Positions 1 through 64,000 of a stretch of DNA of 64,000 bases are shown piece after piece. Position 1 is the stretch's first letter, and every line of letters starts with the position of its first letter. The stretch comes from Protula sp. h YS-2021 (lineage: Eukaryota > Annelida > Polychaeta > Sabellida > Serpulidae). The stretch is taken from assembly GCA_949752745.1 (NCBI GenBank), contig OX457031.1, forward strand, positions 46,953,257 to 47,017,256, read 5' to 3'. The notes below the pieces were generated by a model. The model saw only the letters and a list, made by a program, of their open reading frames with translations, made no database searches and was not told where the DNA came from. The translations under genes and the position numbers were made by a program.

Positions 1-510
1 ACCCAAACGATCTGCTTGGCGTACGCGGCAATCGGCGTATCTCTCGTCACGTCGTCGCTATGTCCGATCGCGACCGTCCGAGAACAACAATGCGTTCCAT
101 CGCCTTTGATTTCACGGACGTTTTCACTCCAGATTTGTTGATTTTGAAGTCAGATCGGCGTTAAAAGGTTCCCACGAGACCGGTCTGCGCACTCCCAGTC
201 CGTGTTGCCTTAGTCGAATGACGAGCAGTTGGACTGCTAATCCGCGTGTGTTTTTGGACTGTGTGTTCTGGGAGTTTCTCGCGTCGTTCGAGTGCTGTTC
301 TAAACCAGTCTCTCTCAAGTGAGTAAGCCTGATAAAGTGGTCCTGCTCTGCAGTCGTTGCTCTTTCGATTCCTGGGCGCAGCCGATCGCTCAAGGAACCG
401 GTTTCTTGGTATCGCTGAACCAGTTTTCGCATTGCGGTTTGAGAACATTTGACAAGTCGTTTGATCGTACTGTAATTCTGACACGCACCATACGCACCAT
501 ACACGCAACA
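1..510 (-). mobile_element. Decayed Tc1/mariner-like transposase, 5' two thirds, cut by window edge
   Basis: Read on the minus strand across several frames this is a Tc1-like transposase relic. The helix-turn-helix part (LVQRYQETGSLSDRLRPG) is near 390-440, followed by TRTGSAQTGL-like and LRQHGLGVRRP remnants. The start of the DDE catalytic domain is near 40-110, where WNALLFSDG replaces the usual WxxVLFSDE and is followed by ERYADCRVRQADRLG. Frameshifts and an internal stop show it is dead. It lies in intron 9 of mios, starting within about 40 bases of that exon's splice donor. The remainder would be left of base 1. TIRs were not identified. Confidence 0.75.
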
Positions 511-551
511 TTTCACCACCACGCTACCACACCGCAAGATAATTTACTTAC

Positions 552-3500
552 GCCTGAGATGTCTCTCCACGACAGATAAATCATTCTCGTCGTTACTTTG
601 GCGTGAGTCCGTGACGTCATATAGCTTTATTATGGGGGAATCCTTTGTCAGGCATGCCAGCAAATTATTTCTGAAAACAAAGACAGGCCAGGGTCAACAG
701 AAGCGGGCAAGAGAGGTCCTGAATATGTCTTTTCTCCTTCAGGCATGATAAGCGCTTTTCTAACAGCAATTTCGTTATTTTCTAAACATTCGCATTCTTA
801 GGTGTTTACAGAGTTTAAGCTGCACATTTCCACCTTTTTATCTACAACTGGGGAACATATACGACGCACCACCCTGGTCGGCTCTCGCGCGGTTTCTCAC
901 CTTGCCTGGATACACGCGGATTCTCACCTGGTTGGTCCACATGCAGGTTCCCAGCGGTCTTACCTAGTTGAGCCACGCACGGCTTCTCACCTGGTCGGAT
1001 CACGCGCAGTTTCTCACCTCGCCTGGCTACGCGCGGATTCTCGCCTGGTTGGGCCACATGCGGGTTCCCTTCAGTTTTGGCCACGCGCGGGTTCTTACCT
1101 AGTTGAGCCACGCGAGGATTCTCACCTGGTTGGGCCACTCGCGGATCCTCACCTGCTTGTTCTACGCGCTGGTTCTCACCTGGTTCAGCCGACTGTCAGT
1201 TCTTACCTGGATGACTGGCGCAGATTTCCACCTGGTTAGGGCACGCGCGGATTCTCACCTGGTCGGGGCACGCGCAGGTTCTCACCTGGTTCGGGCAGGT
1301 GCTGGTTCTCATCTTGTTGGAGCAGGCGCGGATTCCAGCCTGGTTTGGCCACGCATTGTTCTCACATGGACGGACCTAGTGCGGCTTCTCACCTAGCTGG
1401 GCCAGGCGCTGGTTCTCACCTGGTTGGGACAGGCGCTGGTTCTCACCTTGTTTAGCCAGGCGCTGGCACTCACCTGGTTGGGCCAGGCGCTGGTTTTCAC
1501 CTGGTTGGGCCAGGCGCTGGTTCTCACCTGGTTTGGCCAGGCGCTGGCACTCACCTGGTTGGGCCAGGCGCTGGTTCTCACCTGGGTTGGGCCAGGCGCA
1601 GGCGCTCACCTGGTTTGGCCAGGCGCTGGTTCTCACCTGGTTGGGCCAGGCGCTGGTTCTCACCTGGTTTGTCCAGGCGCTGGTTCTCACCTGGTCGGGC
1701 CAGGCGCTGGCGCTCACCTGGTTGGGCCAGGCGCTGGCACTCACCTGGTTGGGCCAGGCGCTGGTTCTCACCTGGTTGGGCCAGGCGCTGGTTCTCACCT
1801 GGTTGGGCCAGGCGCTGGCACTCACCTGGTTGGGCCAGGCTCTGGCACTCACCTGGTTGGGCCAGGCGCTGGTTCTCACCTGGTTGGGCCAGGCGCTGGT
1901 TCTCACCTGGTTGGGCCAGGCGTTGGTTCTCACCTGGTTGGGCCAGGCGCTGGTTCTTATCTGGCTGGGCCAGGTGCTGGCACTCACCTGGTTGGGCCAG
2001 GCGCTGGTTCTCACCTGGTTGGGCCAGGCGCTGGCACTCACCTGGTTGGGCCAGGCGCTGGTTCTCACCTGGTTGGGCCAGGCGCTGGCACTCACCTGGT
2101 TGGGCACCACGACAGCTTCACTATGTTCTTGTTATCCGGGATGGTCAGCGTCGGCTTTTCAAAATTTCTTGTGTCCCACAGCACGATCTGGTTCTGAAAG
2201 TAACAAAACCGCTGCCGCTAGATCCAATACCTAATAGCTCATTATACGCCAGCTGATTTTATTACCCAGAAAAAAAAACAGAATACATTTTTTTTTAGGT
2301 TCATGAATTCAAACAGCTGAGCAATTTACACCACAGATGTTGGCATTAGATTATCCAATCCAACACTAATCCGTTGAAGCAGTTACAACATCATAATACT
2401 GCAGCAGAAAACATAAACTATGTACCTGCAAAGAGCGACAAGAGTGTTACGGAGATTGAAGATACCACAATCCCTTACCCAAACTGGCAGACAATAATCA
2501 GACTAAAACGGTACAAAATCTTAAAATGTGGTAACCACCATCACCGCCTCCCCCATCAACTAATCAAAAAAATTGAAGTGGGGGGGAGGGGGGGGGGGTA
2601 GGGGCGGCAGACCTAACTGACCTCTTGGAAGGTGGCCAGGCGACGGTCGTTGTGACGGTCCACGGCGATGCCATTGACGGCTTTAGTAAGGGCGAAACAG
2701 CGCGGCCGCGACGTGTCTGAAACCCACAGGGCGTCAACAAGTCACGCGATAGTAATCAAACCGCATGACGTCAGTCATTAAGCCACGGGACTTCTATGTA
2801 CACACTACGGGACCATGGCTGCCAATCATCAAACCACGCGCCCCGCGGGTCGGTCATCAAACCACGCGGTCACAGCCATCCATCTACAAACTACGCGACC
2901 ATGGGTGCCAGTCATCAAACCACGCGCCCCGCGGGTCGGTCATCAAACCACGCGGTCACAGCCATCAATCTACAAACTACGCGACCATGGGTACCAGTCA
3001 TCAAACCACGCTCCCCGCGGGTCGGTTATCAAACCACGCGTCCACGGGCGCTACTCATCAAAACTACGCGTCCACAACCGTCCATCAGCAAACCACGCAA
3101 CTACGGCGTCAGTCATCAAACCACGTAACAGCCATCAAACCGCCCAACCAGTGGGCAAAACGCGTTCACTGGCACCGGGGCCACGTACTTCTCAATATTT
3201 GCGTATCTGAAGTAGTTGCTAATTTTTCCATGAATTTACAAACTGATAAATTCAAACCGGTTTAAACATTCAAATGGCGAAACTCTTACAACTTGTGCCT
3301 GACGACGACTTGTACTGGCAGAGTATCGCCCGGCCCGTGCTGCGGCGAGCATGGACCTCAAAGGCACACACACCAGCTACACGCACTTCATTTGTCTTTT
3401 TTACTAAGCCCTTACCTCTGAGATCGTATATTCTGAGGAATCTATTGCCAACACCAGTGACAAGACTTTTTGGATTTGAATAAAACCACGCCAAGGAAGA

Positions 3501-6500
3501 TATAACTTCGTTTTGACCTGTGCGAAATTGAAAACAACAGAACAAATAAATAAAATATCTTCATAATAAAGTGCTGCTCGTGAAGTTGAACGCTTAATAT
3601 GTGTCCAGCTAATGGTATGCCACTCAATTCATACCTGTCTTAAAACCGAATAAAAACCACATACAATCAATTTTCAAGGGCAAGGTCATCAAGGCAGTTC
3701 CGGACATGATATTAATATTGGAAATATGTAGATTTATAAAATGTTTAATTCATTTAGTTCCTCTGTTGGGTGCAATTGGAGTGGATTTGTAATTGAAAAA
3801 AACGCGCCAAAACTATGCAAAAATCAGCAACCATATTTTCAAATATCATGTATCAGCATATACAACTGTGAGGGACATCACTAACGCCCATTCCAAGTTG
3901 TGCACCTTTATATTTCTTGCTAAAGTGCGGAATATATCTTTTTCGCCGTTCACGAGATGGAATACTGGTAAAAAATGTTGCTTTGCCTTTTTTGCTTTTC
4001 CACCTATATGGACTTTTGAATGCCAATGCCCGGAATTTTTCCACCTGTGTGGAATTTTCCATGCTATTTGCATTATTTTTTCTACTTGTGTGGATTGTTA
4101 CTCGTGAATTTTGAGTTTCAGAAAAATATAAAATGCTTCTTAAGACGCAACTAATTTTTTTAAAGGTTTTATGGGAACTTTTTGAGTCGATATTCTTAAT
4201 CGGTAGCTTTATCTAAAAAGAAATTTAAGTGATTAATCTTCGACATTTTTAATGCAGTATATTTATACGATACATCACAAAACATAAACACCGTAGAGGA
4301 CGCTACATATATTCGTATATTTTATTTTGTAAATAATATGATCCAACAATTTACGTGTAAATGATACGATGCCATTTCACTGTACCTATTGCTGCTGGTT
4401 CTTTGAAGCTACATACCTAATTCATACGCTGCTTTAGTGATGGGAAGACTGAGATTATCTGACCGCTGGTGGACGTCGTAGATGAGAATGGAGTTGTCTG
4501 GACGATACTTGTCAAGAGTAACGGCTATCTGGAAACAATAAGCACAGCTCGCTCACAGTAAGTCCTGGATGACTAAGTCACATGTGTGCTCAGCACTGCA
4601 CGCTCAAAGTACGTTCTCGCTGATTAAGTCACTGCATTATTACAGTCCCTCCTGGTTGATTAAGTCACCTGTGTGCTAAGCACAGCACGCTCATCGTTAG
4701 TCTTGGCTGATTAAGTCACATGTGTGATATGCACAGCACGCTCTTGGTAAGTCCTAGCTGATTACGTCACATGTGTGCTCAGCAAAGCACGCTCATAGTA
4801 AGTTTTGTCTGATTAAGTCTCTTGTATGTTAAGCACAATAAGACCTGGTTTATTAGTGTTCACGCAGGCACTTATAGAACATTCCGGTTGTCGCAATTAT
4901 CACTTATAGGGCAAGTGGTATACGGGGGGGGGGGGGGGGAGGCCAAACCGCTCCCGGGCCGAACCGCCACGTTTTTTTGGCCGAGTAGGACTAAAACGTC
5001 CCGGAAAAAGACCATCAGGACCAGAGCCCCCCTTGCATTTTACTGGTAATTCACTGGACTCTTTTCAAGGCAAATACAAAGTCTTTGCTACTCATTGGCA
5101 AAGAACAAAAATATCCATGCCCCGGCTGTACAAAGCTTTTCTTTATCGGTATCTGAGATGAAACCATCAATGTCACGATTATCTAAAATGCTGCATTACT
5201 GAACAGACGTTTCGCACGGGGATAAGTAAGCCTGTGTGCTTAATCTCCATTTACTTCAGGTGTCACCTGAGCACTCTTTCATACACCAAAATAGATATTA
5301 AAAAATCGTGTTTTTATACGAGAATAACAATAATTTAAAACAATCAGTTATAACATAGCCACCTGGTTACACAAGTACCTGTCAACGGTCGAGCGATTCC
5401 ACGCCACCTGGTTACACACTTGCCAGCCAAGGATTGAGGGGGTTCCATGTCATCTGGCTACACACTTACCAGTCTAGGGTCGAGCAGTTCCACGTATCCT
5501 GGTTACAAAATTACCTGTCTAGGATCGAGAGGATTCCACACAACCTCGTTACAAACTTACCAACCCGGGGGTCGAGCGGGTGCCGCAACACCTGGTTACT
5601 AGCCTGGGTTTGAGCGGGTTCCACGCTACCTAGTTACATACTTACCAGCCTGGGGTCGAACGGGTTCCACGCCACCTGGTTACTAGCCTGGGTTTGAGCG
5701 GGTTCCACGCCATTTAGTTACATACTTACCAGCCTGGGATCGAGCGGGTTCCACGCCACCTGGTTACAGACACGGGCGTGCTTTGGAATAAGCTCTTTAC
5801 CATTCAAGGAATTCGCGTCACTCCCCTTTCCAAAACTAAAAATCATAGATCATAATTAAATAGATTTAATTGTTATTCAGGGGGATAAACACATATAATA
5901 TGTACTGTACATGCTGTTTACCGTGTATTTAGGAAGAAAAATGACTTTGGGAAAAATGCCTCCTTCTACATCCCCCCCCCCCTACCCTCAGCCCTGACCT
6001 GAGGCACATGTACACATTTTGACTTGACCAGTCCTGACCTGAGGCACATGTACACATTTTGACTTGACCAGTCCTGACCTAAGGCACCTGTACACATTTT
6101 GACTTGACCAGTCCTGATCTGAGGCTGCCCATTTTGACACTTACTTTGTAATGATCACTTTTCCTGTGGACAAACCGGCAGCGACCAGAGTTTCTGATGC
6201 GGGATACCAGGAAACACACTGGAAAGTGACAGGCAATCAGGCGTGACTGAAGGCAAGTGCAACGTCACACAAACACTCATAAGCAGGTACGTACACACAT
6301 ACAGGCTTTCAGGCAGCTGTGGAAATTTTAAGGGTTTTTTAAAGGTTCAGATTTCAAAAATAAAGATCTTTTTAAGGGTTTTTCGGGACCAATATTACAA
6401 GACCAAATTTCGTTAAAATGTAAAAATACACACACTCTGGCAACTTGGAGTACCTTGGAGGTATACAACGTATGAATAATGTACAATAATTTGATAACAC

Positions 6501-8257
6501 AAGAAGTTTTTACGAAACCCAATTCTTCCTGTTTTTTCAAAGACCACATTCGAGGAAGCATCTCAAAAAACCTAGAACAAGATAGCTAGTGCAACTGGTT
6601 ATCGTCCCCCGCTCACAGTCTTCTGTATCCATATCCCCAGAAAAACACTCAATTAACAATTTGGACTATTTTCTTCGATCCCTGCCAATATTCGAACCAA
6701 TCCTAGCCTTTTATTTAAAATGAAGGGTTTTAAATTTCAAATCGATCGGTCAATCCGTTCTCCTTTAAACCAGGGTTCGCGCTGGGTTCTCAGGAAAGTG
6801 AGACAAAAAATGAAAGTGTGACTCAGTTGGGTCCAAAAAAACTCGGTAGGTTCCGAAAAAGTTAGTCATTTCGTAAAAAATGCCCAAAAAGTGGACAAAA
6901 ACCCCGCCAACGCGAACCCTGCTTTAAACAAATGCAAACCAACAAAAAATTGCGTCCCGCAAAACTGTCGTAATTTCGACACTTTCGAACTCGTAAATTC
7001 GAACTCGGTCTAGCCTTTTAAATGATACTGAAAGGATTCAATTTCAAATCTACGGGAACAGGCTTTTTTTCCTAAAATCAGTGGAAGCCAATTTGTGAAA
7101 GATGCAAGGACGGACAGACCGACTCGTACACACAGGCACATGAGGCACTGAACTAACGGGAGCAATGTCGTGTATAAATAGTCACATCGTATAAAGTGGA
7201 ACACGGTTCACTATATTTTCTAAAGAAAAGCATGAATTTGTCTATGGAAAGAACACACGACGATTCTAAAATCGTGTACAGTTAACCGGTTTATGCGGCA
7301 AACGGCTATGCGATTAACTGATATCACCTGTTTCTATATTTCAATTAGCTTTTTTTAAACAAAACACATGGAAGTTAAATGACTCAACAAGTAGTTTCTC
7401 ACAGCCACACCCACCCGTATGCCCAGTAACTCTGTGTTGGTTGATAGCAGCGTGGCTTGTGTATCGTCTGACAACTTTATCACTGCAATCAAAGCACTAC
7501 CACAATTAAACTTAGCATCTTTTTTTTTTTTTTTGTAGTTTATTTGCATAGAAACACACACATCTATTAATTCTTGCGTTGCGAATAGAATCTGTTTGTC
7601 ACCTTGGCACTATAAGATTAGCATGGGCGTCAAGCAGGGACCCATGGGTCGAACTAGAAATCTAAGGAATGGTTGGGGAGGGGGAGTAGGGATGTGTGTC
7701 ATTTGACATCAATCAAAGACCAGTCCGTGTGTAAAATTTTCATCTCACATGGTTTTTTTTTACAAAGTATTGATTCAATTTCTGGCCATTGCCAACACAA
7801 AGAGTATTAAAAAAATGCAGCTCCAACTGCTTCTAAATACAGTAATGTAAAACGTTCACTGGTGCATTACTTCTTTTAATTATTAGTATTATCTGTTCAA
7901 AGGCCAGGATATATAAGTTCCGAGAAATGTCTATCTCATAAATTTTTGATCACTTTTGCCTAATTAAAAAATAATACGATACTGCACATCTGCAACATAT
8001 CTTCATTGAATAAGGCTAAACCTTCAGAAACATCGTTTAACAAAAAATGGCCTAAACATACCGCCAAAGTGACAAAACTCGCGACCAGGCAAAATAAAAG
8101 CCAGACAAATATTTCCAAGAATGCTACCTTGACCTTTGGAGTGCGCGCCTCTTTTCTGTGGTTCCACCCTATAGAGAGATAAGCTGCTTCCGTGCAGGAG
8201 GAACTTGTCTTCTTGTGCCGGCGACCACAACACCTCGCTTCTGTTTGCCAGCATCAT
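552..8257 (-). CDS. mios: mios, GATOR2 complex subunit MIOS: coding exons 1-9 (partial, 3' part beyond window)
   Basis: MIOS is a WD40 scaffold of GATOR2, which relieves GATOR1 inhibition of mTORC1 at the lysosome when amino acids are plentiful. Nine coding exons join in frame on the minus strand: 8128-8257, 7415-7482, 6145-6218, 5730-5835, 4417-4528, 3416-3517, 2622-2716, 2096-2193 and 552-670 (904 nt, ~301 aa of a family norm near 875). All boundaries are AG/GT with matching phases. Visible family blocks: [116 protein letters not shown] and [17 protein letters not shown], collinear with human MIOS. They form the N-terminal beta-propeller. The start is ATG at 8257, followed by a second ATG. 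Exon 9 ends with one base of the next codon; exon 10 onward lies outside. Introns 3, 4 and 8 contain donor-anchored minisatellites and intron 2 a hAT MITE. Exon calls are from splice consensus and homology, not transcripts. Confidence 0.93.
870..2104 (-). repeat. 27-bp minisatellite growing from the mios exon 8 splice donor
   Basis: From 1393 to 2104 there are about 26 well-kept copies of a 27-bp unit; 870-1392 holds more diverged copies of the same unit. On the mios strand the unit reads TGGCCCAACCAG then GTGAG, then a 10-base spacer. Exon 8 ends TGGTGCCCAACCAG followed by GTGAGT, so the unit is the last ~14 exon bases plus the donor. Because 27 is a multiple of three, several frames stay open for over 200 codons on both strands; none is a gene. 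The fresh copies are adjacent to the exon and the older ones far from it. Confidence 0.93.
2755..3135. repeat. 86-bp tandem repeat in mios intron 6
   Basis: About four copies of an 86-bp unit built on the phrase catcaaaccacgcg, which occurs twice or more per unit. The motif gaccatggg recurs at 2811, 2897 and 2983, giving an exact 86-base period. Copies decay to the right. The array ends about 40 bases upstream (in mios sense) of the exon 7 acceptor. Confidence 0.9.
4538..4830. repeat. ~51-bp tandem repeat next to mios exon 5 acceptor
   Basis: Five to six diverged copies of a unit with gctgattaagtcacatgtg and agcacagcacgctc. The start phrase recurs near 4557, 4608, 4695, 4746 and 4798. It lies in intron 4, starting about 10 bases upstream of the exon 5 splice acceptor. 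No clear exon sequence is included. Confidence 0.85.
5354..5766 (-). repeat. 46-bp minisatellite copied from the 3' end of mios exon 4 and its splice donor
   Basis: About nine or ten units of 46 bp, with two 38-bp deletion variants. On the mios strand a unit reads GTGGAACCCGCTCGAY, CCCAGGCTG, then GTAAGTATGTAACCAGGTGGC. Exon 4 itself ends [10 protein letters not shown] with GTAAGT at 5729, so each full unit repeats the last ~25 exon bases, the donor and ~20 bases joining to the next unit. The 38-bp variants have lost the GTAAGT. Divergence rises with distance from the exon. Confidence 0.93.
5989..6144 (-). repeat. 40-bp minisatellite starting at the mios exon 3 splice donor
   Basis: Three and a half copies of a 40-bp unit (plus strand: tgacctgaggcacatgtaca then cattttgacttgaccagtcc). 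On the mios strand the copy nearest the exon begins at the donor itself (GTAAGTGTCAAAATG), and later copies begin TCAAGTCAAAATG. No exon bases are copied, unlike the exon 4 and exon 8 arrays. Confidence 0.88.
6771..6921. mobile_element. 151-bp hAT-type MITE with perfect 8-bp target duplication
   Basis: The ends are inverted: CAGGGTTCGCG at 6771 and CGCGAACCCTG ending at 6921. The flanks are identical 8-mers, CTTTAAAC at 6763-6770 and 6922-6929. A CAGGG terminus with an 8-bp duplication is the hallmark of hAT elements. No coding capacity. It sits in mios intron 2. Confidence 0.92.
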
Positions 8258-8284
8258 GACCGACTCACTGGAACAGCAACTTAC

Positions 8285-8632
8285 GAGTCAAGCGAGATCT
8301 AAAACAAAGAGATGTGTCCACGACCTGGGCACTCTAGTCACGACCGAAAGCTCGAAGAGAAGGTCAATGTGTCCACAACTTGGGCACTCTCGTTACAAGG
8401 AAGAGTTGTGTCCATGCCTAGGGCACTCTCGTCAAAAGCGAGAGCTAAAACAAAGAGAGTAAATGTGTCCACGACTTCTGCATTCTCGTCAGGAGCGAGA
8501 GCTGTAACAAAGAGGCAGATGTGTCCATGACTTGGACACTCGTCATAAATGAGAGCTGTAACAAAGAGGGCAGATGCGTCCGCGACTTAGGCACTCTAAC
8601 AAGCGAAAGCTGCAACAAAGAGGGAATGAGAT
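8285..8632. repeat. ~55-bp tandem repeat immediately 5' of mios
   Basis: Six imperfect units containing atgtgtccacgacttgggca, followed by ctctcgtca and aaagcgagagctaaaacaaa. Unit starts are near 8310, 8366, 8406, 8463, 8519 and 8574. It starts only ~30 bases upstream of the mios ATG, so it occupies the 5' UTR or core promoter of mios. Confidence 0.85.
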
Positions 8633-9519
8633 CATTTTTTGGCGGTTCTGCAAAAGGTAACTTTTTAAGACAGGACCGCTTGGTAAGTATTTATATAAAA
8701 TTTGAAGGCAGTGTGATCAAAGCTGAGGAAGAATAATCAATAAAAATTGGCAACCAAAAAATTAAAAGTGCCACCCATTTGGTCAAATTTTGGTGGATCA
8801 CCAAAACAGTAACTACCTAGAGAATGATTGTACGAAATTTGAAAAGAATTCGATCAAATCTGAGGGAGAAGAAGCAGGTTTAGTAAAAAATTACATACGC
8901 AGATACGTGCGTCACACACGATGGGTGCCCCCTCCCCCCCCCCCCCCCCTATTCATGTGATAAGACCAGCCCAATGAATTGGGCTGGTCTAAAAAGATAT
9001 TTTTGTGAAAGGACCGCCTCGGAAAAGAAATTTAAAACAATTCAATCAAAACTGGAAAAAAAACAAACATCTTGAATAATTTTTATATAAGCACATATGC
9101 ATGACGGATTCCCTCAATGATGTGAGAAATGTCCGCGGAAATGAATTAACACTAAGTAAATTTATTAAGTTCGTAAAGTACAACAAGGACAAGGATTACT
9201 AAGTCTTCTATGCAGTTAGAACATGTGTGATTACATCATATAAATACTAGAGCGATCGGTGCACAGTGTACCACCCTCCCTCCTCCTCAAAAAAAAAATC
9301 AAAAAAAAATCGACAAGCATAGATTTGGAGGCTGGATTCGGAAAGAAATGAACAGATTAGTTTAAGCTACCCAGGCTATCACCCTACCAAGTTGAATGAA
9401 GATCTGAGTTTCCACTGAATTTCGACAGCCACAACAAGTTTTTAAGTTCTGACGTCATATAACATCACGCGTTGTACACTATGTCAAATGCAACACCAAC
9501 AGTCACACCAACCCAAGGT
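8633..9519. other. Intergenic, no gene seen; one perfect hairpin
   Basis: No exon or gene recognised. At 8963-8990 there is a perfect inverted repeat with 13-base arms (AGACCAGCCCAAT) and a 2-base loop. A C-run is at 8930-8949. The rest is AT-rich unique sequence. Confidence 0.6.
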
Positions 9520-10105
9520 ATAACCCAATGAGCCTAGGGCTCCGTAGGCTCAATGTAGCAACCGTAGGCATAGATTTTCGTACGTCGGCCCTATGTATGT
9601 CCTACGATTCTTACCCTACGCAGGCTGGCCTCGGCCGGCCAACGGAAAGACTACATTGTATGCCTATCATAGGTTTTGAGCACAATATCGCTCACCGGAA
9701 ACGCCGCCATTTTAATGATGCTGAGTGAAAATACCAGATTGAGTAGGTTCAAATTACATTTTGAAAAGGCGCGATGTGTTTTTTCTTATCATAATAGAGA
9801 AATAGATACGAATCTGATCTTTGTCCCACTTTCAATGTCTAGATGACTTATTAATTAATGATAATGATTTGATTAATTAATAACAAGAACTACGTCGGGC
9901 CTATGTAGGAACGTTGCGTCCGACATACGTAGGTCAAGCATAGGCAACGTAGGCACAAACTACATTGGGCCAACGTATTGCCTATTTATCGGGCCTACGT
10001 AGGGCCGATGAGCAAAACTACGTCCAGCCTACGTAGGCAACTTGCATTGGGCCTACGTAGACCGTAGGCAAAAACAACGTTGGCCCTACACAGGGCCAAT
10101 GTCTG
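9520..10105. repeat. Palindrome-rich repeat built on CCTACGTAGG
   Basis: Two blocks (9530-9670 and 9895-10105) are crowded with variants of cgtaggc, ggcctacgtagg and caacgtaggc in both orientations, separated by ~220 bases of AT-rich sequence. The outer edges carry partly inverted phrases (accCAAGGTATAACCCAAT on the left, ATCTGGGTTG on the right). It probably is a non-autonomous fold-back element; ends are not proven. Confidence 0.6.
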
Positions 10106-10385
10106 TCTGCTATCTGGGTTGAAACTGTTCCGACGCTGTCCGCAGAATTATCGCATTAACAAAATTTAGCTGGTACGTCATACTTTAGAAAATACAGAAT
10201 AATAATTGAATGTCTCCGCGATTTTTTACATCTTGTTGACATTTTATGCACACGTTTAAAATAGATTTTTTAACCTGTCACAAAACATCTAAAATCTATT
10301 GACTGCCTTATAAATGAAGTAAGATTTTCGAGTCCGTTGCGCATTTGAAACTACGCATTTGATATTATTTACTTGTTTCAGACAT

Positions 10386-10388
<3 letters not shown>

Positions 10389-10466
<78 letters not shown>
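10389..10466. repeat. (AT)n microsatellite
   Basis: Uninterrupted AT dinucleotide run of about 39 repeats. Confidence 0.98.
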
Positions 10467-10469
<3 letters not shown>

Positions 10470-12712
10470 GGGAGAATCTAAATTGGTGAAATGAACAAGA
10501 ACATCTTCTGTGGTTCAAACAAATTTATTTTGTATTTTGTCACAAAATGATGTATATTTAAGTGGCTAAGGTTGCAAAACTTGCAACTGGCTTATTTAGA
10601 GGAGTTTTTTTTTTCAACCGAGAGATTTACCGTGCAAGGAAGAGGTGACTCGGAGCTGTCGGTTCTTGAGGTATCTTCCTGTTGCACGCCGAGGACGAAC
10701 AATGAAGACCTAAATTCAGTACTCGGGAGAAGAAATGGGAATTCGAAGAAAATACTCAGGCTGATAACTTAGTGTTTTTGATTTTTTAATTTGGGGTTCA
10801 TGTTCAGCAAATATCAGGGCGATATATGCGGATCTTTCAGTTTGTAGTTTAAATCGTTGCTATAAAATACCTGACCTCTACTGAACAGTAGAGGTTGGCT
10901 GCTACATAACAACGGATTTAAACAATAATTTTTTATTTGGTACTTACGACCACTATTGACGACGTTTGTCAAGGCGCTTGCAAGCTAGTTAGTCAGCGGA
11001 AATTTAGCTACCCATTTAACTTGTATTTATACTAGGAATAACTTTTACTGTTGTTATTCAAGCATCATTCTTCTTTGGAGGGAAAAGTTGATATTGCTTA
11101 GTATGCATTCATACGTACAAACCCCAGTTACAAACTTGATTCGACAAGGGTGCTTTATTCACTTGAGCGGAAAAATCACTTTTTTGTGCCATAAGGACTT
11201 TTTAAATTGCCTCCTTATCAATACCGAACAAAGTGCTCACAATATCATTCAACTTTTTCCTGACATTAACAAGGAACATTTTGAAAAAGTGCCCCCCCAC
11301 CAAAAAAAAAAAAAAAATAAATAAATAAATAAATTAATTAATTAATTAAAGGCTGATTTTCAAAAGAGGGCTACCTTGGGATTTTTATAGGAATTATTCT
11401 AAAATAAGCGTTTTAAAAACTAACCCCCAAAAATATAAATACCGCCATTCGAACAATTTTTATGAAGTCAAGAATAGTTTAATGATATTGTTAATAAGAG
11501 GCATCTTACTCCTTTCGATAACTCATTTTGATGTGAAACTTGTTTCAACTATATCATTAATATTCTTATTTTCTTTTTATTTAATAATGCTACCATTTAT
11601 TTATTTACTAATTTGTGAAGTAATGATTGAAGTGGGTTTTCTTTTTGACATCTTTAAAGGATTAAGTTATGGCTGCGGAAGAATCGCAGGGCCTGAAATT
11701 GGTCAGGTTGAAGAACTGGCGACAAGTTCTGTAATCTTGCCATGTATAATTATTGCACATTGTGTTTTCATTTGCACGCGTGTAATGCGGAGTTTGATAA
11801 TAATATAACCAGGTTTCACTATATTAAAGATTAAAATAATCGAATCCATTCTCCCTTTTTTAATCAAGAATGTCCACGGCCACTGTGACCAGCTGAGAAA
11901 GTTTCTGACAGAATTGCCACTACCACCATTACTAGGATAACCCACGTTTTTCCAATTTGGACTGAATGAACCATTATATCCAAATTTATTCAACTGAACA
12001 ACACAAAAACCACATGAGGTTCAAATTAAAAATGATCAAGATATAACATCGATATCTCATACTAATAATTTAATTTTGAAGAGTACGGAAATCAGGTGAC
12101 AGTCCATGTAGATGTAACCGTTCGGACATTAGCCTTCGCTTTTTAGACCAGCAAACGGCTTTCCTAGTCATATCTGTTGGGGCTTCTATCGTTTGTGTAT
12201 GTACGTACATATTACTGAAAACACTACTTTTCCCATAGTTTTGGCATAGTTGCTTTCAGTTTTGTATGGTCTTTTTTTTACAGTTTTGACCATCCTATTA
12301 GGGATGCATTTTCTACATTTTTTTTGGTAGCCAGTTTTTAAAAAGCTGTAGAATTTTGATAGAATTCCTTTTTCAAGAATGGATCCCAAAAGTCGTCTCA
12401 ATTTAGTTACTTTTTAGCGATCCGCCACACATTTTTTAAATGGGAGAACTTTTTAATTATCGTCCACAGTCAGGTCACAAACAAAAAATTGGCTTTGATT
12501 TTGAAAACAGTTACCAGATACTGAGTTCATTTTCTACACTTTAGGCATAATAAGCACGACATAAAAGGGCTGGGGTATATTTTTTTAACATAGCTTTCAT
12601 GACTTATTGATTAAACCGGGAGGCATCTAATATCTCTTTAGATGAACTCATATGCGTGTGAAGTAATGGATAAAATTAGTAGTGTAAAAACAAGAGTTCT
12701 ACGGCATGAAGT
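10467..12712. other. Intergenic, no gene recognised
   Basis: AT-rich sequence with scattered short open frames (for example 10572-10772 and 11482-11808) that lack recognisable domains or splice context. An (AAAT)n/(TTAA)n microsatellite is at 11305-11350. I see nothing supportable as a gene. Confidence 0.55.
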
Positions 12713-12875
12713 GACGTCATAGGCGGCGTAACCATGGTAACCAAGTGATGACCTCCCCCCCCCCCTAGGCGGCAGACGGTTAAGGCCTAGGACATACTAT
12801 ACGTAAAACCCATTATGACATCATAATAGTTGTGTCGTCATAATAGGTGGTGTAGCCATGGTAAAAAAAAGTGAG

Positions 12876-13000
12876 GACCTCCCCCCAAAATGGTGTGTAA
12901 CTCGTCCAAAATGCCAAACTTGTTAAAATTTTATTGCTGAGTCAGCAATTTTAACAAGTTTGGCATTTTTGACGAGTTACACACCATTTTGGGGGAGGTC
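12876..13000. repeat. 125-bp near-perfect hairpin with a T-MARE at its apex
   Basis: The arms 12876-12934 and 12948-13000 are inverted copies (start GACCTCCCCC, including ccaaaatggtgtgtaactcg) with only a few mismatches. The tip at 12935-12947 is TGCTGAGTCAGCA, identical to the Maf recognition element consensus and containing an AP-1 core TGAGTCA. Confidence 0.92.
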
Positions 13001-13003
13001 ATA

Positions 13004-13024
13004 ATGACGTCATGATGACGTCAT
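13004..13024. promoter_or_regulatory. Pair of TGACGTCA (CRE) palindromes
   Basis: Two full TGACGTCA sites at 13005-13012 and 13016-13023, 93-100 bases upstream of the TATA box of the zinc-finger gene. Matching sites cluster in the right end of the element (15170-15310). TGACGTCA is the CREB/ATF consensus; function here is inferred. Confidence 0.5.
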
Positions 13025-13115
13025 AAAGACGACATGACATTAGACTCCCCTAAGCGGCATAACCCTAACCCTAGGCGTAGACAACATGTTCAACAACATG
13101 TCGTTCAACAAGTTG

Positions 13116-13123
13116 TATATAAG
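13116..13123 (+). promoter_or_regulatory. TATA box of the zinc-finger gene
   Basis: TATATAAG, 54 bases before the ATG at 13177, preceded by short acaacatgttcaac repeats. The expected transcription start would be near 13147. Confidence 0.6.
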
Positions 13124-13176
13124 GCTACGTTTAAAGGCTTTTTCATCATTTGAAAAGTGTATGTTGAACCGAAAGG

Positions 13177-13887
13177 ATGTATGAATGCAACATTCGTTTG
13201 AAATCTTACAATTGGTCACAAAGTCTTAAAAGGCACTTAAAGGATGCTCACACTTCAGAAGAAGAAGAATTGGAGATAGATATGGAAAACCCTGTAAAAC
13301 CACCTATCACTGAAACTTTAGATGAGTCTTCTATGGAAAGTCAAAGCGTCAACATGACTGAAAAGTATGCACATGCTTGTACAGAATGCGGTGCGTTATA
13401 CAACAGTCGAGAAGCTTTGTTCAAACATATGGAACATTGTGGTGAGGGTGATGATGACAGTGACTCAGAAACAGACTCTGTTTGGTATGATATGGTTCAA
13501 GAAGTCTACGATGAATATGATACCAAATTTCAAGAAAAGGTTTCAGAATATGAAGAACAAGGGCTTGAAGATGCGAGTGAAATAGCAAGTGATGACTTTC
13601 GACCCATTTATAAGCATCGACTTAAACAACTGTTTATGAGACTATTCAAATATACCCAACGTCTAGAAAAAAACGAACATTATCAAACCATTTTAGAAGA
13701 CTTTAATTACTTTGTTGATGAAAAACATTACGAGTATTCAAAGGCACTAAAGGCGGCTATAAGAAGAAACGATGCATTCCTTGAAGAGCTTCTGGATGAG
13801 GAGGAGGAAGCTGAAAGCAGCGACGAAGAAAGTGATATGGATGAGGACAGTGAGATGGAAAAGAGTGAAGCAGATGAAGAAAAATAG
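13177..13887 (+). CDS. Intronless acidic protein with two degenerate C2H2-type zinc fingers (236 aa), function unknown
   Basis: Complete ATG-to-TAG frame with its own TATA box upstream and AATAAA just downstream. Residues 3-23 form a C2H2 finger layout in which the second Cys is Arg (CNIR, then 12 residues, H-x4-H). Residues ~67-87 are a C2HC finger (CTECGALYNSREALFKHMEH then C). Residues 100-210 are charged and probably helical (DMVQEVYDEYDTKFQEKVSE, then YKHRLKQLFMRLFKYTQ). The C-terminus is a run of Glu/Asp/Ser (EELLDEEEEAESSDEESDMD). The lack of introns, the tight UTRs and the flanking inverted modules point to a gene carried by a mobile or viral-type element. The missing Cys may mean decay of the first finger. 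I do not recognise a named family, so no function is assigned. Confidence 0.75.
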   Translation: MYECNIRLKSYNWSQSLKRHLKDAHTSEEEELEIDMENPVKPPITETLDESSMESQSVNMTEKYAHACTECGALYNSREALFKHMEHCGEGDDDSDSETDSVWYDMVQEVYDEYDTKFQEKVSEYEEQGLEDASEIASDDFRPIYKHRLKQLFMRLFKYTQRLEKNEHYQTILEDFNYFVDEKHYEYSKALKAAIRRNDAFLEELLDEEEEAESSDEESDMDEDSEMEKSEADEEK

Positions 13888-13908
13888 ACTTATGTGACTA
13901 AACTTTAT

Positions 13909-13914
13909 AATAAA
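13909..13914 (+). terminator. Poly(A) signal of the zinc-finger gene
   Basis: AATAAA 22 bases after the TAG stop; a second AATAAA is at 13981-13986. Confidence 0.7.
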
Positions 13915-14053
13915 GACTTTGTGAATCAACAAATGTTGTAATATTGTTATAGATTTAGGCTGTGTGTATTTAAGTGTATTAATAAAACTATTCAACATAT
14001 GTCTTGCTTTTTTTCTGAACTGGCTGCTATTGTTGCATCAATTGCTTGAACTA

Positions 14054-14290
14054 CAACATGTTGAACAACTTGTTGAACAACAACTTGTTAAGCAACATGT
14101 TAAACAAAATATTAAACAACATGTTAAACAACATGTTGAACATGTTCAACTTGTTCAACAACATGTTGAACATGTTGAACATGTTGAACTTGTTCAACAA
14201 CATGTTGAACAACAGCTTGTTGAACAATTGTTGTACAACAACTTGTTGCACAATTGTTAAGCAACTTGTTGAAAAAAAACTTGTTGAACA
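14054..14290. repeat. Short palindromic repeats of ACATGTTGAACA type
   Basis: Dense array of 9-12-base units (caacatgttgaac, aacttgttgaac, acatgttaaac), many self-complementary. The same phrase brackets the gene on its 5' side at 13083-13115, so the gene lies between two blocks of it. Open frames rich in N, L and H across this block are artefacts. Confidence 0.85.
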
Positions 14291-14399
14291 ATACTATGAC
14301 GTAATATGTTTTCTCGACTAAAAATACTTCAAACACATGTTTGAATGGGCTTGCCATTCGAACACATCTTTGAATGGGGGGTAAGCTCCAACCAAAGTG

Positions 14400-14895
14400 C
14401 TTACAGCTACCTATGCAAATAGTTATAATTAATTTAAACTATACATCAAACTGAATGAAACGGTGAAATTTTCATTCAAATCGGTTAACCATGAGGGAAG
14501 TTATCTCACTTTCAAGTTAAAATTTTAAAATGAATCCATGATGCACACAGCCACCGGTACAAATAGCCTCTGATCACTTAATGTTAAAACTAGATATAAA
14601 ACTGAATCAAACGGTAAAATTTTCATACAAATCGGTCAATTATAACGAAAGTTATCTCACTTTTTCACTTTTTATAAAGTTAAAATGGCGGCATGTTACA
14701 AATATCCATACAGCCAAATATACATACAGCCAAATAGCCTGTGACTACTTTATAACAAAACGTTACATAAAACTGAATCAAACAGTGAAATTTTCATGCA
14801 AATCGGCCAACTATAGCGAAAGTTATTTCACTTTTTCACTTTTTTAAAAAGTTTCAATTATGCTTACAACCACCTATGCAAATAGCCACTTACTG
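14400..14895. repeat. Three copies of a ~150-170-bp tandem unit
   Basis: The phrase aaactgaatcaaacngtgaa followed by attttcat, caaatcgg and agttatctcactttttcac recurs at 14449, 14600 and 14769. It belongs in style to the nucleosome-length arrays elsewhere in this window. Confidence 0.85.
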
Positions 14896-15320
14896 AAAAG
14901 GCTGCCATTGTTGTTGCATCAATCGTTAGTATGAGTGGGGAGGTCATCCTTATATACCACTTAGACTTCATGAAAAATGGTGTGTATCTCGCCAAACAGC
15001 ACTTTGTTTTCAGCTGACTTGGCTGAATTTTGCTCTCCTAGGGAGGGGGAGGGGGAGGTGTCGTCAGATAGTATGTCCTGCCGGGGGGGGGGGGGATGGA
15101 GGGGGGTCGGCAGATAGTTTGTCCTGCGGGGGGAGGTCCTCCCTTTTTCACCATGGTTACGATGCCTATTATGACGTCATAATGGGTTCCACACATAGTA
15201 TGTCCTAGGGTTAAGCCGATTAGGGTTAGGGTTATGCCGCTTAGGGGAGTCTAACGTCATGACGTCCTTATGACGTCATCATGGCGTCACCATGACGTCA
15301 TCATGACGTCATCACGTCAT

Positions 15321-16370
15321 CATTATGAGCTCATTAGAACGGGCACGCGCTTTATCCAAAAAAAAATGGCGCAGAAACCCCATGCCGGTTCTGCGCCACC
15401 TTTGACGTCACTTCCTGGCGCAGAACCGGCCTTTTCATACTACTAAAATTTGAAGGCAAATATGGATTTATAACATAAGGATCGCAATATAATAAAAAGA
15501 ACAAGAAGCCTACTTATATATCAATGGAAGACTTGTCAATAGTTTGAGCATGGAAAGTGTGAATTTCGTTCAAGCTACAAAGCAAAATACAATTGGAAGC
15601 CACTGTAATAAATTATTAACGATTGCCAATCCACGCAGAATTTGTCAATTGCGATACTTTACATAACTGATTTGCCTTGTTTACTTGTTGCTGAAAAAAA
15701 TCTTTTTGTGGTAAGAGTTCGGTTGTCGTTTGTAAGCGTGTCAGTATGTTACGATTTTATGTCAACATTTCTGTCACCGGTAGACTGGCCAGCGATCTTT
15801 TGTTGATCTTCTTTGCTTGATGCGTTTTGGGAAAAATATCTTAATATCGCCCATTATCGATATCGCCCATTATCGATTAGTGTTAACTTTAAAGATTAAC
15901 TTACTGTGGTGTGGCCTTTTCCATTTCAACTCAGAGAAGCTCTTTTGGGAGCTTCTAGTAGTTTTTTAAATTACTTGTCATGAAATTACAGAGATATTAT
16001 CCTGTAAATGCGTATATACGGTCTGTACAACAGGCGATAATAACATGATAAGTTAAAAAAAGTCCACAGATGCGGGTATCATGTATACTAAAATGCTCAG
16101 GGCATGATTATGAGGAAATTCATACCTACACCTATTTTAATGACTGAGTATACAGTGTTCACTGACTAAAGAGTCAGTCACTGTGGGGTACTGAAATATG
16201 TGCTTTTCTTCTGCCATCACTTCCCTTCAAAATGGAACAATTTTCTGGCAGTCACGACCCCATATGGTGGGTAAAAAATGAAACAATCGTAGAGCTTAAA
16301 AAGCAACAAAATTTCTTTTGAAAACAGCTGCATTTCTTGCTGAAATAAAAAATACGAGACTGTTGTGATA
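15321..16370. other. Intergenic, two small hairpins, no gene
   Basis: At 15367-15400 TGGCGCAGAA and its complement TTCTGCGCCA form a 10-bp stem, and the same phrase recurs at 15417. At 16157-16188 a second stem is built on actgact/agtcagt. No exon recognised. A CT-rich microsatellite is at 16385-16410. Confidence 0.5.
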
Positions 16371-17459
16371 AAACACACCTACTCGTCTCTCTCTCTCTTT
16401 CTCTCTCTCTCGCTGATTATCAGTTCCCCGCCACCGCGCGTGGCGCGGAGCGAGGGACTTATAAAACGGGCCGTGTCCGCCCGTCTGTCCCGGTCCGTCT
16501 GTCTGTCCCCATCTATAGTGGTAAGTTTATACGTGCCATATCTCAGTAACTAATAAAGTTCTTTCATTTCTTTCCTGCCAGAGAGAGTACATAAATTGGA
16601 GGTGTGCAACGCGTAGTTATTTATAATTTTTCTAAAAAATTGAAAAATTGCCAGATTTTTTAGATGTTGTGAAAATGTCCAAATACCCCTATGTAGAGTG
16701 GTAAGTGTGTACGGGCTACATCTCAGTCACCATTAAAGTGTTTTTATTTTTCTCTTGCATACAGAGAGAGATTATATTGGAGGTGTGCAACACGTGGTTA
16801 TTTTTTATTTTTCTCAAAAAATGTGCAATTGCCAGATTTTTTAAATTTCGTGAAAATGTGCAATTGCCCTGATGTATAGTGGTAGGTTTCTGCGCGCTAG
16901 ATCTCAGTCATTATTAAAGGGATTTTATTTTTCTCTTGCACACAAAGAGAGCGTATATTGGAGGTGTACAATGCGTGGTTGTTTTTTATTTTTGTCGAAA
17001 ATTGAAAAATTGCCAGATTTTTTAGATGTTGTGAAAATGTCCAAATACCCCTATGTAGAGTGGTAAGTGTGTACGGGCTACATCTCAGTCACCATTAAAG
17101 TGTTTTTATTTTTCTCTTGCATACAGAGAGAGATTATATTGGAGGTGTGCAACACGTGGTTATTTTTTATTTTTCTCAAAAAATGTGCAATTGCCAGATT
17201 TTTTAAATTTCGTGAAAATGTGCAATTGCCCTGATGTATAGTGGTAGGTTTCTGCGCGCTAGATCTCAGTCATTATTAAAGGGATTTTATTTTTCTCTTG
17301 CACACAAAGAGAGCGTATATTGGAGGTGTACAATGCGTGGTTGTTTTTTATTTTTGTCGAAAATTGAAAAATTGCCAGATTTTTGAAATGTTGTAAAAAT
17401 GTGTGATAACCACTATTTATAGTGTTAAGTTTGTGCGCGCCATATTTCAGTAACTAATA

Positions 17460-19131
17460 CAGGGTTGAGATTTCGCGGTCACCCATGGCGACCAACTTTT
17501 GGCTCGGGCGACCAACTTTTTCGAGTTGGTCGCCCGAGTGGCGACTAACTTTTTTCTGAGTATTTTCAGGTAAATACTGTTGATAATTTTAAACAGCAAT
17601 TTATACGAAAATGACTTTTGTATAAATTTTGCTTTCAGGGAGATTTTCACATTTGAAATAAACTTCAAATAACTACAAAGTATGGATACTTAAGACACCT
17701 ATTTGTTGTTTTTAGGCCCCAACCGGGCCAATAGACTTGGGGTGTCTGTCTGTCCGTCCGTCTGTCCGTCCGTCTGTCTGTCCGTCATCGCTTTTTTTGT
17801 ACAAGCGATATCTCGTAAGCGCAGATGCCTAGAGACTTGATGTTGGGCTCATTTGAAAGATCTCGACTTGTAGATGTGCCTTTTGGCCATTTTGGCCAAA
17901 TTCGATCACGTGATCTTGGCCAAATTGGCCAAAAACGCAAAAAATCGACTTGTGTTTGTACAGGCGATATCTCGAGAACGCAGAGGCCTAGAGACTTTAT
18001 GTTAGGCTCATTTAAAAGATCTCGTGTTGTAGATGTGCCTTTTGGCCATTTTGGCCGAATTCGATCACGTGATCTTGGCCAAATGGGCCAAACAACGCAA
18101 AAATCGACTTGTGTTTGTACAGGCGATATCTCGAGAACGCAGAGGCTTAGAGACTACATGTTAAGCTCATTTGAAAGGCCTCGACTTGTAGATGTGCCTT
18201 TTGGCCATTTTGGCCAAATTCGATCACGTGATCTTGGCCAAATTGGCCAAAAATGCAAAAAATCGACTTGTGTTTGTACAGGCGATATCTCGAGAACGCA
18301 GAGGCCTAGAGACTTCATGTTGGGCTCATTTGAAAGGTCTCGACTTGTAGATGTGCTTTTTGGCCATTTTGGCCATTTTGGCCAAATTCGATCACGTAAT
18401 CTTGGCCAAATTGGCCAAAAACGCAAAAAATCGACTTGTGTTTGTACAGGCGATATCTCGAGAACGCAGAGGCCTAGAGACTTGACGTTAGGCTCATTTG
18501 AAAGGTCTCGACTTGTAGATGTGCCTTTTGGCCATTTTGGTCAAATTCGATCACGTGCTCTTGGCCAAATTGGCCAAAAATGCAAAAAATCGACTTGTGT
18601 TTGTACAGGTGATATCTCGAGAACGCAGAGGCCTAGAGACTTCATGTTGGGCTCATTTGAAAGACATTTTGGCCGAATTCGGTCACGTGATCTTGGCCAA
18701 ATTGGCCAAAAAAAACGCAAAAATCGACTTGTGTTTGTACAGGCGATATCTCGAGAACGCAGAGGCCTAGAGACTTGATGTTGGGCTCAATTGAAAAGTC
18801 TCGACTTGTAGATGTGCCTTTAGGCCATTTTGGCCAAATTCGGTCACGTGATCTGCTAAATTTTGGGGGTAAAAAAAGATTTTCCGCCAGCCAGTTTCAT
18901 TGTTTTTCAAAGTTTTGAGCAGAAGTAGGACATTTATTTTTCTTGGCCTAAACTGGTCAACAGGTTCAAAACCATAGACGACCCCTTACAATTTTGGGGG
19001 CGTTGGGGCCTGTTAGTGTTCACTGAATACTTGTTTCATGTAAGGCGGGCTAGACAAATTTTGCCAAAATTGCGGTGGGCGACTAACTTTTGTGCCGGGC
19101 GACCAGAAAATTTTACGAAGTCCCAACCCTG
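17460..19131. mobile_element. 1.67-kb non-autonomous hAT-like element with CAGGGTTG termini
   Basis: The left end CAGGGTTGAGATTTCG at 17460 and the right end, whose complement is CAGGGTTGGGACTTCG, are inverted. Both ends carry subterminal gcgaccaacttt phrases. It is flanked by TAATA at 17455-17459 and 19132-19136. The empty site can be read directly from a neighbouring monomer (19264 on: cagtaactaatacagtgatt), giving a 5-bp duplication. hAT ends with 5-bp duplications are known (hAT5 group). The interior is the 159-bp array; no transposase. Confidence 0.85.
17790..18860. repeat. 159-bp tandem array (about 7 copies)
   Basis: The phrase ggcgatatctcgagaacgca recurs at 17963, 18122, 18281, 18449, 18609 and 18742 (mostly 159-160 apart, one +9 and one -26 variant). 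It is preceded by a (gtctgtccgtc)n header at 17743-17790. Since 159 is divisible by three, a 317-codon open frame (17825-18778) runs through the array and is not a gene. Confidence 0.95.
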
Positions 19132-19426
19132 TAATACAGTGATTTCATTTCTTTCTCGCACAGAGAAAGTACATATATAGAAAAATTGCCAGATTTTTGA
19201 AATGCTATGAAAATGTGTGATAACCGCTATTATTATAGTGGTAAGTTTGTACACGCCATATTTCAGTAACTAATACAGTGATTTCATTTCTTTTTTGCAC
19301 AGAGGGAACATATATTGGAGGTGTGCAATGCGTGGTTATTTTTGATTTTTCTAAAAAAAAAGAAAAATTACCAGATTTTTTATATGTTATGAAAAATGTG
19401 TAATTTCGACTACTTCTGAATTATAA

Positions 19427-19500
19427 GCCCACCACCTGTTTTTGAACTCTGTACCTATCGCTTGTCGAGCGAGCATCATACCAACTGAGGTAAACCGGTT
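19427..19500 (-). repeat. tRNA-like segment, probable SINE head or tRNA pseudogene
   Basis: On the minus strand: an A-box-like ACCTCAGTTGGTATGATGC, an anticodon-arm-like TCGCTCGACAAGCGA stem, and a degenerate B box GAGTTCAAAAAC. No intact acceptor stem is seen, so it is not a working tRNA gene. It abuts the 181-bp satellite. Confidence 0.45.
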
Positions 19501-19559
19501 AAGTACAAATGTTAGCTTTGAAATGTGCTCTCATTAGCTGTTGATCGATATTGATCGAG

Positions 19560-21060
19560 AGCAGCAGAGCCTGCAGTTGGATGATTGCTGTTGTATAAGA
19601 CGGGTATCTCAAGTTTAGCTCAACAGATTTCAACCAAAATTGGTAGGCAGAATGGTGGGCAAAGGCACTTGACCTGATTAGTTTTTGGTAACCTTGGGTC
19701 AAAGGTCAAGGTAACTTTTTTAAGGTCACTGAAACTTTTAAATTTTTCTGTTGGAAACACAATATCTCAGGTTGTGCGCCATGTGCACGCTGTTGTGGAC
19801 ATGATATGTCAAGTTTGGCTGGGCGGATTGCAAGTAAAATTGGCATTTACGTTGGGAAGCTAAGGATCTTGACTTGATTAGGTTTTGGTGACCTTGGGTC
19901 AGAGGTCAAGGTCACTCGGACTGTTTTATTTCAAAAACGGAGGTGCGGCGGGGGACTTGACCAGATCACTGGTATACTTGTTTACACTTGTTACTGAAAG
20001 TCCCATTGAATTCCTGTGTCAACAGGCATTGCGAAAGTTTCTGCTTGTTCCCTTTTTAAGGCTAGGAAATAAAACTTGGCACTTAAGGTGAACCATGGAA
20101 AAAATGGTTGACCTATGGCGTCATGTTTGAGAGTTGTAAATGCTCTTAGTTTGGCATTCAGTGAAAAAAAGACAAGATATATACGCGCTTCATAGGATAA
20201 GATTTTTTGCAGATTGAATGTTCGAGATATCCGGAGTTTGGTGACAGATATTTGAAGAAAGACAGCTGAAGGCGTCAAGACATTTGTTTTGTGTTCAGCA
20301 TGGAACTGGGCAGTTCAGCGGCACAAAGTGACATTTTGTAAGTAAACATGAAGATGAAGACCACATTAATCAAATTTGGCCCCCATATACTATTCGTATA
20401 TAGAAAGCTGAGTTCCGACTTCGAGTACTGAAATATAAGCGTCTGCCATATCACCTGCCAAATCTGGAAGGAGCATTAATGAATAGCGTCTTGCCCTCAT
20501 ACTCAATTTTACTGTGATGGTGGGGGGGGGGGGGGTGTCCGGCGGTTCATGATATTTGTTATATAAAGCACAAAGTATGATGTGATATAACGTCATTCTG
20601 TGTTTTGGACACCAGACTTTGTCAACAGGTTGACTGTCGAACGACAAGCCCGGCAGATTCAAACTTGTTGGGATTATGCATCAGGTGGATCCCCCATTGC
20701 TGTTGTATATGACATATATTGGACAACGCATGACATCATATGATGTTGAAACTTGCAAAATGCATGATCACTACAACTTAAGAACGAAACATTAGATCGG
20801 CTTCAAATTTCGGAATATGCCTTTTGATGGGTCCGACGGTTCGTGTTGTATTTGGTGTATATAGCACAACGTATAACGAAATATGAAGTTAACAAGACGT
20901 TTTGATAACAGGATAACTCGAAAATGACAAGTCGGAACAGCTTCAAATTTGGCGGCATTATGCCTTAGGTTGGTCCGCAAGTTGCAATTTTTCACGCATG
21001 TTGGACAACGCGTGATGTCATATGATATCAAAGCGTGAAAAATGCGTCATCACTGAGCGT
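19560..21060. repeat. Degenerate tandem repeats of the ~160-200-bp class
   Basis: Two copies at 19560-19925 share ttgacctgattaggttttgg followed by tgaccttgggtca and ggtcaaggtca. A second set at 20340-21060 shares cttcaaatttgg, ggtccg, ttggacaacgcgtgatgtca and tatgatatc. No gene seen. Confidence 0.6.
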
Positions 21061-21527
21061 GAATTTGCATTATGGCCAACTGAAATATCTAGTGTACCGT
21101 CATAGTAAGTTTATAATAAACGCCAAGTGGCTAGGGGACCGTCACTTCAATTTCCAAACTAAATATGGCTTTCACCTGTTTTTTTTTTTTTTAGTTTAAC
21201 TGTATAGAAGCTAGAGTGGCACATCATAGCCTAAATAAATATAAAATAGACTGGCGAGTGTACATTTATCTGTGTGACCGCGCCGAATACGGAACATGTT
21301 TTCCTTCTGCAGTTTGTAAATTTACCAGGTGGAGTGGCCAGTGGGTCTGAAATTCAACCACCTCACTCTACACAAAGACAATAGTATATCATAAAACTTG
21401 AAGTATCGTTTGTGTACGTTATATTTACTCACTTTGTACTATCTTATTTCACCCAAGAAAAAATAACACCTCAAGCTTTAGTACATATTAGAAATTAACA
21501 AATTCAGATATTTATTTTTTTTTAAAG

Positions 21528-24500
21528 AAGGGACGAGGAGAGAATAGTCCCTCCACGCGAGGAGTGTATGCACACACCGTGTTACTGCGAGGAGAACGTG
21601 TGGAAGCTATGTGAGCGAATCAGCAAAGGCGACGCCGCGTGCCTGCAGGGCGCATGCGCCGTCTTCATATCCAACCACAACAGGTATTCCCAGCTGTAAT
21701 CCTTCGTATATAACCACACCGGGTACCCCCAAATGTCATCCTTCATATCCACTCACAACAAGTACTCCCAAATATCCTCCTTCATATCCACCCACAACAG
21801 GTACCCCCAACTGTAATCCTTTATATACAACCACAGTAGAGCTCCCAAATATCATCTTTCATATCTAACCACAACAAGTACTCCCAAATGTCCTCCTTCA
21901 TATCCATCCAAACCAGGTACCCCTAACTTCCAGCGTTCATGTCCAACCACATGGCTCCAACTGTCATCCTTCATATCCATCCATATCTTGTATCCCAAAC
22001 TGAGATCCTTCACAGCCAGCCACAATAGATAACCCCAACTGTCATCCTTCACAGCCAGCAACAATAGATAACCCCAACTGTCATCCTTCACAGCCAGCAA
22101 CAATAGATAACCCCAACTGTCATCCTTCACAGCCAGCCACAAGAGATATCCCCAGCTGTCATCCATCACACCCAGTCACAACAGATACCCCAGCTGTCAT
22201 CCTTCACACCCAGCCACGACAGATACCCCAGCTGTCATCCTTCACACCCAGCCACAACAGATACCCAAACTGTCATCCTTTACAGTCAGCCACAACAGAT
22301 ACCCCCAACTGTCATCCTTCACAGTCAGCCACAACAGATACCCCAACTGTCATCCTTCACAGTCAACCTCAACAGGTACCCCCAACTGTCATCCTTCACA
22401 GTCAGCCACAACAGATACCCCCAACTGTCATCCTTCACAGTCAGCCACAACAGATACCCTCAAGTGTCATCCTTCACAGCCAGCCACAACAGATGCCCTC
22501 AAGTGTCATCCTTCACAGCCAGCCACAACAGATGCCCTCAATTGTCGTCCTTCACAGCCAGCCACAACAGATGCCCCCAACTGTCATCCTTCACAGTCAG
22601 CCACAACAGGTACTCCCAGCTGTCATCCTTCACACCCAGCCACAACAGGTACTCCCAGCTGTCATCCTTCACAGTCAGCCACAACAGATACGCCCAAGTG
22701 TCATCCTTCACAGTCAGCCTCAACAGGTATTCCCAGCTGTCATCCTTCATAGTGGCCACAACAGGTACTTACAACTGTCATTCTACGCATCAAACCACGA
22801 AAGGTAAAAATTTGAGGCAGACTCATAACAGGAATATGAAGTTTAAAATCAAATTTGTTTGTTTCTAGAATGATTCCAATATGGCAGCAGCGCTCGAGTA
22901 AGGACAAGGACGGCGTTGTGGTATGGGACTATCACGTGATACTGGTTGCTAGGCACCAGCGCAGCCGGCGCCATTTTGTTTATGACCTGGACAGGTTAGC
23001 TTTCATTTCCAATGAGCATATTGTCTACGATTTAATCCATGACGTTTATTCACCGAGAGACTGTGGTTTACCAAGACTCTATAAAGACTTTACATTCAGA
23101 TCCCCACTGCCCAACCTCCTCCTTTCATGAGTAACAAAAGTAACCAACAAAAAAAAAAAAAAAACGAACCACGAAAATATCGGTGCATATCTTTTGATTC
23201 TAAACCAAATAATGGTGACCAATTTAAAAAATATAACTGCTAGGAAAGTTATTGTGATGAGGTTAGGGAATCTTTGTTTGCAGCATTCTCTTCATATTAC
23301 GCATTGACTATTCTTGCGCTGTTTGTATTCTCGGCGAGTCGAAAATTCGATTTTTTATTGTGTATATTTCAGCAAACTCAGTTTTCCGTGTGACTTTGAC
23401 CAGTACGTGGTCGAGGCGATACGCAGTGAGGATGCGATGGCCGCACCGTACAGGAGACTGTTCCGCGTCGTGCCCGCCGAGCGCTACCTCGCGACCTTTG
23501 CGTCAGATCGGAGTCACATGCTGAAGGTAATTGAGCAGAAACTAGAGCCGCATTTCGCTAACGAAATGCTAAACACTTGACAAAAATTAAAACACAAAAA
23601 TACTTTTTTCAATGGGTTATTTCTTGAATACAACAACATGCATACAGTGTTATACAACTATGTACAGAGCTTATGGCACAGCATGTATGCGGCTTATAAT
23701 ATTCTAAAAAAATCGGACCACTGTCAAAGAAAAACTCCATAGGCATACGCTGTGTTACCTGTTTACGCAGTGGGAGCTCGCACTCTTTTTACATGGCGTT
23801 TTAACAAAGAAAACGAAATCGAAGACGAAAATAAAAAGTGGCATGCACACGTTCAGATCAAGGTCTTCATAAGTCCCAAGTTTCATGGTCCTAGGGCCCA
23901 TAGTGTCAGAGAAGAAGACACAAAAAATAGGAAAAAGTGTTAAGAAGAAAAAAAAAGAACGAACGGTTGCTCATATAACCCTTGCAAGCTAACAGCTTGT
24001 CAAGTGTTCAATAAAGACCTTGTGCTTAGGGTAATGTGCGGAGTGAGGCAGTCACATATTTAAAGTAAAGTGAGGGGGTGTCGCAGCCACATGCTTGGAG
24101 TAAAATGAGGGGATGTCGCAGCAACATGCTTAAAGTAAGGTGAGATGTGAGACAACACATGTTTAAAGTAAGGCAAGGGTGAATAAGTCACATGCTTAAA
24201 GTAAGTGAGAGGTGAGAATCCACATGCTTATAGTAGTGGGGGGGGGGGGGCGGTGAGGTAGCCACATGCTTAAGTTAAGGTGATGAGTGAGACAGCCAGT
24301 TGCTGGGATTAATTTGGCGGGCAGGGTGAGGCAGCCACATGCTTACAGTAAGACCTCCCTGTTTACACCGAAACTGATAGGGTATTCACTATGCAGAAGC
24401 ATTCACATACGCAAGCTGAATACCATAATGACAGCTTCAGATTGAAAAAAAAGACAATCAAAAGATAAATGAAATGCGTCACTCGTTAGAGGTTGTTCTC

Positions 24501-24838
24501 TGAGCAGAGGAAGTCTCCAACAGGTTTGCTTTTTATTTTGCATCCTGAGAGATTAACAGACTAAAAACGCGAAAAAATTGAATTTTCGCTAGTTTTCATT
24601 ATTCCAGAAAATGTTGTTTGCACAGAAAAATAGTTTATATCTATGAATTCCTGTGCAATTTGTTCAGGAGGACAAGAAAACATACATGGCCACGCCACCA
24701 CCCTACCCCGCCATCAGCACGCCAGAGTCACGGAATAACATCCAGGACTTCATATCCATGGCCGCCAGCAACCAGTACGGCGCAGTGCTGAATCTGGAGC
24801 AACTGAGGAATAAATTCTCCGGAGACTCGTCGCCGTGA
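21528..24838 (+). CDS. NTAQ1: NTAQ1, protein N-terminal glutamine amidohydrolase (four exons, first codons not found)
   Basis: NTAQ1 deamidates N-terminal Gln to Glu, feeding proteins into the Arg/N-degron pathway. Exons: 21528-21683, 22869-22994, 23373-23526, 24668-24838, with consistent phases and AG/GT sites. The catalytic triad is visible: Cys in [13 protein letters not shown], His in VVVWDYHVI, Asp in FVYDLD. Other family blocks are [20 protein letters not shown] and [18 protein letters not shown]. About 201 residues are recovered against 205 in human. IVPPREEC upstream of the first Met (ATG 21568) aligns with human PPRDAC, so the true start lies further upstream in an unseen short exon; a TAA at 21523 and an AAAG acceptor at 21524-21527 support that. 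Introns after the exons ending at 21683 and 23526 contain donor-like minisatellites. Called from homology and splice signals. Confidence 0.93.
21663..22790 (+). repeat. 39-bp minisatellite copied from an NTAQ1 exon end and its splice donor
   Basis: About 29 copies of a 39-bp unit: gtcatccttcacagycagcc, then acaacag, then rtacycccarct. The exon ends GTCTTCATATCCAACCACAA then CAG and the donor GTATTCCCAGCT, so the unit is the last ~23 exon bases plus the donor and 9-10 intron bases. Read in the exon's frame, many copies give SSFTASHNR, mirroring VFISNHNR at the exon end. Copies at 22020-22500 mostly have ATA in place of GTA (donor lost), while copies near both edges keep GTA. The 39-bp period (13 codons) creates spurious frames. 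Confidence 0.95.
23530..24005. mobile_element. Dispersed element, copy A, with hairpin-bearing ends
   Basis: It shares ~480 bases with an inverted copy at 44575-45238. The left end has a hairpin gcatttcg/cgaaatgc at 23550-23569 and the right end a caagct/agcttg hairpin near 23983-23999. Internal shared phrases include caatgggttatttct, cttataatattctaaaaaa and gccgcatttcg. It begins about 4-10 bases after the NTAQ1 exon 3 donor and ends just before the ~35-bp array. Class unknown; no coding capacity. Confidence 0.7.
24035..24350 (+). repeat. ~35-bp array resembling the NTAQ1 exon 3 splice donor
   Basis: About eight units with cagccacatgcttaaagtaa then ggtgag. Exon 3 ends AGTCACATGCTGAAG with donor GTAATTGAG. 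Aligned over ~21 bases, about 17 match, on the same strand and across the GT. The array is 500 bases from the exon, but nearly all of that gap is the element at 23530-24005. Confidence 0.7.
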
Positions 24839-25179
24839 TTTTTTTTCGCCTACTCTTCATGTTTTAATGCGATTCTGTGATATGACTAAAGTGTTTTACA
24901 CTTAACTTTATCAGTATCAAATATCTGATATCAAATTGTATATATTGAATGGTGTGTATTAATACGGGAATATATTTATTTTGTTTTTGCATTTCACTGA
25001 ATACAGTTGGAGGTGTAATAACGATACTCGACCCAGTATTTCTTGTGGAGTACCGTAAGGGAGGGGAGCCATAGAAAAAGTACGTAGGCTGGGAAGCGTG
25101 GGAGGGGATAGTGGGATGCGACTTAAGGCTGTGCGTATGCAAGTTGTTTTATCAATTATACCTTCCTCCCCACCCCGGA

Positions 25180-25740
25180 CGAGGCATAATGTACGTGTGT
25201 AGTGTGTCAGTCTGTGGTGAACAAAATGATGTGTGCAGGATATCTCGAGAACGAAAAGTCGGATCGATGTGTGTTACATTATTAAAGCAGGCGTATGACG
25301 TCATTGCGGAAAATCTTGTACGCAAAATTACTCTTGTCTGCAAAATATCTCAATCACGAAAAGTTGTATCAGCTTCAAATTTTATACGAGTATTCGTTGG
25401 GTCATCCGGGCGGTTGTGTCGACTTTTGACTGATGCAGCCATATTTAGTAAGACGTTTGACGTCATTACGTTAATATCTTATTTGTAAGGTTTCTCAGCT
25501 GCTGAGTATCGGATGAAGTTGAAACTCTGGAATGTTGCTTGGTGTGTCCGAGAGATTATGTCAAATTTTGGCTAGAGTAGAAGAAATGAAAACCGCATAT
25601 GACGTCAGTGGGTGAACAAATACCTCTAAATCGGAAAGTCGGTCCAATTTCAAGCCTGATGTTATAATTCCTTGGATGAGTCGCATGATTTTGTTAAATA
25701 TTGAACTCATATAGAAAATTTTAAAAAAGGCGCCTTTGCG
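25180..25740. repeat. Degenerate tandem repeats with atatctcgagaacgaaaagt phrase
   Basis: Phrases like atatctcnanaacgaaaagt and cagcttcaaattt, with tatgacgtcattgcg, recur near 25239, 25344 and 25618. No gene seen between NTAQ1 and this block. Confidence 0.6.
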
Positions 25741-26119
25741 TAAAAAGTATTATGTGATCTATTTGTAGTCGCTGAATCCAACACCACCTCCTCCCCAACT
25801 TTTCCCGTTTTGTGGGCTCTTTTTTAACTGAGCAAAGTTATTAACTACGCTTGGGATTTCAGTGTTTTGTAGAAGATTCTCGAATGTTCCTGCATTCTTT
25901 AAACATACTTAAAAACATTGACAACACAACTATTGATTTATGACTCTTTCTTACAATGCCTGTTATTGGCCTTTTTGTGCGCTGCTCATCTACAGCTGTT
26001 ACGTAATATGTCACTCAATGAGGGGTCAGTGTCAGTTGTGGTGGGTGCATTATGGGGCTTTTATCTGCAATAGCAGGCTGGGATGTAGGAGTGTCAACAC
26101 ACATGACATATTTGATTCA

Positions 26120-26275
26120 GGGGGATGTTTGAGGAATATATTATATATATTATATATATATATTATATATATATTATGTATATTATATGTATTATATTAT
26201 AATTTCCTGTTAACACCGTATTATTTAAAATAAGAATTCTGAGGCAAATAAGAAACCAGATATTTTTAGACCACA
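26120..26275 (-). repeat. Dispersed (TA)n-linked repeat, copy 1
   Basis: On the minus strand: agaaaccagata complement, gaattcttattttaaataat then acgg, then a (TA)-rich run and tgatycagggrgatgtttga. Same order as copies at 29335 and 50640. Confidence 0.75.
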
Positions 26276-26289
26276 ACCGGGCGAGCCCG

Positions 26290-26880
26290 GGGGGGTCTAT
26301 CTGATTGCCCTCCGTCCGTCCGTCCGTGTGTCGTACCTTGGATGCTGTTTTGTTTCCACGCAAGTTCTCCAAAGCTATTTAGCTTAGGCATATGCAACCT
26401 TGCACAGTGCAAATATATATATTTAAATTGTGCAACGTCGTGTTATTTTTCTTTAATCGGCTAAAAATTGCCAAAATGGCGACTTGTCAAAAATTGTGAT
26501 ATTTTGTGATAACTGCAATGTAAAACTTGGGTGCATTTTACGCGAGATCTCCAAAACTATTAATCCTAGGCATATGCTACCTTGCACAGTGAAAATATAT
26601 ATATTCAAGTTGTGCAACGTTGTGTTATTTTTCAAATCGGCCAAAAAGTTCCAAAATGGCGACTTGTCAAAAATTGTGATCTCTTTAGATAACTGCAATG
26701 TAAGCCTTGGGTGCTTACCACGCGAGTTCTTCGAAACTATTTATCTCAGGCATATGCTACCTTGCATAGTGAATATATATATATTGAAGTTGTGCAACGT
26801 CGTATTATTTTTCAAATTGGTCAAAAATTGCAAAAAATAACGACTTGTAAAAAAATTGTGATTTTTTTTAACCCAACCGA
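26290..26880. repeat. 181-bp tandem array (three copies) with (tccg)n header
   Basis: A ccgtccgtccgtccgtgtgt header at 26311 is followed by monomers in which catatgctaccttgcacag recurs at 26389, 26571 and 26751 (steps 182 and 180). The core phrase gtgcaacgtcgtgttattttt then aatcgg, ccaaaaattg and ccaaaatggcgac is shared with the array at 42440. Confidence 0.9.
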
Positions 26881-28129
26881 CTTATGTCGGACTTATGTCG
26901 GACTGGGTTAGTCGTATCACTATAGGGGGCTAGAATGTGTGTGCGTATGTGCGTATGTTAAACTTTAAAATGCTACTGCTCCTGCAGTTTTGCTCCAATC
27001 GTTTTGATTTTAGGCAGAAATGTTCACTGGGTGGTCCCGCACCTGGCTATTACTCTTTTTGACGATTGACGAAACACTGACAAAATGGCGGCACTTTTTG
27101 TGCCCGTTTTGACCCATTTTTAATACGCTGCTCCTCCTACAGTCCTACACCAATCGTCTAGAATACCCATATTGTTGGCGCTAAGGGTTATACCATTGTA
27201 AGTGCGATATAAATGTGTTAATAATAATAATAATAATAATAATAATTAGATGTTACGCGGGGATGTTCCCGGGGGGGGGGGGGGCGGAGGTTCGACTACC
27301 AGAGTATTATTTTTTTCGCGGTTCGCCAAAAACTGCCGAGTTCTGAAGTTTTTCAAAAACTGGAATAAATGGTAGTGAATAACTGAATTGTCAAACCATT
27401 CATTTCTCTCAGTCTTTTTCAAATAGTTATAAAGTTTTAATCGAAAGTTTCTTAGGTGGTTCTCCACCTGGACTTTGCTTTTTTCGCAAATGACAAAAAA
27501 TGCCGAAATGGTGGAATTTTAAAAATTTTGTAAAATTGTGTAAATGTCGGTAAATACGTGAATCGTCAAAACCCAACCTCTCCAACATCCCTTTTCGGGT
27601 AGCTTCCAAATTCGAATTAAATGCATTTTACATACTTCATTTTTTGGACTAACAGTATTCGTTTCAGAGTTTTTCTCTCTTTCCTTGTTTGGTAACTCGG
27701 CTGGGTCATGTCCTTGGACATGCTTGTTAGATAACTGTAGTGTAACACTTGGGGGCTTTTGTACGCGAGTTCAGTGATTGTTATCGTTTAGTCAATCACA
27801 GTGTTCGGTTGGAGTTTGCGCCCTCGACGATGGCTTGTTTGGTAGGCTGTTCCGAAATAAACTATTGATAAATCGAATATCGCAGAAATGGAACTTTTTA
27901 ATTATTTCATCATTTTAGGTGGCAGAACTTTTTAAACAACTTATATTCTTGACTTCTATACTTAGAAAAATGTGAAAAAAATTGAAAAAACAAATAAATC
28001 TTTGAAAATACAAATTTTCGAGAGGTTATTCAATACTGAACTACCGACATGTAAATAAAAAGCCAAATAACAATTCAAATTCTAATATTTCTATTTTCAT
28101 TTCGCCAAAAGATCAGAATTTATTTGTTT
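26881..28129. other. Intergenic, diverged repeats and a (TAA)n tract; no gene
   Basis: A (taa)n run is at 27222-27246, preceded by gtgcgatataaatgtgtt, the sort of tail seen on invertebrate SINE/LINE copies. A paired phrase aacccaaccgacttatgtcg starts near 26870. G-run at 27271-27284. No exon recognised. Confidence 0.5.
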
Positions 28130-29278
28130 ATTCCCCACAGATGGGGAATATATGCGATCGACCGCGTGTCTGTGGGTCTGTCGGTCGGTCTGTCATCAAA
28201 AGCTTGTTAACACGATAACTTAAAAAGTCCTTCAAGGATTTTCATTAAACTTGGTATGTAGCTTCTATGGGAACAAACACAGATCGGTATTGTAAATGGG
28301 CCAGGTTCGTCCAAGGAAAATGGACCAACTGGACTTAGAAAATTTCAGCTCTTGATTGACTATTGTGTGAGCTTGTTAACCCGAAAACTTAAAAACTCCT
28401 GCAAGGATTTTCATGAAACTTGATATGTAGCTTCTATGGGAACAAACACAGATCGGTATTGTAAATGGGCGAGTTTCGTCCAAGGAAAATGGACCAGCTG
28501 GACTTAGAACATTTCAGCTCTTGATTGACTATTTTGTGAGCTTGTTAACACGATAACTTAAAAACTCCTGCAAGGATTTTCATGAAACTTGATATGTAGC
28601 TTCTATGGGAATAAACACAGATCGGTATTGTAAATGGGCGAGTTTCGTCCAAGGAAAATGGACCAACTGGACTTAAAAAATTTCAGCTCTTGATTGACTA
28701 TTGTGTGAGCTTGTTAACCCTAAAACTTAAAAACTCCTGCAAGGATTTTCATGAAACTTGATATGTAGCTTCTATGGGAACAAACACAGATCGGTATTGT
28801 AAATGGGCGAGTTTCGTCCAAGGAAAATGGACCAGCTGGACTTAGAACATTTCAGCTCTTGATTGACTATTTTGTGAGCTTGTTAACACGATAACTTAAA
28901 AACTCCTGCAAGGATTTTCATGAAACTTGATATGTAGCTTCTATGGGAATAAACACAGATCGGTATTGTAAATGGGCGAGTTTCGTCCAAGGAAAATGGA
29001 CCAGCTGGACTTAGAAAATTTCAGCTCTTGATTGACTGTTGTGTGAGCTTGTTAACACGATAACTTAAAAACCCCTGCAAGGATTTTCATGAAACTTGAT
29101 ATGTAGCTTCTATGGGAACAAAGACAGATCGGTATTGTGAATGGGCGAGGTTCGTCCAAGGAAAATGGACCAACTGAACTTCGAAAATTTCAGCTCGTGA
29201 TTGATTATTGATGACCGTATTTAACTGATGGGGGGGGGGGGGCTGTGGGGAATATGTGGGCTATGCACACTGCTCTAG
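28130..29278. mobile_element. 1.15-kb element with 11-bp inverted ends holding a 169-bp array
   Basis: ATTCCCCACAG at 28130-28140 is inverted at 29243-29253 (CTGTGGGGAAT). Next comes a gtctgtcggtcggtctgtc header, then six units of exactly 169 bp: gcttgttaac recurs at 28202, 28371, 28540, 28709, 28878 and 29047. Alternate units share variants (cacgataac versus cccnaaaac; gggaataaac versus gggaacaaac), so the repeat is a 338-bp dimer. A partial copy with the same right end is at 51553-51735. Confidence 0.8.
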
Positions 29279-29334
29279 TTTAAGTTATTTTCACCCTTTG
29301 GTGCAAGGAAGATAAACATTATTGATGTATTTGA

Positions 29335-29530
29335 CATTCGAATCATAGGTAGCCTATTCCGGAATAGCCTACCAAAAAATGTCTGGTTTGTAATTTGCTT
29401 TAGAATTCTTATTTTAAATAATACGGCGTTTATAATTGATCCAGGGAGATGTTTGAGGAATAACTTGTATATATTATGTATATTATATACATTATAATAT
29501 ATTATTATATTGTATAATATATTATCATAA
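29335..29530 (+). repeat. Dispersed (TA)n-linked repeat, copy 2
   Basis: Contains ctattccggaatag (palindrome), then ctggtttgtaatttgctt, agaattcttattttaaataa, tacgg and tgatccagggagatgtttga, ending in a TA-rich run. Matches copies at 26120 (inverted) and 50640. Confidence 0.8.
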
Positions 29531-30079
29531 ATATATATTTCTTTTTTTTTTTTTTTGCTGGGAGGGGGCATTAAATTGGCCGCCTGCACCCACATCGTAG
29601 CTATGTCGCACTTGTGTTATATTTATTAAGATTATATTTGTATGTTTTTGCTGCATCTTTGTACTGAACTTCATGTAGGAAATCTACTGGACTCGTTTTT
29701 TTTTCATATATTATCCTGGCTTGAGGCTGGGGCTTAGTATCCCCAGGGGAGATCTGTGCCGCAAAAATCTTTAGCTTGCCTATGGGTTGCAACTTTCTGC
29801 CAAATATCAGCTTTCAAATGCCGTCAGGTGAATGTAAGGGATATTATATTTCTGATTTGTTGCTCAAAAGTCTCCAAAATGCAATTAAATGAAACATGAA
29901 ATTGTTGTAATTAGTTTTCAAAAACTCCAAAGTCGTCGTCCCGATGACTACTAATAATGCTAACATTGTGTGTCATTCCCACTTGCAAACAAAGTTTGCA
30001 AGTGGGTATGCTTTGCTAAGAATTCTGGCTGTTTATTGTTTTCTTTTTTTTCATCGACGTAGGACGATAGATTTAGGCA
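29531..30079. other. Intergenic; contains a repeat shared with 38815-38890
   Basis: The complement of 29760-29800 (ctgatatttggcagaaagtt then gcaacccatag) recurs at 38828-38860. A paired phrase ttgcaagtgggtatgctttg is near 29995. No gene. Confidence 0.5.
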
Positions 30080-30600
30080 CAGAGATAAAGGGTGATCAGA
30101 TGTCGTGAAATCCGCAAATTATTTTTACCTTAACTATCAAGGTCAAGGTCAAATGGAGGACAAAGTATTATTGACCTCAAAGTGGTTTCCAGAGAACTCC
30201 TACAGGGTTTGCCGTAGAAGGACGGCATTTGGCAGAGATATAGAGGGTAATGAGTGTCGTGAAACCTTCAAGGTCAAGGTCAAATTGAGGTCAAAATATT
30301 TTCAAGCCCCTATTCATCACGAAAAATGGCTGGAAATAGCGCTCAAATTCTTGTTTCAACACGTGTACGGTGTCAGTACGCAGTAACATCGTGGACTGAA
30401 CCTCGACATTCAGGGTCAAGGTCATGTGACCTGTCTATAATACGTTAGAGAAAGATTGACCATTATCTCGAAAACGATTAGACATAGAGCAATTTTGAGC
30501 TTATTTTCGACCCTTTGGGCCTAAAAGACGTCATACACATTGCGTCGCAAATGCTGCACCAGAACACCTGTCGGGGACATTGTGAATTGCCACATCATGT
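30080..30600. repeat. Diverged repeat units carrying tandem AGGTCA half-sites
   Basis: Two to three loose copies of a unit with gagatanagggtaatgagtg, tcgtgaaa and tcaaggtcaaggtcaaat (30138, 30268, 30409). tcaaggtcaaggtca is an extended nuclear-receptor half-site repeated with no gap. Similar phrases occur at 19690, 19900 and 52608. Confidence 0.6.
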
Positions 30601-30810
30601 ATGAGATGTAGTGTGACTGCGGTCTGTAGATTTCAGTGCCACGATGCTGTAGCAGAAAATGTTACAGCACAAGCCACAATACGCCGTACACTGTTACTGA
30701 TGTGTCAACCAGCAATACCTCGGTATCCGAGCTCCCAATAAAATCTTGGCATCCCTTGCATATCACTGTGCCTTCTATAAAGCAAATTCACTTCTGTCAA
30801 GCAAGTTCAA

Positions 30811-31035
30811 AATGCCGAGGTTGTCTAACGTGCAAAGAGCACAAATTATTGGTCAGTTTGACGTATCGGGTCAGACAGCAGCAACAATTGCACGACGCTT
30901 TTGAGTTGCTAAATCGACAGTCACTCGTCTGAGGCAGAAGTCCCAGCTGACGAATGACGTTACCGATCTGCCACGGCCAGGAAGACCACGAGTCACAAAA
31001 CGAAGGGAAGACTGGCTGATAACGTGCACCGCTAA
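30811..31035 (+). pseudogene. Tc1-like transposase, N-terminal half (split by insertion)
   Basis: From ATG 30811: MPRLSNVQRAQIIGQFDVSG then QTAATIARRF, a stop, VAKSTVTRLRQKSQ and DLPRPGRPRVTKRREDWLI. This is the bipartite helix-turn-helix DNA-binding region with the GRPR-type linker. One stop codon (TGA near 30901) interrupts it. The matching catalytic half resumes at ~37690, so 6.6 kb has been inserted between the two. Confidence 0.85.
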
Positions 31036-31224
31036 AATCGCTTGCAAACGGGTGCGTTACAGTGTGCTTACGTTTCTTTTGGTGCGTGTATGTGCTTGTT
31101 TTGGGGTAGCGCGTGTGCGTGGGAGCGTTTCAGTGCGTGTATGTGTGCTCTTGTGAAGTTCGGTGAGGTTGAGTGAAGTCCACTGAAGTTCAGTGAAGTC
31201 CAGTATAATAGAATGAAGTTCATT

Positions 31225-32143
31225 AGGATCGCTCATGGGTTGCTATGAGATGGGTCAAGATCAAGAAAAGCCATGGACCAAGATGGGCCGAATGGGTCAA
31301 CATATCTACCATGGGTCAAGTTGGGTCGTGATGTGACGAGATGGGCCACGATGTGTCCCGATGGTCCGGATGAGTCATAATGGGCCAGACGGGTCATAAT
31401 GGGCCATGGTGGGTAAAGTTGGGCCAAATGGATGAACATTGACCTTGACGGATCGAGATGGATCATAAGGGGCCCAGTTGGGACAAGACAACACAAGTCG
31501 AGCCGAGATGGGCACATGTATAAAATGGACCACATGGCTCAACATGGGCCGAGATGAGTGAAAATGGGCACATGGGTCAAGATGGGACATTATGGGCAGA
31601 CATGTTGAGATGGGCCGAAATTTGCCCGCGTGAAGGACTAAGATGAGCAGAATTAGTCTTGAGGATCATAGTTTGGTCCATCTTGATAAAAAAATGACAC
31701 ATTTTTCCATCCTGCTCACTATGGCCCAATCCGACCCATCATGGCCCATCTTGTCTCATCATGGCCCAGCTTTATCAAGTATGGCCCATGTTGACCCGTC
31801 AAGCAAATTTTCGCCCTTTTCAGCTCATCTTAGCCCATCAGTGCTCATTTTGACCCATGTGGCCATTTTAATCCAACTCGACCCATGTGGGTCATTCTGA
31901 CCCATCTTGACCCATGTGGCCCATCTTGACCCATATGGCCCATCTTGACTCATGTGTCCCATTTTGTGTCATGCTGTCCCATGTTTGCCTATCTTTACCC
32001 ATCATAGCCCTTCTTGACCCATCCGGCCCATCACTGTTCATGGTGACCCAGAATGACCTATCTTGGCCCCTTAAAACCATCACTGCCCGGACTGACTCAT
32101 CTTGTCCTTCCTGGCCCATCTTGTCCCATTCTGACCCATCCGG
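31225..32143. repeat. Fold-back minisatellite of tggcccatcttgaccc units
   Basis: 31225-31640 is made of atgggtcaagatgggcc-type units and 31690-32143 of the reverse complement (gacccatcttggcccat). The two halves therefore form an inverted repeat with ~420-450-bp arms about a centre near 31640-31690. The LINE at 32153-37633 lies inside the right arm, whose last piece is at 37634-37665. Confidence 0.88.
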
Positions 32144-32317
32144 CTCATCATGTTAGTTAGTTATTTGATTGGTTTAACGACACCGCCAACCTGTTGCAGG
32201 TCATATTGTGTCATTCCTGGTAACTTTGTCGAATTTATACTTTATTGATTAAAAATGATTATAAAATAAAATCTTAAATATACTAAAAAATATACTAAAA
32301 ATAGACTTAATGGTAGT

Positions 32318-35300
32318 CTACACATAGGAATACATATTAATCTCTTTTAAAAATTCTAGGACCTTGTTGGAATTTACCTTCTCAAAGAGCTCTCTCATGG
32401 AATCAACTCTATAATAACGGGGACGAATGTGATTGAAGTCTATACAATCTATCAAGATGTGTTTTACTGTATACCGTTCCTGACAACTTACACATTCGGG
32501 TTGTGGTTCAACTCTTAAGAGGTGTTTGTGAGTAGTGTAAGAATGTCCTATTCTTAATCTGTGAATTACCATATCGTGCCGAAGGCCATTTAGGGAGGGC
32601 AATTTGCGCCCTACCACAGGGTTAATTTGGTATAGCTTATTGTTGGTTTGTTCATCCCAATATTGTTGCCATAGATTTTTGACATATCTAGAAATATGGC
32701 ACTTAAAATCTGATGACGGTATAAGGAAATCTGAGCAGTCTTGGTTTAACGCTTCTTTGGCGCCTTTGTCGGCTGCCTCGTTGCCCGGGATTCCAACGTG
32801 GCTCGGTACCCAACAAAATATTATCTTTTTGCCAGCTTTTACCACTTCGTCGTGTTTTTCTATCAAGTCCAAAATTATTGGGTTGGATACCTGTAAGTTT
32901 TCTAGTGACTCAAGCACTGACATGGAGTCCACGCACAATATGAATTTTTTGTAGCGGCTAATCTTGACAATTTGCATAGCTAGCTGCAGGGCTCTAACTT
33001 CTGCAGAGAAAATAGAAGACCCATCAGGGAGCCTGGTTCTAAATGTATTATTTTCTGTGACAATAGCTGCTGCAGCCTTGTCCTCAAGTTTGGAACCATC
33101 GGTATATATGAAATGGTAGTCATTATAATTATCCTTTAATTCTGCAAATTTTGACTGAAATACACACGGGTTAGTTCGTTCTTTTGTGGACTCAGAAAGA
33201 GTCTTCGAGACCACAGGTTTCGTTAACTTCCAAGGGGGTTGGTTAGGTATTTTGTAATTTGCAACAGATTCAACGATTATACCTGCTTCTTGCAGGTGTG
33301 GTATAATCCTACTTCCAAGGGGGGGAATAGCATTGGTACCTCTATACGCATAATGTGATCCGAAAACAATCTGATGAGTAGGGTTATTTCTATTGGCGTA
33401 AAGTTTTATACAATACTGCATGGCAAGTTTTAACCGCCGTATATTGAGAGGTTGTTCATTTGCCTCAACGTGTAAACTGTCGGCTGGGGATGTTCTAAAG
33501 ACATTTAAACATATTCTTAAGCCTTGATTCTGTATCGGTTCTAGCATCTTGAGATATGATGGTCTAGTTGAGCCATAAACTATACTGCCATAGTCCAGTC
33601 GCGATCTAATTAGAGCTCTATACAACATGAGTTTAGTATCCCGATCTGCTCCCCAATCGTGGGAGGAGATGACTCTCAGTAAATTTAAGGCCTTCTGACA
33701 CTTTCTTCGAAGGTGTTTGATATGTGGGATAAAACTAAGTTGGCTATCAAAAATTAAACCTAAAAATTTGTTTTCCTTGACAACAGGGATTTGCACGTTA
33801 GAGATGTGTAAAACTGGATCGTCGTGCTGTTTTCGTTTTTTACAAAAGTGTATACAAACCGTTTTGGTTTGTGAGAATTTAAAACCATTCTTATTCGCCC
33901 AAACTTGGAGAGAATAAATACTCTGCTGAAGACGACGCTGTATTAAATTCATACTTTTGCCTCTACACGACATGGCAAAATCATCCACGAAGAGTGAGCT
34001 ATCTATCCCCTGTCTCAGTGTATCTTTTATATTGTTGATTTTTATCAGGAAAAGTAGAATTGAAAGGATGCATCCTTGCGGGAAGCCTTCCTCTTGTTCA
34101 AAGTATTCTGAGAATATTGGACCAAGGCGAACCCTGAATCGACGGTCGTCCAGGAATCCTTTTATAAACTGGGGCAGACGGCCTCGGAGGCCGAAATCAA
34201 AAAGATCCTTTAGTACTCCGTGTTTCCATGCTGTGTCATAAGCTTTTTCCAAGTCGAAGAAAACGGTAACAACATGTTCCTTGTTATTGAAAGCTTCTTT
34301 CACAAAAGATTCTAGTCTTACAAGATGGTCCAGAGTGCTCCTTTGTTTCCTAAAGCCACTCTGTATGTCGGCAAGCAAGTTGTTTCTTTCCAGGTACCAT
34401 TTTAATCTTTCAGCTACCATTCGCTCAAATGTTTTGCACAGGGCACTTGTCAAGGAAATTGGTCTGTAATTCTGAGGATTTCGTGGATCTTTGTTTGGCT
34501 TTGGTATTGGTATTATTGTGGCTTCCTTCCATATTTCTGGAAAAGTGTCGGAATTCCAGGTATGATTTAACAATTCTAAAAGGATCTTTAGGGTATGGTC
34601 TGGCAAATGTCTAAGCATCTGATAATGTATGTCATCTGGTCCTGCTGCTGAATCATGGGAACTATCTATGGCCTTTCTCAATTCATTGAGAGAAAAGTGC
34701 TCATTATACGCTTCGCTGTTGTCAGAATAGAAGTTAAGAGGATTAGTTTCTTCTGTTTCTTTATGGCGTCTAAACTCGTGGCTATAATTTTCGGAAGATG
34801 AGTTATGTTCAAATGTTTCGCCTAGGGTATCTAAAATGTCCTTTGGGTCGGTGATCATATTATTGTTAGCTTCTAGATGGCTTACTGTGCTAAAAGTGTT
34901 CTTACCAGATATTTTTCTAACCATGTCCCAGGTCTTTTTTAGAGAATTATTTGTGTTGAGTTGAGAAACATATTCATGCCAGGATTCTTGTTTGCTTTTT
35001 TTGACTGTTTTACGCGCAACTGCCTTGGCCCTTTGATATTCTATTTTTCTTGTAATGTCTGGGTAGTCTGAAAATTTTTTGAGAGCTTGTTTACGAAGCG
35101 CTATGGATTCTTTACAAGCGTCATTAAACCACGGTTTGTGTGGTTTCTTGCGGGATCCTGATGTCCTTGGGATAGATTTTTCACACACTCCATGGAGAAG
35201 AAAGGTAAATAATGAGATATGTTCGTCTTCATCATCAGTAAAATGTTTCCTTTTGATACTCTGATGACATAATTCTTGGAATTCTGACCAGTCTGCTTTC

Positions 35301-35983
35301 TGAAACTTCCATTTTGGGGATCTTTTTTCGTGGTATGGTTTAGACTCAGACAATAAAATAGGAAAGTGGTCACTGCCGTGGAGATCACCCAACACTTTCC
35401 AATTAAAATCAAGATATAAATTAGCAGATGCTATAGAAAGGTCAATAGAGGTTTTTGAACCAGTACCAGGGTGAAGATATGTATATGACTTGTCGTTGAA
35501 AATGGTTAAATTATGATGGTTAAGGAGATTTTCTACCAATTTTCCCTTCAAATCTACGTAACTATTGCCCCACAATGTACTGTGAGCATTAAAGTCGCCC
35601 ACGAATAGGACTGGCTTAGGTAACTGATTTATTAGGTCATTCAACTCTTCTGGTTGAGGTCTCAAATGTGGTGGCAAATAAATATTACAAATTGTGAAAG
35701 TTTTGCCAAGCGTGATACGAATCGCCTGGGTCTGGAAAGGCGTATTTAGTTTAATTTCGCTTTGTAAGAGATCACTTCGAACAAACATAGCGATTCCACC
35801 TGTCGCTCTGTCATCCGATGAGGGTTTGTTGTATGACGTATATCCTCTAAGTTTTGGTGGATTGTCGTTTTTGCTGAATGTTTCCTGAAGACAAAATACT
35901 GCCGGATCATTTAAGTGCATAAGTGTTAACAATTCATGGTAGTTGGTCCAAAAACCTCTGATATTCCAATGAATTATTGTCAT
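32318..35983 (-). CDS. LINE ORF2: endonuclease-reverse transcriptase-RNase H polyprotein (1221 aa)
   Basis: This protein nicks target DNA and copies the LINE RNA there. Order: AP-like endonuclease (residues ~1-230: IIHWNIRGF, CLQETFSK, LFVGDFNAHSTLWG, SDHFPIL); RT (~430-800: SLTSALCKTFERMVAERL, VFFDLEKAYDTAWK, catalytic FVDDFAMSC in place of the usual F/YADD); RNase H (~960-1090: IYTDGSKLEDKAAAA, SAEVRALQLA, CVDSMSVL, WVPSHVGIPGNEAADKGA); C-terminal Cys-His motif (CVSCQERYTVKHILIDC). Its ATG (35981-35983) follows the ORF1 stop by two bases (TAACGATG), suggesting stop-restart translation. Confidence 0.95.
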   Translation of the reverse strand: MTIIHWNIRGFWTNYHELLTLMHLNDPAVFCLQETFSKNDNPPKLRGYTSYNKPSSDDRATGGIAMFVRSDLLQSEIKLNTPFQTQAIRITLGKTFTICNIYLPPHLRPQPEELNDLINQLPKPVLFVGDFNAHSTLWGNSYVDLKGKLVENLLNHHNLTIFNDKSYTYLHPGTGSKTSIDLSIASANLYLDFNWKVLGDLHGSDHFPILLSESKPYHEKRSPKWKFQKADWSEFQELCHQSIKRKHFTDDEDEHISLFTFLLHGVCEKSIPRTSGSRKKPHKPWFNDACKESIALRKQALKKFSDYPDITRKIEYQRAKAVARKTVKKSKQESWHEYVSQLNTNNSLKKTWDMVRKISGKNTFSTVSHLEANNNMITDPKDILDTLGETFEHNSSSENYSHEFRRHKETEETNPLNFYSDNSEAYNEHFSLNELRKAIDSSHDSAAGPDDIHYQMLRHLPDHTLKILLELLNHTWNSDTFPEIWKEATIIPIPKPNKDPRNPQNYRPISLTSALCKTFERMVAERLKWYLERNNLLADIQSGFRKQRSTLDHLVRLESFVKEAFNNKEHVVTVFFDLEKAYDTAWKHGVLKDLFDFGLRGRLPQFIKGFLDDRRFRVRLGPIFSEYFEQEEGFPQGCILSILLFLIKINNIKDTLRQGIDSSLFVDDFAMSCRGKSMNLIQRRLQQSIYSLQVWANKNGFKFSQTKTVCIHFCKKRKQHDDPVLHISNVQIPVVKENKFLGLIFDSQLSFIPHIKHLRRKCQKALNLLRVISSHDWGADRDTKLMLYRALIRSRLDYGSIVYGSTRPSYLKMLEPIQNQGLRICLNVFRTSPADSLHVEANEQPLNIRRLKLAMQYCIKLYANRNNPTHQIVFGSHYAYRGTNAIPPLGSRIIPHLQEAGIIVESVANYKIPNQPPWKLTKPVVSKTLSESTKERTNPCVFQSKFAELKDNYNDYHFIYTDGSKLEDKAAAAIVTENNTFRTRLPDGSSIFSAEVRALQLAMQIVKISRYKKFILCVDSMSVLESLENLQVSNPIILDLIEKHDEVVKAGKKIIFCWVPSHVGIPGNEAADKGAKEALNQDCSDFLIPSSDFKCHISRYVKNLWQQYWDEQTNNKLYQINPVVGRKLPSLNGLRHDMVIHRLRIGHSYTTHKHLLRVEPQPECVSCQERYTVKHILIDCIDFNHIRPRYYRVDSMRELFEKVNSNKVLEFLKEINMYSYV

Positions 35984-35985
35984 CG

Positions 35986-37233
35986 TTACTTGCTAAGAGC
36001 TCGATTTCTGTTAATCGTTACTTTTGGAGGCTTTTCATTTGAGCGGGGTGGCTTAGGGGAGGTTCTGCCTGCAGGTCTCCCATCGCCAGCATCCATAAGA
36101 GGGGAGTATCTATTCCCACTCATTTCCTCCGTAAGGTTTGTGCGCAACCTCTGTTTGGCAAGTTGAGCTCTTTGTTTGAGTCTTGCCTTTGTTTCGTGGC
36201 CCAGCTGAGAGGATTGGGGGCTTGGAGTACAAGACCCGTCTCTCTTCCCTGACAGCTCAGGAGATGTGTTTGGTAAGGACTCACAAAGACTGGAGTCTGT
36301 TTCAGTTTTAGTTTCTTTTGTTTTTCTAGAAGGCCGTTGTTGCTTTGGTGGCGAAAAAATCTTTTGTTCCGTAATCCATGTGATGTCAGTTTGACAGGCA
36401 GAATCCTGAAACTTGGGTCTTACTGAGCTAGCATATGTTTTCGCATTTGATGGGAGGAGGGTAGCAGCCAGTTTTCGGGCTTCGGGATAAGACACCGATT
36501 TTTCAAATTTTATCTGTTGCACTTTCTTTTCTGCATGCCACCGCGGACAATCCTTGGATGAAGCCGGGTGGCTGCCCATACAGTTTATGCATTTGGGGTT
36601 GTGAGAGGTACATGAACTATATTCATGCCCTTCCTCCCCGCATTTTGCGCAGGTGGGTTTTTGATTTCTGCATTTGTCTTTGTTATGCCCGTATTTCTGG
36701 CAGTGGAAACAGCGAATAGGGTTCGGAATATATATTTTCACTGGTAGGCTTAAGTATCCAACTTTTATATTGCCTGGTAAACTAGGTTTGCAGAAGGAAA
36801 GGACAAATGTTCCTCGTTGGCCCAAAGGTCGCGCTGCTGTCACACCCTGGTCCTGTAGTTCGTCGACTAGTTCTTTATCTGTGCAAAATCGTAGTTCAGG
36901 GTGGGTGATCACTCCCCTGCAAAAATTTAAGGTTCGGTGGGCAGAGCACTTAGCTGGGGTGTTTACGAAAGATGTTATTTTCAGGAGGTTTTTACATTGT
37001 TGTAAAGTGGCTATTTGGACTAGAATGTCCCCCGAGCGGAGCCTTTTGATGTTAAATTGATTTCCCACTATCGATGCCACCCCCTTCTGGATAGCGAAGG
37101 GGGATAGTTTGAACGTGCCCTCTATCGGTGTGATAATTAGGTATTGTGGAAATGAAGCAGGGGGAGACCCCACCTCAATCCTTGGTCTTTTGGGTGTCGG
37201 TGATGTATTTTGTTTTTCTTTTGTCTTATCCAT
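35986..37233 (-). CDS. LINE ORF1: gag-like RNA-binding protein with three CCHC knuckles (415 aa)
   Basis: ORF1 proteins of this group coat the element RNA. Residues ~175-245 hold three zinc knuckles in tandem: CFHCQKYGHNKDKC, CAKCGEEGHEYSSC and CINCMGSHPASSKDC (C-x2-C-x4-H-x4/5-C). The preceding ~100 residues (LRSGDILVQIATLQQCKNLL onward) are the usual RRM-like/PRE region. The C-terminus is basic and Ser/Pro-rich. ATG at 37233, stop TAA at 35986-35988. Confidence 0.92.
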   Translation of the reverse strand: MDKTKEKQNTSPTPKRPRIEVGSPPASFPQYLIITPIEGTFKLSPFAIQKGVASIVGNQFNIKRLRSGDILVQIATLQQCKNLLKITSFVNTPAKCSAHRTLNFCRGVITHPELRFCTDKELVDELQDQGVTAARPLGQRGTFVLSFCKPSLPGNIKVGYLSLPVKIYIPNPIRCFHCQKYGHNKDKCRNQKPTCAKCGEEGHEYSSCTSHNPKCINCMGSHPASSKDCPRWHAEKKVQQIKFEKSVSYPEARKLAATLLPSNAKTYASSVRPKFQDSACQTDITWITEQKIFSPPKQQRPSRKTKETKTETDSSLCESLPNTSPELSGKRDGSCTPSPQSSQLGHETKARLKQRAQLAKQRLRTNLTEEMSGNRYSPLMDAGDGRPAGRTSPKPPRSNEKPPKVTINRNRALSK

Positions 37234-37689
37234 TAAGTGTTTTTTTGAAAATTTTCTTCCAGGTCTGCCGGCCCCGGCCTTACTATGACCACCTATTTCG
37301 GCAACGGGGGTTACCCGCCTAGGGCTAGGACACCTGGAATACTCTACTAGACGCGGCGGTATTCTCCATCCAACGCCGTTCGATTGACCCTAGAGCCGCA
37401 GTATGGTTAAACTGAACGACCAGCCGTTATTGATCGTGACGGGCCAGTTCACGAACGCCCTTCTTGGGCCGAAGAGAAGGACCAAAGGCATGTATTGGCA
37501 AACAAGTCCCTCAGCAGAATGTGTATTTGAAAGGCCTGCCTAAGAGACAAGAAGCCTCAATACCCAGGTAACCGCTCTCCTTCCACTACGGGATGCAGCC
37601 CACGGCAAACTAACTAACTAACTAACTAACTAACTCATCATGACCCATACTGACCGAGCTTGCTCATTTTTTTACCTAATGTCATTCGC

Positions 37690-38400
37690 CCTCAGTTCAT
37701 CATCACCAGAGGAGCTGGCGCAAGAGCAGTCAGTGTCGCCACAATCAGGAGAAGAGATGAGGTCCAGGATTGCTGCGAGGAAGACGCCCGACGAGCGGAC
37801 AGCGAAAACTTAACTGGGGACAGCGAAAACTGAACTAGGGCCCAGTGGAACCGATGTCTGTTTGCTGACGAGGCATGTTTTTACCTACATCCTGGTAACC
37901 GTTCACCACACGTGTGGCGACGGCATGCTGAGAGTCGATACGCTCAAAGGTGTCTTAGGCACCAAGAACTGTACGGTGGCGGGTGAGTCATGGTTTGGGG
38001 TGCCATTACCTGCAATTTAAAATCTGAGCTGTTAATTGTTGATGGTTCGATGACAGCTGGACGATACCGAGATAAAATCCTGGAGCACCGTGTCCGGCCC
38101 TTTTCAGCGGCAGCTGACGCCGGTCGTTTTGTGTTGGTCGACGACAATGCTTGTCCACACAGGGCGGTGTTCATTGACCAAAACCTGAACCGACATGGGA
38201 CTGAATGTATGGTGTGGCCAGCCAAGTCGCCAGACCTCAGTTCCATCGATATGTGGGCCATGATGAGGAAGCGTGTTACAGAACGCCAACTGCCATACAC
38301 TACAAGACCTGAGGCGATTGCTCCGAGAAGAACGGGTCAGCGTGACCCTTTAGTAAACGGCTTTCTAAATTCCATGCTATATTTCTTTTACTGACAGTAT
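37690..38400 (+). pseudogene. Tc1-like transposase, catalytic half (continuation of 30811-31035)
   Basis: Reads ARAVSVATIRRR, then WNRCLFADEACFYLHPGNR, VMVWGAITCNLKSELLIVDG, VLVDDNACPHRAVFIDQNLN and VWPAKSPDLSSIDMWAMMRK. The DDE triad positions are ADE, DDNAC and the SPDLSSID region (the usual final Glu/Asp in SPDLNPIE). Frameshifts and stops show decay. Same strand as the N-terminal half and complementary in extent to it. Confidence 0.85.
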
Positions 38401-38500
38401 TGTAAAGCGCCATGAACACTTGATATGTGCGCTATAAAAGTATTACGTATAATATAATAATAATAATAATAATATATATTATGATTGTTTTATTTTTTCA
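38401..38500 (+). repeat. Retroposon-like 3' tail with (TAA)n
   Basis: gtaaagcgccatgaacactt then gatatgtgcgctataaaagt, ending in (taa)n at 38450-38475. This tail style is common on invertebrate SINEs and L2/CR1-like LINEs. The body is not identified. Confidence 0.45.
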
Positions 38501-38814
38501 ACCTTCAGTAGGTGTTCACTATGATCACCCTTTTTTAACCTAGAATTTGTAGATTACCCAGTTCTCGCATCGAGAGCAGTCGCAGCATTTGAGCTCAACC
38601 TTCGTGAAGAGCAGCAACAGCGCCAATATGGCAGTGATTCATTTGGGAACGAACGACAATCCTAGCTGCTTCACGATCCCCACGCATGTGTTGCATGAGT
38701 GAATAAAATGACACATTTTCTGGCGAAGACTTGGAGTGCCTCCCATCCCCTCCTCCCACCTCATTCGCAGCATCAGATAAGAAATATATTTTTGTCCCCC
38801 TCACATTCACCTGG

Positions 38815-38945
38815 CCGATACAAAAACTGATATTCGGCAGAAAGTTGCAACCCATAGATACGCACACTTGTATTATTAAAAAAGTCCAAAATCGAGTGCA
38901 GTAGATTAATTTGACTTATTTCCCACATGAAATTTAGTATAAACC
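38815..38945. repeat. Copy of a dispersed repeat also at 29600-29800 (inverted)
   Basis: Shares ctgatattcggcagaaagtt then gcaacccatag with the complement of 29760-29800, and further weak matches follow (cgcacacttgtattatt; catgaaat). The rest of 38500-39300 shows no gene. Confidence 0.55.
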
Positions 38946-39295
38946 TGCAGTAATGGCGAAGGCGATAGTAATGTATAGATTTAGAACTTACGTCAGTGTT
39001 TTATTTCTAATGTTTAGTTGTGAAGAAGAAATGAGTAAAACTTTGACATAAAAACATATTCTATTCTATTTAGGATGATAACATAAAAAGACCACATGTA
39101 ATATATATTGTTAATGATCAAGTGTGCCAGTGTAACCAAACAGTACGTTATAATTGGCTAAAACCTTTCTATGACCCAACTTCGCTTGTGTTTGATAATT
39201 GTTATCGCTAATATGCCATCACCGGAGAACGTTAAAATCACCGCATAGGAAATCATTATGCTACCGCCTTAACTCTCTTTCTAACTCTTTTACTA

Positions 39296-39378
39296 TTTCT
39301 TCATTCTTCCTTCTTTTTTCCCACTTGTTCCTTTAGCATTGGTGAACGGGGCGTTAAACACCAAACAAACAAATTTTA
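39296..39378 (+). repeat. SINE/LINE-like tail
   Basis: ggtgaacggggcgttaaaca then ccaaacaaacaaa, similar to the 3' end of the LINE in this window (tcgttaaaccaatcaaataa on its sense strand). This suggests a SINE sharing a LINE 3' end. The head was not found. Confidence 0.4.
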
Positions 39379-39559
39379 AAGGTGGAATGCCATACATACG
39401 AAGTGTGTAAGGGGAGAACAACATAGAATTGAACAGGGCATCGAAATTGTGTAAATAAACGCGTCTGATAAAATCCATTAAATTTGTTCACCTTTGTTAC
39501 TGGGTGCAGACAAATTGTTTTTAGTATAGACTGCAGTGCTTAATGGAAGAAACCTGGTT

Positions 39560-39905
39560 TTTCCATCCCAAAATAAAGCGTTTTGTCGAAGCTTCCCTCG
39601 AGTTACGCCAGATACGTTTCCAGCACGCAGCTGCATCAACTCAAAGATAAGACTACAACGAGCAAATGAAGCACCTGGCAGATGAAAGTCTGTCCTTGGT
39701 TCACTCCCTACCAACTGCGTACAGACCCGATGGCATGCACATCAATAACCATGGCGCAGCACCACTAGCTTCGATAAAAAAAGCAATGATGCGACAAGCG
39801 GCACGACAATGTACAGAGTCCCTGTTCCTTAATGGGTTGAGATCATATAGCCTACACGTCCATCTTACAGCCAAAAAGTTGCTGGAACACAGCGAGTGTT
39901 CATAA
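39560..39905 (+). pseudogene. Possible SGNH-hydrolase-like C-terminal fragment
   Basis: A frame ending at 39905 contains LPTAYRPDGMHINNHGAAPL. D-G-M-H followed by N and G fits block V (DxxH) of SGNH/GDSL hydrolases, which also occur in some retroelement proteins. No GDS block upstream and no clear exon borders. Could be a retroelement remnant. Confidence 0.3.
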
Positions 39906-40332
39906 TGTCACCATCCAAACCGCAGCGAGTCAAGGTAAGAAACCACAGTACCGTGACTGCTACTGGAATGCCAGCCAAGCAGATCCACTTAGTAGAATTC
40001 ATTGAGGTATTTCCACGACTAGCTGTGACCGACAAACCGACACCCACTACTCAAAGTGTAAGGGACCTCTACAGCAGTATTGTAGGGTCCAGGCAAATGT
40101 CTGCACGCAGTCAGATTACATTATCAGAAAATACCTCTACCATTGCAACCACATCTCCAAGGTTGTATGTTTAGACATCCTGTGCAGGATCGCTTTTGGG
40201 GGAGCGATAGGATGTTTGCAGTTACTCGATGAATTAGTTGTAATACCAGTTGTCATGCCTCAAAGTGTCTCAATAGGAAGTTGATGTAAAATCATGCAAA
40301 TAAAAGTTTAGATACAACGAGAAAGTAAACAT

Positions 40333-40614
40333 GTCTCATGGGGTGGTCCACGGTACAAGCGTTCTGAACAATTGTGTGCTGAAGTAAATGAGTTTTATCT
40401 TGTCAAGAGTGAGAGAGGTTATAAAATCAGTGGAGGTCTCTGTCTTGAACGAGTAATGAAGAACCATGCTTTACGATATTGCATGAGTAAGGGTGATCTT
40501 GTGGTGCTGCAATCGAAAAAGTTATACGCAGCTTGTAGCCGGATTCCAAGCGTTGACGAATCACCCGAAAATACAAAGTACAGGGTTGTTTCTACAGAAA
40601 ATTTGAGAAAATAA
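40333..40614 (+). CDS. Unrecognised open frame, possibly an exon
   Basis: An open stretch that begins after a TAG near 40311 and ends at a TAA at 40612-40614 reads HVSWGGPRYKRSEQLCAEVN and then KISGGLCLERVMKNHALRYC. Composition is protein-like, with no low complexity, but there is no recognisable domain and no clear ATG context. It may belong with 39560-39905 to one decayed element. Confidence 0.25.
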   Translation, partial: VSWGGPRYKRSEQLCAEVNEFYLVKSERGYKISGGLCLERVMKNHALRYCMSKGDLVVLQSKKLYAACSRIPSVDESPENTKYRVVSTENLRK

Positions 40615-42430
40615 GTCTGAACAATGTACATAACATTAAATGAGTTAGGAACCGATGATTCAGCGCGGCTCATATGATGAATGGTACCATTCAGACTGTA
40701 GCAGTACACTTAGGAATTATGTGTTTCAAACAAAATATCTGAATCACCTTTTTTCTGTATATTAGGGGTTTGTAAGAGCTATTTAAATAATTTAAATCAT
40801 ACTGCTATAAGAGTAAAATAGACAAAACTAGAAAGAAAACACTGAAAATTCCCTCTGTTAAAAATAACTTTTCTGAACCGGAGTTTTACCACGTAGCCCA
40901 GAAACGTCTTTTAATGCGCATAGCGTTATTTCTGAATGACCCAAACCCCTTTTCGATTTCATGATTATTTTCCGGTCAATATAAATAATTTACATTGGAT
41001 TGTACTCGTGGTTCATATCAAATAAAAATGTTTGTGCCATTCTGTAGGCTGTAAGCATGATTAAATTCTGAGTACTCCAATAATATATTTATACCAGGCC
41101 AGCTTAATTAACAAATCTGTTCCAGAAAATCATAACAGGTGGAAAATGAGGCATTTTACTGACAGAAAAGGTGCTATTCCTTAAAGAAATAAAGTAAGTT
41201 GAAGTCCTTGTTTCATGGCTAAGGAAGTTGCAGCAGAAGGTATTTGTCAGAATATTTAAATAATGGAGGTGTTGTATGGATTATGTAATGTCAACTTTTT
41301 CATTTGTCATTCTTTAGATATGAATACAAGCTTTACTATACAGTTTGATTGTCTTCGCGAACACTGAAAAATAATCATTTTTAGTTATATTTAATATATT
41401 TATTTCTTAACAAAAGCACCTAAAAAGAATAGAAAAAATGAACATTACATATCTTATACAATATCATATACAATAATTACATTGATGCAATATGTTTAAC
41501 ATTTCTAAATAACAATATTCCCCAAACCGTTTGACGAATAGTTTTGTGATTTTTAAGTCTTCATACACTTTCTGAAAGAATATTGTGTTAATTACTGCAT
41601 GTTTAAAATGCTCCAAGAAAACTGCTCTCAAACCGTTTACAAAAGCTTAATACATATTATTCTGAGGACCTTACGATCATTGCGCTATAAATATTTTGAA
41701 TATGTAGTAAAGGGCTTTTGATCCAAACCCAGCAGGCTAGGTATATTTTAGCCCGAAAAATACTGTCCCTTTCACTTTTTAGCATAATAAATAGGACCCC
41801 CACTCTCTCGGCTTTAGGCATTGTTTTTCAGAAAAGCACTGCCATTGCCTTCGTGTTTTGAATGTTTTGCCTATCATTTCTGTAGATATAATAAAATTAG
41901 AAAAATGTAGGAAGGTGGAAATTGTGCGAAATTTATTGGAGAAAAAAAGTGGAAAGAATTAATCAGGTTTTTGTTGACGTTTTATTCATCCAATATTCAA
42001 TTTGATCTTAATAGAGACAGGATGTCTGAACGAAACAGGTCAGAACACCTTTTAACTTCCCAAAAAGTTCACCTTCCGCAACTGTTGTGCATCTCATTTA
42101 ATGCTGGAACAGTCGCTTTTTGCACCACCTGAAAAACATATCTCTGCCACTGTTCGAGAGGCAAAAGAAAGTTGGTCGTGTTGCTGATTTGGGTAGAAAA
42201 ACACCAAAAATCAACTCATTCTTAATGTCCCCAAGCAAAGCCGTCGTCGTACTGCCAGTTTTCTAATCCCCCGTACTACGAGGGTGACAACATTATACCT
42301 TGATTACACCTATTTCCAAGCAATATGTTTTTGTTTTCCAATGCGTGTTAACAATGTCACTCCGCTTTGATCCGGGTAACATTTACCAGGCAGGTTACTC
42401 TCGTTTGACACTGATCTAAACCACTCTGTT
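40615..42430. other. AT-rich intergenic, nothing recognised
   Basis: Read on both strands; no domain, RNA gene or clear repeat found. Only short frames. Confidence 0.5.
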
Positions 42431-42439
42431 TACGTTTGT

Positions 42440-42965
42440 TAGGCCCCATCCCACGGAAGGGAGGCCTATAGAAATGGGTTCTGACCGTCTGTCTGTCCGT
42501 CCATCCGTCAACATTTTGGGCACTGTTTTGTCGACGCCGTAGCGCCGAAACTATTTCATGTAGAGAGCTGAAATTTTATACAGGGAAAATATAAAGGTTG
42601 AAGATGTGCAACGCCGTATTATTTTTCAAATCGGTCAAAAATTGTCGAAATGGGAAGCTGTGAAAATGTGATACTGTGGGAGGGAACTTTGTGCAAACGC
42701 TGTATTTGGTCGACACCATATCTCGCTAACTATCAGGCGGATTGGTTTGATATTTCACCAAGTGAAAATATATATCATGTACATGTGCAACAGCGTATTA
42801 TTTTTGAAATCGACCAAAAATTGACGAAATGGGAAATTGTGAAAAATGTGATACTGTGGGATAGAACTTTGTGCAAACACTATATTTTGTCGACACCATA
42901 TCTCGCTACCTGTCAGGCGGATTGGTTTGATATTTTACCAAGTGAAAACGGAAGATGCCGAAAAC
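42440..42965. repeat. ~180-bp tandem array (about 2.5 copies) with gtctgtctgtccgtcc header
   Basis: A header at 42488 is followed by units in which gatgtgcaacgccgtattat recurs at ~42604 and ~42784. The core (gtgcaac, gtattatttttcaaatcgg, tcaaaaattg, cgaaatggga) is shared with the array at 26290 and more loosely with the satellite at 16500. Confidence 0.85.
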
Positions 42966-44574
42966 TTTTATGAAGAAACTAGAACTAAGGGGTGAAAAAG
43001 TACTTTTTTCGATTTTTTAATTTCGACTTATTTTTGAATCTACTGAGCTTCAAAGTTTGCAACTTTTAAAAATTTGAAAATTTTCTTTTTTTCTGAAAAA
43101 AGGCAAAGTTCCAATTTACACATTGGCACAATATGCTACATGCAAGTACTTCTGGTTGGGCTTGAATGGTTTCAGTAATTTTGTTGCCAGTTGGTCAGTT
43201 CAATGATATTTTTCGGGTGGGCGATAATAGGGAACATTGGGCTATAATGCAAGAAAGTTTTAATTTTTGCTTTAAAAGTGCAGGAATCAATTCTATGACC
43301 CGAAAATATGATAAATATGATATTTGCCGTGTGGCCAATAATAGGAAACATTGGGCGATAATGCAAGAAATTTGTAATTTTTGCTTTAAAAGTGCAGGAA
43401 TCAATTCTATGACCCGATTAAAGTTTTTCCCATAAGTATACACACTTAAACGTGCATATAGATCTAGTAAATCCATTAAACATCCCTATATAAGCATTTG
43501 CATTCGGTAACTGTTCGCCACAAGGTAGGGGGGCCTGTGAAATCTACGATTATTTGTTATAATTAGCTTTGAGAACGGAATTCTTTGATGATTTAAATCT
43601 CCAGAAACATCTATTTATTTTGTTTTTTTTATCGTTACTTTAACCTCTACCCATCTCTTTGATTGAAAGAATATGCATTTTCTCTGAAATTCAAAAGCTT
43701 TTCGTGAAATAAAATTTTACCTGTCAGTATATTAAGGGGCGTAACTGAATCGGACATGGAAAGACTCTGACGAGTTGAAAGCAAGAGACTAAAGTGATGA
43801 AACCATGGGACACCACACCCAGCACTCCCGCTTTCAGATTTAACATATCAGTCTCCTAGTAGAACAAGAGACTCAAGTCTTACTCCAGATATTGCCGTAA
43901 TCAATGATTTGAGTTATAGTGTCATCTGGACGAAATGTGCTTGATAACAGAATACACGAACACTTTCATCTGAAAATTAAAATAATGTATGAACTTTCGG
44001 TCCTTCATCAAATATTTCAATTTGATTATTTCTTATCATGCTTTCCAAAACTTTTACCAAAGCGATAAGAAGCAAGTCAGCAAGTTCACAGCCCTATGTT
44101 AATTCATCTTTAAAATGAGAACCTATTTGAGTAAATTCCATTGTTAATGACGTAGGATGGTATCGGTATTTGACATGGGTATCACCATCCAGAAAATATA
44201 TTTTTCGAAATAAAATGTCGTCGTGACTTGACAAATTGATTGCAAACCTTGATTTGTTCTAGCTCGAGGGAGCTCGTCTCTTGTTGCTCTATTCACTTCT
44301 GCCGTAACAGGGCATTGTAGGTATTATTCACAGCTACATTGCTTTTGCTGTATCTTTAGATAGTTTTTTTCACACTTACTCGTGTTATGTCTTACAACAG
44401 TCAGGTTATAGCTGTCACGTGTCACAGGGGTGAGTTTGCCAGCAACGACACGATCCCCTAATCGGTGTCGTTGAGCACCACTCTAGGTCATCTCACCTTG
44501 TCACACCGTCACACTACAAACTTTAAGTTGCATTTCACCGTAGCACGTTACACTTTGTTGTAGCTTATTAACAA
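42966..44574. other. Intergenic with one ~113-bp tandem duplication; no gene
   Basis: 43190-43425 is two copies of a ~113-bp unit (ggaaacattgggc, then ataatgcaagaaa, gcaggaatcaattctatgac). The remainder shows no exon or RNA gene. Confidence 0.55.
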
Positions 44575-45238
44575 TTGACAAGCTGTTAGCTTGCAAGGGT
44601 TATATGAATTTGTGCGAGCTTGTGTTCGTCCTTTTTTTCTTCTTGACAGTTTTCCGACTTTTTTTATCTTCTTCTCTGACACTATGCAACCTAGGACCAT
44701 GAAACTTGACAGTTATGAAGAGCTTGATCTGAACGTGTGCACATTACTTTTTATTTTCGTCTTCGATTTCGTTTTCTTTGTTAAAACGCCATGTGAAAAG
44801 TGTGTATTTTTGCAAGTAATTGCGGAGCATTTAATGTACGGCACAGACCACCACACAGTTGCTAAGCTTTGTGTGAGCTCTCACTGCGTAAACAGATAAC
44901 ACAGCGTATGCTTGATCAGTCAATCAAACCCTAAGTCAACAAAAAGCAAACACTACTCGGCTTATAAGGCGTATTCAAGCTGTGTTGTTTGCTAATATAT
45001 TTAGCTGGTATTAAGTTATCAACCTATGGAATTTTTTTCTTGACAGTGGCCCGATTTTTTAGAATATTATAAGCCGCATACATGCTGTGCCATAAGCTCT
45101 GTACGTAGTTTTGTAACACACTGTATGCATGTTGTAAAATACTTTATATTATTCGAGAAATAACCCATTGAAGGAAGTATTCTTGCGTTTTAATTTTTGT
45201 CAAGTGTAATATTTCGCTAGCGAAATATGGTTCTAGTT
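44575..45238. mobile_element. Dispersed element, copy B (inverted relative to 23530-24005)
   Basis: Starts ttgacaagctgttagcttgc and ends in the 20-bp perfect palindrome atatttcgctagcgaaatat (45209-45228). Longer than copy A by ~180 bases (region 44880-45010). The open frame 44591-44899 lies within it and is not credible as a gene. Confidence 0.7.
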
Positions 45239-46059
45239 TTATTCATTTATCTTAGAGGTTTATTATCATGTTATGTTGCCACTGCGGGCCATCTTAATAC
45301 AGATGTCTTATCATGTTGTCAACACACCCGGATATGAGTTGTGGTCATTGGATATACTTTAAGCCATAAAGTCGGAAGTTGCCTGATCATAGGTTCGTTA
45401 TCTGGCAGCGTATTGCTGACACCTGAGACTCATCACCACTGACACCTAAGACTCATCTCAGGTCGCTAATTGCGTTGTACTTGGCCATCTGTATTTCACA
45501 TCTCTGTGTGCATTGAAGAATTGAGACGTCACATGATGGTTAGCTATTCAAGGCTACTCAACGTGATCGTGATCTAGATTCTCCACAATTTTCAACCCTA
45601 TCTGTCCCGTCATAGATTTTGACACATACGTACGCGCTCACAAAGTGGTGCACAATAAAGATGTGCGGTTTTTGTGTGCGTAGAGATACGTAGTCGCTTA
45701 TTTTTGTCTTTTACAGCACTTCAGGTTGTTGTAAGACGCATCACGTCCTCGTATCATTTATTTATGCTATGGATCGTCATTGCACATCCCTTACACTCGC
45801 TCCCTGGGTTGATGCGCGTTAATCCACGATATGTTAGTGGACCTCTTGGTCCATAAGCTACCTTTTGTTAACTTGTGTCATAAAGAAATAATAAGATTCA
45901 CATGTTTGTCGTACGCCAATGTTTTTGCTCTGCTGCATGTGTTAACATCTAAAACTGTGTTTATTCGGGGGAGATAACATCCCTGTCTCCCTCAGTACTT
46001 TACGTTCCTACTTAAGCAGGCTGTTGCAGAAATAAAGTTTAAATTTTCAGGCAGGCGAA
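45239..46059. other. Intergenic, no gene recognised
   Basis: Short direct repeat cacctgagactcatca / cacctaagactcatc near 45420-45465. Otherwise unique sequence without recognisable coding potential. Confidence 0.45.
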
Positions 46060-47100
46060 GGGTTAAAGCGCTTTTGGAAAGCTGTACGGAGAGTGGAGGC
46101 TGTAGCTCGGTTACCCAATAACATTCAAAAGAGACGTACGGGGCGGCAGATGCTTACTCCGGTACACTCACTACTGCAGAATCAAATCCAGAATGCGAAA
46201 ACGGTTTCTACAGCTGTCAGAGCGCGACGTCTTGCCTCTTGCAGCTAGATCAGTTTATGCAACTTGGTTCATTCAAAGTTGACACACATCAGGTCATAAA
46301 CCACTCTGTTGCATATGGGCAGTTTCTGATGATCTTTTAGGCCCGTATCTTTATATTTCGATGACCAGGTCAGCACGTCTCTTCCTTTACAATTAGGTTG
46401 ACCATCAAAGGTTTTGGTTTCTGGCTCTCCAGTTCGGTCTTTCGACAGCTCAATACACATTCATGCAGATCACGAAAGTCCTAAAGTTGTGGGACAGGCG
46501 CATAGCCCTTCTGATTTTTCAATACCTAGACGATTGGCTATTAGCCAACCTAGAAAACGATTGCCTCGTGGCTCAGCTTATTCGGTTACTCGAGCAATTT
46601 TCATATTAGGTTTCCTAGCAAACTAAAAATCTCAGAACTGGTTCAAATTCGAAGTATACAGTTTTCAGGCTACATTTTTGCTAGGCAAGTTCCGTCTCAG
46701 GCCAGAATATCGAAAGTTATTATTGCTCGAATATTGGCAAGGTTCTCAACGATCATGTCCTTCAGCTCTTGGTTCACAATCAAATAGTGGTCTCCCATAT
46801 ACGAAAGCAAAAGGGTACCAAGTCACGGATGTTGTCTCGTCTTATAAAGAAGGCCCTTGCTGTGTTTGCGACAATCGGTCCACTGTTCAGTCGTCGAGTG
46901 GGCTCTTTGGGACTGGATGTTTCAATGGGTGTCGTCTGAGTCTTCCATCATTAGATATTTTTTTACAAATCACCAAAACTTGTCGTCTTTTCCTATATCT
47001 TTCTTCGTGTCCGAGCCCGAACGCAATGTCAAAAGATGCTCTATGTGTTTAATGGCTACAGTCGATGCTTGATCTGTTTTCTCTGATAATGCTAAAAATA
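46060..47100 (+). mobile_element. Decayed DIRS1-type reverse transcriptase
   Basis: Joined across frameshifts, the plus strand gives FKVDTHQVINHSV (46273 on), then FGLSTAQYTFMQITKVLKLW, IFQYLDDWLLANLEND, SKLKISELVQIRSIQFSGYI and SQARISKVIIARIL. FGLSTAP-YxF and a YLDDWLL catalytic box followed by a PSxxRI segment are typical of DIRS-group retrotransposons. Multiple stops; no recombinase domain seen. Confidence 0.75.
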
Positions 47101-47599
47101 TTGCAGAAGATTTGGGAACAGAGGGCCTCTCTTCTCTTCTAAGCCCCGTACCTTCTTGACGTTTCGTGGTTTTCTTTATTGGTACTGCTACCATGCGTGA
47201 AGAGTCTCCCTGCCCCTGTAGTCATTCAGTCGAAAGTGGACTCATTGGTGATGCATTTGTAATCGGCAGGAGTTGTTTTATTTTTACCTATGAATCATCA
47301 GTTTTCAGTGATGCCAAATCATCTAGTACTATCAATACAATTTCAGTCATATCATTGCAGTTCTAAACAGTGTCTGTTTATTTAATGCATGCGAAATTAT
47401 AGTACGGATATCTCTGAAGCATGCATCTCTGACTGTACACGAAACTGGATCTTTCTGGATTATGAAGTTCTTGAAAGAAAAAAAGAAAGCATAAACCCAA
47501 AAAAATAATGTTTTTAAAGAGTAAATTGTTTTTCTCGAAATTTTGAAGAGTTAAATTGGACCCAATTTTACACCGCATACTGTTTTTTTTTTTCAGCAT

Positions 47600-47927
47600 T
47601 CCAATTGTCAAGGTTTCCAATTGTTTATGATTTTGCACATTAATGTGGATCCCTGTTCTTTGAGCTTTTAAGTTGCGGTGACTTTCACAAAGCTGAAGCA
47701 TGGTATCATTACACGTTACAGGCTGACACTCAAATGCGTGTTGTGTTTTGACACTTAGGACGCAGTATGATTGATGTTTGCAAGCTGCTGAAACGTCATC
47801 ATGATACAGAACACAACCGGTAGAGACCTCCAAGCGGTCATCCTCGAGCTTCTTTGCCTCATGAGAATTAGCAGATTCAAATAATTGCATTAGCAGTGCT
47901 GCAATGATCGCAGTGGAAACACCTGGA
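47600..47927 (-). CDS. Possible exon of a secreted Cys-rich protein
   Basis: After a good acceptor (GTGCTTCCAG ending at 47928) the minus strand reads VSTAIIAALLMQLFESANS, signal-peptide-like, and then STGCVLYHDDVSAACKHQSY followed by four more Cys in CVLSVKTQHAFECQPVTC and CNDTMLQLCES. No upstream ATG exon and no convincing donor could be placed. The continuation to 47378 is Lys/Phe-rich and probably intronic. Low certainty; family unknown. Confidence 0.3.
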
Positions 47928-47944
47928 AGCACAAATAAATGCAA

Positions 47945-50639
47945 AAACAGTTAGTGGACGTTTCCTTGAAAACAAAATCTTGGCATATCGAAAGCACATC
48001 GGAAAGTATTATTAAATGATCGTAGACAGTGAAATAAACTGACCGCCGCTTCACTGCAACGTGTGACATTGCATTAAAGGATTGCACACCAGGCCGTCAC
48101 AGTAGTGTTGCTATTGTGATCTTTGCCATTTGTTCATCCTTCTTTTCTCTTCTTTCTCCATCGGAAAGAAGGAGGCAATTTTAGTGTTCAGTTAACTCGA
48201 CAATATTTGTTTGTCTACTGTTATACTTGTTGTTTTTATTACATGGCACATAGATGAAGAAACCCCACTTATTTCTTGTTTCAATGGAATTACTGTAGAA
48301 CCCCTAATAAATGGGAACTTTGTTAGTTACTGCCTTTATATCTTACTTTTTTTCATCAAAACCTCTTGCACAGTAACTACCAAGAAACTGTAACCTTGTG
48401 GTTATACAATTCTCATCTACCGGTCTTAGTTGTCCACAAACAGATATTTTAGACATCAAAGTTTTTAATTTCTTAAAATTCATTTTTATGAGTGAAATTT
48501 ATTCCAAGTGTAGAAGCTGTCACTTGTGGTGTGCCACCTCACCTTCCTCGAAATGTGGATCGTGGTCGAAATAACTTTGGGTATGCCGCTAGCGACTCTG
48601 ATTTTTGTTGATTATTGATGACGGGATAAACAGCAACAAGTCAGATACATTTATCTCAAAATATTTATTTATTGGATCGCGATACCAATGCCAAAGACTT
48701 TAAGCCCTTGGTGATCGTTTCTAGGTATGCAAAATATTTTACTCATCAAATAAATTTCAGAAATAAAAAACTTTAGTTAAATTAATTTAAACACCTGACA
48801 AAGTTATATTCCAAAGCTGTCGTATCCAGGCGATTTTGTTATGTTTTCAGCATTGAAGTACTTTGTTTTGGTTGGTAAATCTTCTCACGATATCCGGTGT
48901 TACCTCAGTCTTAGTTTTTTCATTGCAATGCATTTTATACAAATTGGTGCAAAAAAGTTTGAGTTTAATTTTTTTACCTGTTGCTGATGTAATGTCCGTC
49001 ATCTGAATAAAAAAAGTTGCAGTTTTCGTTTGGTATAAAATTAGATTGGTTAAAGAGCTAATAACTTCTAAAATATAACTCTACCATTCGTCTGTATTTT
49101 TTCTTTATTTAATAACTGAATTCATATTTAATGCCATCATGCTATGTAAGTTTTCGTATAAAATTAGATTGGCTGACGAGTCAATAAGTTCTAAAGTATA
49201 ACTCTCCCATGGGTCTCTATTTTTCTTCCTTTAATAACTTAATTCATGTTGAATGCCATCATGCTGTATAATTTTTTCATTTCCCTGCATGTTTTTGAAA
49301 TTTACTTTTCTGGTATGTTTTGGCATTTACACTTCTTGAACTCTTTTGCTGTTAGAGTTATCAGATGTCACTTGATATTGAATTAGAGCCAATCGGACCT
49401 TAAACTGGTGTCTAACACTGTCGATGATGCGTCCACAGACTTTTGATTCAGTCCCTCATTTACATATTCTTCTAATGAATTTCTTTTCCAAAGTCCCGGT
49501 CCTATTGGAGGTTTTATCACTTCATAAGTTCGATTTAATTGTTGGGTGATCTCTTTTTATATTGGCGGTATGTGTACTTGTGTTACGGCTTCATACTTCT
49601 GCCTTTAGTTAAAAAGTAATATGGCCTACATTTTAACTCTGGAATAGAGTGTAACCAGATATATATCTTTCTGTTGTTTTACTTGCATCTATGTAGCCAT
49701 AATATATTCAAGTGAGACATTTTTGCACATAGACTACCTACTATAAGAATGTTGTGCTCAATAATAGGAAGAAACGTTTTTGACAAATTAGACTGTCCAT
49801 CGCTCTTAGGAGTTCCTGTGATTTTTAAACACCTTTAATCCCCCTCCCCATTTTTGTTTGCAAAGATTAATATTTTGTAATACTTGATATGTTTTCTAGA
49901 GTAAGAAAAAGTTGTCTTTTCTATTGCGTAAAATTAAAAAAAGTAATGAACTTGATGAATTGATTTTTTCCCTTGTGTTAAATACTCACAGCCCGAGACC
50001 GGCCCATTCCAGGCAAACATAATTGGTGGATGAACCTTACCGACTTCTATACTTTGATACTATTTGAAAAATAGCATTTCCAGTCTGCTCAGTGATTGAT
50101 GACGTACGACTCATCCTTTTGCGAAAGAAGGTAGAAACTACCTTTTTTAACACTTTGGTGCATACGTTCAAAAATACATTCACGGTTTTGGTCCATCGGC
50201 TAGCATTTGTTTGTATGGCCGCAAATTTCGGAACTTGTTAGACAGGCTTCTGTTTGTTAGGGGACATAGACACGTCTAACGAGGAAACTGGGAGGGGTCG
50301 ATAGCACAGATCAGTCTCAGGACTTATAAGCCAAATCACACTTTAGGCGCAAAAAGTTTTGCGTTTTGAATAAAATAACCGAGTAAAAAATAAAATGAAA
50401 GAAATGATAGTGAGATTTCGCCTAAATGTCAAATTTCTGTTGCACCAAAGAGCAATTGGCGTTTTTTAAACAGCCCTTATGCTATTTTAAAAATTTATTA
50501 AAAATTTTAACAAATAGTTTCAATTTCTTTTATGTTCCGACTATGAGCTGTTTTTGCGGTATTTCTTCCATATTTTTCTATCATTTTCATTCAAAATTCT
50601 TGTGCATTTTATTCGAAACACACAGTGCGATTTGGCTTA
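47945..50639. other. Intergenic with a 124-bp tandem duplication; no gene
   Basis: 49030-49280 is a two-copy repeat (gtataaaattagattgg at ~49033 and ~49157, ending gaatgccatcatgct). The rest has only short frames. Confidence 0.5.
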
Positions 50640-50725
50640 TGGTATATCAGTGGTCTATTCCGGAATAGTCTACAAGAAAATATCTGGTTTCTTAATTGCT
50701 TCAGAATTCTTATTTTAAATAATAC

Positions 50726-50820
<95 letters not shown>
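50640..50820 (+). repeat. Dispersed (TA)n-linked repeat, copy 3, with ~90-bp (TA) run
   Basis: ctattccggaatagtctac, then atctggtttcttaattgctt, cagaattcttattttaaata, atacgg, followed directly by (ta)n from ~50730 to 50818. A fourth fragment (attttaaataatacggtgtt) follows the pogo-like element at 54667. Confidence 0.85.
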
Positions 50821-50824
<4 letters not shown>

Positions 50825-51552
50825 TTTCTTTTTTCTTTTAATATTAGTTGTTTATGTAGTTATCTAATAAATTAATTCGCCAAATTCTTAGATTTCGGGA
50901 TGACAAAATAACACGGCGGATTAAAGTTGTCCTAAAATATTTTGCCCGGAAATATTTAATTTCCCTTTAACTCAACACAAACACTGCAGTTTGCTTTGTA
51001 ATTCTCTGGAAACATGTCTAAAATTCTAAACTTTTGACATTCCAAAGGGGAACTCCATTACACCGAAAACAAAAAAGTAATCGTTAAAAAACCACCCAAA
51101 AGACGGTCGTAGGTGACTGGTTACTTATATATATGCGTGTGTGTGTCATGCATTGTGCACGGTTTGTGCATCTAAGGCCACATTTTTCAGGCCTGGTGTT
51201 TCTTTATATTATGAATAGAAAGTGAAAAAGAACACGCATCGGCCTGCTGTTATCTTCCGGGTTTGTTTTACCGAACATGCAATTCGACCGTTGTTATAAA
51301 ACAGCTTGCCTGTGTTAGATCTATCTGTTATGTATAAACACGGAGCGGTCGGATATTGTTAGATGTAGTTCCCCCTTAATGAGTATTACTTTCGCGGAAC
51401 CCTCGATGCGACACTTTTAAAGTAGACTGGTCACTATTCGATGCGTGATGTTGGAGTGGAGGGGGGAAGGGGTGGGGAGTTGGAAGGAAGCAAAACAAAG
51501 GCTGTCAAGAACTACACATGTGAAATGTATTCTATACAAATTCCACATAAAT
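50821..51552. other. Intergenic, no gene recognised
   Basis: No domain, splice-bounded exon or RNA gene seen. A (tg)n-like run is near 51140. Confidence 0.45.
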
Positions 51553-51735
51553 TGTAGCTTCTATGGGGACAAACACAGATCGGTATTGTATATGGGCCAG
51601 GTTCGTCCAAGGAAAATGGACCAGCTGGACTTAGAAAATTTCAGCTCTTGATTGACTATTGATGGTCGTGTTTAACTGATGGGGGGGGGGGGGGAGCGTG
51701 TGGGGAATATGAGGGCTATGCGCACTGCTCTAGTT
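51553..51735 (+). repeat. Single 169-bp unit plus right end of the ATTCCCCACAG element
   Basis: attgtagcttctatggggac, aaacacagatcggtattgta and tggaccagctggacttagaa match the array at 28202-29200. The G-run, tgtggggaat and gcgcactgctctag match its right end. It is truncated on the left. Confidence 0.9.
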
Positions 51736-53356
51736 TTCACTAAGAAGTATGTCCAAAACTTTTATATACAGATAATTTAGCTACAGAGGCGTAAACACAA
51801 CAGCGATCAAAGTAATGTAGCATTTTGCATTGTTAAAAACGTATTCAATTTACTTTATTGCCGATGTTGCCCAACAGTGGATTTACACTTAGACTTTTGC
51901 CGAAAAGTTTTTGGATTTCGACCGAATACAGTTGTGACAAAGGTATAAAGAAATAATAGAAAAAACTGGTAAAATCAACAAAATTCCTTTTAGCCAGAAA
52001 CACGTTCACAAATTGGCTATTAAAGTGGATGAGTAATATGTAAAATTGTAAAAGATCATATAATCGCTTTCTAAATTCGAAAGTGTGCAGGCTAAAAGAA
52101 AATATTATAGCATTGCATGGCAGTCATTACAGTTTTGTTCTAACTTAAGAACATTGACAGAGTTTCTCAATTATAACGCCATAAACAATTCGTCTTTACA
52201 CATATTATTAGAAGCTTTAAACCTTGGGAAACACAATGTTCATGCCGCTAAAAGAACAGTTCACATTAACATGTCAAGTGATAACTTCTCAAATTCACAT
52301 ATCTTTCTTTAAGAAGAACAACATGTCAGCGTGCTAAGATTTTATAGTTGAGCGCGAAGCAGTACATTATTTAATAGCAGTCCACTATCGGTGAAAGAAA
52401 AAACACAAACAACAATAACCAAAAAATGCCGCGGTTTTCCTTTTTCGGTTTTTTAACCGAACCGAAAAACCGGTCCGTACTCCGCCGGTAAGCGGTAGTT
52501 TGCGTCCGCCATATTTACGTTTCTATAACCAAAAGCCCCAGTTTGCACCCAGGGTATTTTAATGGCAAATTAAAGAAACTCCCACTACAATTAAAGAAAC
52601 TCCCCTAATTTCAAGGTCAAAGGTCACGTGTTCTTTGTCTTGGTAACCTTAAGAGAAATTTGACCTCTATATTCTTGGTCATATGACCTGTTTTATCTTG
52701 GAAACCGTTTTACATGGGGCGATTTTGACTTCATTATCGGACTCCACTACGTGCGTACGTTACATTAAGGGTAACTTCGTGATCTGAACTTGGACATTTC
52801 CGAGGTCACTGGTCTCGTGAGGTGTGTTATCTGGGTAACTGTTAGAAGGATGATTTTAACATCGTTTTCGGACTCATCCCCTCTGTAACATTTTTTTGTT
52901 TTTATATAATGTAGGAAAATAAAATTAAGGCTTTGGCCGCGTTTTAAACTCACATACACAAAACAATGGAAAGAAATATCAATTGTGGTGTGAGATTTGT
53001 GGTTATTTTCGTATTCTATTTTTTTTTTTAAGAAAGCATAACACAGAAGTTGTGTGTCATTGTCGTAGTACTTTGAGGGCATTTAGCAAACACTAATGAA
53101 GACTTGTTGGTCTTATAATATCGTACAGAAATTATCACAGCGGTGCCTCAAAGTAAGCTCAGTTGACTAGCATAGTCGTATAGCGAAAAACTGAAGCCAT
53201 TCCCCAAGTAGCGAGCCGCTTCCTGGTGCTAGGCAGCTCCTTATTTTACTATGTATATCCCTTTCTCAGAACTACTGCGCGTTTCAATGTTCAGCCGGCA
53301 GGGGTCAGCTTTTTTGTTGTAAGGCCAGAATTCTGTTGGCCACCCTACTTTCACAG
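51736..53356. other. Intergenic with AGGTCA-type repeats; no gene
   Basis: 52600-52880 has two loose units with ttcaaggtcaaaggtcacgt, gaccttggtaac-like phrases and a gattttgacttcattatcgg / gattttaacatcgttttcgg pair. An ccgaaccgaaaaaccgg hairpin is near 52455-52475. No exon. Confidence 0.5.
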
Positions 53357-53358
53357 TA

Positions 53359-54664
53359 CAGTAAAACCCCGGATACGGAACACCCCTATTTAAGGAACAT
53401 CCCCGTTTTTGAACATTTTTTCTCGGTCCCAAATTTTCCCATGGCAAAAATGGACAACCCCTTATTGGGAAACCCCCCGATATTCGGCACAGGGAACATT
53501 TCGCAGGGTCCCGTTTACCAGATTTGCCTTTCATCAACCCCCTCATTAGAAACGCCAACGAAAGAGGTGTTAAATTTTCTGATGTTATTTACGACAGGTG
53601 TAATTTCCAGTTTTTAATCGTAGCGTCCAGAAGAAAGAGAATATTTAAACATACTCCTTTTGTTCACGATGCAAATCAAAATAGTCAACAACCAAGATTT
53701 ATTGTGTATTCCCGCAGGGTTGTAGACGTTTAATCAGTTCAGGATCTGAGGTTTTGTCATTTTAAACCTCCCCCCGGCCCTAAACCCCCCGTCAAACCTC
53801 CCCCCCGACTAAAACCCCACGACCCAAAACCCCCCGGTTCTCAGGTCTATTTTATATTTTGTAATTGCGATGCATCCACGTTGTTAATTACACTTCAAAT
53901 GCCCATTGAAGAGATCACACGGCGTTTAAAATTGCAATCTCTGAACCATCATTATCAAAGAAACTTCATGCATCCATTGATGATAGCACTCATTTTTTGA
54001 AACTGCAATTGCTCTCACGATTGATGAGTGTGTACACATTAAAAATTGCAATTCATATGCCGGTTGCGAGATCAGTCGAGTTTACAAATTACAATGGGTA
54101 ATTTAGTGAATAGCTTCAATACTAACAAGTCCTAAAGAGATCAGCTCCAGTTCATCGACTCCGAGTTCCGGAGTAGGTTTGCAGGAACGTATAAAATGAC
54201 ACAGATTGCTGTGAAAAACCATCATGGAATACATCACATCTGCTAAAGGCAATCCAAAAATATTGTACCAAGGGCATTTGTACGTAAAGCAAAAACAACA
54301 AAACAAAAAAAAACAAGAATCTAGTTCGAGAATTCAGCTTTTGTAGTTGGAGAGTTGAAATGTTAGCTTTGAGATTATCGTTACACATTTTCTTTGAGAA
54401 CGGGGGGGTTTTGGGTCGGGGGGTTTAGGCCGCCGGGGGGTTTTAGTCGGGGGGGGGGGGTTCGGCCTGTTCCCGTAGAAATACTACCTGTAAAAACAAT
54501 CTATTTGTTGAAATGTATTATTCAAATATATGTATGTATGGTTAGCGCACGTTTTTTATGTGTTTTTCATCTGAAAAAAATGCGACCCCCTCATTAAGGA
54601 ACACCCCGGTATAAGGAACATTTTCGTCGGTCCCGATGGTGTTCCTTCTATAGGGGTTTTACTG
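53359..54664. mobile_element. 1.3-kb non-autonomous pogo/Tigger-like element with TA duplication and nested G/C-rich arms
   Basis: CAGTAAAACCCC at the left and GGGGTTTTACTG at the right are inverted; each is flanked by TA (53357-53358, 54665-54666). The ends continue as diverged inverted ggaacacccc/aaggaacat phrases. CAGTAAAACC ends with TA duplications fit the pogo branch of Tc1/mariner. Inside, 53765-53845 (aaccccccgg type) is inverted at 54397-54465 (gggggttttgggtcgg type). No transposase frame. Confidence 0.85.
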
Positions 54665-54974
54665 TATATTTTAAATAATACGGTGTTTAATGTTGATCAA
54701 AGTGGCACATGCTGAGAACTGTTACAGGGGACTACTAAAGCACATTATTTATGAATTGCATGGCAGTACACGAGCAGGATGTTGTGACACTGAAGGGGAA
54801 GCCTGTCGGTTTAATGAGCAATCCATTGTTATATTTAACGTGGATCCGTAAAATATTTTATCGTGGATTCTTTGCTCAGAAAAGGCGCTAATTTTCCCAT
54901 AGAACACTGTTTTGAGTCAGCTGAAAGATTCAAAACAGTGTGTATTCTGTTGTCAAAGTTGTCAGGAAACCCTC

Positions 54975-54987
54975 GTTGCTAGGCAAC
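54975..54987. promoter_or_regulatory. RFX X-box-like site
   Basis: GTTGCTAGGCAAC, an imperfect palindrome with half-sites GTTGC and GCAAC, inside the larger inverted repeat cctcgttgctaggcaactcg. It matches the RFX X-box layout. No adjacent gene is seen, so function is unknown. Confidence 0.4.
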
Positions 54988-55221
54988 TCGAGGTTTCTTG
55001 TTTTTCATCTTTTGACCGCGACAGAAAGTTTTATACGTTTCCAAGTGTATCACTTCGCTTAAAATATCGAGGTGCCGCTCTGGTTTTTGCTGCTTTTCGC
55101 TCTAGTGTTGAAGTGGTCTTGTGGTTTAGGTAATTTCTTCATGTTCAAACATGAATTTTTAACTTTTGAACTGACTACCCGCTCTTTCCCGCCAGAAAAA
55201 AAATACACAGCGGTTCATATC

Positions 55222-56785
55222 TGTCATTGACATGTCTGCACATATCGGTGCATATGTTTAATTAGCATGTGTGCACATATCGGTGCAAATGTATCATTGG
55301 CATGTGTGCACATATCGGTACAAATGTATCATTGGCATGTGTGCACATATCGGTGAAAATGTGTCATTGGCATGTGTGCACATATCGGTGCAAATGTATC
55401 ATTGGCATGTGTGCACATATCGGTGCATATGTATCATTGGCATGTGTGCACATATCGGTGCATATGTATCATAAAAATGTGTGCACATATCGGTGCATAT
55501 GTATCATTGGCATGTGTGCACATATCGGTGCATATGTATCATAAAAATGTGTGCACATATCGGTGCATATGTGTCATTGGCATGTGTGCACATATTGGTG
55601 CATATGTGTCATTGGCATGTGTGCACATATCGGTGCACGTGTAACATTGGCATGTGTGCACATATCGGTGCATATGTATCATTGGCATGTGTGCACATAT
55701 CGGTGCATATGTATCATTGGCATGTGTTCACATATCGGTGCATATGTATCATTGGCATGTGTGCACATATCGGTGCATATGTATCATTGGCATGTGTGCA
55801 GATATCGGTGTATATGTATTATTGGCATGTGTGCACATATCGGTGCATATGTGTCATTGGCATGTGTGCACATATCGGTGCATATGTATCATTGGCATGT
55901 GTGCACATATCGGTGCACATGTATCATTGGCATGTGTGCACATGTTGGTGCATATGTATCATTTACATGTGTGCACATACCGGTGCATATGTATCATTGG
56001 CATGTGTGCACATATCGGTGCATATGTATCACTGGCATGTGTGCACATATCGGTGAATATGTATCATTGGCATGTGTGCACATATCGGTGCATATGTATC
56101 ATTGGCATGTGTGCACATATCGGTGCATATGTATCATTGGCATGTGTGCACATATCGGTGCATATGTATCACTGGCATGTGTGCACATATCGGTGCATAT
56201 GTATCATTGGCATGTGTGCACATATCGGTGCATATGTATCATTGGCATGTGTGCACATATCGGTGCATATGTATCATTGGCATGTGTGCACATATCGGTG
56301 CATATGTATCATTGGCATGTGTGCACATATCGGTGCAAATGTGTTATTGGCATGTGTGCACATATCGCTGTATATGTATCATTGGCATGTGTGCACATAT
56401 CGGTGTATATGTATCATTGACATGTGTGCACATATCGGTGCATATGTATCATTGGCATGTGTGCACATATCGGTGCAAATGTATCATTGGCATGTGTGCA
56501 CATATCGGTGTATATGTATCATTGGCATGTGTGCACATATCGGTGCATATGTATCATTGGCATGTGTGCACATATCGGTGTATATGTATCATTGGCATGT
56601 GTGCACATATCGGTGTATATGTATCATTCACATGTGTCCACATATCGGGGCATATGTGTCATTGATATGTGTGCACATATCGGTGCATATGTTTCATTGG
56701 CATGTGTGCACATATCGGTGCATATGTATCATTGGTATGTGTCCACATAACGGGGCAAATGTATCATTGGCATGTGTGCACGTAT
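55222..56785. repeat. 35-bp minisatellite, ~44 copies
   Basis: Unit catatcggtgcatatgtatc then attggcatgtgtgca, very regular, with point variants (gtg for gta, aaa for ttg). The unit has no stop in any of the three plus-strand frames, giving open frames up to 390 codons (MCAHIGAYVSLACVHISVHM), which are artefacts. Flanks show no exon that would match the unit. Confidence 0.97.
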
Positions 56786-57204
56786 CGGCGGAGACTGTGA
56801 AGATGATATCAGTCTTTATCTGGTGAAAAATGATACAGTGACGCAGACAGTGCAATTAAGGGCGATGTGTACATGTGTTGTGTCTCATCTTACAGTCTTA
56901 ACATGCTATTTATAGAAGCTACTATTTGTCAGACGGGTCGTGTTCAAATGCTAGAATGTAGTGAAATATTAAAATTTATAGGTTTGTTTTATTACAGGCG
57001 TTTTGTCTATTCACAACGGTTTATTGCCGAAAAGGAAACGCCAGCACTCTCTGTTGTTTTTTAATGGATTGGCAATTTTGTAGAATGGCGAACGTGAACG
57101 GTTCCAGAATATATTAACCGGATAGATGTTTGCATATTTCATACGCATTCAAGTTTCATGTATACTTTGATAAGTTAGAGTTTGAGGCAATGTGAATGCT
57201 GATC
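56786..57204. other. Intergenic, nothing recognised
   Basis: AT-rich; short frame 56867-57064 has no features of a gene. Confidence 0.4.
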
Positions 57205-57450
57205 GCTGCGGATTTTGGTGGAGGTAGTACGGGGCTATAGCCCCACCTCTAAATCCTTTGTATCAATCCGGGTTTGATTCCCTGTCACTTCAGGTCAAGT
57301 CAAATCCCCCCTTCCCACCGATCAGTAGGGCTGGATTCACAGTGCGGCAGTCTGGGTGACGGGCGTTAACATAATATTATCTGTGTGTCGGGTCCATTGG
57401 GCCAGCATATGCCTGGCTAAAAAAAAAAACGTAAATAAATAAAAAAAAAG
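57205..57450 (+). repeat. Probable tRNA-derived SINE
   Basis: ggtggaggtagtacggggct resembles an A box, and ccgggtttgattccc, 50-60 bases on, resembles a B box (GGTTCGANTCC with one change). A unique body and an A-rich tail (ctaaaaaaaaaaacgtaaat) follow. The spacing is right for a Pol III promoter. No target duplication found by eye. Confidence 0.45.
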
Positions 57451-57759
57451 GCAAATGACCTTTTCTGTAAAATTCCTGCAATATCGCGAACTGTTGTGTT
57501 AAGGAGTTCACGTCGTGACGATTAGAAACGTTACATTTAATAGTTCAAAATGGTAACTATTGGTCATGCATGTACATGATAATTCAACGCCAAGAAGGCA
57601 TAGTCTTAGGGCATAAACAAGCTCTTTTTTTCGTTGCAGGCTGCTATAACCAATGGTGCTTCAATTCTAGTCACAGTATACTTTACTGCGGGTGCTATGG
57701 ATATCAATTGTCTGCTCATTCTAGTCACGTGATGTAATCCCCCCCCCCATTTGGTTACC

Positions 57760-60700
57760 ATGGATGCAGTGTATAACCATGACGACAGCAGTGACGTAGG
57801 AACTAGGAATGTGTCGGCGGCGGGCAATGACAGCGTTTCCCCGGGCTCTCCGGCGCCTGGCCCGTGCGCCGCGCGTGACGTCACCTATGACGTGTTTTGC
57901 GCGTCCGTCTGCGGGGTGTGCCTTGTGTTTGGACTCCTCTACTGTTTTCTCGGTGAGTACAGCTTCTCTTCTGTCAAAGATCGATTTTGTTTCCAACTAG
58001 ACTGGCCAGTGTTTTTGTTAAAACAAAAACGGATATGTCTCCTCCGCCCCACAATCAGTCACGTGGACATTCCTTGCTTAAAAGTACAACATTGGCGAGC
58101 CAAAAAATTTTAAAAAATCGCCAAAGATACGTTTTTACAGAAAAAGAAGAAAAACTTCCCAGTAAACATTTGTACTATCTGAGGGTTCTTCTTGCATCGC
58201 TTCAGCGTAATCCAACGAACTGTTTCGGAGATATCGCAACAGTTTGGCCAAAAAAAACTGAAAAAAATCAGAAATTTAAGAAAGCGTCAAAAATATATTT
58301 TCAACGGAAATGAAGAAAAACTTTGCAGTATACATTTGCACTATATTTGTGTTCTTCTTGCGACGCCTGAGCCTTATCCAACGAAGTGTTTTGGAGATTT
58401 AGCCTGCCAACGTGAAAAAAATGCACGAACCCCCCCCCCCCCCCAATTTTCAAAAATTTGCCACAAATAGAATTTTTGAAGGAACGAAAAAAAAATAACA
58501 CGGACATCATCTAGACATGTACCCCAATATGTACGTATGTTTTGAGAAAAATCGACTCATTAATTTCATAAGAACTCACTGCGAACAGACGGACGGCGGA
58601 CACACCAAATACTATATATGTCTCCCTTATTGGGAAACATATAATTATAGTATAAAAAAGTACAAACACAGACACACACACACACACAAAAAAAACAGCT
58701 GCGTGTAGAAATAGGCGTGAGGTAACTTTGTGGTAGTTTAAGTGCTGGAAATACGCATATTTCGGCAAATAAATATAACACCAATTCTATTTGCGTTGTG
58801 TTTGCATTGAGGCTAGGCCGGTAGCTGTGCCTTTAATATGAGTAATGAGGACAGGTCTGTCGTGTATTAGGTCGGCCATTTTTTTCTCCTTTGAAAAATC
58901 TGACGTAAAGTTAAAGTTTGCTTGTGTTTGGGCTCTGACCAGGTTACCGGTTCTTCAAGGCCACCATGTTCCTGACGGGTTTTCTGTTCGGCACTGTTGT
59001 CACGTACCTGATCTGCCTGCAAGAAGACATGCTGCCTGCCGAGGGGAAGATCGGCATCGCAGTGCTGGCGGGTATCCTGTGCGGGCTGATCACGATGCTG
59101 GTGCAGTACGTGGGGCTCTTCATGACGGGCTTCTGCTGCGGCGTGCTGCTCGGGGTGCTCGCGCTCCTCATCACACACTTCTTCTACGCGCCCACCACGC
59201 TCTGGCTGCCCGTCGGCGTCCTCTTCCTCACCGGCGTCGTGCTCGCGCTAGCCGTGCTGTACTTCCAGAAAGCTCTCACTATCATCGGCACGTCACTCAT
59301 AGGCGCCGCCCTCCTCACTGCTGCAGTCGATTATTACGTGGAGTTGTTCAGGGCGGTGTATTACGTGTTTGAGGTGGTAAGCCTGGGGGAGAGGGCGGAG
59401 CTGTGCTGGTACGGCTGGGCGTTGCTGGGTGGCTGGCCCACGCTCTTCCTCCTGGCTGTTGTCGTGCAGTGGCGGGTCACTGGCAGACACGTGGATCACA
59501 GAGACGGTAAGCCTGCCCGTTATGGCTGTCAGTCAGGGTCGTGACGAGGGGTGGGGGGGGGGGGGTAGGATACATGAGAAGCCGGTTCGCTACCCGCCTG
59601 CAATAAATATCTTTAGTTAAGTGCGCTGCACTCGCGTGCCTGCTGATGATGTTATGGTAAATATGTGATTTGGCTGATATGTCTCTGTTATAACAGTCTC
59701 ATTTTGTCCTTCACTTCCCTTTTTTTTTTTTTTACATTGGACTGATATAGGAGTTTGTTGCGGGGGGGGGGGGGATACCATACTCTCGGGGAGCGTTACA
59801 AACTGGCAGCCAAGTCTTCCCAAGACCAAAGCTTTGTTTTGCAAAAAAAAAATACCATATACAGAATATTTAAGATATAATCATCAGTTGCATAATTTTT
59901 TAATGTAAAATTGGCGTTGGCGCTTGTTATTATTGCTCTATAACACGATTTGTTCATTACGTAAAAGTGTCGCATTTAAAGAATTAAATAAGACACACTT
60001 GTTGCGTCACTTGAGATGTTTACCTGAGCAGTGTATCTTTCTGCGGCAGCTGTACACATGACCCGGCAGCAGCGCAAACTTCGCCTGCAGAAGATCCGTG
60101 AGCGGGAAGCGCGTCACACGCCACCTGGCGGTCGCCAGGACGCCACGCCGTACGTGGACAGTCACCCACACTCACGCTACCGCCACCTCTACCAAGTGCG
60201 CCGCAGCAACGGTGACGTCATCTCACAGGTCTGGCATTCATTTGGGCAGGACACTCTGACAGGTCACTTAGACAGGACACTCTGACAGGTCACTTAGACA
60301 GGACGCTCTGACATGGCAGTAAGGGTAGGCACTCAGGCAGGGCAGTCAGGGAGGAGATTCAGGCAGACACTTGGCTAGGCACTCAGGGCATAAAGGCAGC
60401 GGAATCGGGGAGAGCAGTCAGACAGGGCACAGAGGCAGGACACTTCGGTAGGGTAGTCATGGAGGTCACTCAGAGGGGCACTAGGGCAGGGCCGTCAAGG
60501 AGGTCACTCAGACAGGGGGCTCAGGCAGTCTTGGGGGGGGGGTGGGGGTCACTGAAGCGGGCACTTGTGTAAGGCACTCAGGCAGGGTTCGACGTTAGGG
60601 CGGTCAGGGAGGGCACTCAGACAGGACACTTCACTGGCTGTTTTCACGTCCTCTTTCAACAAAACCACACCACTTTTATATATATTTTATGTACGCAAAG

Positions 60701-61004
60701 AACTAAATATTTGTGCAATTATCCTTTTACAATCATTTAAATATACAATAATGTTCAAATTTTTGTTTGTCTTCAAAAATCTGCTTTTTTTTTACAGATT
60801 GTTGAAAAATAACTATATACTAAATTGTTTTACCTGTAGAATTACCTGCGAGGCATACAAAACAAACTCTCAACAGCTGTAAGGAAAAAGGTGATAGCCA
60901 CTCCACTCCCACCGACATCACGAGCGGATCAGAGTGACCCAGATGCAGACCAATCACAGACTGCTTTGACTCAAACTCAACTACCAGAAAGTAGTGACTT
61001 GTAG
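57760..61004 (+). CDS. TMEM198: TMEM198, seven-span membrane protein (four coding exons, 366 aa)
   Basis: In vertebrates TMEM198 promotes LRP6 phosphorylation and Wnt signalling at membranes. Exons: 57760-57952, 58943-59506, 60050-60228, 60840-61004 (stop TAG), phases 1, 1, 0 consistent throughout. Start ATG at 57760 has an accATGg context. Family blocks: LLYCFLGYRFFKATMFLTGF, CGLITMLVQYVGLFMTG, AALLTAAVDYY, CWYGWALLGGWP, VVQWRV, and the basic tail MTRQQRKLRLQKIREREA with SNGDVIS, all collinear with human TMEM198 (360 aa). Seven hydrophobic spans: ~45-64, 72-90, 100-120, 122-144, 151-172, 176-196 and 222-241. Exon 2 is markedly GC-rich against its AT-rich surroundings. Exon 3 has a weak donor (GTCTGG) and is followed by a tandem array. 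C-terminus DQSQTALTQTQLPESSDL. Confidence 0.94.
58060..58610 (-). repeat. ~170-180-bp repeat units in TMEM198 intron 1 with ggacggac edge
   Basis: Two units sharing gaagaaaaactt, cagtanacatttg, gttcttcttgc, atccaacgaa and tttcggagat, then more diverged sequence ending in gaacagacggacggcggaca at 58582. The tccgtc-type header on the complementary side suggests the same family as arrays at 17790, 26290 and 42440 in opposite orientation. Confidence 0.65.
60221..60640 (+). repeat. Tandem repeat starting at the TMEM198 exon 3 splice donor
   Basis: Right after the donor (TCTCACAG then GTCTGGCA) come two exact 26-bp units gacactctgacaggtcactt then agacag, then ~16 decayed units like gggcactcaggcag and gtcagggaggtcactcagac. 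The unit core CTCTGACAGGTCA resembles the exon end/donor CATCTCACAGGTCTG. Confidence 0.7.
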
Positions 61005-61099
61005 ACTGGTTAAGGAGACTCGCAGACTTCATGTCGTCGTTGTTGGATTGGTTTTAGTTCATCCCAAACCTGTGTCCACTCGTGTTCACCTAGCCGTGC

Positions 61100-61193
61100 A
61101 TAATACAGTGTGATGTTGGGTCGCTTGTGCTTGTGGGGGCCTGTGTAACGTGGTGTGTTTGTGGGGAGTCTGTGTAACATGGTGTGCTGAGAA
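61100..61193. repeat. Short tandem repeat split by the fold-back element
   Basis: gggcctgtgtaacgtggtgt and ggagtctgtgtaacatggtg here, with a third copy ggtctgtgtgacatggtgtc at 61959 beyond the element, so the insertion separated the array. Confidence 0.65.
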
Positions 61194-61917
61194 CCGGACA
61201 AAATACCACCGGACATAATACCACCGGACATAATACCACCAAGGAAACGAAAACTAGGACAAAATACCACCAAAGATATCTTTTTATTATACAGCGTAAC
61301 AACGTAGACTCTGTGGCGTCCAGTCATGCAAGAAGCTCAAATAAGACGCGAAACGGAGATGGCTCAGGAATTATAAGAGATACATACTCATGTGGCTCAA
61401 CATGCAGCGTAACAACCCAGACAGGGTGGCGTTCAGTCACCGCAGAAAAGACTCAACATAAGATGCATGACCGAAACGGCTTAGGTATTATAAAAATCAG
61501 ATGCAGCAGATCGCAGAGAATAAGAATATATACTCCGTTATATCATTATTCATAAGAAATTACCATAGCTCGAGATTTTTCGCATATAAATAGGGCACTA
61601 AAATGAGCAGAATTTAAACCAATATCAACAGCAATAAACCACGACAATAAACTAACTAGGATCGATAAAAAATGGAAATAATTACCTCACAAAAGGGCGG
61701 GCAAAAGCTTTGCCATAATGGGCATATGCATTGTAGAGACTTTAAGAACAGTTATAGTAAAATAGAATGTCCTCAGTGAATGTAATTTTACGTTTGTTTT
61801 AGTTACATTCAGTTATAAATAGCTCCGGTGATCAGAGAAAGCAATATAAGATTGTGGTGGTATTTTGTCCTAGTTTTCATTTCCTTGGTGGTATTATGTC
61901 CAGTGGTATTTTGTCCT
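61194..61917. mobile_element. 0.72-kb fold-back element with ~75-bp inverted ends
   Basis: The left end ccggacaaaataccaccgga, cataataccacc, aaggaaacgaaaactaggac, aaaataccacca is inverted at 61851-61917 almost base for base, one internal unit shorter. The interior holds two copies of cagcgtaacaac, then a ~ctcngtggcgt phrase (61298 and 61405). No ORF. Confidence 0.85.
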
Positions 61918-62795
61918 ACACCCGGTATGCTTGAGGGGGTGGGGGGGGGGGGGGGGGAGGTCTGTGTGACATGGTGTCCTTGTTACGTGTGTTGCGTGGA
62001 GCTCACTGTAGTGAATGATGTGAAAGAAAGTTCCAGTGAGAGTCGAGTGAGCTTCGGTTGATTAGTACCGTGTTTGGATATTCCGGTCCTCACGAGTAGA
62101 CACCTGCTGATTCCCAGTTCCCTCTTCAAGCAGTCTGAGTGTCGAGAAGATTCTGCCAGATATATATGCCAGACTTGTATGTGATATTAGCTTGTTCCAA
62201 TGTTTTCTAGCTGCTCTCGGATTTTTGTCGAGATTTCAGTTTAATTAGTGACGCCAAAAAAAAAAAAAAAAAAATGAAAACTCAAAAAAAGACTGATTTT
62301 TTCGATTGTTGTGAGAGTACACACACGTCTGTACACTGTGTTAGACTCTGACAGCGCGGAGCAGGCTCGTTGAAATGTCTCCGTTTCTTTCAATGTATAA
62401 GCGATGGGGAGGGGAAATACAAGCCTTGGGAAGGGAGCGGGTCAGTGCGTCCTTTCCAGGCACAAGAAGAGGTCTATGTCTTTCAAATGAAACATCAAAT
62501 ATTTAATTTACTTCGTTCATTTCTTATTCTACTTGAATATACAACACAGTGTAACATGGATAGCAATTGTTGTCATTTGTGTGTAGAATTTTGCGAGGGG
62601 TCAAAACTCCTTTGAAAACAGTGCTAGCATTTCAGTTATTTTCGATTATGTTGATTTATGGTTCTAGAAGGAATCTTGTAGTCATGGGTGTCTAATTGAT
62701 GGACAGTTTATTAGTCAACGGCAAGGGCATCGACCATTTTATTGCAGACAGTTGCCTCAACATTGGCCTAATATATATATACCACACCAATCCTA
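61918..62795. other. TMEM198 downstream region, G- and A-runs, no gene
   Basis: G-run at 61938-61957 and A-run at 62257-62274. No exon recognised. Could include TMEM198 3' UTR, as no poly(A) signal could be assigned with confidence. Confidence 0.4.
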
Positions 62796-62799
62796 GCGC

Positions 62800-63350
62800 T
62801 CCATGTCAGGCGAGGCAGAGGGTAACATTGGTTCGCGTGCCGCACCATCCTACGTCATGTCGTTCCTACCATCCCATACCTCACCCTCCCGCCTGGGACC
62901 ACCCGATCTCTTATCATGCCATCGCTGCCATACCATCAATATCCTGCCTACCATCACCCTTCCTACCAGCATCCCTTTCTCACCATCCCGTGGGTAGGGG
63001 GACCATCCCGTCCCTTATAATCCCGTGACTATCATTCCGTCACCATCCCTCCCAGCATCATATCCACACGATCTGTCTATCATTACCCCACCCTGCCTAC
63101 CACCATCCATCCTACCACCACCCCGCCACCACCTTCCTGCCTAGCACCACCCCACCACCACCATCCCGGCTACCGAGATCCATCCTACCACTATCTTGCC
63201 TACCACCATTCTTACTTCCATCATTCTGCCTTCAGCCATCCTGCCTACCACCATCCCTTCCAACATCCAGTCCCCACCACCTGTCTCGCACCATCTCATC
63301 CCCTACCATCCCGCATCCAACCCGCAACCACCCTACACCTGCAGACGGTT
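62800..63350. repeat. Degenerate ccatcctaccaccatccc minisatellite
   Basis: Pyrimidine-rich short repeats (catcccgcctaccac, ccaccatcc) with poorly kept period of ~14-17 bases. Confidence 0.8.
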
Positions 63351-64000
63351 GTCGAACAAGCAGTTTTACGCATTTTCTGAAATATTTGTCTGATGCGTTA
63401 TTAAGAGTTTTAATTACATAGCAAATTTGGTAACATTTTATTGTTTACACCGCATCATTATGAAGTTTATATCACTGACTCCACAGTGATAAGTATTACT
63501 ATTCTTTTTTAAAAAATAATTTGATTTTCCAAAAGTAATACCGACTTGTGCGAGATAACCGCCTGGGTATAAGGTTTACGGTTCATCATAGTGATGAGAA
63601 CCGTCTGCGTGTAAGGTTTACGGTTCCGCAACGTGAGATGTTCAGCCCTGATAAGAGCGAGCGCTGTTCACAAGTGCATGCGCACTTAGAGCCAGCAGGG
63701 TCGGAGTTAGACCGCTTAAATAGTGAGCCTGTCATTTTATTTAATTGTTTGATTTGCCAAGTTTATTTGCCTATTTCATGCTGCACAGGTGGTCATGTGA
63801 TGGATTTTAGATCTGACATGAAGGCTTTACATGTCATTGTTGGAGTATACAATGTTTACATTTAGGTAAAATCTACATACGTTTTGTACACGTGTGACGT
63901 CATGATGTTTACTTGTGATTCGCAGATAAACACAGCAGACTTTGCTCATGAAGTGATTTCTTCGCCAAAAAATAATAATAATAAGTAAATAAAAAAAAAA
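63351..64000. other. Intergenic; small direct repeat
   Basis: aaccgcctgggtataaggtt then tacggttc at ~63557 recurs as aaccgtctgcgtgtaaggtt then tacggttc at ~63599. No gene seen; an AAT-rich tract closes the window. Confidence 0.5.

What the first reader, a model, noticed from the sequence alone, without database searches (positions are those of the whole stretch)
552..24350. Minisatellites repeatedly start at 5' splice sites and copy the exon end plus the GT donor
In two separate genes (mios and NTAQ1), and possibly a third (TMEM198), introns open with tandem arrays. In the clear cases (mios exons 4 and 8, NTAQ1 exons 2 and 3) the unit spans the exon/intron junction: 27 bp (TGGCCCAACCAG + GTGAG), 46 bp (CCCAGGCTG + GTAAG), 39 bp (AACCACAACAG + GTAY) and ~35 bp (CACATGCTTAAA + GTAAG). 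Unit sequences are unrelated to each other, so they are not one dispersed repeat; each comes from its own exon. That implies a recurring process that duplicates DNA at donor sites, such as slippage at R-loops or a break/repair event guided by the junction. It leaves introns with up to ~45 reiterated donor-like sites, which could bind U1 snRNP. I know of no described system of this kind, but could not search.
Basis: partly seen in the sequence, partly recalled or inferred. Interest (0 to 1): 0.93.

Follow-up and report, generated by a model that had tools for sequence, protein, structure and literature searches.

The report
Splice-donor "mirage" minisatellites in a tubeworm
In a genome that is likely a tubeworm's, short DNA repeats at the start of some introns copy the end of the neighbouring exon with its splice signal; such repeats are already published for lancelets, and counts here show no special preference for these sites, so they are likely ordinary repeat growth that splicing would tolerate.

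Summary
Four arrays (mios coding exons 4 and 8; NTAQ1 exon 2 and the exon ending at 23526) have units that copy their own exon end plus the donor. Similar arrays occur elsewhere in the genome (WD40, myosin and dynein genes). The genome is likely a serpulid annelid (nearest named COX1 hits 62% and 58% identical). The interpretation, a process aimed at donors, is not supported. Among 103 sampled exons, 10 of 87 scored donors were duplicated nearby, against 214 of 1454 random noncoding points, 15 of 85 points 60 bp into the intron, 4 of 72 acceptors and 0 of 94 exon middles. A genome-wide count of paired donor words against the reversed word gave 27 clusters where 27.4 were expected. Donors sit at background, while coding exons, and more weakly acceptors, are spared. 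That fits a high general rate of tandem duplication (TRF arrays cover about 11% of sampled gene neighbourhoods and 18% of the window), filtered by selection. Such junction arrays are published in amphioxus as "mirages" (Adh3, TnC, globins, PGBD5), so this is a new, probably annelid, occurrence of a known kind. Which donor is used, and any U1 role, were not testable here.

The parts
2096..2202 (-). mios coding exon 8 (human MIOS aa 243-279, ends WCPTR); first intron base is 2095; upper limit is the end of the tblastn match, not a tested acceptor
   Evidence: tblastn with a recalled human MIOS sequence; donor position
958..2105 (-). 27-bp array whose unit is exon end + donor (GTGCCCAACCAG|GTGAG...); 37 copies besides the junction, GT in 34
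   Evidence: TRF; copy alignment
5730..5825 (-). mios coding exon 4 (from aa 93; tblastn match 5825-5739, donor read from the sequence); first intron base 5729, CCCAGGCTG|GTAAG
   Evidence: tblastn
5361..5768 (-). 45/46-bp array reaching 39 bp into the exon; 8 copies, GT in 7
   Evidence: TRF
5989..6125 (-). 40-bp array starting about 20 bp inside the intron after mios coding exon 3 (donor 6144); no exon sequence detected in it
   Evidence: TRF
21550..21683 (+). NTAQ1 exon 2, ends AVFISNHN; first intron base 21684; lower limit is the end of the tblastn match
   Evidence: PDB sequence search, tblastn
21663..22806 (+). 39-bp array: 21 bp exon end + 18 bp intron start; 28 copies besides the junction, GT in 11 of 26 (often GT to AT)
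   Evidence: TRF
23377..23526 (+). NTAQ1 exon with match to human aa 102-149; first intron base 23527
   Evidence: tblastn, Pfam PF09764
24060..24350 (+). degenerate ~35-bp array related to the exon end (CACATGCT..AAGTAAG), about 0.5 kb downstream of the donor; end beyond 24235 by eye
   Evidence: TRF (to 24235); similarity test against null
8423..8623 (-). ~54-bp array upstream of the mios ATG exon; unit resembles the sequence around a candidate acceptor (possible acceptor-side mirage, seen by eye only)
   Evidence: TRF; sequence; not tested further
4653..4837 (-). 51-bp array in the same intron as 5361-5768, near the acceptor of mios coding exon 5, without exon sequence as far as seen by eye
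   Evidence: TRF; sequence

Best explanation
These arrays are junction-spanning minisatellites whose units copy the end of their own exon together with its GT donor, and they most likely arose by ordinary, genome-wide short tandem duplication and expansion that would be tolerated at donors because splicing is predicted to keep using the exon-proximal copy. Shown: the units come from the local exon; the copies lie downstream in the intron; in five of the six arrays counted most copies keep GT; donors are hit at about the same rate as other noncoding points; exon middles were not hit in the final count (0 of 94), and acceptors less often than random points. Inferred: short segments anywhere in genes are duplicated (slippage or microhomology-mediated repair), then expand and homogenise; selection removes those that break coding sequence or the branch-point/acceptor region, and leaves those that only add donor copies behind the real one. 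Predicted from protein continuity, not shown by RNA: the match to human MIOS (aa 279) and NTAQ1 (aa 60) runs straight from the first donor into the next exon, so the first of the tandem donors is the one used.
For: (103 exons of WD40, myosin, AMP-binding and AAA_6 families; a 40-bp window at the point has a copy within 400 bp at score 18 or more): donors 10/87, random noncoding 214/1454, donor+60 bp 15/85, donor+120 15/82, acceptors 4/72 (p 0.025 vs random), acceptor-60 5/71, exon middles 0/94 (p < 1e-5 vs random)., a looser version: donors 15/91, random 181/969, acceptors 5/73, exon middles 7/103; paired donor words against the reversed word, normalised by single-word counts: clusters 20 and 7 observed, 21.2 and 6.2 expected; arrays 11 and 7 observed, 8.3 and 3.5 expected (conditional p for arrays 0.64 and 0.17). 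TRF arrays cover 11.2% of 229 kb (10.6% without L091, which was fetched for its array) and 17.7% of the window; 8 distinct exons with donor-side copies and 2 with acceptor-side copies among 107. The arrays reach 10, 39 and 21 bp into the three window exons (TRF limits, donors) and the dynein unit holds at least 70 bp of exon; periods are about 27, 29, 39, 46, 77, 92, 108, 110 and 119 bp; so the breakpoints are not fixed on the junction.
Against: In one search, of 61 arrays with 2.5 or more copies, units with a strong donor word (score above 6) were 16 in sense and 5 in antisense (Wilcoxon over all 61, p 0.048); arrays covering real donors at background rate would add such an excess, but I did not model how much. 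In one search, counting only arrays (two or more hits), donors show 18 against 11.8 expected, 1.5-fold, not significant. Donor against acceptor is not significant by itself (p 0.26), and mere closeness of TRF arrays does not differ (15 donor-side, 13 acceptor-side exons of 107). Power is limited: the upper 95% bound for donors, 20%, allows up to about 1.4 times the random rate. Junctions were predicted from Pfam match ends and a recalled donor matrix, not from transcripts.
Confidence: 0.72

Rival explanations
1. A process aimed at donors (for example R-loops or breaks at the 5' splice site, or U1-linked events) seeds the arrays.
For: Four arrays in two genes of one window; the sense excess of donor-bearing units, 16 against 5 of 61 arrays; 18 paired-donor arrays against 11.8 expected.
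Against: No excess at donors over random noncoding points or over points 60-120 bp into the intron; clusters per motif equal to the reversed word; breakpoints vary.
Confidence: 0.13
2. The donor copies are kept because they do something: for example an array of U1 sites that suppresses premature polyadenylation in the intron or slows splicing.
For: Many copies keep the donor GT: 34 of 37 at mios exon 8, 12 of 13 in a WD40 gene, 12 of 12 in dynein.
Against: In NTAQ1 exon 2 only 11 of 26 keep GT, with a dead form amplified; in the dynein array nearly every base is kept, not only GT (identity 0.98-1.00); donors are not enriched.
Confidence: 0.07
3. The arrays are intermediates of intron gain or exon extension, as proposed for amphioxus globins.
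For: PMC3087553 proposes this for mirages (passages read). In the myosin gene at C11:5624666 the exon frame reads on through the first copy to a second donor.
Against: At mios exons 4 and 8 and NTAQ1 exon 2 the exon frame meets a stop soon after the first donor (read from the sequence); unit lengths are multiples of 3 in some arrays (27, 39, 108) and not in others (29, 46, 77, 92, 110, 119).
Confidence: 0.08

Closest known systems
Amphioxus 'mirages' (Adh3, troponin C, globin BflGb6 and BflGb9, PGBD5 in Branchiostoma)
   Same: Minisatellite-like tandem units that span an exon-intron boundary and carry AG/GT; units of 10-72 bp in Adh3 and about 150-160 bp in globins; apparently normal splicing reported there (PMC3087553, PMC3902484; passages read).
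   Different: Likely an annelid, not a cephalochordate; counted here against random points; 8 donor-side against 2 acceptor-side cases among 107 exons. No RNA or polymorphism data here.
Intron gain by tandem genomic duplication (potato RdRp case)
   Same: Tandem duplication in a gene linked to splice-site sequence (PMC4974935; search listing and start of abstract only; the role of an AGGT segment is recalled).
   Different: There a duplication makes a new intron; here existing donors are copied into an existing intron, often in many copies.
Intronic minisatellites in earthworm metallothionein genes
   Same: Annelid, tandem arrays in introns (PMC12783039; passages read).
   Different: No link to the splice junction is described in the passages read.

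Membership tests
amphioxus-type mirages | tandem units span the exon-intron boundary | tested here: met
   mios exons 4 and 8 and NTAQ1 exon 2; 8 further distinct donor-side exons of 107; dynein
amphioxus-type mirages | many but not all copies carry the AG/GT splice signal | tested here: met
   GT in 34 of 37, 7 of 8, 11 of 26, 7 of 9, 12 of 13 and 12 of 12 copies in six arrays
amphioxus-type mirages | both 5' and 3' intron boundaries can be affected | tested here: inconclusive
   2 acceptor-side single copies among 107 exons; one array in the window by eye only (8423-8623)
amphioxus-type mirages | no interference with normal splicing | not testable with these tools
   no RNA data; protein continuity across the mios and NTAQ1 junctions is consistent
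amphioxus-type mirages | length polymorphism or somatic instability | not tested
   no second haplotype of the window arrays was looked for
   10/87 against 214/1454; clusters 27 observed against 27.4 expected; up to about 1.4-fold not excluded

The most novel reading that the evidence does not exclude
In this lineage a donor junction is effectively free to duplicate: roughly one donor in ten is copied nearby, some introns open with dozens of intact, sometimes stronger, donor copies, and the spliceosome still takes the exon-proximal one. The arrays would then be a natural experiment showing a strict 'first donor wins' rule, possibly with U1 bound along the array protecting the intron, with a modest (up to about 1.5-fold) seeding bias at donors on top.
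Probability: 0.17. Interest if true: 0.72.

Novelty: new member of a known kind. Interest (0 to 1): 0.42.

Why it matters
It extends junction-spanning minisatellites from lancelets to what is likely an annelid and shows that a striking pattern at splice donors can come from a high general rate of tandem duplication plus selection. Because many copies are near-identical donors in a row, the arrays are ready-made material for asking which of several equal 5' splice sites is used and why acceptors appear less tolerant.

Tried and rejected
Mere closeness of TRF arrays does not separate the two intron ends: 15 exons with an array on the donor side and 13 on the acceptor side, of 107. Raw counts of paired donor words mislead: 303 against 68 for CAGGTAAGT, but 45 of the 100 listed hits come from one 14-kb stretch on C2, and CAGGTGAGT gives 515 against 523; I therefore counted clusters within 5 kb. 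The listings stop early, so donor clusters cover the first 481 Mb and 106 Mb only, control clusters the whole assembly and the first 684 Mb; for large clusters I pasted only representative positions into the script. The conditional p values printed used counts one too low for CAGGTAAGT; one search gives them for the right counts.

Six in open frames above 300 codons were left out (107 remain), then four rows on small contigs C74, C91 and C113 (103 remain); C74 and C113 repeat chromosomal loci, C91 was not checked. and 43 further skip three and four rows (a duplicated myosin exon pair, and WD40 rows judged to share an exon with another row). Two donors judged mispredicted (C8:38410711, C11:5624666) were set by hand. 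A stricter version with donor score 5 or more and a harsher filter for dispersed sequence gave donors 6/60, random 180/1323, acceptors 4/51, middles 0/91; I relaxed it because it dropped cases seen. In one search the null threshold was set after leaving out cross-locus pairs scoring 30 or more as related genes; of the 17 exons above it, four were set aside as related WD40 exons, two as the myosin exon pair and one as a second contig copy. A first, harsher threshold gave 6 exons. A TMEM198 array was rejected. The Pfam scan found nothing in the upstream frame of the retroelement.

Papers: PMC3087553, PMC3902484, PMC12783039 and PMC12400804 were read as found passages only; PMC4974935 as search listing and start of abstract. 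The original Adh3 mirage paper is not held. Searches for prior reports. None listed such arrays in an annelid, but the library lacks most subscription journals.
Full report
What is there. The window is part of an 863-Mb assembly of 218 contigs, 99% of it in eleven large ones. Its mitochondrial COX1 is closest, among hits with a species name, to the serpulid tubeworms Ficopomatus enigmaticus (62%) and Hydroides elegans (58%), and a published serpulid, Galeolaria caespitosa, has an 803.5-Mb genome in 11 chromosomes (PMC12400804, search listing and passages). The species is not identified; 'likely serpulid annelid' is my inference. mios lies on the minus strand at the left end of the window and NTAQ1 on the plus strand (NTAQ1).

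The arrays. Two mios donors (first intron bases 2095 and 5729) and one NTAQ1 donor (21684) stand at the edge of arrays whose units contain exon end plus intron start. A fourth array, 0.5 kb after the NTAQ1 donor at 23527, resembles that exon end well beyond chance. By eye, mios has nine coding donors in the window; two carry exon-bearing arrays, and a third (6144) has an array that starts about 20 bp into the intron. TMEM198 (58939-59541) does not fit. The copies are often intact donors: leaving out the junction itself, GT stands in 34 of 37 copies at mios exon 8, 7 of 8 at exon 4, 7 of 9 after 23527, but only 11 of 26 at NTAQ1 exon 2; at mios exon 8, 7 of 32 scorable copies score at least as well as the real donor.

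Beyond the window. Copies of exon sequence in the flanks, above a cross-locus null, were found for 17 of 107 exons: nine donor-side (eight distinct, one a second contig copy), two acceptor-side, four judged related WD40 exons and two of a duplicated myosin exon. A WD40 exon at C2:45561844 has 13 junction copies, GT in 12. In dynein, contig C143 ends inside an array whose unit encodes PYSYEYLGNTGRLVITPLTDRCYR followed by GTAAC, 13 copies found, GT in 12 of 12. So the phenomenon is not confined to the window.

Is it aimed at donors? No, as far as these counts reach. With predicted junctions, 10 of 87 donors have a nearby copy of their 40-bp window, against 214 of 1454 random noncoding points (p 0.53), 15 of 85 points 60 bp into the intron and 15 of 82 at 120 bp. 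Acceptors have 4 of 72 (p 0.025 against random) and exon middles 0 of 94. Two other settings agree on donors against random: 15/91, 181/969, 5/73 and 7/103 for donors, random, acceptors and middles, and 6/60, 180/1323, 4/51 and 0/91 (there acceptors do not differ significantly from random, p 0.30). Genome-wide, paired donor words were compared with the same words read backwards. Per single word, clusters are as expected: 20 against 21.2 for CAGGTAAGT and 7 against 6.2 for CAGGTGAGT; arrays with two or more hits are 11 against 8.3 and 7 against 3.5, neither significant. Nearly half of the listed hits behind the raw 303 against 68 for the first word come from one long array.

What leans the other way. 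Units with a strong donor word are more often in sense than antisense: 16 against 5 of 61 arrays. Some of that must come from arrays that cover real donors at background rate; I did not model how much. The array-only count is 1.5-fold above expectation. Donor against acceptor alone is not significant (p 0.26), and TRF arrays are as often near acceptors as near donors (13 and 15 of 107 exons). A small seeding bias, up to about 1.4-fold, is not excluded.

How it most likely works (inferred). Short tandem duplications arise at a high rate everywhere; TRF arrays of period 12-200 cover about 11% of the sampled gene neighbourhoods and 17.7% of the window. Those inside coding sequence are removed. 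Those near the branch point and acceptor appear to be thinned. Those at a donor only put spare donors behind the real one and stay, if the exon-proximal donor continues to be used. Protein continuity across the mios and NTAQ1 junctions supports that use but does not prove it. Later expansion and homogenisation make the long arrays; in NTAQ1 a form with a dead donor has spread.

What is known. Tandem repeats spanning exon-intron boundaries were named mirages in amphioxus Adh3 and seen in troponin C, globins and PGBD5 there, apparently without harm to splicing (PMC3087553; PMC3902484; passages only; the original Adh3 paper is not held). The arrays here match in anatomy. No listed paper reports them in annelids, within an open-licence library. 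I file this as a new occurrence of a known kind, with a count against random points in this genome.

Corrections made on checking: copy counts now leave out the junction itself (in place), the conditional p values are those, and the row selection is stated.

Noticed in passing
window 32321-37389, minus strand: A non-LTR retrotransposon with a long open frame holding endonuclease, reverse transcriptase and RNase H domains and an upstream frame with CCHC-like motifs (seen by eye, no Pfam match).
   Followed up: partly
L091 (contig C143:23900-25458): A dynein heavy chain contig ends inside a ~92-bp junction array, so such arrays may break the assembly.
   Followed up: partly
G000:C2:92164227-92178335: A stretch of about 14 kb with a ~25/50-bp unit carrying CAGGTAAGT and CAGGTGAGT words (45 listed hits).
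   Followed up: no
G000:C5:49138411-49138824: A 45-bp array whose unit reads VNYMVRQYLADQ before GTAAGT (translated by eye), possibly another exon-end array.
   Followed up: no
G000:C1:2447429-2450165: CAGGTGAGT repeated every 88 bp, 32 listed copies.
   Followed up: no
window 55211-56788: A 35-bp array of 45 copies, 92% alike, open in several frames and not near an exon recognised here.
   Followed up: no
window 17796-18796 and 28201-29210: Tandem arrays of about 159 and 169 bp that look like amplified parts of dispersed elements.
   Followed up: no
L067, C5:14441568-14442057: A duplicated myosin exon pair about 77% alike in tandem, as in mutually exclusive exons.
   Followed up: no
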